A stretch of DNA of 64,000 bases from Duganella sp. 1411 (GTDB lineage: Bacteria; Pseudomonadota; Gammaproteobacteria; Burkholderiales; Burkholderiaceae_D), in the NCBI RefSeq assembly GCF_017833525.1, contig NZ_JAFICD010000005.1, positions 62,001-126,000 of the forward strand, read 5' to 3'. The translations under genes were made by a program, and so were the position numbers. Below the pieces are notes generated by a model, which made no database searches, was not told the DNA's origin, and saw only the letters and a program-made list of their open reading frames with translations. Every line of letters begins with the position of its first letter. Position 1 is the first letter of the stretch. This document shows positions 1-64,000 of the stretch, piece after piece.

Positions 1-1
1 C

Positions 2-2299
2 ATCCCGGCCGCCGCGATCCAGCGCGTCGAGGTGCTGCTCGACGGCGCCTCGGCGCTGTACGGCACCGACGCCATCGGCGGCGTGATCAACTTCATCACC
101 CGCAAGGACTTCCAGGGCCTGGAGCTCAACGCCTACGGTTTGAAGACCGAGGAGGGCGGCGCCGGCAAGCGCACCGCCAGCCTGACCGTCGGCCACGGCG
201 ACCTGGCCAAGGACGGCTACAACGTGTTCGCCGTGGTCGACGTCCAGCGCACCGACGCGCTGAGCACCTCGCAGCGCGATTTCATCGGCGACCTGCGCAT
301 CGCCGAGCGCCTGCCGCATCTGCTGTCGGGCTACACCTCGCCGGCCAACATCCGCCTGTCGGGCGACCAGCGCGACTACCTGGCGGCCAACGGCTTCACC
401 ATCAACGGCAAGCCGATCACCAGCCGCTTGATCAATCCATCGGTGCCCAACTGCTCGCCGCCGGCCAATCTGCACCTGCCCACCGGCACCGGCGGTCCCG
501 AGGCCTGCACCTATAATTACATGGGCGACACCGAGCTGTATCCGAAGTCGGAGAAGTCCAATTTCCTGTCGCGCGGCGTGTTGCAGCTCAACGCCGACAA
601 CCAGCTGTACGCGGAGGTGGCGCTGAGCCGCTCCAAGACCTGGTACGCGGCGTCGTCGGCGCGGGTGCGCGCCAACGTCGATTATTCGGCCGTGCCGGCG
701 CTGGCCGGCTACGACCTGGCGTCGGAGGAGGCCGGCGGCGACGGCGAGGTCGAACTGCGCATCCGCCTGAACGAGGCGGGCCGCCGCACCAGCGAGTTGA
801 CCAGCGAGAGCCAGCGCTACGTGGTCGGCCTGACCGGCAGCCGCAATGGCTGGGACTACGACGTCGGCCTCAATCACAGCGTCAACGTCGTGCGCGACCG
901 CGACACCCACGGCTATGTGCTGTACAACGAGCTGGTACAGGGCATCACCGATGGCCTGATCAACCCCTTCGGCCCGTCCAGCGCGGCCGGCCGCAAGCTG
1001 CTCGACAGCCTGCAGGTCAACGACGAGGTGCGCCACGCGCGCGGCACCATGGATTCGATCGACTTCAAGCTCTCGCACGCGGTCGGCCAGCTGGCCGGCG
1101 GCGAGGCGGCGCTGGCCGTCGGTGGCGAGGTGCGGCGCGAGAAGACCGACTACAACCCGTCGGCGCTGCTGCTGAGCGATAACATCAACAACGACGCCGC
1201 GCCGGAGGGCGGCCAGGCCACCAGCTACGCGCGCAACGTCAAGGCCATCTACGGCGAACTGCTGCTGCCGTTCACCAAGCAGTGGGAGGCGCAGGTGTCG
1301 GCGCGCTACGACCACTACCAGGTGGTGGGCGGCGCGGCCAGCCCGAAGGTGGGCGTGAGCTACACGCCGACCAAGACCATGCTGTTCCGCGCCTCGGCCG
1401 GCCGCGGCTTCCGCGCGCCGTCGATGACGGACCTGTACCGGCCGATGCAGACCGGCGCCACCGCCACCTTGCCGGACCCGGTCTACTGCGCCACGGTGGA
1501 CAACAACTACGCCGAGTGCGCCGACGCCTGGAACACCCGCCGCCATTCGAACCCGAACCTGAAGCCGGAGCGCAGCCGCCAGCTGTCGGCCGGCATGGTG
1601 CTGCAACCGAGCAGCAAGGTGATGCTGACCCTGGACTATTGGAACATCAAGCGCACCGACCTGATTTCCGAGATCGGCGACGACATCATCCTGGCCAACC
1701 AGGGCAAGTACGGCAGCCTGGTACACCGCGACGAAGACGGTTATATCGATTACATCGACATGAACAAGGAAAACCGCGGCGCGCAGAAGGCGTCGGGCCT
1801 CGACCTGACGATCGACTACAAAGGCGTGCAGACCTGGGCCGGCCGCTTCGGCGGGCGCCTGTCGGGCACCTACGTGATGAATTCGAAGATCCAGAACGCG
1901 CCGGGCGACCCGTACGTCAGCAACCTGGGACGATTCGTCACCGACGGCGTGGTGCAACGCTGGCGCCATACCATCACCTTCGACTGGGACCAGGGTCCGT
2001 TCGCGGCCAGCCTGTCGAACACCTTCTCGGGCGCCTACGAGGACCAGAACTCGGCCATCAACACCGACGACGGCAGCGTGGTGGCGGCCAACCGGGTGGC
2101 CTCGTACTCGCTGTGGGACCTGTCGGGCGCCTGGCAGGTGAGCAAGGCGTTCAAGCTGCGCGCCGGCATCCAGAACCTGTTCGACAAGGCGCCGCCTTAC
2201 TCGAACCAAGCCTACTTCTTCCTGTCCGGGTATGATCCCACCTATACCGATCCGCGTGGCCGGCGCTTCTACGCCAGCGCCAATTACGCGTTCAAATGA
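2..2299 (+). CDS. TonB-dependent outer-membrane receptor, 5' end outside window
   Basis: The frame is open from the window edge and 765 residues are visible. The first residues ([20 protein letters not shown], then [13 protein letters not shown]) are the conserved end of a TonB-receptor plug domain, so about 100-150 N-terminal residues (signal peptide, TonB box, early plug) are missing to the left. The rest is beta-barrel: the receptor hallmark [15 protein letters not shown] lies in the middle and a C-terminal strand ends in YASANYAFK. Such receptors import large or scarce ligands across the outer membrane with energy from TonB-ExbBD. Two exported cyanophycinases and an exported peptidase follow on the same strand. 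By context the ligand may be a peptide or a cyanophycin fragment; the sequence does not prove this. Confidence 0.93.
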
Positions 2300-2407
2300 A
2301 AGCCCTCCACAATGTAATACATGCTTAAGTAATTGATTGGTATCATCTGCATTACCACGGCGCCGCGCGTAAGCCCCCGGCGCCGGTTTCATCATTGGAA
2401 GGGCAAC

Positions 2408-3727
2408 ATGAAATTTACAGGTTCTACGTTCCAGCGCCTTTGCATGCTTTGGCTGCTGGTGTTCGCCGGCGCCAGCGCGCACGCGGCCCAGGGAGCGGCC
2501 GTGACGTCGTCGGCCAAGGCGCAGACGAGCACCAAGGCCAGCAAGCCGGCCAAGGCGGTGCCGCCGCCCAAGCCCGTGCTGGCGCCGCCGGCGGGCAACC
2601 TGGTCATCATCGGCGGCGGCCTGCGCGCCGACAACGCCGAAGTCTGGCAGCGCATCGTGCAGCTGGCCGGCGGCCGCGGCGCGCGCATCGGCGTGTTCGG
2701 CTCGGCCTCGATCAATCCCGAGAAGTCGGCCCAGAACACGGTCAACAAACTCAATCAATATGGCGCCCAGGCGTTCTTCATCCCGCTCGGCGTGACCCTG
2801 CCCAACAGCGACTACCGCAAGGCGGCAGAGGACCCGGAGGTGGTGGCCCTGATCCATTCGGCCACCGGCATCTACTTCACCGGCGGCGACCAGGCCCGCA
2901 TCACCAAGGCGCTGGTGCGCCCGGACGGCTCGCGCACCCTGGCGCTGGAGGCGGTGTGGGACGTGTACCGCGACGGCGGCGTGGTAGCCGGCTCCAGCGC
3001 CGGCGCCGCGATCATGAGCACGACCATGTTCTACGACGCCAAGGCGACCTTGGACATGCTCAAACAGGGCGTCACCGACGGCAACGAGATCGCCCCGGGC
3101 CTGGGCTTCATCGGCGACGACGTCTTCGTCGACCAGCATCTGCTGGTGCGCGGCCGCTTCGCCCGCATGATCCCGGTGATGTTGAAAAAAGGTTATCAGA
3201 TCGGCCTGGGCATCGACGAGAACAGCGCGATGGTGGTCAACGCCCGCCGCGACGTCGAGATCATCGGCTACAGCGGCGCGCTGCTGCTCGACCTGTCGGC
3301 GGCGATCACCGACCGCGGCATCAAGGGTTTTAATATCAGTAACGCCACCATCAGTTATCTGGACCGGGGCGACAAATTCAATCTGGTGACGCGCGAGTTC
3401 ACGCCGTCGGCGGACAAGGCGGACAACAAGCTCGATCCGAACCAGCCGGACACGCGCGGCACCGTCTACACCAACGACATCCTGGGCAACAACGCGGTGC
3501 TGGACCTGATGGTGAACCTGATCGACAACGCCCAGCAGGAGGCTATCGGCATCGCCTTCGGCAATCCGCGCGACTCGTCGCCGGACCTGGGCTTCGAATT
3601 CCGGTTCAGTAAAACCATCAACAGCGTCGGTTACAGCTCCACCGAGGTGGAGGCCTATTCGGTGCTCAAACTAAGGATGGACATCCGGCCGATCCAGCTG
3701 CAGCAGCCGCTTTACCGATACCGGTAG
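2408..3727 (+). CDS. Exported cyanophycinase (peptidase S51 family), copy 1
   Basis: 439 residues. ATG at 2408 is chosen because GGAAGG lies 6 nt upstream and the product then starts with a signal peptide (MKFTGSTFQRLCMLWLLVF, ending near AHAA). A Lys/Pro/Ala-rich spacer to about residue 60 is followed by the S51 catalytic domain. Visible motifs are the GGDQ loop (159-162) and the nucleophile elbow GSSAGA with Ser197, matching the GGDQ and G-x-SAGA motifs of cyanophycinases. These enzymes release beta-Asp-Arg dipeptides from cyanophycin. The leader and a length near 440 residues fit extracellular (CphE-like) enzymes rather than the roughly 270-residue intracellular CphB. A close paralogue lies 118 bp downstream. 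Confidence 0.85.
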   Translation: MKFTGSTFQRLCMLWLLVFAGASAHAAQGAAVTSSAKAQTSTKASKPAKAVPPPKPVLAPPAGNLVIIGGGLRADNAEVWQRIVQLAGGRGARIGVFGSASINPEKSAQNTVNKLNQYGAQAFFIPLGVTLPNSDYRKAAEDPEVVALIHSATGIYFTGGDQARITKALVRPDGSRTLALEAVWDVYRDGGVVAGSSAGAAIMSTTMFYDAKATLDMLKQGVTDGNEIAPGLGFIGDDVFVDQHLLVRGRFARMIPVMLKKGYQIGLGIDENSAMVVNARRDVEIIGYSGALLLDLSAAITDRGIKGFNISNATISYLDRGDKFNLVTREFTPSADKADNKLDPNQPDTRGTVYTNDILGNNAVLDLMVNLIDNAQQEAIGIAFGNPRDSSPDLGFEFRFSKTINSVGYSSTEVEAYSVLKLRMDIRPIQLQQPLYRYR

Positions 3728-3746
3728 CGCACACGCACCGCCATCC

Positions 3747-3773
3747 GGGGTCGTACCCCTGGGGTACGACCCC
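3747..3773. repeat. Palindromic repeat, family 2, copy A
   Basis: GGGGTCGTACCCC, one T, then GGGGTACGACCCC: a near-perfect inverted repeat between the two cyanophycinase genes. Copies B (12807-12834) and C (51491-51518) have the same architecture. It could fold into a strong hairpin in the intercistronic RNA, but no T-run follows. Confidence 0.8.
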
Positions 3774-3845
3774 TAAGCGGCGCTGCACGCGTATCGGCAA
3801 AAGCTCGCCGGGTTTTCCGTGGCTTTTTTGGGGGAGTCGGTCATC

Positions 3846-5081
3846 ATGCGCACACGAGGCAACTTGCTGAAGCACCTGATCGGGGCCGTTTTTATGCTGG
3901 CCGTTCCTCTGGAAGGCGCGGTGGCGGCGCCGGACTCCCCCAAAGGCTCGCTGGTGATCATCGGCGGCGCCCTGCGCGGCGACAACGCCGACGTCTGGCA
4001 GCGCATCGTGGCGCTGGCCGGCGGGCCGGGCGCGCGCATCGCCGTGCTGCCGTCGGCGGCGGCCGACCCGGAGCGGGTGGGCGAGGCCATCGTCGCCCGT
4101 CTTAACGGGTACGGCGCGGCCGCCTTCGTGGTGCCGCTGGCGGTGCGCCTGGCCGGCAGCGATTACCGCCGGGTGGCCGAGGATGGCGAACTGGCGGAGG
4201 CCGTGCGCGGCGCCGGCGGCGTGTTCTTCGCCGGCGGCGACCAGGCCCGCATCACGCAGGCGCTGGTGCGCGAGGACGGCAGCCGCAGCGCGGTGCTGCA
4301 GGCGGTGTGGGACGTCTACCGCGACGGCGGCGTGGTGGCCGGCGACAGCGCCGGCGCCGCCATCATGAGCAGCACGATGTTTTACTCGCCCAATTCGGTG
4401 TTCGGCACCTTGCGCGGGGGCGTCAGCGACGGCCGCGAGATCGCGCCCGGCCTGGGCTTCATCGGCGACGACGTCTTCGTCGACCAGCATCTGCTGGTGC
4501 GCGGACGCTTCGCCCGCATGATCCCGGCGATGCTCAAGAAGGGCTACAAGATCGGGCTGGGCATCGACGAGAACACGGCCATGGTGGTCGACAGCCGCCG
4601 CCATGTGGAAATCGTCGGCCACAAGGGCGCGCTGCTGATCGACCTGTCGCGCGCCACCACGGACGCCGCCAGCGCCGGCTTCAACGTCTCCAACGCGGTG
4701 ATCAGCTATCTGGACCGGGGCGACCGCTACGACCTGGCCTCGCACACCTTCACGCCGTCGGAGGCCAAGGCCGGCGGGCGGTTGCTGGCGGCCGACGCGA
4801 TGCTGCACCAGCCGGTGTTCTCGCCCGATATCCTGGGCCGCAACGCGGTGGTGGAGCTGATGGAAAGCCTGATCGTCAACCGCCGCGTCGAGGCGATCGG
4901 CATCGCGACCAGCGGCCCGCAATCGCTGCTGCCGGAGCTGGGCTTCCAGTTCACCTTCAGCAAAACACGCGACAGCGTCGGCTACATGTCGGCGGCGGCG
5001 CAAAGCTACTCGATCCTCAACGTCCGGCTCGATATCCGCCCGCTCGACATCGGCCAGTCGCTGACGAACCCGAAAAACTAG
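3846..5081 (+). CDS. Exported cyanophycinase (peptidase S51 family), copy 2
   Basis: 411 residues from ATG 3846; an in-frame ATG at 3819 also exists, but 3846 places the charged start and hydrophobic core of a signal peptide (MRTRGNLLKHLIGAVFMLAV) at the N-terminus. GGDQ is at 130-133 and the nucleophile motif GDSAGA carries Ser168. Long stretches are identical or nearly so to copy 1, for example GLGFIGDDVFVDQHLLVRGR and the region around YLDRGD, so the pair is a tandem duplication. Copy 2 lacks the Lys/Pro/Ala spacer of copy 1 and has Asp instead of Ser before the nucleophile. It probably degrades the same kind of polymer; differing specificity is possible but unproven. Confidence 0.85.
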   Translation: MRTRGNLLKHLIGAVFMLAVPLEGAVAAPDSPKGSLVIIGGALRGDNADVWQRIVALAGGPGARIAVLPSAAADPERVGEAIVARLNGYGAAAFVVPLAVRLAGSDYRRVAEDGELAEAVRGAGGVFFAGGDQARITQALVREDGSRSAVLQAVWDVYRDGGVVAGDSAGAAIMSSTMFYSPNSVFGTLRGGVSDGREIAPGLGFIGDDVFVDQHLLVRGRFARMIPAMLKKGYKIGLGIDENTAMVVDSRRHVEIVGHKGALLIDLSRATTDAASAGFNVSNAVISYLDRGDRYDLASHTFTPSEAKAGGRLLAADAMLHQPVFSPDILGRNAVVELMESLIVNRRVEAIGIATSGPQSLLPELGFQFTFSKTRDSVGYMSAAAQSYSILNVRLDIRPLDIGQSLTNPKN

Positions 5082-5145
5082 GCCGGTCCTGGCCGCGACG
5101 GGATTAAAATAGCGGGCACGTTTTCAACCGACCGCCAGGACCCCC

Positions 5146-6585
5146 ATGACTCTCTTCGCACACCCCCGTGGCTTCGTCGCCGCGCTGATGCTGGCGCTGG
5201 CCGCCTGCGCCGCTCCCGCATTCGCCGCGCCGCCCGCGCAACCGGCCACCGTCCGTCTCGACTATATCCACAGCGGCAACGCCCTCAACGAGCAGTACGC
5301 GATGGAGCGGGTGGTCATCGAGCCGCTGCCGTGGCCCGGCGACATGCGCCGCACCATCGACAACACCAATCGCGGCAACAACCTGGTGGAGGTGGTCGAC
5401 GCCGCATCGGGCGCGCTGCTGTACTCGCGCGGTTTTTCGACCGTGTTCGCCGAATGGGCCAGCACCGAGGAGGCGGGCAAGGCCAATCGCGGCTTCCAGG
5501 AGTCTGTGCGCTTCCCGAAACCGGACAAGCCGGTGAAGGTGCGCATCCTCAAGCGCGACGAGCGTGGCGCCTTCTCCGTGGTGTGGACGGCCAGCGTCGA
5601 CACCGACGCCATGGACGTGGTGCGCAAGTCGGCGCCGGCGCCGGTCAAGCCGATCGGCATCCGCGTCAACGGCCCGTCGAAGGACAAGGTCGATCTGCTG
5701 ATCCTGGGCGACGGCTACACGGCGGGCGAGATGAAAAAGTTCGAGGCGACCGCCCGCCGCCTGGCCGACCATCTGTTCGACACCTCGCCGTTCAAGGAGC
5801 GCGCCAAGGACTTCAACGTCTGGGCGCTGGCGCTGCCGACCCAGGAATCGGGCGTGTCGCGCCCGTCGACCGGCGTGCATCACGCCTCGCCGCTGGGCAC
5901 GCGCTACGACATCTTCGGCAGCGAGCGTTATGTGCTCACCACCGACAACCGCGCGTTGCGCGAACTGGCGCAGAACGCGCCGTATGAATTCATCGAAATC
6001 CTGGTCAACAACGACACCTACGGCGGTGGCGGCATCTTCGGCCAGTTCAGCACCGCCGCCGCCAGCAACGACTGGGCCAACTACCTGTTCGTCCACGAAT
6101 TCGGCCACCACTTCGCCGGGCTGGCGGACGAGTATTACACCTCGCCGGTGGCCTACGCCACGGGCGGCGAGCGGCGGGAACCATGGGAGCCGAATGCGAC
6201 GGCGCTGCGCGACCCGGCCAATGTGAAGTGGAAGAAGTTCGTCAAGGACGGCACGGCGCTGCCGACGCCGTGGAAGAAGGAAGAATACGAGACGGCGTCG
6301 CGCGCCTACCAGAAGGAGCGCGTGGCGCTGCGCCAGGCCAACCGCCCCGAATCGGAGATGAGCGCCTTGTTCCATAGGGATCTGGAGCAGACCAACCAAT
6401 TGTTCTCGCGCGATCCGAACCGCCACGTGGTGGGCGCGTTCGAGGGCGCGAACTACGAGGCCAAGGGGTATTACCGGCCCGAGATGCAGTGCATCATGTT
6501 CGACCGCAGCGACAAGTTCTGCTCCGTGTGCGCTGACGCGATCGGCGCGATCATCGACCTGTACTCGGGGCCCGCGCAGGAATAA
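5146..6585 (+). CDS. Exported zinc metallopeptidase, M64 family
   Basis: 479 residues. The ATG follows an AGGACC element and begins a signal peptide (hydrophobic ALMLALAACA, cleavage near AFAA). An N-terminal beta-rich domain (about 30-170) matches the usual M64 N-domain layout. The catalytic domain starts near GPSKDKVDLLILGDGY and holds the zinc signature HEFGHHFAGLADEYY (His317, Glu318, His321), diagnostic of peptidase family M64 (IgA-protease-like). A Cys-containing C-terminal segment (CIMFDRSDKFCSVC) is typical of the family. It is probably secreted or periplasmic. It sits 64 bp after the second cyanophycinase on the same strand, so a shared role in degrading extracellular peptide is plausible; the substrate cannot be read from the sequence. 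Confidence 0.88.
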   Translation: MTLFAHPRGFVAALMLALAACAAPAFAAPPAQPATVRLDYIHSGNALNEQYAMERVVIEPLPWPGDMRRTIDNTNRGNNLVEVVDAASGALLYSRGFSTVFAEWASTEEAGKANRGFQESVRFPKPDKPVKVRILKRDERGAFSVVWTASVDTDAMDVVRKSAPAPVKPIGIRVNGPSKDKVDLLILGDGYTAGEMKKFEATARRLADHLFDTSPFKERAKDFNVWALALPTQESGVSRPSTGVHHASPLGTRYDIFGSERYVLTTDNRALRELAQNAPYEFIEILVNNDTYGGGGIFGQFSTAAASNDWANYLFVHEFGHHFAGLADEYYTSPVAYATGGERREPWEPNATALRDPANVKWKKFVKDGTALPTPWKKEEYETASRAYQKERVALRQANRPESEMSALFHRDLEQTNQLFSRDPNRHVVGAFEGANYEAKGYYRPEMQCIMFDRSDKFCSVCADAIGAIIDLYSGPAQE

Positions 6586-6594
6586 TCGGGTTTA

Positions 6595-6608
6595 GTACGG
6601 TACCGTAC
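6595..6608. promoter_or_regulatory. Perfect 14-bp palindrome GTACGGTACCGTAC
   Basis: A perfect inverted repeat 10 bp after the M64 peptidase stop and 136 bp before the Lys/Ala-rich gene. It has no T-tract and does not resemble a terminator, so an operator or activator site for the downstream gene is the simpler reading. The regulator is unknown. Confidence 0.45.
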
Positions 6609-6677
6609 AGAGCTCATCCGTCCCCGGGGGTATTCTGGATACGTGATCTGGCGCTTCTAAACAAGAGCGCAACGCAG

Positions 6678-6696
6678 GCAAGGCCCAAGGCCTTGC
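6678..6696 (+). promoter_or_regulatory. Stem-loop in the leader of the Lys/Ala-rich gene
   Basis: GCAAGGCC-CAA-GGCCTTGC is a perfect 8-bp stem with a 3-nt loop, followed by TTTAATAAG. It lies 48 bp before the ATG at 6744. It could be a weak terminator for the peptidase gene or a structured 5' leader that affects stability or translation. The short T-run argues against efficient termination. Confidence 0.4.
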
Positions 6697-6743
6697 TTTA
6701 ATAAGATAAGAACGCATCCAAATTAAACTTGAGAGGAATTATC

Positions 6744-7211
6744 ATGAGCAAAATCATCGCTACCCTGATCGCCGGCCTGTTCGCAACCGCTGCCTTCGCA
6801 CAAACGCCTGAAGTCACCAAGGCGCAGCAAGAAGCCAACAAAGACGTCGCCAAGGCGGAACAGAAGGAAATGAAGGTTGACGCCAAAGCCGACAAGAAAG
6901 CCAACAAGGCCGTCGCCAAAGCCAACCAGACCCACGATGAAGCCCAGGCTAAAGTAAACGTGGAAGCCGCCAAAGCGAACGAAAAAATCGCCAAGGCCGA
7001 TCCAGAAGACAAAAACAAAGCTGCCGCCAAAGGCGAAAAAAACATCGCCAAGGCTGAAGAAAAAGCCAACAAGAAGGCTGTGAAAGCCGACGCCAAAGCC
7101 ATCAAGGCAACCGTTGACGCCACCGAAGACAAAGCGCTGGCCGCCAACAAGACCGACGCCGTCAAAGCCAAATCGGCAGCCGAAGTCAAAGAAGCCGCCG
7201 CCAAGCATTAA
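6744..7211 (+). CDS. Lys/Ala-rich exported protein of unknown function
   Basis: 155 residues from ATG 6744, preceded by GAGAGGA 7 nt upstream. A signal peptide (MSKIIATLIAGLFATAAFA, cleavage before QTPEV) is followed by a low-complexity mature part made almost wholly of Ala, Lys, Glu, Asp, Asn and Val, without Trp, Tyr, Cys or aromatic residues. The AKA/NKA/KAD periodicity predicts a long charged alpha-helix, perhaps a coiled coil. No family motif was recognised; TolA-like helical stretches give superficial similarity only. It has its own strong terminator, and a palindrome and stem-loop lie upstream, so it is likely a separately regulated unit. Base composition is visibly less GC-rich than the flanking genes. 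Confidence 0.75.
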   Translation: MSKIIATLIAGLFATAAFAQTPEVTKAQQEANKDVAKAEQKEMKVDAKADKKANKAVAKANQTHDEAQAKVNVEAAKANEKIAKADPEDKNKAAAKGEKNIAKAEEKANKKAVKADAKAIKATVDATEDKALAANKTDAVKAKSAAEVKEAAAKH

Positions 7212-7223
7212 TTAGCCGCGCAT

Positions 7224-7254
7224 AAAAAAAGACGGGTTCGCCCGTCTTTTTTTT
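7224..7254 (+). terminator. Rho-independent terminator after the Lys/Ala-rich gene
   Basis: GACGGG-TTC-CCCGTC-type stem (GACGGGTTCGCCCGTC) followed by eight T, 13 bp after the stop codon. A-run on the left side as well, so it may also act weakly in reverse. Confidence 0.9.
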
Positions 7255-7273
7255 CGTCCAGAAATTCCTAAAT

Positions 7274-7374
7274 CCGGGGTCAGGTCCACCAATTCTACAC
7301 GGCCCGGACAGTAGCCGGATAAGTCATCCGCCTACAGCCGAGTTCGTGTAGAAATGGTGGACCTGACCCTGGAG
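7274..7374. repeat. REP-like palindrome, family 1, copy 1
   Basis: Left arm CCGGGGTCAGGTCCACC + AATTCTACACG, right arm CGTGTAGAAAT + GGTGGACCTGACCCTGG, separated by about 43 nt. The right end touches the complement of the parC TAA stop (7375-7377) with no gap. Same arms as the elements at 26998, 30763 and 56236. Confidence 0.88.
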
Positions 7375-9783
7375 TTAAACGATCGGAGTCAGCGAGGTTG
7401 GCTTGATCTTCGTCGCCAGCGCCTTGCCTTTGCGGGCGCGTTTGCCGAAGTGGACCGCCAGCGCCGATGCCGACAGCCGCTCTTCCTGCGCCTTGCCGCC
7501 ACGTCCGATGCCCGAGACGATCACGCCTTTTTGGCTGATCGGCTTGGCCGCGATCAGGGTCTCCTTGTCGTCCAGCTCCATCAGGATGACGCCGCGGCCG
7601 CCGTTGGTCAGCACCTTCATTTCGTCCATGCCGAACACCAGCACCCGCGCGTTGGCCGACAATACCGCCACCGCGCTGGCACCGTCGCCAACCACCGCCG
7701 GCGGCAGCGGTACGTCGCCTTCGTCCAGCGTGACGAAGGCCTTGCCGCCCTTGATGCGGCTGACCATGTCGCCGGCCTTGGCGATGAAGCCGAAGCCCGC
7801 GCTGGTGGCCATCATCAGCTGCGTCGCGGCGGGACCGGCGAAGTAGTGCTGGATGCGGGCACCGCTGGCCAGGTCGATCAGGGTGGTGATCGGCACGCCG
7901 TCGCCGCGCGCGTTCGGCAGCGCGGCCACGGGCACCGAGTACACCTTGCCGTTGCTGCCGAAGGCGAGCAGGTTGTCCACCGTGCGGCATTCGAACGCGC
8001 CGTACAGCGTGTCGCCAGCCTTGAACGTGAATTGCGTGGCGTCGTGGCCGATGCCGGTGCGCGCGCGTATCCAGCCTTTTTCCGAGATGATGACGGTGAC
8101 CGGTTCATCCACCACCTTCTGCTCGACCACCGCTTTCTGCGCTTCTTCGATCAGCGTGCGGCGGGCGTCGCCGTATTGCTTGGTGTCGGCTTCGATTTCC
8201 TTGATGATGGCGCGCTTCATCGACGATGGGTTGTCGAGCAGGTCCTGCAGCAGCTGCTTTTCTTTGCGCAGTTCGGCCAGTTCCTGCTGGATCTTAATCG
8301 CTTCCAGGCGTGCCAGCTGGCGCAGGCGGATTTCCAGGATGTCTTCGGCCTGGATGTCCGACAGGCGGAAACGCTCCATCAGCGCCGCTTTCGGTTCGTC
8401 CGAGTTGCGGATGATGTGGATCACTTCATCGATGTTCAGCAGGATGGTTTCGCGGCCTTCCAGGATATGGATGCGCGCGTCGACCTTGCCCAGCTTGAAC
8501 TTGGTGCGGCGGGTGACGGTGACGAAGCGGAACTCGATCCATTCCTGCAGAATCTCGCCCAGCCCCTTTTGCCGCGGACGGCCGTCGCCGCCGATCATCA
8601 CCAGGTTGATCGACGCCGACGATTCGAGCGAGGTGTGCGCCAGCAGCATCAGCATGAATTCCGTCTGATCCTGGTTCTTCGACTTCGGTTCGAACACCAG
8701 GCGCACCGGCGCGGCGCGGCCCGATTCGTCGCGGATGGTGTCGAGCGAGTTGAGGATCAGCGATTTGAGCGCCAGCTGTTCCGGCGACAGCGCCTTCTTG
8801 CCCATCTTGATCTTCGGATTGGTCAGCTCCTCGATCTCCTCGAGCACCTTCTGCGACGAGGTGCCCGGCGGCAGTTCGGTGACCACCGCCTGCCACTGGC
8901 CGCGCGCCAGCTCTTCGATCTTCCAGCGCGCGCGCACCTTCATGCTGCCACGCCCGTTGGCGTACATTTCGCTGATCTGCGCCGCCGGCGTGATGATCTG
9001 GCCACCGCCCGGGAAGTCCGGGCCCGGCACCAGCGCCATCAACTCGCTGTGCGAGATCTTCGGATTGCGGATCATGGCGACGGCCGCCTGCGTGACCTCG
9101 CCCAGGTTGTGCGACGGGATTTCCGTCGCCAGGCCGACCGCGATGCCCGAGGCGCCGTTCAACAGCACCATCGGCAGGCGCGCCGGCAGCAGGCACGGTT
9201 CCTCGGTCGAGCCGTCGTAGTTGGCCTGGAATTCCACGGTGCCGAGGTTGATCTCGTCGAGCAGCACCTTGGCGATCGGCGTGAGCCGCGCCTCGGTGTA
9301 TCGCATCGCCGCCGCGCCGTCGCCGTCGCGCGAGCCGAAGTTACCCTGGCCGTCGACCAGCGGATAGCGCAGCGAGAAGTCCTGCGCCATGCGCACCATG
9401 GCGTCGTACACCGACTGGTCGCCGTGCGGGTGCAATTTACCCAGCACGTCGCCGACCACGGTGGCCGATTTGCGCGGCTTGGCGGTCGGGTTCAGGCCCA
9501 TTTCGTTCATCGCGTACAGGATGCGGCGCTGCACCGGCTTCTGGCCGTCGCAGACGTCCGGCAGCGCGCGGCCCTTGACCACCGAGATGGCGTAATCGAG
9601 GTAGGCGCGTTCGGCGAAGGTGGACAGGGTCAGCGTTTCGCCGCCGTCGCCACCATCGCCGCCGCCGATCGGGCCGTCGCCGTCGCCGCCTTGCGGCGGA
9701 ACGGGAGGCACTGGGGGCTGCGGCGGCTGGCCGGCTTGGGCCGGCGCCGGCGTGGATTCGTCAAAGAGATTTGCTTGAGTCAT
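7375..9783 (-). CDS. parC: DNA topoisomerase IV subunit A
   Basis: 802 residues. This is the DNA-cleaving subunit of topoisomerase IV, which decatenates daughter chromosomes as a C2E2 complex with ParE. A Pro/Gly-rich N-terminal extension (about residues 13-48) precedes the breakage-reunion domain. The active-site tyrosine is Tyr162 in [10 protein letters not shown], and the quinolone-interacting segment reads [10 protein letters not shown] (118-127). The C-terminal part is shorter than a GyrA beta-pinwheel, which fits ParC. It lies 12 bp after parE in the same orientation, so both are likely one operon. Gly/Pro runs near the N-terminus are not part of the catalytic fold. Confidence 0.95.
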
Positions 9784-9795
9784 AGTCGTTCAAAA

Positions 9796-11793
<1,998 letters not shown>

Positions 11794-12016
11794 ACGTTCA
11801 AGCTTGTGATTTTAATACTGGGTTTATGTACAGTTTTAGGCGTTCGTTTGCGTATTCTATCCTCAACCGGACGCCATCGAGGCCTAAAACTGGACAAAAA
11901 ATAGCTGCGGGCCAATTTATACACGATGTTTACAACGGGGGCGTGACTTTTTAGACCGTTTTTACGGTCGCGTGGATAAGCTGTTTTGTCTCACAACCAC
12001 CGGAAAGAACCGCTTT

Positions 12017-12772
12017 ATGAACAAATTAATGCTCGCCGCTGCCGCCAGCGCGGCCTTCGCGTGCGCCCACGCGTATGCGGGGGACGACGCGCCCAAACCG
12101 GACAACGAGACCAGCTTCAACGTCGCCGCCGTTTCGGACTACCGCTATCGCGGCATCTCGCAGACCCGCCTGAAGCCCGCGCTGCAGGGTGGTGTCGATT
12201 ATGTGAACAACCCGACCGGCTTATATGCGGGCACCTGGCTGTCGACCATCAAATGGACCAGGGACGCGGGAGGTGATGGGGAGGTCGAGGTGGACATTTA
12301 CGCCGGCAAGCGCGGGCAGGTCGGCGAGGTTGTCTCGTACGACGTCGGCGTGCTGACCTACGTGTACCCGTCCAACGACCTGAAAAACGTCCGTGGCTTC
12401 GCCAATGCCGATACCACCGAGATTTACGGGCAGCTCGGTTATGGACCCGCCTATATTAAGTACTCGCACTCGGTGACCAATCTGTTCGGCTTCGTCGACA
12501 GCAAAAACAGCGGTTATGTGGATGTCGGCGCGAATATCGACGCGGGCGATGGTTTTATGGTCAACCTGCACGCCGGACATCAGAAGGTGAAGCACAACGA
12601 CGCTTCCAGCTATACCGATTGGAAGATCGGCGCGACCAAGGACTTCGGCTTGGTGACCGGGGCGCTGGCGGTGATCGGCACGAATGCCGGCAAGACGGCC
12701 TACGCTTCGCCGGCCAATGGAAAATTCCTGGGCAGGACGGCTTTGCAGCTAACGGTCAGCAAAGTCTTTTGA
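12017..12772 (+). CDS. TorF-family putative outer-membrane porin
   Basis: 251 residues from ATG 12017 (GGAAAGAA about 7 nt upstream). The signal peptide MNKLMLAAAASAAFACAHAYA precedes a beta-rich protein. The conserved start FNVAAVSDYRYRGISQTRLKPALQGG and the alternating-strand pattern ending in a C-terminal aromatic residue (QLTVSKVF) match the TorF/TIGR02001 family of small outer-membrane proteins. Members are predicted barrels of unknown cargo. It lies alone, divergent from parE and upstream of the potassium operon, with no sign of co-transcription with either. Confidence 0.82.
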   Translation: MNKLMLAAAASAAFACAHAYAGDDAPKPDNETSFNVAAVSDYRYRGISQTRLKPALQGGVDYVNNPTGLYAGTWLSTIKWTRDAGGDGEVEVDIYAGKRGQVGEVVSYDVGVLTYVYPSNDLKNVRGFANADTTEIYGQLGYGPAYIKYSHSVTNLFGFVDSKNSGYVDVGANIDAGDGFMVNLHAGHQKVKHNDASSYTDWKIGATKDFGLVTGALAVIGTNAGKTAYASPANGKFLGRTALQLTVSKVF

Positions 12773-12806
12773 TCTTTTTTTAGCACCCAACCCGCAGGTC
12801 CGGGCA

Positions 12807-12834
12807 GGGGGCGTACCCCATGGGGTACGACCCC
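12807..12834. repeat. Palindromic repeat, family 2, copy B
   Basis: GGGGGCGTACCCC-AT-GGGGTACGACCCC, preceded by CAACCCGCAGGTCCGGGC, a lead-in also found in front of copy C at 51491 (CAACCCGCAGGGCCGGGC). Lies in the 207-bp gap between the porin gene and the kdp unit. Confidence 0.8.
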
Positions 12835-12878
12835 GCAACGGTTCGGGGTGCGGCGGTGAACGACACCATTATTGCGCG

Positions 12879-12927
12879 ATTTTTACGGTTTGTTTACACC
12901 GCCCCTCCAAGTCTTTACAAAATCTTT
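12879..12927 (+). promoter_or_regulatory. Candidate KdpE operator region upstream of kdp
   Basis: T-rich sequence TTTTTACGG followed by TTTGTTTACACC (12880-12900) resembles, from memory, the T-rich KdpE site of the E. coli kdp promoter. A second similar stretch, TCTTTACAAAATCTTTAGAC, begins 12 bp later. The region lies about 55-100 bp before the first kdp-unit start codon, where an activator site would be expected. The regulator gene kdpE is encoded in the same unit. Confidence 0.45.
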
Positions 12928-12979
12928 AGACCCTTCCCGCTAACCTTCTCAGTATCAAAACAAGACCTGTGAGGGTGTG

Positions 12980-13072
12980 ATGGACATAGTATTTATCGGT
13001 GCGATGGTGGTGTTCTTTGCCGTGACCGTGGCATTTGCCGCCGGTTGCGACAAGCTGGGAGGCCAGCCATGA
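12980..13072 (+). CDS. 30-residue membrane peptide at the head of the kdp unit
   Basis: ATG at 12980 preceded by GTGAGGGTG. The product reads MDIVFIGAMVVFFAVTVAFA followed by AGCDKLGGQP: one hydrophobic helix with a short polar tail. Its TGA overlaps the kdpF ATG (ATGA, 13069-13072), implying translational coupling. It is distinct from kdpF, which follows in full. I know of no characterised function; a second small subunit or assembly factor for the Kdp ATPase is only a guess. The ribosome-binding site, coupled stop and coding-like hydrophobicity support it as a real gene. Confidence 0.68.
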   Translation: MDIVFIGAMVVFFAVTVAFAAGCDKLGGQP

Positions 13073-13158
13073 ACCTGTTCTACGTGATCGGCGCGGTGGC
13101 CGCCACCGGCCTGCTGGTGTATCTGATCGTGGCGCTGCTGAAAGCGGAGGAGCTGTGA
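13069..13158 (+). CDS. kdpF: Potassium-transporting ATPase small subunit KdpF
   Basis: 29 residues: MNLFYVIGAVAATGLLVYLI then VALLKAEEL. This is the expected size and pattern of KdpF, a single transmembrane helix that stabilises the KdpABC complex, ending in the typical LLKAEx(L). GGGAGG lies 10 nt upstream inside the preceding small gene. Its TGA overlaps the kdpA ATG (13158), giving a chain of coupled starts. Confidence 0.9.
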   Translation: MNLFYVIGAVAATGLLVYLIVALLKAEEL

Positions 13159-14975
13159 TGACCCTGCAATCGACCATTCTGCTGGTGGTGTTCCTGGCCG
13201 CCGTCTTCGCGCTGGCCTACCCGCTTGGCATCCTGCTGGCGCGCGTCGGCGATGGCGGCGCCATCCCCGGCATGGGCTGGATCGGCAAGATCGAGGCGCT
13301 GCTGTACCGCGCCGCCGGCATCGCCGGCAAGGACGGCAAGCCCGCAGGCCAGAACTGGAAAGCCTACGCCATCGCGCTGCTGGCCTTTAACGGCATCGGC
13401 GCGCTGGCCGTCTACGCGCTGCAACGCCTGCAGGCCTTCCTGCCGCTTAATCCCCAGGGCCTGGCCAACGTCAGTCCCGACTCGTCGTTCAACACCGCCG
13501 TCAGCTTTGTCGCCAACACCAACTGGCAGGGCTACAGCGGCGAACAGACCATGAGCTACCTGACCCAGATGCTGGTGCTGACGGGCCAGAACTTCTTCTC
13601 CGCCGCCACCGGCATGGCAGTCGCCTATGCGCTGATCCGGGGCTTTTCCTCGCGCTCGGCCAAGTCGATCGGCAACTTCTGGGTCGACGCCACCCGTTCG
13701 ACCTTGTATGTGCTGCTGCCGCTGTCGCTGGTCTTCGCCGTGTTCCTGATGGGGCAGGGCGTGATCCAGAACTTCTCCGCCTATCAAGAGGTGACCCTGC
13801 TCGATCCGGTCACCTACACCCAGCCCAAAGTGGGCGCGGACGGCCAACCGCTGAAGGACGCCAAGGGCGAGCCGGTCACCGAAACGCTGACCGCGACCAC
13901 GCAGACCATCGCCATGGGACCGGTCGCGTCGCAGGAGGCGATCAAGATGCTGGGGACGAACGGCGGCGGCTTCTTCAACGCCAATTCGGCGCACCCGTAT
14001 GAGAATCCAACGCCACTGGCGAACATCATGCAGATGCTGGCCATCTTCCTGATCCCGGCCGGTTTGTGCTTCGCGTTCGGCCGCATGGTGGGCGATCCAC
14101 GCCAGGGCTGGGCGGTGCTGGGGGCGATGACGTTGCTGTTCGTCGTCACCACCGTCGTCGTGCTGGGCGCCGAGCAGCAGGCGCACCCCGCGCTGCAGGC
14201 GCTGCACGTCGACCAGGCCATGAGCGCGATGCAATCGGGCGGCAACATGGAAGGCAAGGAGACCCGCTTCGGCATCAGCGCCTCCGCCTTGTTCGCCGCC
14301 GTGACGACGGCCGCCTCCTGCGGCGCGGTCAACGCCATGCACGATTCGTTCATGCCGATCGGCGGCATGATCCCGATGCTGCTGATCCAGTTCGGCGAGG
14401 TGATTTTCGGTGGCGTCGGCTCCGGCCTGTACGGCATGCTGATCTTCGCGATCATGGCCGTCTTCATCGCCGGTCTGATGATCGGCCGCACGCCGGAATA
14501 CCTGGGCAAGAAGATCCAGGCCTACGAGATGAAGATGACCTCCATCGCCATCCTGGTGACGCCGACCCTGGTGCTGGTGGGGACGGCCATCGCCGTCCTG
14601 ACGGAAGCCGGCAAGGCGGGCATCGCCAATCCCGGCGCGCACGGCTTCTCCGAGATCCTGTATGCGTTCAGCTCCGCCGCCAATAACAACGGCAGCGCCT
14701 TCGCCGGACTGTCCGCCAACACGCCGTTCTATAACAGCATGCTGGCGGTGGCGATGTGGTTCGGCCGCTTCGCGATGATCGTGCCTATCCTGGCCATCGC
14801 CGGTTCGCTGGCCGGCAAAAACAGGCTGCAAGCGAATGCCGGCACGATGCCGACCCACGGCCCGATGTTCATCGCGCTGCTGTGCGGCGTGGTGGCGCTG
14901 GTCGGCGTGCTCAATTACGTTCCGGCGCTCGCGCTCGGCCCGGTGGTCGACCACCTGCAGCTGTTTGCCAAATAA
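13158..14975 (+). CDS. kdpA: Potassium-transporting ATPase subunit A
   Basis: 605 residues from ATG 13158, which overlaps the kdpF stop. KdpA is the K+-selective channel-like subunit of the inner-membrane KdpFABC pump. Multiple hydrophobic helices are evident and the four selectivity-filter-like loops can be located, including NTNWQGYSGE, LGTNGGGFFNANSAHPYENP, TTAASCGAVNAMHD and SAANNNGSAFAGL. Length is slightly above the usual 550-600. KdpB follows 9 bp downstream. Confidence 0.96.
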   Translation: MTLQSTILLVVFLAAVFALAYPLGILLARVGDGGAIPGMGWIGKIEALLYRAAGIAGKDGKPAGQNWKAYAIALLAFNGIGALAVYALQRLQAFLPLNPQGLANVSPDSSFNTAVSFVANTNWQGYSGEQTMSYLTQMLVLTGQNFFSAATGMAVAYALIRGFSSRSAKSIGNFWVDATRSTLYVLLPLSLVFAVFLMGQGVIQNFSAYQEVTLLDPVTYTQPKVGADGQPLKDAKGEPVTETLTATTQTIAMGPVASQEAIKMLGTNGGGFFNANSAHPYENPTPLANIMQMLAIFLIPAGLCFAFGRMVGDPRQGWAVLGAMTLLFVVTTVVVLGAEQQAHPALQALHVDQAMSAMQSGGNMEGKETRFGISASALFAAVTTAASCGAVNAMHDSFMPIGGMIPMLLIQFGEVIFGGVGSGLYGMLIFAIMAVFIAGLMIGRTPEYLGKKIQAYEMKMTSIAILVTPTLVLVGTAIAVLTEAGKAGIANPGAHGFSEILYAFSSAANNNGSAFAGLSANTPFYNSMLAVAMWFGRFAMIVPILAIAGSLAGKNRLQANAGTMPTHGPMFIALLCGVVALVGVLNYVPALALGPVVDHLQLFAK

Positions 14976-14984
14976 GGAATCACC

Positions 14985-17093
14985 ATGTCGCAGACAATTC
15001 AAAAAGAGATGACGATCTTTACCAATCCACCCGTCAAAAGGCAGGGGATGTTCGATACCGAGCTGCTAATGCCGGCCATCGCCGATTCGTTCCGCAAGCT
15101 CAGTCCCGCCACGCAGCTGCGCAGCCCCGTGATGTTCGTGGTCTACGTCGGCAGCATCATCACCACGCTGCTGTACGCGCAGGCGCTGTTGGGCAAGGGC
15201 GAGACCAGCCCCGGTTTCATCCTGGCGATCACGGTCTGGCTGTGGTTCACGGTGCTGTTCGCGAACTTCGCCGAGGCGATGGCCGAGGGCCGCAGCAAGG
15301 CGCAGGCGGCGTCGCTGCGCAGCCTGAAGCAAACCGTGGTCGCCAAGAAGCTGGCCACGCCGAAGCACGGCACCACCTGGCTGCCGCAGCCGGCGCTCGA
15401 TCTGCGCAAGGGGCATTACATCCTGGTGGAGGCGGGCGACGTGATCCCGATCGACGGCGAAGTGATCGAAGGCGTGGCCTCGGTCGACGAAAGCGCGATC
15501 ACCGGCGAATCGGCGCCGGTGATCCGCGAATCCGGCGGCGACTTCTCGTCCGTCACCGGCGGCACGCGCGTGCTGTCGGATTGGCTGGTGGTCAAAGTCA
15601 CCGCCAACCCGGGCGAGACCTTCCTCGACCGCATGATCTCGATGGTCGAAGGCGCCAAGCGCCAGAAAACCCCGAACGAGATCGCGCTGACGATCCTGCT
15701 GGTGGCGCTGACCATCGTGTTCTTGATCGTCACCGTGACCTTGCTGCCGTTTTCGCTGTTCTCCGTGGCCGCCAGCGGCAGCGGCACGCCGGTCACCATC
15801 ACGGTGCTGATCGCGCTGCTGGTGTGCCTGATCCCGACCACCATCGGCGGCCTGCTGTCCGCCATCGGGGTGGCCGGCATGAGCCGCATGATGCAGGCCA
15901 ACGTGATCGCCACCTCCGGCCGCGCGGTGGAGGCGGCCGGCGACGTCGACGTGCTGCTGCTCGATAAAACCGGCACCATCACCCTCGGCAACCGCCAGGC
16001 GTCGTCGTTCGTGCCGGCGCCCGGCGTGACCGAGCAGCAGCTGGCCGACATCGCGCAACTGGCCTCGCTGGCCGACGAGACGCCGGAAGGGCGCAGCATC
16101 GTGGTGCTGGCGAAGCAGAAGTTCAACCTGCGCGAGCGCGGGATGGCGTCGCTGAACGCGGTGTTCGTGCCGTTCACCGCGCAAACCCGCATGAGCGGCG
16201 TCGATATCGGCGAGCGCGCGATCCGCAAGGGCGCGGCCGACACCGTGCGCAAGTACGTCGAGGCCCTGGGCCTGCCATATCCGGCCGAGGTGACCCGCGC
16301 GGTCGACGATATCTCGCGTCGCGGCAGCACCCCGCTGGTGGTGGTCGACGCCGGCCGCGTGATGGGCGTGGTCGAGTTGAAGGACATCGTCAAGGGCGGC
16401 ATCAAGGAGCGCTTCGCGGAATTGCGCCGCATGGGCATCAAGACCGTCATGATCACCGGCGACAACAAGCTGACCGCCGCCGCCATCGCCGCCGAGGCGG
16501 GTGTCGACGACTTCCTGGCCGAGGCGACGCCGGAGGACAAGCTCAAACTGATACGCAGCTACCAGTCCGAGGGCCGGCTGGTGGCGATGACCGGCGACGG
16601 CACCAACGACGCGCCGGCGCTGGCGCAGGCCGATGTGGCCGTGGCGATGAACTCCGGCACGCAGGCGGCCAAGGAGGCCGGCAACATGGTCGACCTGGAT
16701 TCGAATCCGACCAAGCTGCTGGAGATCGTCGAAATCGGCAAGCAGATGCTGATGACGCGCGGCTCGCTGACGACGTTCTCGATCTCCAACGACATCGCCA
16801 AGTACTTCGCCATCATCCCGGCGGCCTTCGTCGGCACCTATCCGCAACTGAAGGCGCTCGACGTCATGCACCTGGCCAGCCCGTCGTCGGCCATCATGTC
16901 TGCGGTGATCTTCAATGCGCTGATCATCGTCGCGCTGATTCCGCTGGCGCTCAAGGGCGTGCGCTACCGCGCCATCGGCGCCGTCGCGCTGTTGCGCCGC
17001 AACCTGCTGCTGTACGGCGTGGGCGGCATCATCCTGCCGTTCGTCGGCATCAAGGCCATCGACCTGCTGCTGTCGGCGCTTAACCTGGTTTAA
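14985..17093 (+). CDS. kdpB: Potassium-transporting ATPase ATP-binding subunit B
   Basis: 702 residues. This P-type ATPase subunit energises K+ uptake. The phosphorylation motif [13 protein letters not shown] places the phosphorylated Asp at residue 327; the actuator domain shows [10 protein letters not shown]; the hinge shows [17 protein letters not shown]. Several transmembrane pairs flank these domains. The start ATG at 14985 has AAGGAA 9 nt upstream. It is one transcription unit with kdpA (9-bp gap) and kdpC (10-bp gap). Confidence 0.97.
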
Positions 17094-17103
17094 GGAGTTC
17101 ATC

Positions 17104-17694
17104 ATGTCGTTTTCCGCAATTCGTCCCGCCGTCGTCGTCTTCGGCGCCTTGACCCTGATCTGCGGCGTGGTCTATCCGCTCGCCGTCACCGGCATCGGTG
17201 CCGCCGCGTTTTCGGCCAAGGCGGCCGGCAGCCTGGTGGAAGTGGGCGGCAAGCAGGTCGGCTCCGCGCTGATCGGCCAGTCGTTCTCGTCGCCGAAGTA
17301 TTTCTGGGGCCGTCCATCGGCCACCGGGCCGATGCCAAACAACGCGGCCGGTTCCAGCGGCTCCAACCTGGGACCGAACCATCCGGCGCTGCTGGACGCG
17401 GTCAAGGGGCGTATCGACGCGCTCAAGGCGGCCGATCCATCCAACACCGCAGCCATACCGGTCGATCTGGTGACGGCGTCGGCCAGCGGGCTCGATCCCG
17501 AGATCAGCGTGGCCGCCGCGCGCTATCAGGCCGGCCGCATCGCCGCCGCCCGCAAGCTGCCGGCCAAGGAGGTGCTGGCGTTGATCGAGCGTCATCAGAT
17601 CGCCCAGGTGTTTGGTTTCTTCGGCGAGCCGAGGGTCAATGTGCTGGCGTTGAATCTGGCTCTGGATCGGGCGGCAAGCCCGGACAAGGGGTAA
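17104..17694 (+). CDS. kdpC: Potassium-transporting ATPase subunit C
   Basis: 196 residues with one N-terminal membrane helix and a periplasmic domain. Conserved KdpC segments are visible: [32 protein letters not shown], and [19 protein letters not shown]. KdpC acts as a catalytic chaperone that raises the ATP affinity of KdpB. AAGGAG lies 7 nt before the ATG. KdpD follows after 9 bp. Confidence 0.95.
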
Positions 17695-17703
17695 AATCTG
17701 CGC

Positions 17704-20532
17704 ATGTCCATGTTCCCCAACGAGAGCCAACGGCCCGACCCCGATGCGCTGCTGGCGCAGGTGCAGGCGCAGGAGCGCAAGGCCGCGCGCGGCAAGCTGC
17801 GCATCTACTTCGGCGCCTCGGCCGGCGTCGGCAAGACCTACGCGATGCTGGCCGCCGCCCGCAAGCTGCGGGCCGAAGGGCAGGCGGTGCTGGTCGGCGT
17901 GGTCGAGACCCACGGGCGTAGCGAAACGGCCGCCATGCTGGGGGAGCTGGACGTGCTGCCGCTCAAGCGCATCGATTATCGCGGCAAAAGCCTCGCCGAA
18001 TTCGATCTGGACGCGGCGCTGGAGCGGCGCCCGCCGCTGATCCTCATGGACGAACTGGCGCACTCCAACGCGCCCGGCTCGCGCCACCCCAAGCGCTGGC
18101 AGGACATCGAGGAGCTGCTCGACGCCGGCATCGACGTGCTCACCACCGTCAATGTGCAGCACCTGGAAAGCCTCAACGACGTCGTCGGCGGCATCACCGG
18201 CATCCGCGTCGGCGAGACGGTGCCAGACACCGTGTTCGACCAGGCCGACGAGGTGGTGCTGGTCGATATTCCGGCCGACGAGCTGCTGGCGCGCCTCAGG
18301 AGCGGCAAGGTCTATCAGGAGCAGCAAGCCGAGCGCGCGTCGAAAAACTTCTTCCGCAAAGGGAATCTGATCGCGCTGCGCGAGCTGGCGCTGCGCCGCA
18401 CCGCCGACCGGGTCGAGGACGACGTGCGCGCCTACCGCGTCGAGCAATCGATCGCCGACATCTGGAAGACCGGCGCCGCGCTGCTGGCCTGCGTCGGCCC
18501 GCGCCCTGGCGGCGAGCACACGGTGCGCAGCACGGCGCGCTTGGCCGGCCAGCTCGGCACCGGCTGGCACGCGATCTATGTCGAGACGCCCTCGCTGCAC
18601 CGGTTGCCGGCCGCGCGGCGCGAGCATATCCTCAAAACCCTCAAGCTGGCCGAGAGCCTGGGCGCGACCACGGCGGTCATTTCCGGGCGCGACATCGCGT
18701 TGGCGACCGTGGATTATGCGCGTGGCCACAATCTGTCGAAGATCGTGGTTGGCCGCGCCCATCCGACCTGGACGTGGCGAACACCGCACATCAAGCGCCT
18801 GGCGCTGTACGCGCCGGACCTGGACCTGATCGAAATCGGCCGGGCCAGCAAGGAACCGGAGACGGCGTCGCCGGTCGCCTGGGATGGCCGCGCCGGCGCA
18901 AGGGGCGCGGAGCTGGACGGGGACATGCCCGGCGGCGACGACACCAGCGTGCCGGGACAAGCCGGCGCCAAAGTGCCATGGCTGCGCAGCCGCGCCGCCG
19001 GCTACCTGATCGCGGCGACGTCCAGCGTGGCTACCGCGCTGGTGGCGACGCCGCTGGCGGCGTGGCTCGACCTGGCCAACATCGCCATGCTGTTTTTGCT
19101 GATGGTGGTGCTGGTGGCGGTGCGCTTCGGTCGCGGGCCGTCGGTGCTGGGCACGTGTGTCAGCGTGGCCTGCTTCGATTTTTTCTTCGTGCCGCCGCGC
19201 TTCACCTTCGCCGTCACCGACTTCCAGTACGTGATCACGTTCGTGGTCATGCTGGCGGTGGGGCTGATCACCGGCCATTTGACCGCCGGCCTGCGCTTCG
19301 AGGCGCGCATCGCCTCGCAGCGCGAAAAGCGTTCGCGCGCGCTGTACGAGTTCGCCCGCGAACTGTCCGGGGCGCTGCAGGCCGAGCAAATCTTCGAGAC
19401 CACGCAGGCGGCGGTCCAGCGCGCCTTCCGCGCCCGCTCCACCTTGATGGTGCCGGACGACGCGGGCCGGCTGCGGATGCCGCCGCCCGGCGCCGGCGGC
19501 GCGTCCGGCATCGACGCCGCCTACATCGCGCACCGCTCGGCGCTCGACATGGGCATCGCCCAATGGTCGTTCGACCACGCCGAAAGCGCGGGCCTGGGCA
19601 CCGGCACCTTGCCGGCCAGCCGCATTTTCTACCTGCCGCTGGAGGCGCCGATGCGCACGCGCGGGGTGCTGGCGATCGAACCGGCGAACGCGCGCTGGAT
19701 ACTGATACCCGAGCAGCGGCAGCAGCTCGACACCTTCGCCGCGCTGGCCGCCATCGCGCTGGAACGGGTGCACTACATCGAAGTGGCGCAAAACGCGCTG
19801 GTCAACATGGAGTCGGAACGGTTGCGCAACTCGCTGCTGGCGGCGCTGTCGCACGACTTGCGCACGCCGCTGACGTCACTGGTCGGCCTGTCAGAATCGC
19901 TGGCCGGGTCGAAGCCGGCGCTGGCGCCGTCGCAGTTGGATATGGCGGCCGCCCTGCACGACGAGGCGCTGCGCATGAGCACCCTGGTATCGAATCTGCT
20001 CGACATGGCGCGCATCCAGAGCGGGGAGGTTAAATTCAACCTGCAATGGCAGCCGCTGGAGGAGGTGGTGGGCAGCGCGCTGCGCGCCAGCGGCTCCCAG
20101 CTCCGGGGTCACGTCGTGGGTACGCGGCTGCCGTCCGACCTGCCGCTGCTGCGCTACGACGCCGTGCTGATCGAACGGGTGCTGTGCAACCTGGTCGAAA
20201 ACGCCGCCAAGTACACGCCGCTTGGCTCGCAGATCGTCGTCGCCGCCGCGCTGCACGGGGCATGGATCGATATCATGGTCTATGATGACGGTCCGGGACT
20301 GCCGGCCGGGCGCGAGGAAGCCATTTTCGAGAAGTTCACGCGCGGCGAGCGGGAATCGGCCAAGCCGGGCGTCGGGTTGGGGCTGGCGATTTGCCGGGCC
20401 ATCGTCGAGGCGCACGGAGGCCGCATCGCGGCGGCGCCGTCGCCGTTGGGCGGTGCGGGCTTCACGATCTCGCTGCCGCTTGGCGCGCCGCCGGAAATGC
20501 CGGAGATGCCGGAGCTGGAACAGGATAGCTAA
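17704..20532 (+). CDS. kdpD: Osmosensitive K+ channel histidine kinase KdpD
   Basis: 942 residues. Domains in order: KdpD N-terminal nucleotide-binding domain with a Walker-like GASAGVGKTYAML (about 37-49) and LMDELAHSNAPGSRHPKR; a universal-stress-like domain (about 250-370); a low-conservation linker; four transmembrane helices (about 430-540); a GAF-like region; and the kinase core with H-box ALSHDLRTPLTSL (phospho-acceptor His717), an N-box LVENAAKYTP and a G-box DDGPGLPAG. KdpD senses K+ limitation and phosphorylates KdpE. The stop is 1 bp before kdpE, indicating co-expression. Confidence 0.96.
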   Translation: MSMFPNESQRPDPDALLAQVQAQERKAARGKLRIYFGASAGVGKTYAMLAAARKLRAEGQAVLVGVVETHGRSETAAMLGELDVLPLKRIDYRGKSLAEFDLDAALERRPPLILMDELAHSNAPGSRHPKRWQDIEELLDAGIDVLTTVNVQHLESLNDVVGGITGIRVGETVPDTVFDQADEVVLVDIPADELLARLRSGKVYQEQQAERASKNFFRKGNLIALRELALRRTADRVEDDVRAYRVEQSIADIWKTGAALLACVGPRPGGEHTVRSTARLAGQLGTGWHAIYVETPSLHRLPAARREHILKTLKLAESLGATTAVISGRDIALATVDYARGHNLSKIVVGRAHPTWTWRTPHIKRLALYAPDLDLIEIGRASKEPETASPVAWDGRAGARGAELDGDMPGGDDTSVPGQAGAKVPWLRSRAAGYLIAATSSVATALVATPLAAWLDLANIAMLFLLMVVLVAVRFGRGPSVLGTCVSVACFDFFFVPPRFTFAVTDFQYVITFVVMLAVGLITGHLTAGLRFEARIASQREKRSRALYEFARELSGALQAEQIFETTQAAVQRAFRARSTLMVPDDAGRLRMPPPGAGGASGIDAAYIAHRSALDMGIAQWSFDHAESAGLGTGTLPASRIFYLPLEAPMRTRGVLAIEPANARWILIPEQRQQLDTFAALAAIALERVHYIEVAQNALVNMESERLRNSLLAALSHDLRTPLTSLVGLSESLAGSKPALAPSQLDMAAALHDEALRMSTLVSNLLDMARIQSGEVKFNLQWQPLEEVVGSALRASGSQLRGHVVGTRLPSDLPLLRYDAVLIERVLCNLVENAAKYTPLGSQIVVAAALHGAWIDIMVYDDGPGLPAGREEAIFEKFTRGERESAKPGVGLGLAICRAIVEAHGGRIAAAPSPLGGAGFTISLPLGAPPEMPEMPELEQDS

Positions 20533-20533
20533 C

Positions 20534-21253
20534 ATGAATGATGTCACCGTCGCCCCCATCGCCTTGCTGGTCGAGGACGAGCCGCAGATCCGCCGTTTCG
20601 TGCGCGCCGCGCTGGAGGAGGAGGGCTGGCAGGTGCACGAGGCCGAGACCTTGAAGCGTGGCCTGATCGACGCCGGCACCCGCAAGCCGGACCTCGTCGT
20701 GCTCGATCTCGGCCTGCCCGATGGCGACGGCATCGATTTTGTGACGGATTTGCGCAAATGGTCGGCGGTGCCGGTGATCGTGCTGTCGGCGCGGGTTAAC
20801 GAGGCGGACAAGATCCGCGCGCTCGATGCCGGGGCGGATGATTATCTGACCAAGCCGTTCGGGGTGGGGGAGTTGCTGGCGCGGGTGCGGGCCACGTTGC
20901 GGCGGCAGCGCCAGCCGGCAGTCGATCATGACGGGTTGATTGAGTTCGGCGACGTCGTGGTGGATTTGAAGAACCGGCGGGTCACGCGGGGCGGGGAGAA
21001 TGTGCATCTGACGCCGACCGAGTATCGGCTGCTGGCGGTTTTGGTCGGTAACGCGGGGCGGGTGATGACCAATCCGCAGTTGCTGCGCGCCGTGTGGGGG
21101 CCGTCGCAGGCGGAGAACGGGCATTATCTGCGCATCTATATGGGGCACTTGCGGCATAAGCTGGAGGAAGATCCGACCCAGCCGCGTCATTTGTTGACCG
21201 AAACGGCGGTTGGTTATCGTTTGCAGTTGGCCGAATCTTCGCGATTTTCGTAG
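20534..21253 (+). CDS. kdpE: OmpR-family response regulator KdpE
   Basis: 239 residues from ATG 20534. The receiver domain has the acidic pair VEDE, phospho-acceptor Asp58 in LVVLDLGLPDGDG and Lys in YLTKPFG; a winged-helix OmpR/PhoB domain follows (about 135-230: HLTPTEYRLLAVL, LRAVWG, HYLRIYMGHLRHKLE). It activates kdp transcription. Its TAG stop codon (21251-21253) is the first TAG of the palindromic element GTAGGGCGGA..., so the repeat appears to supply the stop and the last few residues (ESSRFS) may differ from other KdpE proteins. Confidence 0.95.
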   Translation: MNDVTVAPIALLVEDEPQIRRFVRAALEEEGWQVHEAETLKRGLIDAGTRKPDLVVLDLGLPDGDGIDFVTDLRKWSAVPVIVLSARVNEADKIRALDAGADDYLTKPFGVGELLARVRATLRRQRQPAVDHDGLIEFGDVVVDLKNRRVTRGGENVHLTPTEYRLLAVLVGNAGRVMTNPQLLRAVWGPSQAENGHYLRIYMGHLRHKLEEDPTQPRHLLTETAVGYRLQLAESSRFS

Positions 21254-21345
21254 GGCGGATTAGGCGGAACGCCGTAATCGGCCATGTATGCGCCGCCAAC
21301 GGCTCATACATGGCCGATTACGCGCTTCGCGCTAATCCGCCCTAC
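21250..21345. repeat. Palindromic repeat, family 3 (GTAGGGCGGATTAGG type)
   Basis: Left arm GTAGGGCGGATTAG, right arm CTAATCCGCCCTAC, with further inner pairing (GTAATCGGCCATGTATG against CATACATGGCCGATTAC) around a short loop. The whole 96-bp unit can form a long hairpin. The left edge overlaps the kdpE stop codon. It lies in the 129-bp gap between the convergent kdpE and VWA genes. Similar GTAGGGCGGAT repeats are widespread in proteobacteria. Confidence 0.85.
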
Positions 21346-21382
21346 GTGGTTTAGAATATTTAGCAGATTTTGACAGCCGCGG

Positions 21383-22552
21383 TCATTTGCTCAGCGTGCG
21401 CATGGCGCGTTCCAGGCCGTCCATCGTCAGCGGGAACATGCGGTTGTTCATCAGCTGGCGGATGATGCCGATCGATTGCCGGTACTGCCAGATCCCTTCC
21501 GGCTCCGGATTAAGCCAGGCGAATTTCGGAAACGCGCTGGTGAAGCGCGCCAGCCATGCGCTGCCCGCTTCGGCGTTGTTGTATTCGACCGATCCGCCAG
21601 GCTGCAGCACCTCGTATGGACTCATGGTGGCGTCGCCGACGAATATCAGCTTGGTGTCGGCCGGGTATTTGCGCAGGATGTCCCAAGTCGGAAAACGCTC
21701 CGAATGGCGCCGCCGGTTGTTCTTCCACATGTAGTCGTACACGCAGTTGTGGAAGTAGAAGAACTCCATGTTCTTGAACTCCGTCTTCGAGGCCGAGAAC
21801 AGTTCCTCCGTGCGTTCGATGTGGTCGTCCATCGTGCCGCCGACGTCGAACAGCATCAGCACCTTGATGTTGTTCTTGCGCTCGGGCCGCATCTTGATGT
21901 CCAGGTAGCCGGCGTTGTTGGCCGTGGCGCGGATGGTGGCGTCGAGCGCCAGTTCCTCCTCTGCGCCCTGGCGCGCGAACTTGCGCAGGCGCCGCAGCGC
22001 GACTTTGATGTTGCGCGTGCCGATTTCCTTGTCGCCGTCGTAGTCCTTGTAGGCGCGCGCTTCCCACACCTTGACCGCCGTGCGGTTGCCGCCCTTGCCG
22101 CCGATGCGCACGCCCTCCGGATTGGTGCCGCCGTTGCCGAACGGGGAGGTGCCGCCCGTGCCTATCCATTTGCTGCCGCCTTCGTGGCGCTCCTTCTGCT
22201 CCTTGAGCAGTTCCTGCAGGCGGTCCATCAGCTTGTCGTAGCCGAACTTCTCCAGTTCGGCCCTTTGTTCGTCGCTGAGCTCACGCTTCATGCGCTGCAG
22301 CAGCCAGTCGAGCGGAATCGCGCTGTTGGTCTCGAAAACGTCGTTGACGCCCTTGAAGTACATGCCGAAGGCGCGGTCGAATTTGTCGAAGTGGGCCTCG
22401 TCCTTGACCAGCGTGAGGCGCGACAGGTAATAGAAGTCGTCGAGCGAGGCGTCGATGACGTTTTTTTGCATCGCCTCGAGCAGCGTCAGGAACTCCTTGA
22501 TCGTGACCGGGATCTTGGCGTCTTTCAGCGTGAAGAAGAAATCGATCAGCAT
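21383..22552 (-). CDS. VWA domain protein, CoxE-like
   Basis: 389 residues. An N-terminal helical region (MLIDFFFTLKDAKIPVTIKE) leads to a charged, Gly-rich middle section (about 135-165) and a C-terminal von Willebrand A-type fold starting near KVLMLFDVGGTMDDH. The metal-binding DxSxS of classical VWA domains is replaced by DVGGT, a change seen in this CoxE-like group. Its ATG follows the GNAT stop by 1 bp, and a MoxR ATPase gene is first in the same unit. MoxR-VWA pairs act as chaperone-like assemblies that mature or remodel partner proteins; the client here is unknown. Confidence 0.85.
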   Translation of the reverse strand: MLIDFFFTLKDAKIPVTIKEFLTLLEAMQKNVIDASLDDFYYLSRLTLVKDEAHFDKFDRAFGMYFKGVNDVFETNSAIPLDWLLQRMKRELSDEQRAELEKFGYDKLMDRLQELLKEQKERHEGGSKWIGTGGTSPFGNGGTNPEGVRIGGKGGNRTAVKVWEARAYKDYDGDKEIGTRNIKVALRRLRKFARQGAEEELALDATIRATANNAGYLDIKMRPERKNNIKVLMLFDVGGTMDDHIERTEELFSASKTEFKNMEFFYFHNCVYDYMWKNNRRRHSERFPTWDILRKYPADTKLIFVGDATMSPYEVLQPGGSVEYNNAEAGSAWLARFTSAFPKFAWLNPEPEGIWQYRQSIGIIRQLMNNRMFPLTMDGLERAMRTLSK

Positions 22553-22553
22553 C

Positions 22554-23147
22554 TCAGGCCTTCCCGTGCCGTTCCAGCCGATAGCGCAGCTGCGCCTTGA
22601 TCTCCGGCCATTCGCCGGCGGTGATGCTGTACATGACGGTGTCGCGCACGGTGCCGTCGCGCCGCAGCCCGTGGTGGCGCAGCACGCCGTCCTTGCGCGC
22701 GCCGAGCCGCTCGATGGCCGCCTGCGAGGCGTGGTTGAAGTTATCGGTGCGCAGGCCGACCAGCGCCGCGCCCAGTTTTTCGAACGCGTGCGTCATCAGC
22801 AGCAGCTTGCAGGTGGTGTTGACGTGGCTGCGCTGACGGCTTTTGGCGTACCAGGTGTAGCCGATTTCGATGCGGCCAAGCTCCGGCAAGATGTCGTGGT
22901 AGCTGGTCGAGCCGATGACGGCGCCGCTGGCCGCGTCGACGACGGCGAAGGCCAGGCGGGTGGGGCGCATCTCCAGCGCCTTGTCGATGTAGGCGTCCAC
23001 TTCGTTCGGCGCCGGCACGGAGGTGACGCGCAGGTTCCACAGTTCGCCGTCCTGCGCGGCGGCCAGCAGGCCATCGGCGTGCTGGGGCCCCAGCGGCTCG
23101 AGGCGCACGCCGTTCAATTCCAGGGTGAGCGGGGCGGGGGACTTCAT
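22554..23147 (-). CDS. GNAT-family N-acetyltransferase (RimJ/RimL-like)
   Basis: 197 residues. The pattern LTLELNGVRLEPLGPQHADG at the start, AFAVVDAASGAVIGSTSYHDI in the middle and GYTWYAKSRQRSHVNTTCKLL (pyrophosphate-binding loop region) followed by LVGLRTDNFNHASQAAIERLGARKDGVLRHH matches the RimJ/RimL branch of GNAT acetyltransferases, which acetylate protein or small-molecule amines from acetyl-CoA. Its ATG overlaps the moxR stop by 1 nt and its stop is 1 bp from the VWA start, so it is embedded in the moxR-VWA operon. The substrate is unknown. Confidence 0.85.
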   Translation of the reverse strand: MKSPAPLTLELNGVRLEPLGPQHADGLLAAAQDGELWNLRVTSVPAPNEVDAYIDKALEMRPTRLAFAVVDAASGAVIGSTSYHDILPELGRIEIGYTWYAKSRQRSHVNTTCKLLLMTHAFEKLGAALVGLRTDNFNHASQAAIERLGARKDGVLRHHGLRRDGTVRDTVMYSITAGEWPEIKAQLRYRLERHGKA

Positions 23148-24001
23148 CAGCGGTTGGTCCTCGACATGAATACCAGCCGCTCGAACAGATGGACGTCCTG
23201 CTCGTTCTTGAGCAGCGCGCCGTGCAGCGGTGGCACGATGGCCTTGGCGTCCTGGCTGCGCAGCGCCTCGGCCGGGATGTCCTCGGCCATCAACAGCTTG
23301 AGCCAGTCCAGGAACTCCGACGTCGACGGCTTTTTCTTCAGACCCGGCACGTCGCGCACCTCGTAGAAGCTTTGCAGCGCCTGCGCCAGCAGATCCTTTT
23401 TCAGTTGCGGATAGTGCACGGCGACGATCTGCTCCATCGTGTCGCGGTCCGGGAATTTAATATAGTGGAAGAAGCAGCGGCGCAGGAAGGCGTCCGGCAG
23501 CTCTTTCTCGTTGTTGGAGGTGATGATCACCAGCGGCCGGTGCACCGCGCGCACCATTTCGCGCGTCTCGTAGACGTAGAACTCCATCCGATCGAGCTCG
23601 CGCAGCAGGTCGTTGGGGAACTCGATGTCGGCCTTGTCGATTTCGTCGATCAGCAGCACCACCGGCGCCGGCGCCGTGAACGCCTGCCACAGCACGCCCT
23701 TGACGATGTAGTTCTGGATGTCGCGCACGCGCTCGTCGCCGAGCTGGGAGTCGCGCAAACGCGACACCGCGTCGTACTCGTACAAGCCCTGTTGCGCCTT
23801 GGTGGTGGACTTGATATGCCACTGCATCAGCGGCATGCCCAGCGCGGCGGCCACCTCCTCGGCCAGCATGGTCTTGCCGGTGCCCGGCTCGCCCTTGATC
23901 AGCAGCGGGCGTTGCAGCGTCAGGGCCGCATTCACGGCCAGTTTCAGGTCATTGGTCGCGACGTACTGGTCGGAACCTTCAAAGCGGGGAGTGGCTTGCA
24001 T
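23147..24001 (-). CDS. MoxR-family AAA+ ATPase
   Basis: 284 residues. Walker A is GEPGTGKT (37-44), Walker B LLIDEIDKAD, and the sensor/arginine region includes RRCFFHYIKFPDRDTM. These features place it in the MoxR branch of AAA+ ATPases, which work with VWA-domain partners in metal insertion or complex assembly. It is the first gene of a three-gene unit with overlapping or 1-bp junctions (moxR, GNAT, VWA). Its start lies 207 bp from the divergent cytochrome c gene. Confidence 0.9.
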   Translation of the reverse strand: MQATPRFEGSDQYVATNDLKLAVNAALTLQRPLLIKGEPGTGKTMLAEEVAAALGMPLMQWHIKSTTKAQQGLYEYDAVSRLRDSQLGDERVRDIQNYIVKGVLWQAFTAPAPVVLLIDEIDKADIEFPNDLLRELDRMEFYVYETREMVRAVHRPLVIITSNNEKELPDAFLRRCFFHYIKFPDRDTMEQIVAVHYPQLKKDLLAQALQSFYEVRDVPGLKKKPSTSEFLDWLKLLMAEDIPAEALRSQDAKAIVPPLHGALLKNEQDVHLFERLVFMSRTNR

Positions 24002-24208
24002 GCGTGGTGTCTCGGTGAAAATGGGATTTGAAGAGTATAGGGGAGAATCGCCCGCGTGGTTGGCCGGCTGCCGGCCTCTTCAATGTGTTGTTCTGGCAAT
24101 GATTCCGTGTAGCTTAGAATAATTTCTTGAGTTAGAATCGCAGGCTAATAGTGCAAAAGTCAAGTTTTGCATCCGCGGTAGTATCCGATTACTTACCTTG
24201 CAAACACC

Positions 24209-24553
24209 ATGAAAAAAATCACCGCACTTCTCGTGCTCGCAGGCCTCGCCCAGACCGCCCAGGTCGCCGCTGCGGCCGACATCGTGGGCAATGCCCAGAA
24301 CGCCAAGGCAAAGGTTGAAATGTGTATTGGTTGTCATGGAATTCCGGGCTACAAAGCCACTTTCCCGGAAGTGTTTCAAGTGCCGATGATCGGCGGACAG
24401 TCGGTCAAGTATATTGAAAACGCGCTGCAAGCCTATAAGAAGGGCGATCGCAAGCACCCATCCATGAAGGGTATCGCCGCCAGCCTGTCGGACCAGGACA
24501 TCGCCGATGTCGCCGCCTTCTACTCGCAGCAGACGCGCACGGCCGCGAAATGA
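24209..24553 (+). CDS. Small exported cytochrome c, class I type
   Basis: 114 residues. A signal peptide (MKKITALLVLAGLAQTAQVAAA) precedes a single haem site CIGCH (Cys39, Cys42, His43). A Met in the second half (HPSMKGIAASLSDQDIADVA) is a candidate distal ligand. The layout matches periplasmic cytochromes of the c4/c553 group that shuttle electrons to terminal oxidases. Its TGA overlaps the upstream in-frame start of the next cytochrome gene (ATGA), so the two are co-transcribed and probably translationally coupled. Confidence 0.88.
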   Translation: MKKITALLVLAGLAQTAQVAAAADIVGNAQNAKAKVEMCIGCHGIPGYKATFPEVFQVPMIGGQSVKYIENALQAYKKGDRKHPSMKGIAASLSDQDIADVAAFYSQQTRTAAK

Positions 24554-24564
24554 GGACCGCCACC

Positions 24565-24906
24565 ATGAAAAAACTGATCGCCGCACTGTTCTGTTCCGCA
24601 CTGTCGTTCTCCGCCGTCGCCGGCGGCAATGTCGCCGCCGGCAAGGCCGTGGCCGACAAGTACAGCTGCTTCACCTGTCATGGCAAGGATTACAACACCC
24701 CGATCGACCCCAGCTATCCGAAGCTGGCCGGCCAGCACAAGGATTACCTGCAGCATGCGCTGACCGCCTACAAGCGCGGCGACGGCGCCAACGGCCGCAA
24801 CAACGCCATCATGACCGGCCAGGTCAAGCCGCTGACCGACCAGGACATCAAGGACGTGGCGGCCTATCTGCACAGTCTGCCGGGCAGCCTGGCGGTGCAC
24901 CGCTGA
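24565..24906 (+). CDS. Small exported cytochrome c, second of a pair
   Basis: 113 residues from ATG 24565; an in-frame ATG at 24550 overlaps the previous stop, but 24565 has GAGGA 8 nt upstream and starts directly with a signal peptide (MKKLIAALFCSALSFSAVAG). The haem motif is CFTCH (Cys35, Cys38, His39), and IMTGQVKPLTDQDIKDVAAY gives a possible Met ligand. It resembles the upstream cytochrome in size and layout. Likely a periplasmic electron carrier; the partner oxidase is not in this window. Confidence 0.87.
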   Translation: MKKLIAALFCSALSFSAVAGGNVAAGKAVADKYSCFTCHGKDYNTPIDPSYPKLAGQHKDYLQHALTAYKRGDGANGRNNAIMTGQVKPLTDQDIKDVAAYLHSLPGSLAVHR

Positions 24907-24966
24907 CACCCGCACGGCCATACGCGGCGCGCGCGTATCGCCAAAAGTTGACGGGTTAGCACTATG

Positions 24967-24994
24967 AAAAGCCACGCCTTGCGTGGCTTTTTTT
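24967..24994 (+). terminator. Rho-independent terminator after the cytochrome pair
   Basis: AAAAGCCACGC-CTT-GCGTGGCTTTTTTT: 8-bp stem followed by seven T, 60 bp after the second cytochrome stop. The terminator after the next gene (26968) has almost the same stem. Confidence 0.9.
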
Positions 24995-25315
24995 GCATCT
25001 TTCCTCCGTTTTTCTTGCGCCGTCTACGTAGTTTCTTCCGCTTTCCTTAAGTGTTATCCCTCATCTGCGGCCAAGCCCGCGCTGCTAAAATTCTCTTTCT
25101 TGATATTATCTATGGACACTTGCGCAATTTTGTGCTGGCGGTTGTCGCCGCAGGCATGAATTGAGCGGGCCCGGCAGCCGTCACCCTCTTCGTCCGCGCA
25201 GGTCACCGCCACGGCCGACCAGTCACCTTCGAATGCCACTTCCCGCCGCCCCGGCGCGGGATGGCCGGCATTGCCAGTCCGGAATCCAGTCAGTACCTAA
25301 GGAATGGAGTTACGT
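24995..25315. other. 321-bp intergenic region before the mqo-like gene
   Basis: Contains the promoter of the malate:quinone oxidoreductase gene, though no clear -35/-10 pair was recognised. The minus strand holds a GTG-initiated frame of 61 codons (25054-25239), open upstream to the region's edge, Cys-rich and with GC-ending codons; it may be the end of a degraded gene. No repeat or riboswitch was recognised. Confidence 0.5.
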
Positions 25316-26950
25316 ATGCGTAAGTCACTTGTAATTTTAATGTCGTGCCTGATCCTGGCGGCATGTAGCAAAACGCCGCCGGCGTCGTCCGACAAACCGG
25401 TCGACGTGCTGCTGATCGGCGCCGGCACCATGAGCGCCACCTTGGGCACCATGCTCAAGGAAATGGACCCGAGCTTGACCATGGCCATCTATGAGCGCAT
25501 GGATTCGGTCGCCGCCGAAAGCTCGGACGCGATGAACAACGCCGGCACCGGCCACTCGGCGTTCGCCGAGCTGAACTACACCCCGGAAGCGGCCGACGGC
25601 CACATCGAGACCAAGAAAGCCGTTGAAATCAACGAGCAGTTCGAAGTGTCGAAGCAATTCTGGGCCTACCAGGTCAAGAACAAATACATCGGCGCGCCGC
25701 AAACGTTCATCAACAACGTGCCGCACATGGCCTTTGTCTGGGGCGACGACAACATCAACTTCCTGCGCAAGCGCTACGCGGCGCTGCAGAAGGAAAACCT
25801 GTTCAAGGGCATGTTGTACTCGGAAGATCCGGCCGTCATCGCGCAATGGGCGCCGCTGATCATGACCGGCCGCGACAAGCACCAGAAAGTGGCCGCCACC
25901 CGCATGGAGATCGGCACCGACGTCAATTTCGGCAACCTCACGCGGGCGCTGGTCAAGCACCTGACCGACACCCACGGCACCACCTTGAACCTGCGCCACC
26001 AGGTCGAGGACATCAAGCGCGGCAGCGACGGCACCTGGAACGTCACCGTCAAGAACCTGGCCGACGACTCGGTCAAGACCGTGCGCGCCAAGTTCGTGTT
26101 CATCGGCGCCGGCGGCGGTTCGCTGCCGCTGCTGGAAAAATCGGGCATTCCGGAAGCCAGGGGCTACGGCGGCGTGCCGGTCGGCGGCCAATGGCTGGTG
26201 ACCACCAACCAGGCGCTGATCGACCAGCACGCGGCCAAGGTGTACGGCAAGGCGTCGGTCGGCTCGCCGCCGATGTCGGTGCCGCACCTGGACACGCGCA
26301 TCATCGACGGCAAGAAGGCGCTGCTGTTCGGTCCGTTCGCCACGTTCTCGACCAAGTTTCTGAAGAACGGCTCGTGGATCGACCTGCCGGCCTCGATCGA
26401 CAGCCACAACGTGCGTCCGATGCTGCAAGCGGGCTACGACAACATCCCGCTGACCAAGTACCTGATCGGCCAGGTGATGAATTCGCCGCAGGACCGTCTG
26501 GCGGCGCTGAAGGAATACCTGCCGATGGCCAAGCTGGAGGACTGGACCTTGCAAAACGCCGGCCAGCGCGTGCAGATCGTCAAGGACGACCCTGAAAAAG
26601 GCGGCCTGCTGCAGTTCGGCACGGAAGTGGTGGGTTCGGCCGACGGCAGCATCGTCGCCTTGCTGGGTGCCTCGCCGGGCGCCTCGACCGCGCCGCCGAT
26701 CATGATCAAGGTGCTGCAGACTGCGTTCAAGGCCAAGCTGGCCACGCCGGAATGGGACGCGAAAATGAAGGCCATGGTGCCGTCGTACGGCCTCAAGCTC
26801 AACAGCGATCCGGTGCTGGCCAACAAGATCCGCCACTACAGCAGCGACATCCTGGGCCTGAAGGCGTTCACGCTGGACGAGTCGACGGCGGCCGCCACGG
26901 CTGCCGCCGCACCCGCTGCGGCTAAAGCGGAAGTCAACACCGGCGAGTAA
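25316..26950 (+). CDS. mqo: Malate:quinone oxidoreductase with lipoprotein-type leader
   Basis: 544 residues from ATG 25316 (GGAG 6 nt upstream; an ATG at 25304 is in frame but its spacing is poor). The protein oxidises malate to oxaloacetate and passes electrons to quinone. FAD-binding VDVLLIGAGTMSATLG is followed by AAESSDAMNNAGTGHSAFAE, NFGNLTRALV and FVFIGAGGGSLPLL, all typical of Mqo. The oddity is the N-terminus: MRKSLVILMSCLILAACSK, a lipoprotein signal with lipobox LAAC (Cys17), then a Pro/Ser linker before the FAD domain. Classical Mqo is a cytoplasmic-face peripheral protein. The tail is Ala-rich (ATAAAAPAAAKAE). It is flanked by terminators on both sides, so monocistronic. Confidence 0.9.
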   Translation: MRKSLVILMSCLILAACSKTPPASSDKPVDVLLIGAGTMSATLGTMLKEMDPSLTMAIYERMDSVAAESSDAMNNAGTGHSAFAELNYTPEAADGHIETKKAVEINEQFEVSKQFWAYQVKNKYIGAPQTFINNVPHMAFVWGDDNINFLRKRYAALQKENLFKGMLYSEDPAVIAQWAPLIMTGRDKHQKVAATRMEIGTDVNFGNLTRALVKHLTDTHGTTLNLRHQVEDIKRGSDGTWNVTVKNLADDSVKTVRAKFVFIGAGGGSLPLLEKSGIPEARGYGGVPVGGQWLVTTNQALIDQHAAKVYGKASVGSPPMSVPHLDTRIIDGKKALLFGPFATFSTKFLKNGSWIDLPASIDSHNVRPMLQAGYDNIPLTKYLIGQVMNSPQDRLAALKEYLPMAKLEDWTLQNAGQRVQIVKDDPEKGGLLQFGTEVVGSADGSIVALLGASPGASTAPPIMIKVLQTAFKAKLATPEWDAKMKAMVPSYGLKLNSDPVLANKIRHYSSDILGLKAFTLDESTAAATAAAAPAAAKAEVNTGE

Positions 26951-26967
26951 GCCGCCGGCGCAAAACC

Positions 26968-26994
26968 AAAAGCCACGCATCGCGTGGCTTTTTT
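26968..26994 (+). terminator. Rho-independent terminator after mqo
   Basis: AAAAGCCACGC-AT-CGCGTGGCTTTTTT stem-loop with six T, directly before REP-like copy 2. Confidence 0.88.
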
Positions 26995-26997
26995 CAT

Positions 26998-27099
26998 CCG
27001 GGGTCAGGTCCACCATTTCTACACGGCCTGGACAATGGCGGGCCGAATCACCGCCTTACGGCCGCGTTCGTGTAGAAATGGTGGACCTGACCCCGGAGT
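26998..27099. repeat. REP-like palindrome, family 1, copy 2
   Basis: Left arm CCGGGGTCAGGTCCACC + ATTTCTACACG, 43-nt middle, right arm CGTGTAGAAAT + GGTGGACCTGACCCCGG + AGT. The right end abuts the complement of the DUF1841 TAA stop at 27100-27102. The middle segment is alignable with that of copy 1. Confidence 0.9.
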
Positions 27100-27525
27100 T
27101 TAGAGGCGGCGCTTGACCGCTTCGATGTAGGCGTCGCCGTCCGGCGGCGTGCCGGTGCGCTGGGCGTTCCAGATCATCTCGCCCAGGCATTCCATGATCT
27201 GGTGCTGCGCTTCGTGCGCGGAGTCGAGCTTGAGCGTGAGCGCGGTGGCGGCGTCGCGGATGCCGCGCGGCTGGTCGATCGAGATCTGCTCGTCGATCGA
27301 CAGGTGCATCGACAGGTGCAGGAACGGGTTCGCTTGCGCGCCCTCGACCGAGTAGTCGCGCGCCAGCGCGGCGTCGACGTCGGCCAGCACGTCGTGGTAT
27401 TCGGGGTGGTGGCGGGCCCAGTCGGCGGCCATCGCCTCGAGCGGGGTCAGGATTTCGTTGGCGCGCTGCTTGCGGTAGGCTTCGCAAAAGAAGCGGCGCA
27501 CGTCGTCGGAGGATGGATTGAACAT
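27100..27525 (-). CDS. DUF1841 family protein
   Basis: 141 residues. MFNPSSDDVRRFFCEAYRKQ, LTPLEAMAADWARHHPEYHD, NPFLHLSMHLSIDEQ and a central HEAQHQIMECLGEMIWNAQR are the conserved segments of DUF1841, a small protein common in betaproteobacteria. Several His residues (HLSMHL, HEAQH) could bind metal, but no function is established. It follows rppH by 57 bp, beyond the rppH terminator, so it probably has its own promoter. The stop abuts REP-like copy 2. Confidence 0.87.
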   Translation of the reverse strand: MFNPSSDDVRRFFCEAYRKQRANEILTPLEAMAADWARHHPEYHDVLADVDAALARDYSVEGAQANPFLHLSMHLSIDEQISIDQPRGIRDAATALTLKLDSAHEAQHQIMECLGEMIWNAQRTGTPPDGDAYIEAVKRRL

Positions 27526-27545
27526 GCCGCCATTGTACCTCCGGC

Positions 27546-27578
27546 GAAAAAAAAGCGGGACAGTGTGCCTGTCCCGCT
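27546..27578 (-). terminator. Rho-independent terminator after rppH
   Basis: On the minus strand AGCGGGACAG-GCACA-CTGTCCCGCT followed by eight T. A 10-bp perfect stem 5 bp beyond the rppH stop. Confidence 0.9.
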
Positions 27579-27582
27579 GGTC

Positions 27583-28227
27583 TTAACCGTCGCTCTTGAC
27601 CGGCTCGGCCGGCCCGGCCGCGACGGCGCCCGCGGACGTTGCCGCGCCGTCGGCGGTTGCGCACGTCGACCCCGGCGGTTCCGGGTTCGGCCGCGGCGGA
27701 TGCGGCTGGCGCAGGTAGCGCGAGCCGTGCTGGCGCCGGTCGTGGCCGTTGGCCGGCCATGTCAGGAAGCGCGACAGCTCCTGCAGCGCGCGCTGGTACA
27801 CGTCGCGCTTGAATTCAATCACGACATCGAGCGGCACCCAGTATTCGTGCCAGCGCCAGGCGTCGAATTCCGGATGGTCGGTCAGCCGCAGGTTGACGTC
27901 GTTGTCGCGCGCACACATGCGCAGCAGGAACCAAATCTGCTTTTGCCCGCGGTAGTGGCCGCGGATTTCCCGCTTGATGAAATGATCCGGCACCTCATAG
28001 CGCAGCCAGTCGCGCGTGCGGCCGACGATTTTCACGTGCTCGGCCCGCAGGCCGATCTCTTCCTCCAACTCCCGGTACATCGCCTGCTCCGGCGTTTCTC
28101 CGTATTTGATGCCGCCTTGCGGAAACTGCCACGAGTGCTCGCGCACGCGCTTGCCCCACCACACCTCGTTCTGGGCGTTGAGCAGGATGATGCCGACGTT
28201 GGGCCGAAACCCCTCCCGATCGAGCAT
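27583..28227 (-). CDS. rppH: RNA pyrophosphohydrolase (Nudix)
   Basis: 214 residues from ATG 28227, with GAGGTG 5 nt upstream; a TTG at 28239 is in frame but lacks support. RppH removes pyrophosphate from the 5' end of triphosphorylated mRNA, starting RNase E-dependent decay. [17 protein letters not shown] is the usual RppH start and the Nudix box [20 protein letters not shown] (38-57) ending in IGL is intact. After about residue 155 there is a Pro/Ala-rich, probably disordered tail, making it longer than the 176-residue E. coli protein. It is divergent from proS. Confidence 0.94.
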
Positions 28228-28429
28228 ATTGCACCTCAAACTTTCTGCGACTGAGCTCCCTGCTTATATTTTTGCCCATAAAAAGACGCTACGGCTGGGT
28301 TTTCGGGGTACGAAAACGGTCGAAGGGCCATCTATTGAACGCATTTGTATAAAGTATGGACGCATCAGCCAGCTAATCCTTTAAAATTAGGTTGATTATA
28401 ACTCTCTCTTTTTAAAAAGAATTCACCGT

Positions 28430-30166
28430 ATGCGCGCCTCACGATTTTTTATTTCCACGCTTAAAGAAGCGCCTTCCGACGCCGAGATCGTCAGTCACCA
28501 GTTAATGATGCGCGCGGGCATGATCAAGCGCCTCGGCTCGGGCATCTACACCTACATGCCGATGGGCCTGCGCGTGATCCGCAAGGTCGAGGCCATCGTG
28601 CGCGAAGAGATGAACAAGTCGGCCGCCATCGAGCTGCTGATGCCGCTGATCCAGCCGGCCGAGCTGTGGCAGGAAACGGGCCGCTGGGACAAGATGGGCG
28701 CCGAGTTGCTGCGTATCAAGGACCGCCACGGCCGCGAGTTCGCCTTCCAGCCGACCGCCGAGGAAGTCATCACCGATGTTGTCCGTTCGGAAATTAAATC
28801 GTACCGTCAACTTCCGTTGAATTTTTACCACATCCAGACCAAGTTCCGCGACGAGCGCCGCCCGCGCTTCGGCCTGATGCGCGGACGCGAGTTCACGATG
28901 AAGGACGCCTACTCGTTCGACCGCGACCTGGCCGGCATGCAGGCTTCCTACCAAATCATGTATGACGCCTACGTGCGCATCTTCAACCGCTTCGGCCTGA
29001 AGTTCCGCGCGGTGGCGGCCGACAACGGCGCCATCGGCGGTACCGGCTCGCACGAATTCCACGTCATCGCCAGCACCGGCGAGGACGCGGTCGTCTACTG
29101 CCCGACGTCGGACTACGCGGCCAACATGGAGGCGGCCGAGGCCTTGCCGCTGAACGCCAGCCGTCCGGCCGCCACCCAGGCGCTGACCAAGGTCGCCACG
29201 CCGGACGCCACCAAGTGCGAGCTGGTGGCCGAGCAGCTCAAGCTGCCGCTGGCGCACACTGTCAAGACCTTGGCGCTGACCGTCGAGACCGAAAAAGACG
29301 GTAAAACAGCTAAACAGTATTTCATGTTGCTGCTGCGCGGCGACCACGAGCTCAACGAGGTCAAGCTGGGCAAGGTGGCCGGCCTGGCCGCGCACCGCTT
29401 CTCGACCGAGGCGGAAATCCTGGAAGTGTACGGCTGCGTGCCGGGCTACCTGGGCCCTGTCGGGACCAAGGCCCCGGTCACCGTGGTTGCCGACCGCACC
29501 GTCGCCAACATGGCCGACTTCGTTTGCGGCGCGAACGACGCCGGCTTCCACTACACCGGCGCCAACTGGGGCCGCGACGTGGCCGAGCCGGCCATCGTCG
29601 CCGACCTGCGCAACGTCGTCGAAGGCGACGCCTCGCCGGACGGCAAGGGCGTGCTGGCGATCGAGCGCGGCATCGAAGTGGGCCACGTGTTCCAGCTGGG
29701 CACCGCGTACTCGGAAGCGATGAAGGCCACCTTCCTCGACGAGAACGGCAAACCGGCGCCGCTGCAGATGGGTTGCTACGGCATCGGCATCACCCGCATC
29801 CTGGGCGCGGCGATCGAGCAGAACTTCGACGACAAGGGCATCATCTGGCCGGCGTCGCTGGCGCCGTTCGAACTGGTGCTGTGCCCGATGGGCATGGACC
29901 GCAGCGAGGCCGTCAAGGAGGCGGCCGAGAAGCTGTACGCCGAGGCGCAGGCGGCCGGCATCGACGTCATCCTCGACGACCGCGGCCTGCGTCCGGGCGG
30001 CATGTTCGCCGACTGGGAGTTGATCGGCGTGCCGCACCGCGTGGTCATCGGCGACCGCGGCCTCAAGGAAGGCAACCTGGAATACCAGGGCCGCCGCGAC
30101 AGCGAGGCCACCGCCGTGCCGGTGGCCGATGTGATCGGCTTCATCCAGGGCAAAATGTCGCAGTGA
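28430..30166 (+). CDS. proS: Prolyl-tRNA synthetase
   Basis: 578 residues. This class II enzyme charges tRNA-Pro. Visible: motif 2 [21 protein letters not shown] (in two parts), the conserved N-terminal [20 protein letters not shown], an INS-type editing insertion between motifs 2 and 3 (about 225-390), motif 3 [15 protein letters not shown] and the C-terminal anticodon-binding domain. The length fits bacterial ProS with editing domain. The next gene starts at GTG 30163, overlapping the TGA by 3 nt. Confidence 0.97.
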
Positions 30167-30762
30167 ACAAACGTGGTCTAGCCGGCCTGCTGCTGGCGCT
30201 GTCGGTGGTGACGGCGCCGGCCGCGCAGGCCGGCAATCAGAAGGAGGAGGCGCTGGCCGATTCGGTCCGCGTCGCCCTCGCCAACAGCATCAAGGACGCG
30301 ACGCCGCCGCGCATCATCTTCCGCAGCGAGGCCGAACGGCTGCGCTACGAGGGCTGGCTGGCGCAGATGTCGGCGCGCCTGCAGCGCAAGCTGCCCGACC
30401 AGCAAACCCGCCACGAGTTCCTCGCCACCGTCTGGTACGAGGCGCGCCGGGCCGGGCTCGAGCCGGGCATGGTGCTCGGCCTGATCCAGGTCGAATCGGC
30501 CTACCGCAAGTACGCGGTGTCGCTGGTGGGCGCGCGCGGCTACATGCAGGTCATGCCGTTCTGGACCAACGTGATCGGCGACCGCGACCGCAGCGCGCTG
30601 TTCAATATGCAAACCAATTTGCGCTACGGCTGCGCGATCCTGCGCATGTACATCGACATGGAGGGCGGCAACCTCTACCTCGCGCTGGGCCGCTACAACG
30701 GCAGCCGGGGACGCCCCCAATACCCGAACGCCGTGCTGACGGCGTGGAACAACTGGAAATAA
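30163..30762 (+). CDS. Lytic transglycosylase, SLT family
   Basis: 199 residues from GTG 30163 (GTGA overlap with the proS stop). A signal peptide ([20 protein letters not shown], cleaved near AQAG) precedes a domain with catalytic Glu111 in [15 protein letters not shown], followed by [12 protein letters not shown] and [13 protein letters not shown], and [12 protein letters not shown]: the SLT goose-type lysozyme motifs. It cleaves peptidoglycan glycan strands to form 1,6-anhydro-muropeptides in the periplasm. The coupling to proS is typical of related betaproteobacteria. The TAA is directly followed by REP-like copy 3. Confidence 0.93.
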
Positions 30763-30855
30763 TCCGGGGTCAGGTCCACCATTTCTACACGGGTTCATCC
30801 GCAATGCCCGTCTACGGCCGGGTTTGTGTAGAAATGGTGGACCTGACCCCGGAGT
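30763..30855. repeat. REP-like palindrome, family 1, copy 3
   Basis: T then CCGGGGTCAGGTCCACC + ATTTCTACACG, a shorter 33-nt middle, then TGTGTAGAAAT + GGTGGACCTGACCCCGG + AGT. The left edge abuts the TAA (30760-30762) of the lytic transglycosylase gene. Confidence 0.9.
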
Positions 30856-30863
30856 GACAGGCG

Positions 30864-30899
30864 AAAAAAATGCCTCCGTCGCGTGGCGAGGGAGGCATC
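30864..30899 (-). terminator. Rho-independent terminator of the SWIB gene
   Basis: On the minus strand GATGCCTCC-loop-GGAGGCATTTTTTT: 8-bp stem with seven T, 34 bp beyond the SWIB stop. Confidence 0.88.
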
Positions 30900-30932
30900 C
30901 CGGCGCGGCCAGGAGGATGGCCGCCGCGCTGA

Positions 30933-31328
30933 TTATTTCAGGTGGTCGGAAATGAGCTTGGTCATCTCGAACATCGATACTTGGGCTTTGCCGCCGAATA
31001 CCGCTTTCAGCTTGTCGTCGGCGTTGATCATGCGGCGGTTGGCCGGATCTTGCAGGTCGAGCTTTTTGATGTAGTCCCAGACTTTCTTGGTCACTTCGGT
31101 GCGGGGCAGCGGGGTGGCGCCCACGACGGCTGCGAGCACGGTCGATGGCGTCATCGCTTTCATGAATGCGGCGTTCGGCTTGCGTGCGGCGGCTGGGGCC
31201 GCGGCTTTTTTCACTGCGGGTTTGGCTGCTGCTTCTTTTGCTGGTGCTGCTTTTTTCGCGGCTGCCGGTTTAGCGGCCGCGGCCTTCTTGGCTGGCGCTG
31301 CTGCTGGGGTTTTTTTGGCTGTTGCCAT
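30933..31328 (-). CDS. SWIB/MDM2 domain protein with histone H1-like N-terminal tail
   Basis: 131 residues. The first ~50 residues are a basic Lys/Ala/Pro-rich tail (AAPAKKAAAAKPAAAKKAAP), similar in composition to the histone H1-like protein encoded at 54634. The remaining part, ATPLPRTEVTKKVWDYIKKL then DLQDPANRRMINADDKLKAV and FGGKAQVSMFEMTKLISDHL, is a SWIB domain. Such proteins are found in Chlamydia and many betaproteobacteria and are thought to act on nucleoid structure. GGAGGC lies just upstream of the ATG. It has its own terminator. Confidence 0.9.
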   Translation of the reverse strand: MATAKKTPAAAPAKKAAAAKPAAAKKAAPAKEAAAKPAVKKAAAPAAARKPNAAFMKAMTPSTVLAAVVGATPLPRTEVTKKVWDYIKKLDLQDPANRRMINADDKLKAVFGGKAQVSMFEMTKLISDHLK

Positions 31329-31563
31329 TCTCGAGCCTCCTTAACGAACACATGGAAAATTGCGCAATTGATCGCACCGGCTAATATTGGTGGGGATTTA
31401 AGCCTTATGCAAGTGTTTTTCGCGTTTTTGTCTGGAAACACCACGTAATTCCCGGGCTACGTGGGCCGTTGCACCTTCCGGGGGCGCCAAGCCGCATATT
31501 TCCATGTGTCCGCGCCGTTTTGGCGCGCGCCGCCCCCGCCGCCCGGAGGCGCCGCCGCCGGCG

Positions 31564-32931
31564 TTAGCGCATGCCCGGCATCATGCCCTTCATCGAGCGC
31601 ATCATCTTCATCATGCCGCCGCCGGAGAGCTTTTTCATCATCGATTGCATCTGCTCGAACTGGGTCAGCATGCGGTTGACCTCCTGCACCTGCACGCCGG
31701 CGCCGGCGGCGATGCGGCGCTTGCGGGTGGCCTTGATCAGCTCCGGCTTGGCCCGTTCCTGCGGCGTCATCGAGTCGATGATGCCGACCATGCGCCGCAC
31801 CTGCTTGTCGGCCTGGTCCATGTTGGCGCCGCCGGCGGCCTGCTGGAACTGCGCCGGCAGCTTGTCGACCAGGCTGGCCATGCCGCCCATCTTTTTCATT
31901 TGCCCCAGCTGCGCCTTGAAGTCGTTCATGTCGAACTTGCCGCCGACCTTCATCTTCTGCGCCAGGTCGGCCGCCGCCTTGCTGTCGACGCCCTTGCGGG
32001 CCTCCTCGACCAGCGCCATGATGTCGCCCATGCCCAGCACGCGGTTGGCCATGCGCGCCGGGTCGAACGCCTCGAGGCCGTCGAGCTTTTCGGACACGCC
32101 GGCGAACTTGATCGGCTTGCCGGTGATGTGGCGCACCGACAGCGCCGCGCCGCCGCGCGAGTCGCCGTCGAGCTTGGTGAGCACGATGCCGGTCAGCGGC
32201 AGCGCGTCGTTGAAGGCCTTGGCGGTGTTGATGGCGTCCTGGCCGAGCATGGCGTCGACCACGAACAAGGTTTCGATCGGCTTGACGGCCGCGTGCACGG
32301 CGGCGATCTCGGTCATCATCGCCTCGTCGATGCCCAGGCGGCCGGCGGTGTCGATGATCAGCACGTCGTGGTAGTGCTTCTTGGCCCAGTCGAGCGCGGC
32401 CAGGGCGATGTCGACCGGCTTGTCCTGCGCCGTCGACGGGAAGAAGTCGGCGCCGACCTGGGCGGTGACCGATTGCAGCTGCGCGATCGCGGCCGGACGG
32501 TAGACGTCGGCCGACACCGTCAGCACCTTCTTCTTCTTTTCTTCCTTGAGGTACTTGGCCAGCTTGCCGACGGTGGTGGTTTTACCGACCCCCTGCAAAC
32601 CGGCCATCAGGATGATCGCCGGCGGCTGCTGGGCAAAGCTCAGCTGCGCCGCCTCGGGGCCGAGGTCGGCGCCCATGATGGCGGCCAGCTCGCGCTGCAC
32701 CACGCCGACCAGCGCCTGGCCGGGCGTGAGCGAGGAGATCACTTCCTCGCCGAGAGCTTTTTCCTTGACCCGGGCGATGAATTCGCGCACGGCCGGCAGG
32801 GCGACGTCGGCCTCGAGCAGCGCCATGCGCACCTCGCGCAGCATCTCGGCGGTGTTGGCTTCGGTCAGACGGGCCTCGCCGCGCATCGTTTTGACGACCT
32901 TGGCAAGGCGTTGGGTAAGATTATCTAGCAT
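31564..32931 (-). CDS. ffh: Signal recognition particle protein Ffh
   Basis: 455 residues from ATG 32931 (MLDNLTQRLAKVVKTMRGEA, the usual Ffh start). Ffh with 4.5S RNA binds signal sequences of nascent membrane proteins and delivers ribosomes to FtsY. N domain, G domain (LMAGLQGVGKTTTVGKLAKY, DTAGRLGIDEAMM, TKLDGDSRGGAAL), and the Met-rich M domain (QMQSMMKKLSGGGMMKMMRS) are all visible. GC-rich hairpins follow the stop. Usually ffh is divergent from a ccsA/ypjD gene; here that gene is about 9 kb away. Confidence 0.97.
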   Translation of the reverse strand: MLDNLTQRLAKVVKTMRGEARLTEANTAEMLREVRMALLEADVALPAVREFIARVKEKALGEEVISSLTPGQALVGVVQRELAAIMGADLGPEAAQLSFAQQPPAIILMAGLQGVGKTTTVGKLAKYLKEEKKKKVLTVSADVYRPAAIAQLQSVTAQVGADFFPSTAQDKPVDIALAALDWAKKHYHDVLIIDTAGRLGIDEAMMTEIAAVHAAVKPIETLFVVDAMLGQDAINTAKAFNDALPLTGIVLTKLDGDSRGGAALSVRHITGKPIKFAGVSEKLDGLEAFDPARMANRVLGMGDIMALVEEARKGVDSKAAADLAQKMKVGGKFDMNDFKAQLGQMKKMGGMASLVDKLPAQFQQAAGGANMDQADKQVRRMVGIIDSMTPQERAKPELIKATRKRRIAAGAGVQVQEVNRMLTQFEQMQSMMKKLSGGGMMKMMRSMKGMMPGMR

Positions 32932-33070
32932 GTTCGGACCTGCGAAACGGTGGGGTGGGCCGGCGCGGGGCCGGACAATGGCCGCCATTTTACCGCATCG
33001 CGCGCCGGCGGCGGCCCCGCCCGGACGGGCGGCGGCCGGTCGACCGGCCGCCGCCGCGCCGCCGCCCCGG

Positions 33071-33605
33071 CTAGTGCGGCACGTCCAGGCGCACGATGGC
33101 CGAGCCCGAGATCAGGGCGAAGCTGTAAGGCCCCAGTTTCACCGGCTGGCGCGGATGGTCCAGCAGGCCGGTCAGGTTGCCGGTCTGGCCGGGCACGCCC
33201 GCCACGATCGTGCCGTCGTCCCTGCGCACGGTCGATACCGGGTCGTCGTCGGCGGCGTAGGCGATGGTGTAGGCGCGCCCGGCGTCGTCGCGCACCGGCG
33301 CCGGCGTGAAGGCGTTCAACGTGGTGGTCGTCACCACGCCCTGCGGCGTGATCTTGTAGTTGCGGAACACCGACGAGCCATGGCCGACGATAGGGTCGGC
33401 GACGTAGAGATTGCCGTCGCTGTCGGCGCCGTTAAGGACCGGCAGGTCGAAGCGCGCGGCCGCGCCCGAGCTGTCCGGCGCCTGCTGCGGATCGCGCGGC
33501 GCACAGCGTGATGCCGGCCGCCGACTTGGACGGCGTATCGGCGCCGCCGCCGCCGCAGGCGCTGAGCGTGGCGCGGAATAGATGTCCAACGATGTTGTGC
33601 TGCAT
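33071..33605 (-). pseudogene. Frameshifted remnant of an NHL-repeat lipoprotein
   Basis: ATG at 33605 has AAGAGGT just upstream and opens a lipoprotein-like start (MQHNIVGHLFRATLSACGGG then GADTPSKSAAGIT) with a candidate lipid-modified Cys. This frame stops soon after. The adjoining frame continues with DSSGAAARFDLPVLNGADSD, GNLYVADPIVG and FRNYKITPQGVVTT, typical NHL beta-propeller repeat sequence, to a stop at 33071. A one-base shift near 33500 (in a GCGCGC tract) would join them. Even joined, the product (about 175 residues) is far shorter than a complete NHL propeller, so an internal deletion is likely too. A sequencing error in the tract would explain the shift but not the short length. 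Confidence 0.6.
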
Positions 33606-33799
33606 GCAGACCTCTTGGTTTGAGTGGGGGGGCCGGGAAGGGCAGTTGTGATATGCACATCATTGTGACATAAACAAGCTCCAAATAAGCGCGCGGCATG
33701 ACATTGCGCAAAATTTCGCTGTATCTGAAGATGCGTCTTGGTATGATTTGCACATAATAGGAAGGGTTCAGCCCGGCCTAAACTCAGGAGACAAATCGC

Positions 33800-34777
33800 A
33801 TGAAATTGACACCCTTCGGCAAGATAATAATAGCGGCCGCGGCCATGATGACGGCCGCCGGCGCCCAGGCGCAGGACGTGGTCCGCCTTGGCAACCTGAA
33901 GTTCGCCCACTACGGCGCCGTCGCCTATATCAAGGAGATCGCCCCCAAGTGCGGCATCAAGGTCGAGGAGCACATCTTCGCCAAGGGGCTGGACGTGATG
34001 CAGGCCATCATCGCAGGCGAGCTCGACGTGGGGACCACGGCGTCCGAGGCGGCCATCTCCGGCCGCGCCGGCGGCGCGCCGATCTTCGTCGTGGCCGGCT
34101 TCGCCAAGGGCGGCGCGCGGCTGGTCGGGCGCACCGACCTCAACCTGAAAACCGTCAAGGACCTCAAGGGCAAGCGCGTCGGCGTCACCCGCGGCGGCAT
34201 CCAGGAGGTGCTGCTGCTGGCCGAGCTGCAACGCAACGGCATGACCTTCTCCGACCAGCCGGGCAAGGACGTGCAACTGGTGTTCCTCGCCTACGCCGAC
34301 CTCAACCAGGCGCTGCTGGGCAAGAACATCGACGCCATGATGCAGTCCGAGCCGCAGTCGTCGCAGGCCATCAACAAGGGCTTCGGCGCCGAGATCATCA
34401 AGCCCTACGACACCCCGATCGGCGAGCCGGTGCGCACCATGGTCATGACCGAGAAGTTCTACAAGGAGAAGCGGCCGGTGGCCGAGAAGTTCATGAACTG
34501 CTTCGTGCAGGCCACCAAGACCTTCATCGAGAACCGCGCGCTGGCCGAGAAGTATGTGCGCGAGGTGGTGTTCAAGGGCCAGATCACCAAGGACGATTTC
34601 GACGACGCCATCGGCAACTCGCCGTACAGCTACGACATCACGCCCGAGCATATCCAGACCACCACCGACGTCATGGTCAAGACCGGCGTCGGCCGCATGG
34701 GCAAGCCGCCGCTGGCCAAGGACTGGGTCAAGACCGACCTGCTCGACGCGGCCAAGAAAAACCTGGGCGTGAAGTAA
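33800..34777 (+). CDS. ABC transporter substrate-binding protein, NMT1/SsuA type
   Basis: 325 residues; ATG 33800 with CAGGAGA upstream. The signal peptide MKLTPFGKIIIAAAAMMTAA (ending GAQAQ) is followed by a periplasmic binding protein of the NMT1/SsuA/TauA group: LDVMQAIIAGELDVGTTASE, VGVTRGGIQE and IDAMMQSEPQSSQAINKGFG. Members bind nitrate, sulfonates, taurine, pyrimidine precursors or aromatics. No sulfonate monooxygenase or nitrate reductase gene lies nearby, so the substrate stays open. The permease starts at the base after its stop codon. Confidence 0.87.
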   Translation: MKLTPFGKIIIAAAAMMTAAGAQAQDVVRLGNLKFAHYGAVAYIKEIAPKCGIKVEEHIFAKGLDVMQAIIAGELDVGTTASEAAISGRAGGAPIFVVAGFAKGGARLVGRTDLNLKTVKDLKGKRVGVTRGGIQEVLLLAELQRNGMTFSDQPGKDVQLVFLAYADLNQALLGKNIDAMMQSEPQSSQAINKGFGAEIIKPYDTPIGEPVRTMVMTEKFYKEKRPVAEKFMNCFVQATKTFIENRALAEKYVREVVFKGQITKDDFDDAIGNSPYSYDITPEHIQTTTDVMVKTGVGRMGKPPLAKDWVKTDLLDAAKKNLGVK

Positions 34778-35602
34778 ATGGCCGCCAACTCCTCGTGGCG
34801 GCAGGCCGCCGTCGGCATGATCGTGCCGGCCCTGGTCATCGCGCTGTGGCAGGCGGTGGCGATGCTGGGCTGGGTCAATCCGCAGGTGCTGCCGTCGCCG
34901 CTGGCGGTGGTGGAGAAGTGGATCGCCTACCTGCTGCCGCTGCAGCCGTACGACCCGGCCGCCGGCGGCTGGCTGAGCTGGGCCGTCTCCGGCGAATTGA
35001 TCACCGATTCGATCGGCAGCCTGTATCGGGTGGTGGTCGGCTTCGTCATCGGCGCCGGGCTGGCGCTGCCGATCGGGCTGGCCATGGGCGCCAAGCCCAG
35101 GGTCTACGACTGGCTCAATCCGCTGGTGCAGCTGCTGCGGCCGATCCCGCCGATCGCCTACATCCCGCTGTCGATCCTGTGGTTCGGGCTCGGTAATCCG
35201 CCGGCCGTGTTCCTGATCGCGCTGGGCGCCTTCTTCCCGGTGCTGATGAACACCATCGCCGGCGTGCGCCAGGTCGACGGCATCTACCTGCGCGCGGCCC
35301 GCAACCTGGGCGCCACCGGCAGCACCATGTTCATCCGCGTGATCCTGCCGGCCGCCGTGCCGTATATCTTGTCCGGGGTGCGCATCGGCATCGGCACCGC
35401 CTTCATCGTGGTGATCGTCTCGGAGATGATCGCGGTGAACAACGGCCTCGGTTTCCGCATCCTCGAGGCGCGCGAGTACTTCTGGTCCGACAAGATCATC
35501 GCCGGCATGATCAGCATCGGCTTGATCGGCCTGGCCATCGACGTCGGCATGAACAAGCTGAATAACCACCTGCTGCGCTGGCACCGCGGCCTGGAAAACT
35601 AG
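34778..35602 (+). CDS. ABC transporter permease, SsuC/TauC type
   Basis: 274 residues with about six hydrophobic helices. The cytoplasmic EAA-like loop is AARNLGATGSTMFIRVILPA, which docks to the ATPase; the segment LRPIPPIAYIPLSILWFGLG is characteristic of the SsuC/TauC/NrtB permeases. It starts directly after the substrate-binding protein stop and ends 8 bp before the ATPase gene, so the three form a transport operon. Confidence 0.9.
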   Translation: MAANSSWRQAAVGMIVPALVIALWQAVAMLGWVNPQVLPSPLAVVEKWIAYLLPLQPYDPAAGGWLSWAVSGELITDSIGSLYRVVVGFVIGAGLALPIGLAMGAKPRVYDWLNPLVQLLRPIPPIAYIPLSILWFGLGNPPAVFLIALGAFFPVLMNTIAGVRQVDGIYLRAARNLGATGSTMFIRVILPAAVPYILSGVRIGIGTAFIVVIVSEMIAVNNGLGFRILEAREYFWSDKIIAGMISIGLIGLAIDVGMNKLNNHLLRWHRGLEN

Positions 35603-35610
35603 GAGCGGCC

Positions 35611-36408
35611 ATGAGCGCCACCCATATCGTCGTATCGAATGTCAGCAAGGTGTTCCAGACCGCCGACCGCGAACTGGTGGCGCTCAAGGAGATCAACCTG
35701 GAGATCCCGCAGGGCCAGTTCGTCTGCCTGCTGGGGCCCTCCGGCTGCGGCAAGTCGACCCTGCTCAACGCGGTGGCCGGCTTCGCGCCGCCGTCGTCGG
35801 GCTCCATCACCGCCGACGGCAAGCTGGTGACGGGGCCGGGCCCCGAGCGCGGCATGGTGTTCCAGGAGTACGCGCTGTTCCCGTGGATGACGGTGGCCGA
35901 CAACGTCGCCTTCGGCCTGGAGATCAAGGGCATGGCCAGGGCGCAGATCGACGCCATCGTCGACAAGCTGCTCGGCATGCTGTCCTTGAACGACTTCCGC
36001 CAGCGCTTTCCGAAGGACCTGTCGGGCGGCATGCGCCAGCGGGTGGCGATCGCCCGCGTGCTGGCGCTGGACTCGCCGATCATGCTGATGGACGAGCCGT
36101 TCGGCGCCCTCGACGCGCTCACCCGGCGCAACCTGCAGGACGAGCTGCTGCGCATCTGGGCCGAGCTGAAAAAGACCATCATCTTCGTCACCCACAGTAT
36201 AGAAGAGGCGATCTACCTGGCCGACCGCATCGTCGTCATGACCTACCGGCCCGGCACCGTCAAGCGCGACCTGCTGGTCGAGCTGCCGCGCCTGCGCGAT
36301 CCGGCGGACGCCCAATTCAACGCCCTGAAGCGCGAACTGGGCCAGCTGGTCATGGAGGAACAGCAGCGCCACCACAATGACGAATTGCGGCTGGCGGCCG
36401 TCGACTGA
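35611..36408 (+). CDS. ABC transporter ATP-binding protein, SsuB/TauB type
   Basis: 265 residues; GGAGCGG lies 6 nt before the ATG. Walker A GPSGCGKST, Q-loop MVFQEYALFPWM, signature LSGGMRQRVAIARVL, Walker B IMLMDEPFGALD and the switch His in IFVTHSIEEA are all present. It energises the upstream permease. The short C-terminal part has no regulatory domain. It converges on the autotransporter gene with a 28-bp gap. Confidence 0.93.
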   Translation: MSATHIVVSNVSKVFQTADRELVALKEINLEIPQGQFVCLLGPSGCGKSTLLNAVAGFAPPSSGSITADGKLVTGPGPERGMVFQEYALFPWMTVADNVAFGLEIKGMARAQIDAIVDKLLGMLSLNDFRQRFPKDLSGGMRQRVAIARVLALDSPIMLMDEPFGALDALTRRNLQDELLRIWAELKKTIIFVTHSIEEAIYLADRIVVMTYRPGTVKRDLLVELPRLRDPADAQFNALKRELGQLVMEEQQRHHNDELRLAAVD

Positions 36409-36436
36409 GCGCGGCCGGTTTCAACGTCGCCGGCCC

Positions 36437-39400
36437 CTAGAAGGCCAAGCGCAAGCTGACCTCGCCCTTGAAACCGTAGCTCTTGCCGAAATCCCTGACG
36501 GCGGTGTTGGCCGCCACCTCGGCGTACAGGAAGCAGCGCTCGTCCACCATCGTGCTGGCGCCCATGCCGAGCTCGCCCCACAGGCGGTGGTTGCGGCGTG
36601 CTATCGGCGTGCCCGAGACGTCGGCGACGGTGCCGGCGCGCCATTCCCGGCGCAGGTTGGCGATGCCGTACAGATGGCCGGCGCCGGTCTGCCGGTCGAG
36701 CGCGAGTCCGGCGCGGGTGGTCAGGCTGTCGTCGCGGCCGGCCCGCACCGCCACCCCGGCCGGGCCGGTGAAGCGGCTGAAACCGACCTTCGAATACACC
36801 AGCTGGACCTGCGGCGTGAGCGACAGCGCCGCGCCGGCCGGCCAGCGCCGGCCCGCCTCGACGCTGTAAGCCTGGCCGTGGCCGTCGTTGCCGTCGGCCA
36901 GCGTGCCGAGCACCGACGAGGTCAGTTTGCTGTCGAACCAGCTCGCCTGGGCGCGGGCGTCGACGTAGCCGCCGTCCGCCCCCAGCCAGCTGAGCGTGGC
37001 GCCGGCGCCGTAGGCCTTGGTGTCGATGGCGCCGTTGCCGAAGACCGAGCCGACGTCGGCGTTGGCCTGGCCGACGCTGCCGAGCAGACCGAGCACGAGC
37101 GTGTTGTCGCCATGCCCGCCGAGCTGGCGCTCGACGCCCACTTCGAGCTTGCTGGTGTCGACCCGCAGGCCGGCGCCGCTGGCCGAGAACGCGGCGTTCG
37201 GGCGCGCGCGCTCGGATTGCACGCGGCCCCAGGCCGCTGACGGCCGGCCGCCGGCGGCAGCCGGCCACTGGCGGTTGCCGACGCGCTGGCGCATGGTGCC
37301 GACATCGTTCAGCGCAAGCAGCGTCTGGCCGTACGCTTCGTAGACCGGCACGCCCGGCTGGTAGAGCGGGGCGCCCGCCGGTTCGGCCGGGCCCGGCGCG
37401 ACGGCCGGGTCCGGCACGACAACCTGGACCGGCGCATCGATCAGGCTCGAGCGCAGGTACCAGTCGCCGTCGGCCGGCGTGGCCACGCCGTTCTGGCGCA
37501 GCCGGTAGCCGTAGGCGCCGGCGATCAGCGCCGGTTCGCCGCGGAATGTGTAGTTGCCGTCGAGGGTGAAGCTGCCGGCCGACGCGCCGGCCACGTCGAT
37601 GATCTTGATGCCGTTCACCGTGGCCGCGCCGAGGCCGCCGAGGTTGCGCACGCCGACGACGGTGGCGCCGGCGGTGGCGCCGGTGACGGCCAGCAGGTCG
37701 GCGCGCGAGTTGTCGCCGCCCAGCTCGGCCTTGATCTCGAGGCGTCCGCCCGCGCCCGTGTAGCCGGCGGCCGTCAAGGTGCCGAAGCGCTCGCCGCCGG
37801 GGGCGACGACGCCGGCGTTGGCCAGCGCGCCGACCACGCCGCCGCCCTCGAGGCGGGCGCCGGCGGCGACCGCCAGCGAGCCGCCGAGCCTGCCGTCGAC
37901 CGCCAGCGTGCCGGCGGCCAGCGTGGCCGCGCCGGTGTAGCGGCCGCCGTCGCCGGTGAGCCGCAGCGTGCCGGCGCCGGCCTTGGTCAGGGCGCCGGCG
38001 CCGTCGATCGCGCCGGAGAGGGTGAGGCTGGTCCCGGCCGCGGGGGCGATGGCGCCGGCGCCGGCCACCGTGACGGCGCGCCCGCTCGCCAGCGTCGCGG
38101 CGGTCGCCAGCGTGCCGCCGTCCAGGGTCAGGCGGCCGCCGGCGGCGCCGAGGTTGGCGTCGGCCGCGATGCGCAACTGCCCTTGCCGGATCAGCGTGCC
38201 GCCCGTGTAGCTGTTGTTGCCGGTGAGCGCGAGCGTGCCCAGGTCGAGCTTGACCAGTTGCGCGCCGCCGGCCAGCTCGGCGTCGACGCTGGCGGTGTAG
38301 CCGGCGCCGGCCGCCGTGCCGTCGCCGACGCGGATCGCCGCCTGCGCGCCGGCCAGCGTCAGCGCGCCGCCGCCGAGCGCGTAGCCGTCGCGGGCGAATT
38401 GCAGGCCCGAGGCGGCGACCGCGCCGCGGCTGTTGTCGATGGTGACGCTGCCGGCCGCGCCGGTGAAGATGGCGAAGCCGCCGTCGCGGTAGCCGGCGTT
38501 GACCGCGCCGGCCGCGTCGGTCCAGTGGGTGTTGCCGGCGCCGCTTTGCCACACGCCGGCGCCGCCGTCGATGGCGCCGTTGGCGCCCGGCTTGGCCGCG
38601 CCGTCCCAGAACTCGAGCCCGCCGGCGCCCGGCGCCGCCGGGGTGGACGGCGGCGCGGCGTTGACCAGGTTGACCTGGTGGGCGACCGCCGTCTGCACCG
38701 ACACCAGCGCGCCGGCCGGCAGGGCGCCCAGCGCCAGGCCGTTGTCGGTGAGCGTGCCGCCGTAGTTGGCCAACCGGTAGATGCCGACGCCGAAGGCGCC
38801 GCCGGGCGTGACCGCGACGTCCAGGGTGCCGCCCAGCGTCAGGTCGCCGCCGACGTCGATCAAGTCGTTGAGCGCGCCGCCGACCGTGTTGGCGGCGCCG
38901 GCGTCGTAGGCGATGCGCGCGCCCGCCCCGAGCACCAGGTTGCCGCCGACGGTCAGCGTGCCGGCGCCGCCGGCGCCGGGCGCCAGCACGCCGCCGGTCA
39001 GGTTGACGTTGCCGGCCAGGGTGCCGGTGCCGCCCAGCGTGCCGCCGGCCACCACGCCGGTGGCGCCGCCGAGCTTGCCGTTTACCAGCAGCGTGCCGCC
39101 GGCGACCGACGTCGCGCCGGCGAACGAGGCGCCGTCGCCGGCCAGCACCAGGGTGCCGGCGCCGCGCTTGGTCAGCGCGCCGGCGCCGGCCAGCGCGCCG
39201 GTCAGGGTCAAGGTGGTGCCGGCATCGGTGGCGATGGCGCCGGCGCCGGTGAGCGCGACCGCCCGCCCGCTGCCGAAGTCGGCCGTGGTCTCGAGCGCGC
39301 CGCCGTTGAAGGCCAGCGCGCCGGCCGCCGCGCCGAGGTTGGCGTCGCGGGCCACGCGCAGCGCGCCCTGTTCGAGCGCGGTGCCGCCGGCGTAGGTGTT

Positions 39401-41725
39401 GGCGCCGGTGAGCGTGAGCGTGCCGCCGTCGGCCTTGGCCAGCCCGCCCGCGCCGGTGAGCGCGGCGTCGATGGTGGCGCGGTAGGCGGCGCCGGCGGCG
39501 GTGCCGTCGCCGACGCGGATGACCGAGCGCGGCGCGGTCAGCGCCACGCTGGCGCCGGCGACGCGGTAGCCGTCGCTGGCGAATTGCAGGCCCGACGCCG
39601 TGACGGCGCCCGCGCCGGCGTCGACGGTGACGACGCCGGGCGCGCCGCCGAAGATGGCGAAGGCGGCGTCCTGGTAGGCGCCGTTGGCCGCGCCGGTCGA
39701 TCCGGTCCAGTTGGCGTTGCCGGCGCCGCTTTGCCACACGCCGGCGCCGCCGTCGATGGCGCCGTTGGCGTGGCCGGCCGCGCCGTCCCAGAAGTTGAGC
39801 GGCGCCGGCGGCACCGCCGGGGTGGCCGGGCCGGTGTTGACCAGGTTGACCTGCTGGGCGACCGAGGTCTGGATATAGCCCTCGTTGGCGCCGGGCAGGG
39901 AGGCGACCTGCAGGCCGTTGTTGGTGAGCGCGCCGCCATAGTTGAACAGGCGGTAGACGCCCGGATCGAAACTGCCGCCGGCCGCGCGCGTCACCGCCAG
40001 CGTGCCGTCGAGCACCAGGTTGCCGCCGACGTTGACCAGGTCGTTGAGCGCCCCGCCGGCGACATTGGCCTGGCCGAGCTCGAAGCGCGAGACCGCCGCC
40101 GGCGCCAGGGTCAGATTGCCGTTGATGGTGAGCGTGCCGGGGCTGTTGCCGGGGGCCAGGACGGCGCCGTTGGCGACGCCGACGTTGCCGCCGAGCGTGC
40201 CGGACCCGCCCAGCGTGGCGCCGGCGCGCACGGCCACCGTCGAGCTGGCGTCGCCGAGGACGCCGTTGACCCGCAGCGTGCCGGCCAGCACGTCGACGGC
40301 GCCGCTGTAGGCGGCGCTGTTGGCCGTCAGCGTCAGCGTTCCGGTCCCGCTTTTGGCCAGCGCGCCGGCGCCCGTGATGGCGCCGTCGACGGTGTGGGTG
40401 GTGGCGGCGGCGCTGTCGAGCGTGGCCGCGCCGGCCAGCACCAGCGCGCGCGCCGACGTCGTGCTGGCGGTGGTGGCGAGCGCGCCGCCGTTGATGGTCA
40501 GCGCGCCGGCCGCGTCGCCGAGGCTGGCGTCGTCGGCCACCGCCAGCGTGCCGCCCCCGATGGTCCAGCCGGTGGTGGCCGTGGTGGCGCCGGTAAGCGT
40601 CCAGGTGCTGGCGCCGGTCTTTTCGAACTGGTCGAAATTGCGGTACTGCGCGGCGGCGCCGATGGCGGCGGCGTCGAAGCTGGCGTTGGCGGTGCCGCCC
40701 AGCCGCAGCATGTCGTTGGGCTGGGCGGCGTTGCCGACGACATTGCCCGCGATGACGGAGCCGGCGCGCAGCTCGAGCGTCAGCGCCGAGGCCGCGCCGG
40801 GCGTGGTGAAGCCGATCGCGTTGGCCTGGCCGGCGCCGGCGCGGATGGTGCCGCTGTTGACCAGGTCGATCGGGGCGGCGTTGCTGGAGACCGCGACGCC
40901 GCCGTTGCCGCCTTCGACGGTGCCGGCGTTGATGATTTGCCCGACGCCGGCGCGCACGTCGATGCCCGTGCCGCCGAGCACGGTGCCGGTGCCGCCGCGG
41001 ATGATGCCGCCGGCGTTGTTGGTCAGCACGGACGGCCCGCCGGGCGCGCGGAACAGCACGCCCGGGCCGCCGTTGCCCGACGCGCTGTCGCCGCCGCGGA
41101 TGATGCCGTCGTTGGTCAGCGCGCCCGAGCTGAGCTGCGCGCCCTGGCCGCCGCCGCCGGCCAGGCCCTGGCCGCCGGCGATGGTGCCGCTGTTGACCAG
41201 GGTCGAATTGTTCAGCAGCCGCGCGCCGGCGCCGCCGCTCCCGCCGGCCCCGCCGCCGGCACCGCCGACGATGGTGGTGGCGTTGACGAGCGCCGCGCTC
41301 GTGTTCAGGAACAGGCCGATGCCGCCGTTGGTGGCGGCGGCCGGGCCGGCGTCGGCGCCCCGGATGGCGCCGGCGCCCGACAGCGTCAGCAGGCCGGCTC
41401 CCGCGGGGCCGGTCAAGGTGATCGTGCCGCTGGTGGTGAGCGTGCCCGGCGTGTAGGTGCCGGTCATCGAGAAGCCGTGGAGGTCGAAGGTGATCGGCTT
41501 GGCGACCGCCGGTATGCCCTGTCCCGTGAAGCCGCCGGTCAGATTGATCGTGGCGCTGGCGCCGGCACTGGCGTTGGCCGCCTGGACGGCCGCGCCCAGT
41601 TCCGTTTCATTGGCGACGTCGTAGCTCTGGGCCATGCCCGGCGGGGGGATCAGCGCCGCCAGCGCCAGTGCGCCGGAACCGGCGGCGTGGAGCTTGCTCA
41701 TCCTTTTATTCGTTCTTTTCTTCAT
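36437..41725 (-). CDS. Giant autotransporter with beta-strand repeats (type Va secretion)
   Basis: 1762 residues from ATG 41725; ATGs at 41773 and 41701 are alternatives since no start has a good ribosome-binding site. MKKRTNKRMSKLHAAGSGAL begins a signal sequence ending near GMAQS. The passenger is Gly/Ala/Thr-rich with many autotransporter-associated strand motifs (GTLTLTGANTYAGGT, GAGALTKRGAGTLVL). A module beginning FWDGAA...GAIDGGAGVWQSGAGN occurs at about residues 645 and 1038, a roughly 390-residue duplication. From about residue 1480 to the end is a beta-barrel translocator finishing in EVSLRLAF with terminal Phe. It is probably surface-exposed or released; adhesion is a family-based guess. 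The gene is extremely GC-rich, leaving long open frames on the other strand. Confidence 0.9.
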   Translation of the reverse strand: MKKRTNKRMSKLHAAGSGALALAALIPPPGMAQSYDVANETELGAAVQAANASAGASATINLTGGFTGQGIPAVAKPITFDLHGFSMTGTYTPGTLTTSGTITLTGPAGAGLLTLSGAGAIRGADAGPAAATNGGIGLFLNTSAALVNATTIVGGAGGGAGGSGGAGARLLNNSTLVNSGTIAGGQGLAGGGGQGAQLSSGALTNDGIIRGGDSASGNGGPGVLFRAPGGPSVLTNNAGGIIRGGTGTVLGGTGIDVRAGVGQIINAGTVEGGNGGVAVSSNAAPIDLVNSGTIRAGAGQANAIGFTTPGAASALTLELRAGSVIAGNVVGNAAQPNDMLRLGGTANASFDAAAIGAAAQYRNFDQFEKTGASTWTLTGATTATTGWTIGGGTLAVADDASLGDAAGALTINGGALATTASTTSARALVLAGAATLDSAAATTHTVDGAITGAGALAKSGTGTLTLTANSAAYSGAVDVLAGTLRVNGVLGDASSTVAVRAGATLGGSGTLGGNVGVANGAVLAPGNSPGTLTINGNLTLAPAAVSRFELGQANVAGGALNDLVNVGGNLVLDGTLAVTRAAGGSFDPGVYRLFNYGGALTNNGLQVASLPGANEGYIQTSVAQQVNLVNTGPATPAVPPAPLNFWDGAAGHANGAIDGGAGVWQSGAGNANWTGSTGAANGAYQDAAFAIFGGAPGVVTVDAGAGAVTASGLQFASDGYRVAGASVALTAPRSVIRVGDGTAAGAAYRATIDAALTGAGGLAKADGGTLTLTGANTYAGGTALEQGALRVARDANLGAAAGALAFNGGALETTADFGSGRAVALTGAGAIATDAGTTLTLTGALAGAGALTKRGAGTLVLAGDGASFAGATSVAGGTLLVNGKLGGATGVVAGGTLGGTGTLAGNVNLTGGVLAPGAGGAGTLTVGGNLVLGAGARIAYDAGAANTVGGALNDLIDVGGDLTLGGTLDVAVTPGGAFGVGIYRLANYGGTLTDNGLALGALPAGALVSVQTAVAHQVNLVNAAPPSTPAAPGAGGLEFWDGAAKPGANGAIDGGAGVWQSGAGNTHWTDAAGAVNAGYRDGGFAIFTGAAGSVTIDNSRGAVAASGLQFARDGYALGGGALTLAGAQAAIRVGDGTAAGAGYTASVDAELAGGAQLVKLDLGTLALTGNNSYTGGTLIRQGQLRIAADANLGAAGGRLTLDGGTLATAATLASGRAVTVAGAGAIAPAAGTSLTLSGAIDGAGALTKAGAGTLRLTGDGGRYTGAATLAAGTLAVDGRLGGSLAVAAGARLEGGGVVGALANAGVVAPGGERFGTLTAAGYTGAGGRLEIKAELGGDNSRADLLAVTGATAGATVVGVRNLGGLGAATVNGIKIIDVAGASAGSFTLDGNYTFRGEPALIAGAYGYRLRQNGVATPADGDWYLRSSLIDAPVQVVVPDPAVAPGPAEPAGAPLYQPGVPVYEAYGQTLLALNDVGTMRQRVGNRQWPAAAGGRPSAAWGRVQSERARPNAAFSASGAGLRVDTSKLEVGVERQLGGHGDNTLVLGLLGSVGQANADVGSVFGNGAIDTKAYGAGATLSWLGADGGYVDARAQASWFDSKLTSSVLGTLADGNDGHGQAYSVEAGRRWPAGAALSLTPQVQLVYSKVGFSRFTGPAGVAVRAGRDDSLTTRAGLALDRQTGAGHLYGIANLRREWRAGTVADVSGTPIARRNHRLWGELGMGASTMVDERCFLYAEVAANTAVRDFGKSYGFKGEVSLRLAF

Positions 41726-42029
41726 CCCGCCGGTGTTGGCGCGGCCCGGCTTTGCGGTCGAAACAGGTCCCATACGTTCGCTTTCTGAGGTTGCCCACAG
41801 CATCGCAAAGTGCGCCGGCGCCGCTGCGGGGAGGTGAAGGAATAGTGATTCGATGCAACTTTTTGGGAGAATAGCATACCAATAGTCAATAAAGTTAGCG
41901 CTATCTTGAGTCCATGGCAATTACGCAACAGCGCCGTCCGGCGGCCGCGTTCGGGGAAGAATGGCGCCGGCGGCGGCGTCGCCAGCGGCGCCGGGCCGCG
42001 ATGGCGGGCGATGGTGTAAACTGCCGGTC
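41726..42029. other. 304-bp divergent region between the autotransporter and ccsA-like genes
   Basis: An AT-rich core (about 41845-41915: TAGTGATTCG, CCAATAGTCAATAAAGTTAG) stands out in the very GC-rich surroundings and likely holds promoters for one or both genes. On the minus strand TTGACT is visible in it, but no -10 box at a good distance was found. No recognised operator or repeat. Confidence 0.45.
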
Positions 42030-42833
42030 ATGCAGACCTACTTGTTCATCGCAGCCATCGCGCTGTACATCCTGTGCGCCGCGCTGCCATCGCGCCGCGC
42101 CGGCTTGATTTCGGCCGTGACGGTGGCCGCCTGGGCGCTGCACGGCGCCGGCCTGTGGCTGGAGGTGGCCGCCGCCGGCTCGCTGCGGATCGGCTTCGCG
42201 GCCATGCTGTCGTCGGCGCTATGGGTGTCGGTGGCGGCCTACTGGCTGGAAAACCGCAACTTCAGCCTGGACGGCATGCGCCGCCTGGTCATGCCCAGCG
42301 CCGCAGTCGCCGCCGCGCTGCAGGCCATCTTCCCCGGCAACCTGATCCCGCTGGAGGGCAAAAGCTCGCTGTTCGGCTGGCACATCGCCATCGCCACGAT
42401 GGCCTACAGCACCCTGACCATCGCCGCCTTCCACGCCGTGCTGATGGCACTGCAGGAGGCGCGGCTGCACGCGGCCACCGACCGCAAAAGCTTCCTGTCC
42501 GGCGCGCTGGACCAGCTGCCGGCGCTGCTGACGATGGAGAAGCTGCTGTTCCGCATGATAGGCTTCGGTTTCGCGCTGCTGAGTTTGACGGTGTTGTCGG
42601 GCATCGTGTTTTCGGAACAGCTGTTCGGCCAGGCGCTCAAATGGGACCACAAGTCGGCCTTCACGCTGCTGTCGTGGATGCTGTTCGCCGCGCTGCTGGC
42701 CGGCCGCCGCTTCCGCGGCTGGCGCGGCAAGACGGCGCTGAGCTTCACGCTGGCCGGATTCGCGACGTTGTTGCTGGCGTATGTCGGCAGCCGTTTTGTG
42801 TTTGAGGTGGTTTTGCATAAAGGATGGGCATGA
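42030..42833 (+). CDS. CcsA/YpjD-type cytochrome c assembly membrane protein
   Basis: 267 residues from ATG 42030. About eight hydrophobic helices and the WDHKSAFTLLSWMLFAALLA segment (the His and Trp region) place it in the CcsA/HemX/YpjD family of inner-membrane haem-handling proteins. HIAIATMAYSTLTIAAFHAV carries further conserved His residues. In E. coli and many betaproteobacteria its orthologue lies next to ffh. Its TGA overlaps the ATG of the PP0621 gene (ATGA at 42830). Its function here (cytochrome c maturation or other haem handling) is uncertain. Confidence 0.86.
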   Translation: MQTYLFIAAIALYILCAALPSRRAGLISAVTVAAWALHGAGLWLEVAAAGSLRIGFAAMLSSALWVSVAAYWLENRNFSLDGMRRLVMPSAAVAAALQAIFPGNLIPLEGKSSLFGWHIAIATMAYSTLTIAAFHAVLMALQEARLHAATDRKSFLSGALDQLPALLTMEKLLFRMIGFGFALLSLTVLSGIVFSEQLFGQALKWDHKSAFTLLSWMLFAALLAGRRFRGWRGKTALSFTLAGFATLLLAYVGSRFVFEVVLHKGWA

Positions 42834-43138
42834 GCCGTATCGTATTTTGGCTGGCATTGATTTTCCTGGTGTTCTTCGCGGTCCGCAGCAAGATCCGCGG
42901 CGCCCAGAAGCGCAACGAGCAGCAGTTCCGTCAAGCGCCGCCGCACCAGGAGGTGCCGCCCGGCCAGGGCGGCGGGGCGGCCGGCTACCGCGCGCGCGGC
43001 ACCGAAAAAGCGCTGGCCGACGCCGAGACGATGCTCGAATGCGCCAAGTGCGGCATCTTCTTCCCCGCCTCCGAGGCGGTCCACGCCCACGGCCGCGATT
43101 ACTGCTGCGCGGCGCACGCCGCCGCGCCGGCGGCGTAG
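42830..43138 (+). CDS. PP0621 family protein with zinc-ribbon-like tail
   Basis: 102 residues from ATG 42830, which overlaps the previous stop; ATG 42824 is an alternative. One N-terminal membrane helix (MSRIVFWLALIFLVFFAV) is followed by a polar, Gln/Pro-rich linker and a C-terminal CAKCGIFFPASEAVHAHGRD with a further CC...H, a probable metal-binding domain. This matches the PP0621 family, which regularly precedes pilS in betaproteobacteria. Function unknown. Confidence 0.82.
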   Translation: MSRIVFWLALIFLVFFAVRSKIRGAQKRNEQQFRQAPPHQEVPPGQGGGAAGYRARGTEKALADAETMLECAKCGIFFPASEAVHAHGRDYCCAAHAAAPAA

Positions 43139-43153
43139 GGCCCGGGCCGGCCG

Positions 43154-44842
43154 ATGGTGGCGCGCCTGCAAGCCCTGTCGGCTGAATCGCGCGCCACCTT
43201 CTGGCGCTCGCTGCAAACGTTCGGCGCCACCCGCGTCGTCATCGCGCTGGTGCTGCTGGTTTACCTGAGCTTCGACAGCCGGGGACTGCGCGTCGTCGGC
43301 GAATATCCCTACCTGCCCGTTTGCCTGGCCTATCTGGGCCTGGCCGTCGCCTTCGCGCTGTCGGCGCTGTACTGGCGGCGCCGCTTCCTGCCGCAGCTGC
43401 TGGCGCAGATCGCCTGCGACCTGGCCGTCATCTCGCTGCTGTACATCGCCGGCGGCGGCGTGCGCAGCGGCCTGGCCATCCTGTATCTGTTCCCGCTGGC
43501 CGGTTCGGCCATCCTGTCGCCGCTGGTGCTGGCGCTGTTCTGCGCCGCGCTGGTGGCGCTGTTCATGCTGGGCGAAAGCATGTGGCAGCTGCTGGCGATG
43601 GAGAGCCAGCACGGCCTGCTGCAATCGGGCCTGTACGGCGCCGCCTTCTTCGCCGCCGTGTTCATGGTCAACCGCATGGCCGGCAAATTGATCGGGCAGG
43701 AGGAGCTGGCGATCCTGCGCGGCGTGGAAATCAACGTGCAGCAGGCGGTCAACCGCCTGGTCATGGCCAACATCGGCGACGGCATCCTGGTGGTCGATCC
43801 GGACGGGCAGGTCACGGCCGGCAACCCGGCGGCGCGCCAGATGCTCGGCCTGGCCGGGCCGGAGCTGAACTTCAAGCTGTCGGCGGCCGCGCCGCTGGCG
43901 CCGCTGGCGCAGGTGTACGGCGAATGGCGCGCCGACCCCGCGCGCAGCACGGTGTTCATCACCATCAAGCCGTTCAGCGACGCCGCGCTGCAAGGGCTGA
44001 CCGCCGCCTGGAGCGCGCGCCGCGACCTGTCGGCCCATCTGAAGGTGCGCTTCGCGGCGGTCGACACCTCCGGCCCGGGGCTGGAGCGCAGCGTGATCTT
44101 CCTGCAGGACGTGACGGGCATCGAAAACCAGGCGCAGCAACTCAAGCTGGCGTCGATGGGGCGCCTGACGGCCAGCATCGCGCACGAGGTGCGCAACCCG
44201 CTGTCGGCCATCGGCCACGCCACCGCGCTGCTGGGGGAGGACCTGGACAGCACCGTGCATCTGCGGCTGCTCAAGATCGTCGGCGACAACGTGGCGCGCG
44301 TCAACCGCATGGTGGAGGATATCCTGCAGCTGTCGCGCAAGGTGCAGCCCAACAACGAGCCGCTGGCGCTGGACGGCTTTCTGGCCGAGCTGATGACCGA
44401 ATTCGTCGACACCCACGGCCTGCCGGCCGATATCGTCGGCCTGTCGGTGGCGCCGGGGACGATGGTGCGCTTCGACCCGCTGCACCTGCGCGAGGTGGTG
44501 CTGAACCTTTTAAACAACGCCGTGCGCTACGCCAGCGGCGCGCCGCGCTCGATCCGGGTCGACCTGCTTACCCATCCGCACCACGCGCAGCGCATGGAGC
44601 TGCACGTGCAGGACGACGGCCCGGGCATCTCGCCGGAGGTGCGGGCCCACCTGTTCGAGCCGTTTTACACCACATCGAGCAAAGGCACCGGCCTGGGGCT
44701 GTATCTGGCGCGCGAATTGTGTTTGAATAACGAGGCGCGGCTCGATTATGAATACCGTTTCGATAGCCGCGACAGCGCCGATGGCGGCCGCCGCTCCAGC
44801 GGGCGCTTTGTGATCACCTTCGCCCAACCGGCGCAAAAATAA
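43154..44842 (+). CDS. pilS: Sensor histidine kinase PilS (type IV pilus regulation)
   Basis: 562 residues. Six predicted membrane helices (about 25-185) are followed by a PAS-like domain (NIGDGILVVDPDGQVTAGNP) and the kinase core: H-box SIAHEVRNPLSAIGH with His344, N-box LLNNAVRYAS, and G-boxes DDGPGISPE and GTGLGLYLA. In Pseudomonas PilS senses pilin in the membrane and phosphorylates PilR. It is 14 bp before pilR. The preceding ccsA and PP0621 genes appear to be in the same unit. Confidence 0.93.
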   Translation: MVARLQALSAESRATFWRSLQTFGATRVVIALVLLVYLSFDSRGLRVVGEYPYLPVCLAYLGLAVAFALSALYWRRRFLPQLLAQIACDLAVISLLYIAGGGVRSGLAILYLFPLAGSAILSPLVLALFCAALVALFMLGESMWQLLAMESQHGLLQSGLYGAAFFAAVFMVNRMAGKLIGQEELAILRGVEINVQQAVNRLVMANIGDGILVVDPDGQVTAGNPAARQMLGLAGPELNFKLSAAAPLAPLAQVYGEWRADPARSTVFITIKPFSDAALQGLTAAWSARRDLSAHLKVRFAAVDTSGPGLERSVIFLQDVTGIENQAQQLKLASMGRLTASIAHEVRNPLSAIGHATALLGEDLDSTVHLRLLKIVGDNVARVNRMVEDILQLSRKVQPNNEPLALDGFLAELMTEFVDTHGLPADIVGLSVAPGTMVRFDPLHLREVVLNLLNNAVRYASGAPRSIRVDLLTHPHHAQRMELHVQDDGPGISPEVRAHLFEPFYTTSSKGTGLGLYLARELCLNNEARLDYEYRFDSRDSADGGRRSSGRFVITFAQPAQK

Positions 44843-44856
44843 GAAGAGGCGGTTCC

Positions 44857-46331
<1,475 letters not shown>

Positions 46332-46335
<4 letters not shown>

Positions 46336-46955
46336 ACCACCGCATAGGCGCGGATGGCTGGTGGCCGCCGGCGGTGCGCTACGACAGCCCCAACTTCGAC
46401 AGCCGTCCCGACCCGGACGACATCACGCTGCTGGTGATCCACAATATCAGCCTGCCGGGCGGCTGTTTCGGCGGTCCCCACGTCTCCGACCTGTTTACCT
46501 GCCGGGTGGACTATAATGCTGACCCTTCGCTCGCGGACCTGCGCGGGCTGAGGGTGTCGACCCACTTCTTCATCCGCCGCGGCGGCGCGGTGATCCAGTA
46601 CGTCTCGGCCAACGAGCGCGCCTGGCACGCCGGCGTGTCGTCGTTTCGCGGCCGCGAAAAATGTAACGACTACTCGATCGGCATCGAGCTCGAAGGCACC
46701 GACGACACGCCGTTCGAACCGGCGCAGTACGCGGCGCTGGCTGCGCTGACCGAGGCGCTGCGGCGGCGCTACCGGCTGACCGACGTCCAGGGCCACGAGG
46801 ACATCGCGCCGGGCCGCAAAACCGACCCCGGACCGTTGTTTGATTGGAACTTTTATGTTAAAAGTTGGCTGGGATTCTGTGAAGAAACTAGAAAGTTTGC
46901 ACCGGAGTTAGTGAACGCTACCGCCGTATTGCGCTTTGTCAAAGGGCTTCCTTAA
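46332..46955 (+). CDS. ampD: 1,6-anhydro-N-acetylmuramyl-L-alanine amidase AmpD with extended tail
   Basis: 207 residues from ATG 46332. AmpD cleaves the peptide from anhydro-muropeptides in the cytoplasm during cell-wall recycling. Zinc ligands are visible in LLVIHNISLPGG and GHEDIAPGRKTDPGP (His and Asp), with the conserved RAWHAGVSSFRGREKCNDYS and IGIELEGTD. Related AmpD proteins end soon after FDW; here about 28 residues more follow (CEETRKFAPELVNATAVLRF), and the last ~40 codons use many AT-rich codons (aga, tta, gta, agt) unlike the rest of the gene. The tail looks acquired or replaced by recombination. Confidence 0.92.
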
Positions 46956-47026
46956 AGTCAATAGTGCAAGCCTAATTATTTCTTCTTTTTTCAATAGGGT
47001 AGAGCTTGATATACCCGCCTTCGGCT

Positions 47027-47069
47027 ACTACAATCAGTGTATTGAATCTTCGCAATCACTAGATATAGT
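47027..47069 (+). promoter_or_regulatory. Candidate pair of NrdR boxes upstream of nrdA
   Basis: ACTAGATATAGT at 47058-47069 matches 11 of 12 positions of the NrdR-box core ACWATATATWGT. A weaker partner, ACTACAATCAGT at 47027-47038 (8 of 12), lies exactly 31 bp upstream, the centre-to-centre spacing known for paired NrdR boxes. They sit about 175-215 bp before the nrdA start in an AT-rich region. NrdR represses ribonucleotide reductase genes. Confidence 0.6.
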
Positions 47070-47241
47070 AGTTCTCATGACACTGGTTCTTCATCTACAT
47101 CATGCCCTCGGGGCCAGGTCCCACTCCTTTTTGTTGCAGTTAAACCAGCCAGGCAGGTGTGGCTGATCGCTTCATTTTGGCCTTTTTATTTACAAACATA
47201 GCCGCGCAGCACTGACTGCACGCCGTTATCGGGGAGCTTAA

Positions 47242-50184
<2,943 letters not shown>

Positions 50185-50213
50185 GCCGGCGCTGACTAAT
50201 ATATATAGAGAGA

Positions 50214-50241
50214 GAACCGTCCCGGCCCGTCCGGGCGGTTC
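50214..50241 (+). promoter_or_regulatory. Intercistronic hairpin between nrdA and nrdB
   Basis: GAACCGTCCCGG-CCCGT-CCGGGCGGTTC forms an 11-bp stem with one bulged base and a 5-nt loop, 29 bp after nrdA and 40 bp before nrdB. No T-run follows, so it is more likely an mRNA-stabilising or processing structure than a terminator. An AT repeat (CTAATATATATAG) lies just upstream. Confidence 0.55.
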
Positions 50242-50281
50242 GCTTTACACCGAACACACCGAATTCTGAAGGAAACACACT

Positions 50282-51397
50282 ATGTCGCTGTCCTGGGACG
50301 AAGAAGCCGCACCAGCGGTACCACAAGCTGTCAACGAAGCCGCGCTGGCCACCGGCGAAGCCAACGCCGAACAAGTCTCGCGTCGCGTCAACGCCGACGA
50401 CAAGCGCATCATCAACGGCAAAACCGACGTCAATCAGCTGGTGCCGTTCAAGTACAAGTGGGCATGGGACAAATACCTGGCCGGCTGCGCCAACCACTGG
50501 ATGCCGCAGGAAGTGAACATGCAGCGCGACATCGAGCTGTGGAAGAACCCGAACGGCCTGACCGAGGACGAGCGCCGCCTGGTCAAGCGCAACCTCGGCT
50601 TCTTCGTCACCGCCGACTCGCTGGCCGCCAACAACATCGTGCTGGGCACCTACCGCCACATCACGGCGCCGGAGTGCCGCCAGTACCTGCTGCGCCAGGC
50701 GTTCGAGGAAGCGATCCATACCCACGCCTACCAGTACATCGTCGAGTCGCTGGGCCTGGACGAGGCGGAGATCTTCAACGCCTACAACGAAGTCAAATCG
50801 ATCCGCGACAAGGACGAGTTCCTGATCCCGTTCATCGACACCTTGACCGATCCGGCCTTCACCACCGGCACCGTGGAAAACGACCAGAAGCTGCTCAAGT
50901 CCCTGATCGTGTTCGCCTGCCTGATGGAAGGGCTGTTCTTCTACGTCGGCTTCACCCAGATCCTGGCGCTGGGCCGCCAGAACAAGATGATGGGCGCGGC
51001 CGAACAGTATCAGTACATCCTGCGCGACGAATCGATGCATTGCAATTTCGGTATCGATTTGATCAACACGATCAAGATGGAAAATCCGCTGCTGTGGACC
51101 CCGGCGTTCAAGGAGGAGATCAAGCAGCTGTTCCTGAAGGCCGTCGATCTGGAATACGCGTACGCCGAAGACACCATGCCGCGCGGCGTGCTCGGTCTGA
51201 ACGCGACCATGTTCAAGGGCTACCTGCGCTTCATCGCCAACCGCCGCGCCACGCAGATCGGTTTGGAGACCTTGTTCGACCAGGAAGATAATCCATTCCC
51301 ATGGATGAGCGAGATGATCGACTTGAAGAAGGAGCGCAACTTCTTCGAGACGCGCGTGATCGAGTACCAGACCGGCGGCGCGCTGAACTGGGATTGA
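50282..51397 (+). CDS. nrdB: Ribonucleoside-diphosphate reductase beta subunit, class Ia
   Basis: 371 residues; AAGGAAA lies 7 nt before the ATG. It houses the di-iron centre and tyrosyl radical for NrdA. The iron-ligand helix [15 protein letters not shown] shows Glu and His ligands and the expected radical Tyr four residues after the His; a second set ([24 protein letters not shown]) supplies further Glu and His ligands. The ending ([14 protein letters not shown]) is the usual beta C-terminus that docks into alpha. A strong terminator follows. Confidence 0.96.
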
Positions 51398-51421
51398 TCG
51401 CCGCATCGCATGGGTTGTGGA

Positions 51422-51450
51422 ACGGGTCCGGGAGGGCCCGTTTTTTTTTT
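51422..51450 (+). terminator. Rho-independent terminator after nrdB
   Basis: ACGGGTCC-GGGA-GGGCCCGT (one G-T pair) followed by ten T, 24 bp after the nrdB stop. Confidence 0.9.
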
Positions 51451-51473
51451 GCGGCGGGTGGACGCCGGCGCTC

Positions 51474-51541
51474 AACCCGCAGGGCCGGGCGGGGTCGGAC
51501 CCCGTGGGGTCCGACCCCTTGTGCGCGGGCTTTGCGGGTTA
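51474..51541. repeat. Palindromic repeat, family 2, copy C with flanking arms
   Basis: Core GGGGTCGGACCCC-GT-GGGGTCCGACCCC (51491-51518) enclosed by outer arms AACCCGCA (left) and TGCGGGTT (right). The right arm runs into the complement of the monooxygenase TAA stop (51539-51541). Left lead-in matches that of copy B at 12807. Confidence 0.8.
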
Positions 51542-53029
51542 AATCAGCGAGTTCGCAATATATGTGTTCAATGCCGGACCGCGCTCGTCGCTCGCCAGCG
51601 CCCCGATGTAGCCATCCGGCCGTATCAGCGCCACCTCCCCCGGCGCGAAGCCGTACGCCGTCCGCAGATGCCCGCCGTCGTCGCGCAGCTCGCCGTCCAT
51701 TCCAACCGTCACTATTCTCAGCCCCTTGCGCGGCGCGACCACGCCGGCGCCGTCCGGTTCATACCGCAGCAAGGTCCAGCCGCCGGCCGCCAGCAACGTA
51801 AATAAACGTAAAGGCTGCCCGGCCGCGCCCCGGCACGGCGCGTCCGGCGCGCGATCGCCGGCGCGCACGATCGCATCGTCGCCGCGCGCATCGCACGCCA
51901 GCGGCGACGTCCGATACCCCAGGTCCAGCTGCTGCGTCTCGCGCCCGCGACGCAGGTCGCCGCGCGTGCGCGCCGCCTCCAGCAGCTTGCCCGCCAGTCC
52001 CAGCATCGCGGCCGCCACCTCGCGCCGCTCCGCCTCGTAGGTGTCGAGCAGCGCGTCCGGCGCGCCGTCCACCACCGCCGCCAGCTTCCATCCCAGGTTC
52101 CACGCATCCTGCACACTGGTGTTCAAGCCCTGGCCGCCGGTCGGCGGGTGGACGTGGGCGGCGTCGCCGGCGATGAACACGCGGCCGACCCGGTAGCGGT
52201 CGGCCAGCCGGGAGCTCATCTCGTACACCGAACGCCAATGCACCGCGTGCAGCGCGATGTCGGCGCGGCCGGTGCGCGCGGCGATGACCGCCGCCAGCGC
52301 CGCGTCCGAGGTGTCGATGTCGCCCTCGAGCGGAACCGGCATCTGCAGCTGGAACAGGTCGGTGCCCATCAGCGGACACAAACTGATTTGTCCGGGACCG
52401 TCGCCCCAGCGATGCCACGCGCCGCGATCCAGTCCGGTCAGGGACAGGTCGGCCACCATCGCCCGCATCTTCATCGACTCGCCGGGGAAGTCGATCGCCA
52501 GCGCCTTGCGCACGAAGCTGCGGCCGCCGTCGGCGCCGACCAGGTAGCGCGCCCGCACCGTGGTCGTGGTGCCGTCGGCCCGCGCCAGCCGCGCGGTGAC
52601 GCCGTCGGCGTGCTGTTCGAAGCCGGTCAGCTCTTGGCCGAAGCGCGGCGCGTGTCCGAGTTCGGCGAGTCTGTCGCGCAGGATGCCTTCGGTCAGATAC
52701 TGCGGCAGCATCAGCGGCAGGTTGTACGGCTCGGCCGGCGAGGGCGCCAAGCCTTCGGTCGAGGGCTGTTCGTCGTAGCCGCCGTCGGCGCGGTATTTGC
52801 GCTGCGGCGGATAGGCGCCGCCGGCGGCCACCATGCGATCGACCACGCCCATCGCTTCGAAGATTTCGAGGGTGCGCGGCTGGATGCCCTTGCCGCGCGA
52901 GCCGCTGAACGGCCCGTCGATTTTGTCGACCAGCATGAAGTCGACGTGGCGGCGCGCCAGCTCGATCGCCAAGGTCAGTCCGGCGGCGCCGGCGCCGCAA
53001 ATCAAAATGTCGGTGTTGATAGTGTCCAT
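51539..53029 (-). CDS. FAD-dependent aromatic-type monooxygenase
   Basis: 496 residues; AGGAGG 5 nt before the ATG. The N-terminal dinucleotide fold DILICGAGAAGLTLAIELAR, the YLVGADGGRSFVRKAL motif and the second FAD motif RVFIAGDAAHVHPPTGGQGL identify a PF01494 (phenol hydroxylase / PheA-TfdB) flavin monooxygenase. A C-terminal thioredoxin-like domain (about 370-490) is typical of the longer members. It would hydroxylate an aromatic or polyketide-like compound with NAD(P)H and O2; the substrate is unknown. It is divergent from a MarR gene, and an operator lies 14 bp upstream of its start, so it is probably MarR-controlled. Confidence 0.9.
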   Translation of the reverse strand: MDTINTDILICGAGAAGLTLAIELARRHVDFMLVDKIDGPFSGSRGKGIQPRTLEIFEAMGVVDRMVAAGGAYPPQRKYRADGGYDEQPSTEGLAPSPAEPYNLPLMLPQYLTEGILRDRLAELGHAPRFGQELTGFEQHADGVTARLARADGTTTTVRARYLVGADGGRSFVRKALAIDFPGESMKMRAMVADLSLTGLDRGAWHRWGDGPGQISLCPLMGTDLFQLQMPVPLEGDIDTSDAALAAVIAARTGRADIALHAVHWRSVYEMSSRLADRYRVGRVFIAGDAAHVHPPTGGQGLNTSVQDAWNLGWKLAAVVDGAPDALLDTYEAERREVAAAMLGLAGKLLEAARTRGDLRRGRETQQLDLGYRTSPLACDARGDDAIVRAGDRAPDAPCRGAAGQPLRLFTLLAAGGWTLLRYEPDGAGVVAPRKGLRIVTVGMDGELRDDGGHLRTAYGFAPGEVALIRPDGYIGALASDERGPALNTYIANSLI

Positions 53030-53042
53030 GGAACCCTCCTAG

Positions 53043-53112
53043 ATATGTGTATGATGCACATATTATTCCGGCCCGAAAAAGCTGTCAATAACTATGTGTA
53101 TAATGCACATAT
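53043..53112. promoter_or_regulatory. Two near-identical palindromic operators between monooxygenase and marR
   Basis: Operator 1 (53043-53063): ATATGTGTAT-G-ATGCACATAT. Operator 2 (53093-53112): TATGTGTATAATGCACATAT. Both have half-sites TATGTG and CACATA and are spaced 49 bp apart. Operator 2 overlaps the marR ATG (53111) and operator 1 sits just upstream of the monooxygenase gene, so a bound MarR dimer could repress both directions and itself. Confidence 0.82.
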
Positions 53113-53593
53113 GAATAAAGATCTCCTCGATACCCACAACGCGCTGCTCGACATCATCGGTTTCATGAGCAGGCCGGAGCCCGACATCGCGCTGATGTCG
53201 GAGATGTCGATGCCGCTCGAACGCGCGCTGCTGCCGCTGCTCGTGCGCATCGAACGGCGCGGTCCGATCGGCGTGGTGGAGCTGGCCGACATGGTCGGCC
53301 GCGACTACACGACGGTGAGCCGGCAGGTGGCGCGGCTCGATGAACTCGGCCTGGTGGCGCGACGCGCCGGCGCGCGCGACAAGCGCGTGCGCGAAGCGGA
53401 GGTGACCAAGGCCGGGCGCGAGGTCGTCGCCGTCATCGATCAAACGCGCGAGACGCAGGTCGGCGAATTGATGGCCGATTGGACCGCCGCCGAGCGGCGC
53501 GATCTGGCGCGGCTGATGAAGCGCCTCGCCGCCGACATGAACGCCTGGGTGCAGCGCCACAAGCATCCCGAGCACGAGGAAGATTCCGAATAG
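53111..53593 (+). CDS. MarR-family transcriptional regulator
   Basis: 160 residues from ATG 53111. The winged helix-turn-helix shows LVRIERRGPIGVVELADMVG, RDYTTVSRQVARLDELGLVA and the wing RRAGARDKRVREAEVTKAG, typical of MarR. It is likely a dimeric repressor released by a small phenolic-type ligand. The start codon is inside its own candidate operator, implying autoregulation, and the divergent flavin monooxygenase is the expected target. Confidence 0.92.
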   Translation: MNKDLLDTHNALLDIIGFMSRPEPDIALMSEMSMPLERALLPLLVRIERRGPIGVVELADMVGRDYTTVSRQVARLDELGLVARRAGARDKRVREAEVTKAGREVVAVIDQTRETQVGELMADWTAAERRDLARLMKRLAADMNAWVQRHKHPEHEEDSE

Positions 53594-53644
53594 TCCTACG
53601 CGCCGTCGCCACGCGACGCGCGCCGGCACTGCACGAACGCTCGA

Positions 53645-53715
53645 CGAACACGCGTCGGACACCTCGCCCACCACCTCGTCGAACATCCCGGCGAACACTT
53701 CGCCGAACACCTCGC
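53645..53715. repeat. 12-bp degenerate tandem repeat, about six units
   Basis: Units of consensus CGAACACCTCGC: partial CGAACACGCGT, then CGGACACCTCGC, CCACCACCTCGT, CGAACATCCCGG, CGAACACTTCGC and CGAACACCTCGC. The 12-bp period keeps reading frame on either strand (for example GEVF-like repeats on the minus strand), but no credible gene spans it. Confidence 0.7.
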
Positions 53716-54197
53716 CGCCGCGCGCCGAGTACTTCACCAGCATCGCCGACACACATCGACGCTCGCGCCGAACGCAGGCGCGCCGCGGCGCGTCGCAGTA
53801 TTCCGCTTGCCATTCGTCGCACTCTGTCTCATAATCGCGACGAATTTAAAAACAGTGAGCAGCGACAGCGCGCATGCGATGCGCAAGCGCTCTCGGATTC
53901 GGAAGATGGTGGCGCGGAACGCGCGGCGATGCTGGCGACATCGCAGACACCCAGGCGGCAATTGGCTCGCTTTGAAGCGCGATTTTTTTGCGCGGCGCGG
54001 CAAGCGCATTTTCGAACTCGATTGAGCGCGCACATCGCACCACGATGTCGCAAGCGAGCAAGCGCGAAGCGCCACGCGTATGTGAAATGGCGAGCATAAG
54101 ACGAAAAAAAGCGGGCGAATACTTCTCGTGCCGGTTGCGTACCGACAAGGTTTTCGTGTACTTTACGAGATTGAAAATGTGTGTTTATAAAAGTGCG

Positions 54198-54330
54198 TTT
54201 TTTTTGAAGTGCGCACACCGCAGAAATGATCGCGATCACGGGATACAGATTCACAAAGATATGCACAAGACCACACCGTTTTTGTTCAACCGTCTTTCCT
54301 GATTCGGTTCAGGTTGGGCGGTTTTTTGTT
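54198..54330 (+). ncRNA. Candidate small RNA upstream of the histone H1-like gene
   Basis: TTTACG (54162-54167), 18-bp spacer and TATAAA (54186-54191) form a plausible sigma-70 promoter with a start near 54198. The unit ends in a strong Rho-independent terminator about 130 nt later. No convincing open frame with a ribosome-binding site lies between. The family is not recognised. Confidence 0.35.
54288..54327 (+). terminator. Rho-independent terminator in the gene-free region
   Basis: Outer stem AACCGTC with GGGCGGTT, inner stem CCTGA with TCAGG, then six T. Strong two-part hairpin; something on the plus strand must be transcribed up to it. Confidence 0.75.
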
Positions 54331-54633
54331 TGAAAACGAAAACGACGATGTGGCTGCGACGTAGGTCCCTGGAGCTGAGCACACGCCCGACCACCCGCAA
54401 AACGTCGCAACAAGATTTGTATCTGCACGCCGCGCCGGCCACGGACGGCGGACAGATAGATGGCTGAAGTGCTGCACTCGTGAGGGGTTGCAGCAGTTCA
54501 GCTGGTGCCGAATTCATTAGCGCAAACCGTATTCTGTTTGTGCCGATGAATAATTCGCCTGGCCCAATCCGGGGCCGGACGGGTTTAAATCTTGTATGTG
54601 AATTTTCCCATCCCCGATGAAGGAGAACTAAAA

Positions 54634-55617
54634 ATGGCAACTGCCGCAAAGAAACCAGCAGCAAAAAAGCCGGCCGCTACTAAAGCCGCCGCCCCAGCGA
54701 AAAAGCCTGTCGCAGCGAAAGCAGCCGCCAAGCCAGCAGCGAAAGCCGCCGCCAAACCAGCCGCTAAACCAGCCGCCAAAGCCGCTGCCAAGCCAGCTGC
54801 AAAACCAGCCGTGAAAAAAGCAGCCGCCAAGCCAGCAGCCAAGCCAGCAGCGAAAGCAGCAGCGAAGCCAGCAGCTAAGCCAGCAGTGAAAAAAGCCGCT
54901 GCCAAGCCAGTCGCTAAAAAAGCGGCAGCCAAGCCAGCAGCCAAAGCAGCAGCGAAGCCAGCAGCAAAAGCAGCAGCCAAGCCAGCAGTGAAAAAAGCAG
55001 CGGCCAAGCCAGCAGCAAAGCCAGCAGCTAAAAAAGCCGCAGCCAAGCCAGCAGCAAAGCCAGCCGCTAAAAAAGCAGCTGCCAAGCCAGCGGCAAAGCC
55101 AGCAGCGAAAGCGGCAGCCAAGCCAGCGGCAAAAAAAGTAGCCGCCAAGCCGGCAGCGAAAAAAGCGGCCGCCAAGCCAGCCGCTAAACCTGCCGCCAAA
55201 GCAGCAGCTAAACCAGCAGCCAAAAAAGCTGTCGCCGCTAAACCAGCCGCCAAGGCAAAAACAGCAGCCAAGCCAGCTGCAAAGGCAGCGGCTAAGCCAG
55301 CAGCAAAAAAGCCGGTTAAGGCAGCCGCCAAGCCGGTAGCTGCCAAGAAGCCAGCCGTCAAGGCTGCGGCCAAGCCAGCAGCAGCCAAGCCAGCGGCAGC
55401 CAAGCCGGCCGCCGCTCCAGCACCGGCAGCCGCTCCAGTTGCCGCGGCGGCACCTGCTCCGGCAGCCAAGCCAGCCGTGAAAAAAGCCGCCCCTAAAGCG
55501 GCCGCACCGAAGAAGGAAGCTGTCGCCAAGCCAGCCGCTCCTGCCGCCGCGCCTGCGGCAAAAACCGTGTTGGCACCGGCGGCCGCATGGCCGTTCCCAA
55601 CCAGCACGCGTCCATCC
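54634..55617 (+). CDS. Histone H1-like Lys/Ala/Pro-rich DNA-binding protein
   Basis: 328 residues; ATG 54634 has AAGGAGAA 6 nt upstream. Nearly the whole protein is a repeat of AAKPAAK and AVKKAAAKPA units, with only a short non-repetitive end (VLAPAAAWPFPTSTRPS). This is the composition of bacterial H1-like proteins (HctB/AlgP type) that bind DNA non-specifically and compact the nucleoid. The DNA is correspondingly internally repetitive, so copy number of units may vary between strains or assemblies. An inverted repeat upstream may regulate it and a strong terminator follows. Stop codon TAA at 55618-55620. Confidence 0.9.
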
Positions 55618-55652
55618 TAAGCTAAATACTTAGGTGCCTGCTGAGGCAACCG

Positions 55653-55689
55653 GCCGCTGTGTGAGACAATCACACAGCGGCTTTTTTTT
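55653..55689 (+). terminator. Rho-independent terminator after the histone-like gene
   Basis: GCCGCTGTGTGA-GACAA-TCACACAGCGGC, a perfect 12-bp stem, followed by eight T. Confidence 0.95.
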
Positions 55690-55698
55690 GGAGGGACC

Positions 55699-56229
55699 GT
55701 GCTTAGTATTGTTATGTTGATTGTCGATGCCATCGCCACCTTGTTGGGCGGGGCCTTGCTGTTGCGTTTCTGGATGCAGGCGATCCGCGTACGTCCGCCG
55801 CAATCGGTGGCGCAATTCACGTTCCAGTTATCGGACTGGCTGGTGCGGCCGTTGCGGCGCATCGTGCCGGGCATGGGCGGCTACGACTGGGCCAGTCTGA
55901 TCGGCGCCTTCCTGATCGTGCTGCTGGCGACGTCGGTGCTGTTCTTCGCTGGCTGGCCGGCGCAGGCGGTGCTGTTGGCCGCGTTCGAGCGCTTCCTCAA
56001 ATGGATACTGTACGGCTTCATGGCGCTGCTGGTGGTCGAAGCGATCTTCAGCTGGGTCAATCCGCACGCGCCGCTGGCGCCGTTCGTGCGCGCGCTCAAC
56101 GAGCCGCTGCTGCGGCCGATCCGCCGCGTCGTGCCACTGGTGGGCAATCTGGATTTATCGCTGCTGGTGGCGCTGATCGCGCTGCAGATCGCCCAGATCC
56201 TGCTGGGCATGGCCTTCAACGGCCGTTAA
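55699..56229 (+). CDS. YggT family membrane protein
   Basis: 176 residues from GTG 55699, chosen because GGAGG lies 4 nt upstream; an ATG at 55714 lacks a site. Two YGGT repeats can be seen (about 10-85 and 95-170), each with two hydrophobic helices and a WLVRPLRRIVPGMGGYDW or EPLLRPIRRVVPLVGNLDLS segment. YggT proteins are small inner-membrane proteins linked to osmotic tolerance or cell division in other bacteria; function here unknown. The stop is 6 bp before a REP-like element. Confidence 0.9.
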   Translation: MLSIVMLIVDAIATLLGGALLLRFWMQAIRVRPPQSVAQFTFQLSDWLVRPLRRIVPGMGGYDWASLIGAFLIVLLATSVLFFAGWPAQAVLLAAFERFLKWILYGFMALLVVEAIFSWVNPHAPLAPFVRALNEPLLRPIRRVVPLVGNLDLSLLVALIALQIAQILLGMAFNGR

Positions 56230-56235
56230 AAAAAA

Positions 56236-56371
56236 CTCCGGGGTCAGGTCCACCATTTCTACACGAACTCGTGTGTAATGGCGGACCCGACCCCGGATTT
56301 GCTTTGTGCGGCGGCCAAAATCGGCCACCACACATCAGCTCGTGTAGAAATGGTGGACCTGACCCCGGAGT
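56236..56371. repeat. REP-like palindrome, family 1, copy 4 (composite)
   Basis: Starts CTCCGGGGTCAGGTCCACC + ATTTCTACACG, followed by a degenerate, nearly loopless return arm (GTGTGTAATGGCGGACCCGA + CCCCGGA, to 56297), then 43 nt with GGCCAAAATCGGCC, then another full right arm (56341-56371). So three arms are present instead of two. The right end abuts the kinase TAA complement at 56372-56374. Confidence 0.88.
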
Positions 56372-57310
56372 TTAGAAGCGGTAGCCGAAGGCGGCTTCGA
56401 AGCGGTCCGCGATCTCGGCGGCGCTGAACTTGTGGTTCTGGCCGCCCTTGCTGGCGATCTTGATCGCGCCCATCAGGCTGGCCAGACGGCCGGTCGTTTC
56501 CCATTTCCAGCCTTGCGTGATGCCGTGCAGCAGGCCGGCGCGGTAGGCGTCGCCGCAGCCGGTCGGGTCCAGCACGTCGGCGACCTTGACCGCCGGAATC
56601 TCGATCCGCTGACCCTTGGTGTAAATCTCCGAACCCTGCTCGCCGCGCGTGACGATCAGCGCTTCCAGGCGGCTGGCGATCTCCGGCAAGGTCAGCCCGG
56701 TGCGGTCCATCAGCAGTTCGATCTCGTAGTCGTTGGCGGTGACGTAGGTGGCCTTGTCGATGAAGGCGATCAGCTCGGCGCCGTTGAACATCGGCAGCTG
56801 CTGGCCCGGGTCGAAGATGAACGGGATCTGCAGCTTGGCCAGGTCGGCCGCGTGCTTTTGCATGCCCAGGTGGCCGTCCGGCGAGATGATGGCGATCGCG
56901 GCCGCGCCCGCCTTGGCGACGTCGTTCTCGTGCGCATACGACATCGCGCCCGGGTGGAAGGCGTTGATCTGGTTGTTGTCCTCGTCGGCCGTGACGAAGC
57001 ATTGGGCGTTGTACGCCTCCGGCTTGATCAGGATGTTGTCGGTCGAGATGTCGAGCTTGTGCAGGCGCTCGATGTAGGCGGCGTTGTCCTGGCCCATGAC
57101 GCCGACGATGCGCGGCTCGCCGCCCAGCATCTTGAGGTTGTAGGCGATGTTGCCGGCGCAGCCGCCGTATTCGGTGCGCATGGTCGGCGCCAGGAACGAC
57201 ACGTTCACTTTGTGCAGCTGGTCGGCCAGCAGGATGCTGTCGAAGCGGCCGGGGAATTGCAGGATGGTGTCGATCGCGATCGAGCCGCAGATGATGGAGG
57301 TCTGAGTCAT
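56372..57310 (-). CDS. PfkB-family carbohydrate/nucleoside kinase
   Basis: 312 residues. The conserved N-terminal region CGSIAIDTILQFPGRF, the substrate-side EYGGCAGNIAYNLKMLGG and the C-terminal signature DPTGCGDAYRAGLLHG (catalytic Asp in GCGDAYRAG) define the PfkB/ribokinase superfamily. This subgroup is usually annotated adenosine kinase-like; the exact phosphate acceptor cannot be told from sequence. It is 9 bp downstream of the DUF3426 gene and likely in the same minus-strand unit. Confidence 0.9.
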   Translation of the reverse strand: MTQTSIICGSIAIDTILQFPGRFDSILLADQLHKVNVSFLAPTMRTEYGGCAGNIAYNLKMLGGEPRIVGVMGQDNAAYIERLHKLDISTDNILIKPEAYNAQCFVTADEDNNQINAFHPGAMSYAHENDVAKAGAAAIAIISPDGHLGMQKHAADLAKLQIPFIFDPGQQLPMFNGAELIAFIDKATYVTANDYEIELLMDRTGLTLPEIASRLEALIVTRGEQGSEIYTKGQRIEIPAVKVADVLDPTGCGDAYRAGLLHGITQGWKWETTGRLASLMGAIKIASKGGQNHKFSAAEIADRFEAAFGYRF

Positions 57311-57319
57311 GATAGTTCT

Positions 57320-58786
57320 TTATGGATAGAAGACTGCGATGTGATAGCCGGATGCTTTCAGCTGTTTCAATTCAAAGTACAGTTTGACAGATTGCTCGCT
57401 GCGCGGGGCGAAACCTTTCTCCAGCGCGGCGTCGGCGCCCAGATAGTCGCGCGGCGTGAACACCCGGCGCAGGATGGCCTTGTCGTTGGCGTCGTCGAGC
57501 ACCAGTTCGATGTGCGGCCAGGCTTGCGCGCTGGCGCTTTGGTTGCGCAGCAAGGTGGTGAACGAGAACGTGGTCTCGCTCAGGGTTTGCAGTTCGCCTT
57601 GCTCGATGACGAGCTCGTCGATCTGGGTCGGTAGTTCGATCTTGCAACCCACGCTGGCGCAGATGCCCTGCAGCGTCGGCTTAAGCGACGGATAGCCGGC
57701 GGCGAGCTGGTTGCGGAAGGTGGTCAAGCCCTGCACCGCCAGCGCGCCCACCAGCAGCAGCGAGCCTACGCCCATGGCGACATTGATGGTTTTGCCGTAG
57801 CGCTCGCGGCGGCGGTCGCGCTTGAGGAAGCCGGGCTCGTTCGGGTCGTCCGCGTCCTCTTCCTCCACCTCCGGTTCGGGCGGCTGCACGCTGTGGATTT
57901 CCGCCGGCGGTTCGTAACGGTCCTGTGGCGGCGCCGACGCCGCTCGCAGCAGCGTGGGGAGTTGCGGCGCGGTGTCGCGTTCCCGGGCGGCGGCGAGCTG
58001 CACCAGCGCTTCCTCGTCGGCCTCGTCGAGGTCGTAGCGGGAGTCGGGGGCCAGCGTCGGCTCGCGGCGCTCGCCGGCGGCGCTCGATGGCGCGGCCGGG
58101 GTCTCCGGTTCGGCCTCGGCCGCGATGCTTTGTTCCATCAGGGCCAGCTCGGCGGCCAGCGCCGCTTCCAGCTCCTCGTGCGTCATCGGTTTGATGTCGA
58201 GCGGATCTTCCGGCGCGGGTTCGGTCGCGGCCGGCTGTTCGTCTTCAGCGGGTTCGGGTTCCGGAGCGGGCTCCAACTCGGGCTCGGGCGCGATCACCGG
58301 TTCCGGTTCGATTCCGGGTTCCGGCACGGGCTCGGCTTCAGGCTTCCATTCAGGCGCGGATTCCGGTTCGGAGTTTAATTCGAACGGATCGGACTCCGGC
58401 TCCGATACCGGCTCTGGTGCGACAGCTACCTCTTCAACGGCCGCCGCCGCCGGCTCGTCGAACCGCCCGCTATCGGCCTGGTCCACGGCCGAGTCGAGCT
58501 CCAGCGTGAAGATCGGTTCGTCGCTTGCCGGGTCGTCGACGCGCGCATCGGGCGCGGCTACGGCGACCTCATCGAGAGGGGGAGTTGGCTGGGGGGAGGG
58601 GGTAAGATCAGGCTTGGCCGGCGCAAAGACCGGCTGCGGCACGGCCAGCGGCTCAAGCAGCGCCGCGTTGCCGTCGAAAACTTCATTGCAGGAGCCACAG
58701 CGCACTATGCCCCCACGTAATTTCAACTGGTCATGGGCGACCCGAAATATCGTGCTGCAGTGGGGGCATTTAGTGGCGAGCGCCAT
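57320..58786 (-). CDS. Zinc-ribbon and DUF3426 domain membrane protein
   Basis: 488 residues. An N-terminal MJ0042-type zinc finger (CPHC at 7-10, CGSC at 30-33) is followed by a long acidic, Pro/Glu-rich linker (about 60-320, with PEPEPE-like runs), one membrane helix (about 335-355: AMGVGSLLLVGALAVQGLTT) and a C-terminal DUF3426 domain. This arrangement is common beside prmA in betaproteobacteria. Function unknown. It follows prmA by 8 bp. Confidence 0.88.
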   Translation of the reverse strand: MALATKCPHCSTIFRVAHDQLKLRGGIVRCGSCNEVFDGNAALLEPLAVPQPVFAPAKPDLTPSPQPTPPLDEVAVAAPDARVDDPASDEPIFTLELDSAVDQADSGRFDEPAAAAVEEVAVAPEPVSEPESDPFELNSEPESAPEWKPEAEPVPEPGIEPEPVIAPEPELEPAPEPEPAEDEQPAATEPAPEDPLDIKPMTHEELEAALAAELALMEQSIAAEAEPETPAAPSSAAGERREPTLAPDSRYDLDEADEEALVQLAAARERDTAPQLPTLLRAASAPPQDRYEPPAEIHSVQPPEPEVEEEDADDPNEPGFLKRDRRRERYGKTINVAMGVGSLLLVGALAVQGLTTFRNQLAAGYPSLKPTLQGICASVGCKIELPTQIDELVIEQGELQTLSETTFSFTTLLRNQSASAQAWPHIELVLDDANDKAILRRVFTPRDYLGADAALEKGFAPRSEQSVKLYFELKQLKASGYHIAVFYP

Positions 58787-58794
58787 CGCGGCCG

Positions 58795-59726
58795 TTAGCG
58801 CGGGGCGGGTACCGCATCACTGCCGAGGCGGCCATGCAGGGCGACCCAGCCGTCCTGCTCCGCCCAGACGCCGAGCTTGATGAACGGCGCGTAGGCGGCG
58901 GCGACTTCCTCGGCCTGGCGCGCCAGCACGCCCGACAGGATCAGCGCGCCGCCGGGGGCGACGCGGCCCGACAGCATCGGCGCCATCAACTTCAACGGGC
59001 TCGACAGGATATTGGCGACGACGATGTCGAATTTCTGCTCGGCGTGCTTCGATTGGGCGAAGGTGTCGGGCAGGAAGTATTCGATGTCGCACTTGTTGCG
59101 CTCGGCGTTGTCGGCGGCCGATTCGATCGCCTGCGGATCGATGTCGACACCCACCACCTCGCCGGCGCCGACCTTCTTGGCGACCATCGCCAGGATGCCG
59201 GAGCCGCAACCGTAGTCGAGCACGGTCTTGGAAGGCGCCGGGTTGGCCTCCAGCCACTCCATGCACAGGCGGGTGGTTGGATGGCTGCCGGTGCCGAAGG
59301 CCAGGCCGGGGTCCAGTTCCAGGATCAGGCCGTCAGGATCGGGCGCCTCGTGCCAGCTCGGCACGACCCAGATGTTCTTGCCGATGTGAATCGGCGCGAA
59401 CTGCGACTGCGTCAGGCGCACCCAGTCCTGTTCCTCGACCTTGCGGGTGGTGAACTTCGGCAGGGCGGCCAGCTTGATCTGTTCGGCGGCGGCGGCCACG
59501 ATGGCGGCCTGGTCGTCATCCTGGTTGGTCAGGGCCACCACGCGGCTGTGGTCCCATGCCGCCTCGGTCGGCTCCATGCCCGGCTCGCCGAACAGCGGAC
59601 GTTCCTGGTCGGTGCCCTCGTCGGCGTCCTCCACGGAAACCGACAGCGCGCCCACTTCCATCAGCGCGTCCGACAGGGCTTCGGCGTGGTCGCGCGCGAT
59701 TTCGATGACGATTTCAGTCCAGCTCA

Positions 59727-59727
<1 letters not shown>
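58795..59727 (-). CDS. prmA: Ribosomal protein L11 methyltransferase
   Basis: 310 residues. PrmA trimethylates L11 using S-adenosylmethionine. Visible: [20 protein letters not shown], the substrate domain, [20 protein letters not shown], the SAM motif [20 protein letters not shown] and motif post-loop [17 protein letters not shown] (NPPY-like position). Its ATG overlaps the accC stop by 1 nt, so it is the third gene of accB-accC-prmA. Confidence 0.95.
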
Positions 59728-61112
<1,385 letters not shown>

Positions 61113-61223
61113 GATAGGTTCGCGTATGTCTGTGAGTACCGGAAACCGGCAACGTCAGGTAGAGGAGGGAATGCGGAACAAAGCCGGCGCGCCCGTCACC
61201 GGAGGGGAGGGCGCGAACCGAAC

Positions 61224-61691
61224 TTAGCCTATCACAAACAGCGGTTGGCCGAATTCGACCGGTTGGCCGTTCTCGACCAGGATCTGGGTGATCGTGCCGG
61301 ATTTGTCGGCGTCGATTTCGTTGAGCAGCTTCATCGCTTCGATGATGCACAGGGTGTCGCCTTCCTTGACGACGGCGCCCACTTCGACGTACGCGGCCGA
61401 ACCCGGCGCCGACGAACGGTAGAAGGTGCCGACCATCGGCGATTTGACGATGTGGCCGGTTGGCTCGGCGGCGACGGCCGGGGCCGGCGCTGCGGCGGGC
61501 GCGGCGGCCGGTGCCGGGGCGGCGTGGTACTGCGGCTGCATGCCTTGCGGCTGCATCATCACCATCTGGTTTTGCGGCATGGCCGACGATTTGACGATGC
61601 GGACTTTGCTCTCGCCTTCGGTCACTTCGAGCTCGGCGATGTCCGACTCCGCGACCAAATCAATCAAGGTCTTCAGCTTGCGTAGATCCAT
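61224..61691 (-). CDS. accB: Biotin carboxyl carrier protein of acetyl-CoA carboxylase
   Basis: 155 residues. The N-terminal [20 protein letters not shown] is the usual AccB start, followed by an Ala/Pro-rich flexible linker (about 57-75) and the biotinyl domain with [10 protein letters not shown], where Lys121 carries biotin. The usual Met after the Lys-Leu pair is Leu here (KLLN instead of KLMN), which is tolerated in the family. First gene of the accB-accC-prma unit; a GGGGGTTACATG start context is seen. Confidence 0.95.
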
Positions 61692-61791
61692 GTAACCCCC
61701 TGGGATGTCTTGTTATTTAAGTGTGAGCGGCGCCGCCTCGTGGGCGAAAACCGCGCTAAGTTCGTTATGAGTTGCGCGCAGATCGCGTAGA

Positions 61792-62229
61792 TTAACGCCT
61801 TTTAAGGACGAAGTCGATGGCAAACCGATATCCTTCGATACCCAGTCCGCAGATCGTCCCCAACGCGATCGCGCTCAGGAATGAGTGGTGGCGAAACGCC
61901 TCGCGCTGATAAATATTGGAAATATGTACTTCAACAAACGGAATCGCCACGCCCGCCAGCGCGTCGCGCAGGGCGACGCTGGTGTGGGTCAGGCCGCCCG
62001 GGTTGATGATGATGGCGTCCACGCGCTCGGTGCGGGCGGCGTGGATGCGGTCGATCAGCGCCCCCTCATGGTTGCTCTGAAAACAAGACAGGGTGGCGCC
62101 GGCCGCCGTGGCCTGGGCCTGGGCCGCCTGTTCGACGTCGGCCAAGGTGCTGGCGCCGTAGACTTCCGGCTCCCGGGTGCCCAGTAAATTGAGGTTGGGG
62201 CCGTTGAGCAATAGAAGGTTTTTTGCCAT
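61792..62229 (-). CDS. aroQ: 3-dehydroquinate dehydratase, type II
   Basis: 145 residues from ATG 62229; an upstream frame extension exists, but [20 protein letters not shown] is the canonical start. AroQ forms 3-dehydroshikimate in aromatic amino acid synthesis. The lid-loop [14 protein letters not shown] with catalytic Arg and Tyr, [12 protein letters not shown] and [15 protein letters not shown], and [18 protein letters not shown] with catalytic His are all intact. It lies upstream of accB (100 bp), a common betaproteobacterial order. Confidence 0.96.
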
Positions 62230-62324
62230 GGTTCTAGACCGTTTTCCGCGAAAGTTCCGCATTTTGCCGCCAACTGCCGGCATTGGCAAGAGAAAAAAAC
62301 TCGCGTGCCGTGTGAGGCCGTCCG

Positions 62325-62870
62325 TTAAAGCGTGGCCAGGTCCTTGCGCAGCTCGTCGAACTTCAGGCGTCCCAGATAGGTCTTTTTAACCTGGCCGTCG
62401 GCGCCGATGAGCACGGTGTAGGGCAGGCCGCCGCCGGTATTGCCGAACTGACGCGACAGGTCGGTGCCGCTCATGCCGGCCACCAGCACCGGATAGGTGA
62501 TTTTGTATTTGTCGCTAAAAGCGGCGATATTCGACGGCGAATCGATGCCGATTCCGATAACTTGCAGCTTCTTACCTGCTTCTCCGGCGGCCAGCTCGGA
62601 CAGCTCCGGCATCTCCTGCACGCACGGCGCGCACCACGGGGCCCAGAAATTGACCAGCATCGCCTTGCCTTTATATTGGGCCAGCACGGTCGGCGCGCCC
62701 TTGGCATCCGGCAGCGTTTGCGCGTACAAGGCGCCGACCGGACCGGTCACGCCGGCCGGCGCGGTGGTGGTGACCGGCGCGGCGTTTTGTTTGTTGAACC
62801 CGACCCAGGCGCCGGACGCGGCGAACAGGACAGCGACGCCGGCATAGGCGGCAAGATGTTTTTTATTCAT
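62325..62870 (-). CDS. TlpA-like membrane-anchored thioredoxin
   Basis: 181 residues. An uncleaved N-terminal helix ([20 protein letters not shown]) anchors a periplasmic thioredoxin fold with the active site [10 protein letters not shown] (CAPC) and a cis-Pro in [10 protein letters not shown]. Such proteins (TlpA/ResA-like) reduce disulfides, for example in cytochrome c maturation. Its start overlaps the previous gene's end by 8 nt, so the two are probably coupled. Confidence 0.92.
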
Positions 62871-63510
62871 GATCAGGCTTGTCGTTGGTGTTGTCGTGAG
62901 TACTGTTAACTAGTAGGGCGCGCACGGCGGCGATGTCGGCGCGCACCGGCTTGCCGTCGCCGCGGGCTTTGACGGCGCCGCGCAAATCGTCGAGCTCATA
63001 CAAGGCGGCGTGCACGCCTTCCTTGTGCCACATGAAGCTGACCGTCTCGACCGGGTCGTAGCGGGGGCCCTTGAAATGCGGCGTCTCGGAGATGTCGATT
63101 TGCAAATTGCGGTTCAGCAGGAAGATCTCCACCTCCTTGGCGCTGTCGGCGAACAGCTGCAGATGGATGTCGTCGTGCGGGCCGGCCGTGCCGTTCAGCA
63201 CGGCGCCGGTCAGGAACGGGTGGAACGCGGCCAGGCCTTCCATGATGTCGACCGCCAGCGTGCGCAGCCGGAACAGCCGGGCCGGCTGGCTGTCCGCGTG
63301 GAACAGCGATTGATAGATGCGCACTTCCGCTTCGATCTGGGCGTTGTCCGGCAGCAGGTTCAGCGGCGGCTGGGTGTCGCCCAGGATTTGCCTGGCGGCC
63401 TTGCGCTTGGCGGTGTTGTAGTCGGCGCCGTCCTGGGCGATCAGGCGCGCGGCCGCCGCGGCGATCTCGGCGCGCAGCAGCAGGACTTCTTCGATTACAT
63501 TCGGCGTCAT
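62863..63510 (-). CDS. Conserved protein with nucleotidyltransferase-like segment, beside mpl
   Basis: 215 residues. Related proteins next to mpl are often labelled UDP-N-acetylmuramate-alanine ligase, but nothing here resembles a Mur ligase. The segment VLNGTAGPHDDIHLQLFADS then AKEVEIFLLN recalls a G-S/T-x-D-D nucleotidyltransferase core, though key acidic residues are uncertain. HFKGPRYDPVETVSFMWHKE follows. It is divergent from mpl (88 bp) and overlaps tlpA by 8 nt. No function is assigned. Confidence 0.8.
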   Translation of the reverse strand: MTPNVIEEVLLLRAEIAAAAARLIAQDGADYNTAKRKAARQILGDTQPPLNLLPDNAQIEAEVRIYQSLFHADSQPARLFRLRTLAVDIMEGLAAFHPFLTGAVLNGTAGPHDDIHLQLFADSAKEVEIFLLNRNLQIDISETPHFKGPRYDPVETVSFMWHKEGVHAALYELDDLRGAVKARGDGKPVRADIAAVRALLVNSTHDNTNDKPDHE

Positions 63511-63598
63511 GGACCAGATAATACTCTGAACCGGGAAATCGGCGGCGGCTCAGGTAAAATCGCGTATTCACTTGCGCGGATCGATCCTGTTACACACT

Positions 63599-64000
63599 AT
63601 GCATATTCATATTCTCGGTATTTGCGGCACCTTCATGGGCGGCTTGGCGGTCCTGGCGAAAGAGGCGGGCCACCGCGTGACCGGCTGCGACGCCAACGTT
63701 TATCCGCCGATGAGCACCCAGCTGGAAGCCCAGGGCATAGAACTGATACAGGGTTTCGGCCCGGAGCAGACCGCGCTCAACCCCGACCTGTACGTGATCG
63801 GCAACGTGGTCTCGCGCGGCAATCCGCTGATCGAGGAGATACTTAACCGTGGCCTGCCGTACGTGTCCGGCCCGCAGTGGATGGGCGAACATATATTAAG
63901 GGGCCGCTGGGTGCTGGCCGTGGCCGGCACGCACGGCAAGACCACCACCTCGGCCATGCTGACCTGGATACTGGAAGACGCCGGCTACGCGCCCGGCTTC
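63599..64000 (+). CDS. mpl: UDP-N-acetylmuramate:tripeptide ligase Mpl, 3' end outside window
   Basis: 134 codons are visible from ATG 63599 to the window edge. MHIHILGICGTFMGGLAVLA is the Mpl start (UDP-binding loop), GNVVSRGNPLIEE and LPYVSGPQWMGEHIL follow, and the Mur-ligase ATP loop VAGTHGKTTTSAMLTW is intact. Mpl rejoins the recycled L-Ala-D-Glu-meso-DAP tripeptide to UDP-MurNAc, linking it functionally to AmpD at 46332. The rest (about 320 residues) lies beyond the window. Confidence 0.95.
   Translation, partial: MHIHILGICGTFMGGLAVLAKEAGHRVTGCDANVYPPMSTQLEAQGIELIQGFGPEQTALNPDLYVIGNVVSRGNPLIEEILNRGLPYVSGPQWMGEHILRGRWVLAVAGTHGKTTTSAMLTWILEDAGYAPGF

What the first reader, a model, noticed from the sequence alone, without database searches (positions are those of the whole stretch)
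7274..56371. All four family-1 palindromes abut a TAA stop codon
Elements at 7274, 26998, 30763 and 56236 each end 0-1 nt from the TAA of parC, DUF1841, the lytic transglycosylase and the PfkB kinase. Twice the junction is identical (cTAAACTCCGGGG). The neighbouring proteins do not look truncated, so the elements sit exactly at gene ends rather than inside them. This could reflect insertion specificity for a stop-like target, or a role of the hairpin in 3'-end protection.
Basis: partly seen in the sequence, partly recalled or inferred. Interest (0 to 1): 0.72.

Follow-up and report, generated by a model that had tools for sequence, protein, structure and literature searches.

The report
Mobile hairpins hugging gene stop codons
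Small hairpin-forming mobile DNA pieces, apparently spread by a matching transposase elsewhere in the genome, sit right at the stop codons of genes far more often than chance, and a sister species often carries a different hairpin family at the same gene end.

Summary
The four palindromes belong to a family with 151 arm copies in this 7.6 Mb genome. Of 56 two-armed elements, 40 lie within 15 nt of a stop codon, against 4.6 expected for uniform intergenic placement and 22.6 for random placement inside the same gaps. The stop is usually the gene's own: in 50 of 58 comparisons a sister genome ends at the same codon. At 1-2 nt the stop is TAA in 21 of 21 cases (background 43%), because the common element end (A)ACTCC spells its last A's. 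The predicted RAYT exists: a Y1 transposase gene lies between two copies of the same arm, and transposase clades match arm families across the genus. This is the TIRYT/TIRtron branch of the REP-RAYT system; stop-hugging and stop-supplying ends are already reported for GTAG REPs. Less expected: at 28 of 51 orthologous sites the sister genome carries a related arm, none best matched by this family, against 5 of 135 other intergenic regions. Best explanation: insertions survive at gene ends, the element end can rebuild TAA, and occupied sites are inherited while arms or elements are replaced by the resident family. A role in mRNA 3' ends or translation is untested.

The parts
7273..7373 (.). family-A palindromic element 1 (TCC...GGA); left arm from 7276, right arm to 7370
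   Evidence: RNA fold of 7270-7377: -72.7 kcal/mol
7375..7377 (-). TAA stop of parC, 1 nt from element 1; its AA coincides with the AA of the element end AACTCC
   Evidence: (same stop codon position in G017)
26997..27097 (.). family-A element 2; its left end lies 2 nt from the T-run of the terminator-like hairpin after the malate:quinone oxidoreductase gene
   Evidence: (-76.0 kcal/mol)
27100..27102 (-). TAA stop of the DUF1841 gene, 2 nt from element 2 (cTAAACTCCGGGG)
30760..30762 (+). TAA stop of the SLT transglycosylase gene, directly joined to element 3
30763..30853 (.). family-A element 3; behind the same stop there is a clade-B element in G004, the start of a clade-C arm 22 nt on in G017, and no element in G007 and G008
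   Evidence: -67.3 kcal/mol
56227..56229 (+). TAA stop of the YggT-family gene, 7 nt from the left end of element 4
56237..56369 (.). family-A element 4 (longer inner part); orthologous element with related inner part but different arms in G017
   Evidence: -95.5 kcal/mol
56372..56374 (-). TAA stop of the PfkB kinase gene, 2 nt from element 4 (cTAAACTCCGGGG)

Best explanation
The elements are short inverted-repeat (REP-like, TIR-type) mobile elements, most likely moved in trans by a Y1 transposase of the TIRYT/RAYT type whose gene lies between the same arms elsewhere in this genome. Shown: the arms, the transposase between them, stop-hugging, native stops, the TAA rule at 1-2 nt, and shared sites with different arms. 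Inferred: new copies land widely but survive almost only at gene 3' ends; because the common end reads AACTCC from outside, an insertion inside or next to a stop codon can rebuild a TAA at once, so even insertion into the stop is tolerated, which gives the peak at 1-2 nt. An occupied site then tends to be inherited, while its arms, or the whole element, are later overwritten by the family of the transposase resident in each lineage. Any effect of the hairpin on mRNA stability or ribosome stalling would be a by-product that may add selection for keeping it.
For: Stop adjacency above two nulls. At 1-2 nt TAA 21 of 21 (background 571 of 1334, Fisher p 2e-8), spacer c in 10, ac in 9, gc in 2; AACTCC is the outer end of 65 of 137 arms, CACTCC or TACTCC of 25 more. 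Native stops: 50 of 58 at the same codon, 5 of 63 without a hit. Transposase between arms, the left arm starting 132 nt before its ATG and the right arm 11 nt behind its stop; Y1_Tnp 41.5 bits. In a 20-protein tree the clades match the arm families (the fork joining L034 to its four arm relatives has support 93/96, not starred). G017 has only 5 family-A arm copies against 171 of its own family; of its 4 Y1 matches one is in the L033 clade, one in the third clade, one is a 233-aa type and one a weak partial match not read. Shared sites: 28 of 51 versus 5 of 135, Fisher 1.6e-14 (counted by region, 30 of 60). Arm exchange with the inner part kept: L074, where two tandem copies share an identical inner part but differ in the family of one arm, and site 11, where G017 has two exact clade-C arms around a remnant related to the element here. 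4 of 60 two-arm pairs in held stretches are mixed.
Against: At the other sites where G017 has an exact or one-mismatch B or C arm, inner parts rank first only at two sites where the window ran into shared flank, so independent insertion at the same gene end remains possible. The same-gap null already gives 22.6 of the 40. TAA excess also appears at 3-15 nt (25 of 36), where the element does not supply it. Stop type differs between the genomes at other distances too, not only at 1 nt, so those changes do not single out stop rebuilding. In the more distant G004, with 187 arm copies, 3 of 24 sites carry an arm (0 of 38 background, p 0.05); on the same 27 sites G017 has 8 of 20, a difference that is not significant (p 0.08), and the two counts used different flank criteria. 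No transposition was observed and no clean target sequence could be read.
Confidence: 0.6

Rival explanations
1. Target-site preference: the transposase chooses a TAA-containing or stop-proximal single-stranded target, so stop-hugging is written at insertion.
For: TAA 49 of 63 within 15 nt and 25 of 36 at 3-15 nt versus 571 of 1334; TAA 14 of 14 within 16 nt in G001 and 22 of 24 within 14 nt in G040 (20 elements read in each, stop usage of these genomes not measured); one clean empty site aaataa^taaaaaaaa in G017 without target duplication.
Against: TGA at distance 0 in 3 of 6 cases; spacings from 0 to 15 nt; several ends sit at terminator T-runs, not stops. TAA usage by gene class was not corrected for.
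Confidence: 0.2
2. Pure tolerance: insertions are random and only those between a stop and the next functional signal survive; the end sequence plays no part.
For: 1 of 56 between divergent genes, 26 convergent; several elements lie between a terminator T-run and an opposing stop.
Against: Excess at 2 nt or less inside the same gaps (19 observed, 9.2 expected) and TAA in 21 of 21 at 1-2 nt. A second palindrome family in the same stretches (GTAGGGCGGATTAG) is less tied to stops: 16 of 179 ends within 10 nt, 10 of these being the stop itself.
Confidence: 0.12
3. Recruited 3'-end function: the hairpin right after the stop protects the mRNA 3' end or stalls ribosomes, and selection keeps it there; families can be exchanged because only the hairpin matters.
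For: 40 of 56 within 15 nt, the distance at which REPs are reported to affect translation in E. coli (Liang 2015, not read, as cited in passages of PMC12306157); predicted RNA folds of -67 to -95 kcal/mol for the four window elements; different families at the same gene end.
Against: No expression data; 3 of 24 sites shared with G004.
Confidence: 0.08

Closest known systems
TIRYT/TIRtron elements (PMC3733652), probably TnpAREP subclass 2.1 = RAYT group 1 (PMC6006769)
   Same: Y1 transposase gene between long inverted repeats with a GGGGWSAS core (here GGGGTCAG), dispersed repeats that can form dimers, arm family tied to transposase clade, C-terminal helix-turn-helix (weak match).
   Different: The passages and the one section seen do not describe stop-hugging, stop-spelling ends or shared sites with exchanged arms for TIR families.
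GTAG REPs/REPINs with RAYTs
   Same: Inverted pairs, RAYT-REP co-evolution (PMC2817692, PMC3686654), location under 20 bp from 3' ends of convergent genes and GTAG termini that supply TAG stops (PMC3733652).
   Different: These arms pair with each other rather than each forming its own hairpin; the ends give TAA through AACTCC, not TAG.
E. coli REPs within 15 nt of stop codons (Liang, Rudd, Deutscher 2015, known here only as cited in PMC12306157)
   Same: Palindrome close behind the stop codon.
   Different: Effect on translation reported there; not tested here.

Membership tests
TIRYT/TIRtron (RAYT group 1, TnpAREP subclass 2.1) | Y1 (HuH) transposase domain | tested here: met
   PF01797 41.5 bits, cut-off 23; NCBIfam REP_Tyr_transpos 77.7 bits, just under its cut-off 80; HuH-type MTNHYHLL in the sequence
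TIRYT/TIRtron (RAYT group 1, TnpAREP subclass 2.1) | C-terminal HTH_28, HTH_23 or Bac_DnaA_C domain | tested here: inconclusive
   HTH_28 at residues 247-278, E 2e-4, 21.7 bits, below cut-off 25; HTH_23 15.7 bits, below 24.6
TIRYT/TIRtron (RAYT group 1, TnpAREP subclass 2.1) | gene flanked by inverted repeats with a GGGGWSAS core | tested here: met
   32-nt inverted arm with GGGGTCAG around own transposase; of 36 related loci 26 have inverted arms and 21 a core found with a slightly looser pattern; 10 had no inverted arm of 12 nt or more
TIRYT/TIRtron (RAYT group 1, TnpAREP subclass 2.1) | dispersed repeats identical to the flanking repeats | tested here: met
   151 arm copies, 90 of the 100 listed exact
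TIRYT/TIRtron (RAYT group 1, TnpAREP subclass 2.1) | placement in the published subclass by phylogeny | not tested
   tree made only with 20 proteins of this genus
GTAG REP/REPIN | self-complementary 20-40 bp unit starting with GTAG | tested here: not met
   the dispersed arm ends in GGGG outward and forms its stem with the opposite arm; GTAG occurs inside the arm only
GTAG REP/REPIN | mobilisation by cognate RAYT | not testable with these tools
   needs an assay

The most novel reading that the evidence does not exclude
Gene 3' ends act as inherited docking sites: once an element is lodged at a stop codon, the site is kept through speciation while the arms, one at a time or together, are overwritten by the family of whichever RAYT is resident, so sister species carry different palindromes at the same stop codons.
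Probability: 0.4. Interest if true: 0.75.

Novelty: new member of a known kind. Interest (0 to 1): 0.52.

Why it matters
It gives the TIR branch of the RAYT system the stop-codon bias known for REPs, with a simple sequence reason (ends that can rebuild TAA). The shared sites with exchanged arms make the question of how REP-like families and their transposases co-evolve testable site by site between sister species.

Tried and rejected
Chance or gene-calling artefact: rejected by two nulls, by native stops in G017 and by samples of 20 elements from each of two other species. Truncation of genes by the element: not the rule (50 of 58 same stop; of the 8 that differ seven are 1-2 codons longer or shorter, and one, delta 45, is probably a wrong match). 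Universal hot spots as the sole reason for shared sites: only disfavoured (G004 3 of 24 against G017 8 of 20 on the same sites, p 0.08). Common descent of all shared elements: not shown; same-site inner parts ranked first in 7 of 27 pairs, and two of these (sites 34 and 42) are trivial because the single-arm window ran into shared flank. Reading a target sequence from empty sites: failed, since the G017 sites without an arm mostly hold sequence that cannot be told to be ancestral or decayed. Solved structures: no useful sequence match (best E 0.1; TnpArep 4er8 at E 0.34). The parC 3' ends could be read for 10 loci only; the script read the others in the wrong orientation, and these rows were not used.

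Full report
What is there. The window holds four copies of a palindromic element, TCCGGGGTCAGGTCCACCATTTCTACACG, a variable inner part, then the reverse complement of the arm. The window is a stretch of a 7.63 Mb genome that holds 151 arm copies with up to 3 mismatches, 75 forward and 76 reverse, with none for the reversed pattern. Each window copy abuts a TAA: parC 1 nt, DUF1841 2 nt, SLT transglycosylase 0 nt, PfkB 2 nt, and a YggT gene 7 nt from the other end of the fourth.

Genome-wide test. The tool listed 100 of the 151 places; I fetched 20 kb stretches around these plus some others, found 81 elements and called genes with a codon-usage gene finder of my own. 56 elements have both arms; the 25 with one recognisable arm were left out of the distance test. 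40 of 56 lie within 15 nt of a stop; uniform intergenic placement predicts 4.6 and random placement in the same gap 22.6, with 0 of 20,000 simulations reaching 40. Twenty elements read from each of two more species agree: 11 of 20 within 10 nt in G001, 18 of 20 within 14 nt in G040. A second palindrome family in the same stretches, GTAGGGCGGATTAG, is a contrast: 179 outward ends, 16 within 10 nt of a stop, of which 10 are the stop codon itself.

Why the stop. The stop is normally the gene's own: of 63 genes with an element within 15 nt, 58 had a G017 counterpart, 50 ending at the same codon and 8 not. The commonest outer sequence of an arm is AACTCC (65 of 137 arm ends). Within 1-2 nt the stop is TAA in 21 of 21 cases and the spacer is c, ac or gc; background is 571 TAA of 1334 stops. 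The simplest reading is that the element end supplies the last A or AA of the stop codon, so insertion into a stop is tolerated. Two facts limit this: TAA is also in excess at 3-15 nt (25 of 36), and the stop type differs between the two genomes at several distances, not just at 1 nt. Other ends abut not a stop but the T-run of a terminator-like hairpin.

The mover. Four Y1 transposase matches exist in the genome. One, L034, lies between two copies of the family-A arm, the left arm starting 132 nt before its ATG and the right arm lying 11 nt after its stop. It has a Y1 domain and a weak C-terminal helix-turn-helix. I read 34 such genes (4 here, 30 of the 35 matches in ten relatives) and put the 20 of 260 aa or more in a tree. 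The group with L034 carries GGGGTCAGGTCC.. arms (fork support 93/96), the clade with own L033 and G017 L252 carries GGGGTCAAGTCT.. arms, and the clade of G017 L244 and G034 L271 carries a third type. Of 36 loci with relatives, in Duganella, Massilia, Janthinobacterium, Accumulibacter, Nitrotoga and others (one matches only 35 residues), 26 have inverted arms and 21 a GGGGWSAS-like core.

Shared sites, different arms. G017 has 5 family-A arm copies but 171 of its own clade-B family; this genome has 151, and 10 of the B pattern, all at 3 mismatches. I looked for the sites of the 81 elements in G017 with three searches. Both flanks were found for 56; 5 had long gaps, leaving 51 with flank identities of 74-97%, median 91%. 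At 28 of these G017 has a related arm, none best matched by family A, and 23 have none. Of 135 other intergenic regions in the same fetched pieces 5 have one (Fisher 1.6e-14). 15 of the 28 have a B or C arm with at most one mismatch. At sites 3, 27, 40, 60 and 77, where the G017 arms are of other types, inner parts are related, so these look like one inherited element with changed arms. At the B or C sites inner parts rank first only at two sites where flank was included (27 of the 28 sites compared). Site 11, too short for that comparison, is telling: G017 has two exact C arms around a stretch that aligns with the element here. Behind the transglycosylase stop this genome has family A, G004 clade B, G017 a clade-C arm starting 22 nt on, and G007 and G008 no element, the TAA being followed at once by an A-run. 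In G004, 3 of 24 sites read have an arm although it has 187 copies, and none of 38 background regions; G017 has 8 of 20 on the same 27 sites (p 0.08 between them), so a fading with distance is suggested, not proven. In L074 two tandem copies share an identical inner part but differ in the family of one arm. Small samples from G001 and G040 agree in part: of 9 elements with an orthologous neighbour in held stretches, 5 have at least one neighbour within 150 nt of an element here (L298 with both neighbours; L321 with one, the other at 187 nt; L288, L312 and L315 with one only), where about one would be expected from 102 to 135 of 1388 genes.

What is known. TIRYT transposases, TIRs with a GGGGWSAS core and dispersed TIR dimers were described in PMC3733652 (passages and one section seen); PMC6006769 assigns most of them to subclass 2.1, which it equates with RAYT group 1 (passages). 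PMC3733652 also reports REPs under 20 bp from 3' ends and GTAG termini that give the TAG stop. RAYT-REP co-evolution and different REP classes around orthologous RAYTs are in PMC2817692 (passages) and PMC3686654 (abstract and passages). The 15-nt translation effect is Liang 2015, seen only as cited in PMC12306157 (passages). PMC8049555 and PMC3390384 were seen in passages. The paper searches listed no paper whose title or abstract start describes exchange of families at shared sites, but the library lacks most subscription journals and I read only parts of seven papers.

Verdict. A real, strong, genome-wide pattern that belongs to a known kind of element. The stop-rebuilding end and the shared sites with exchanged arms are the parts worth following.

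Noticed in passing
window 21249-21346: A second palindromic family (CGTAGGGCGGATTAG...) whose end supplies the TAG stop of the gene 20534-21253; in held stretches 10 of 179 such ends are a stop codon, against 69 of 7479 GTAG words.
   Followed up: partly
parC 3' end in relatives (L121, L123, L124, L126, L128, L129, L132): By eye, different palindromes lie behind the parC stop in several species of the genus; 10 loci were readable.
   Followed up: partly
L072 10884-10968 and L095 10001-10084: Right arms that look like chimeras of two arm families within one arm, suggesting short conversion tracts.
   Followed up: no
window 2444-5081: Two adjacent related genes, 1351 bp apart in register, aligned blocks 72-84% identical.
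   Followed up: no
window 54585-55620: Highly repetitive reading frame rich in Ala, Lys and Pro codons (12-bp units) that the gene finder missed.
   Followed up: no
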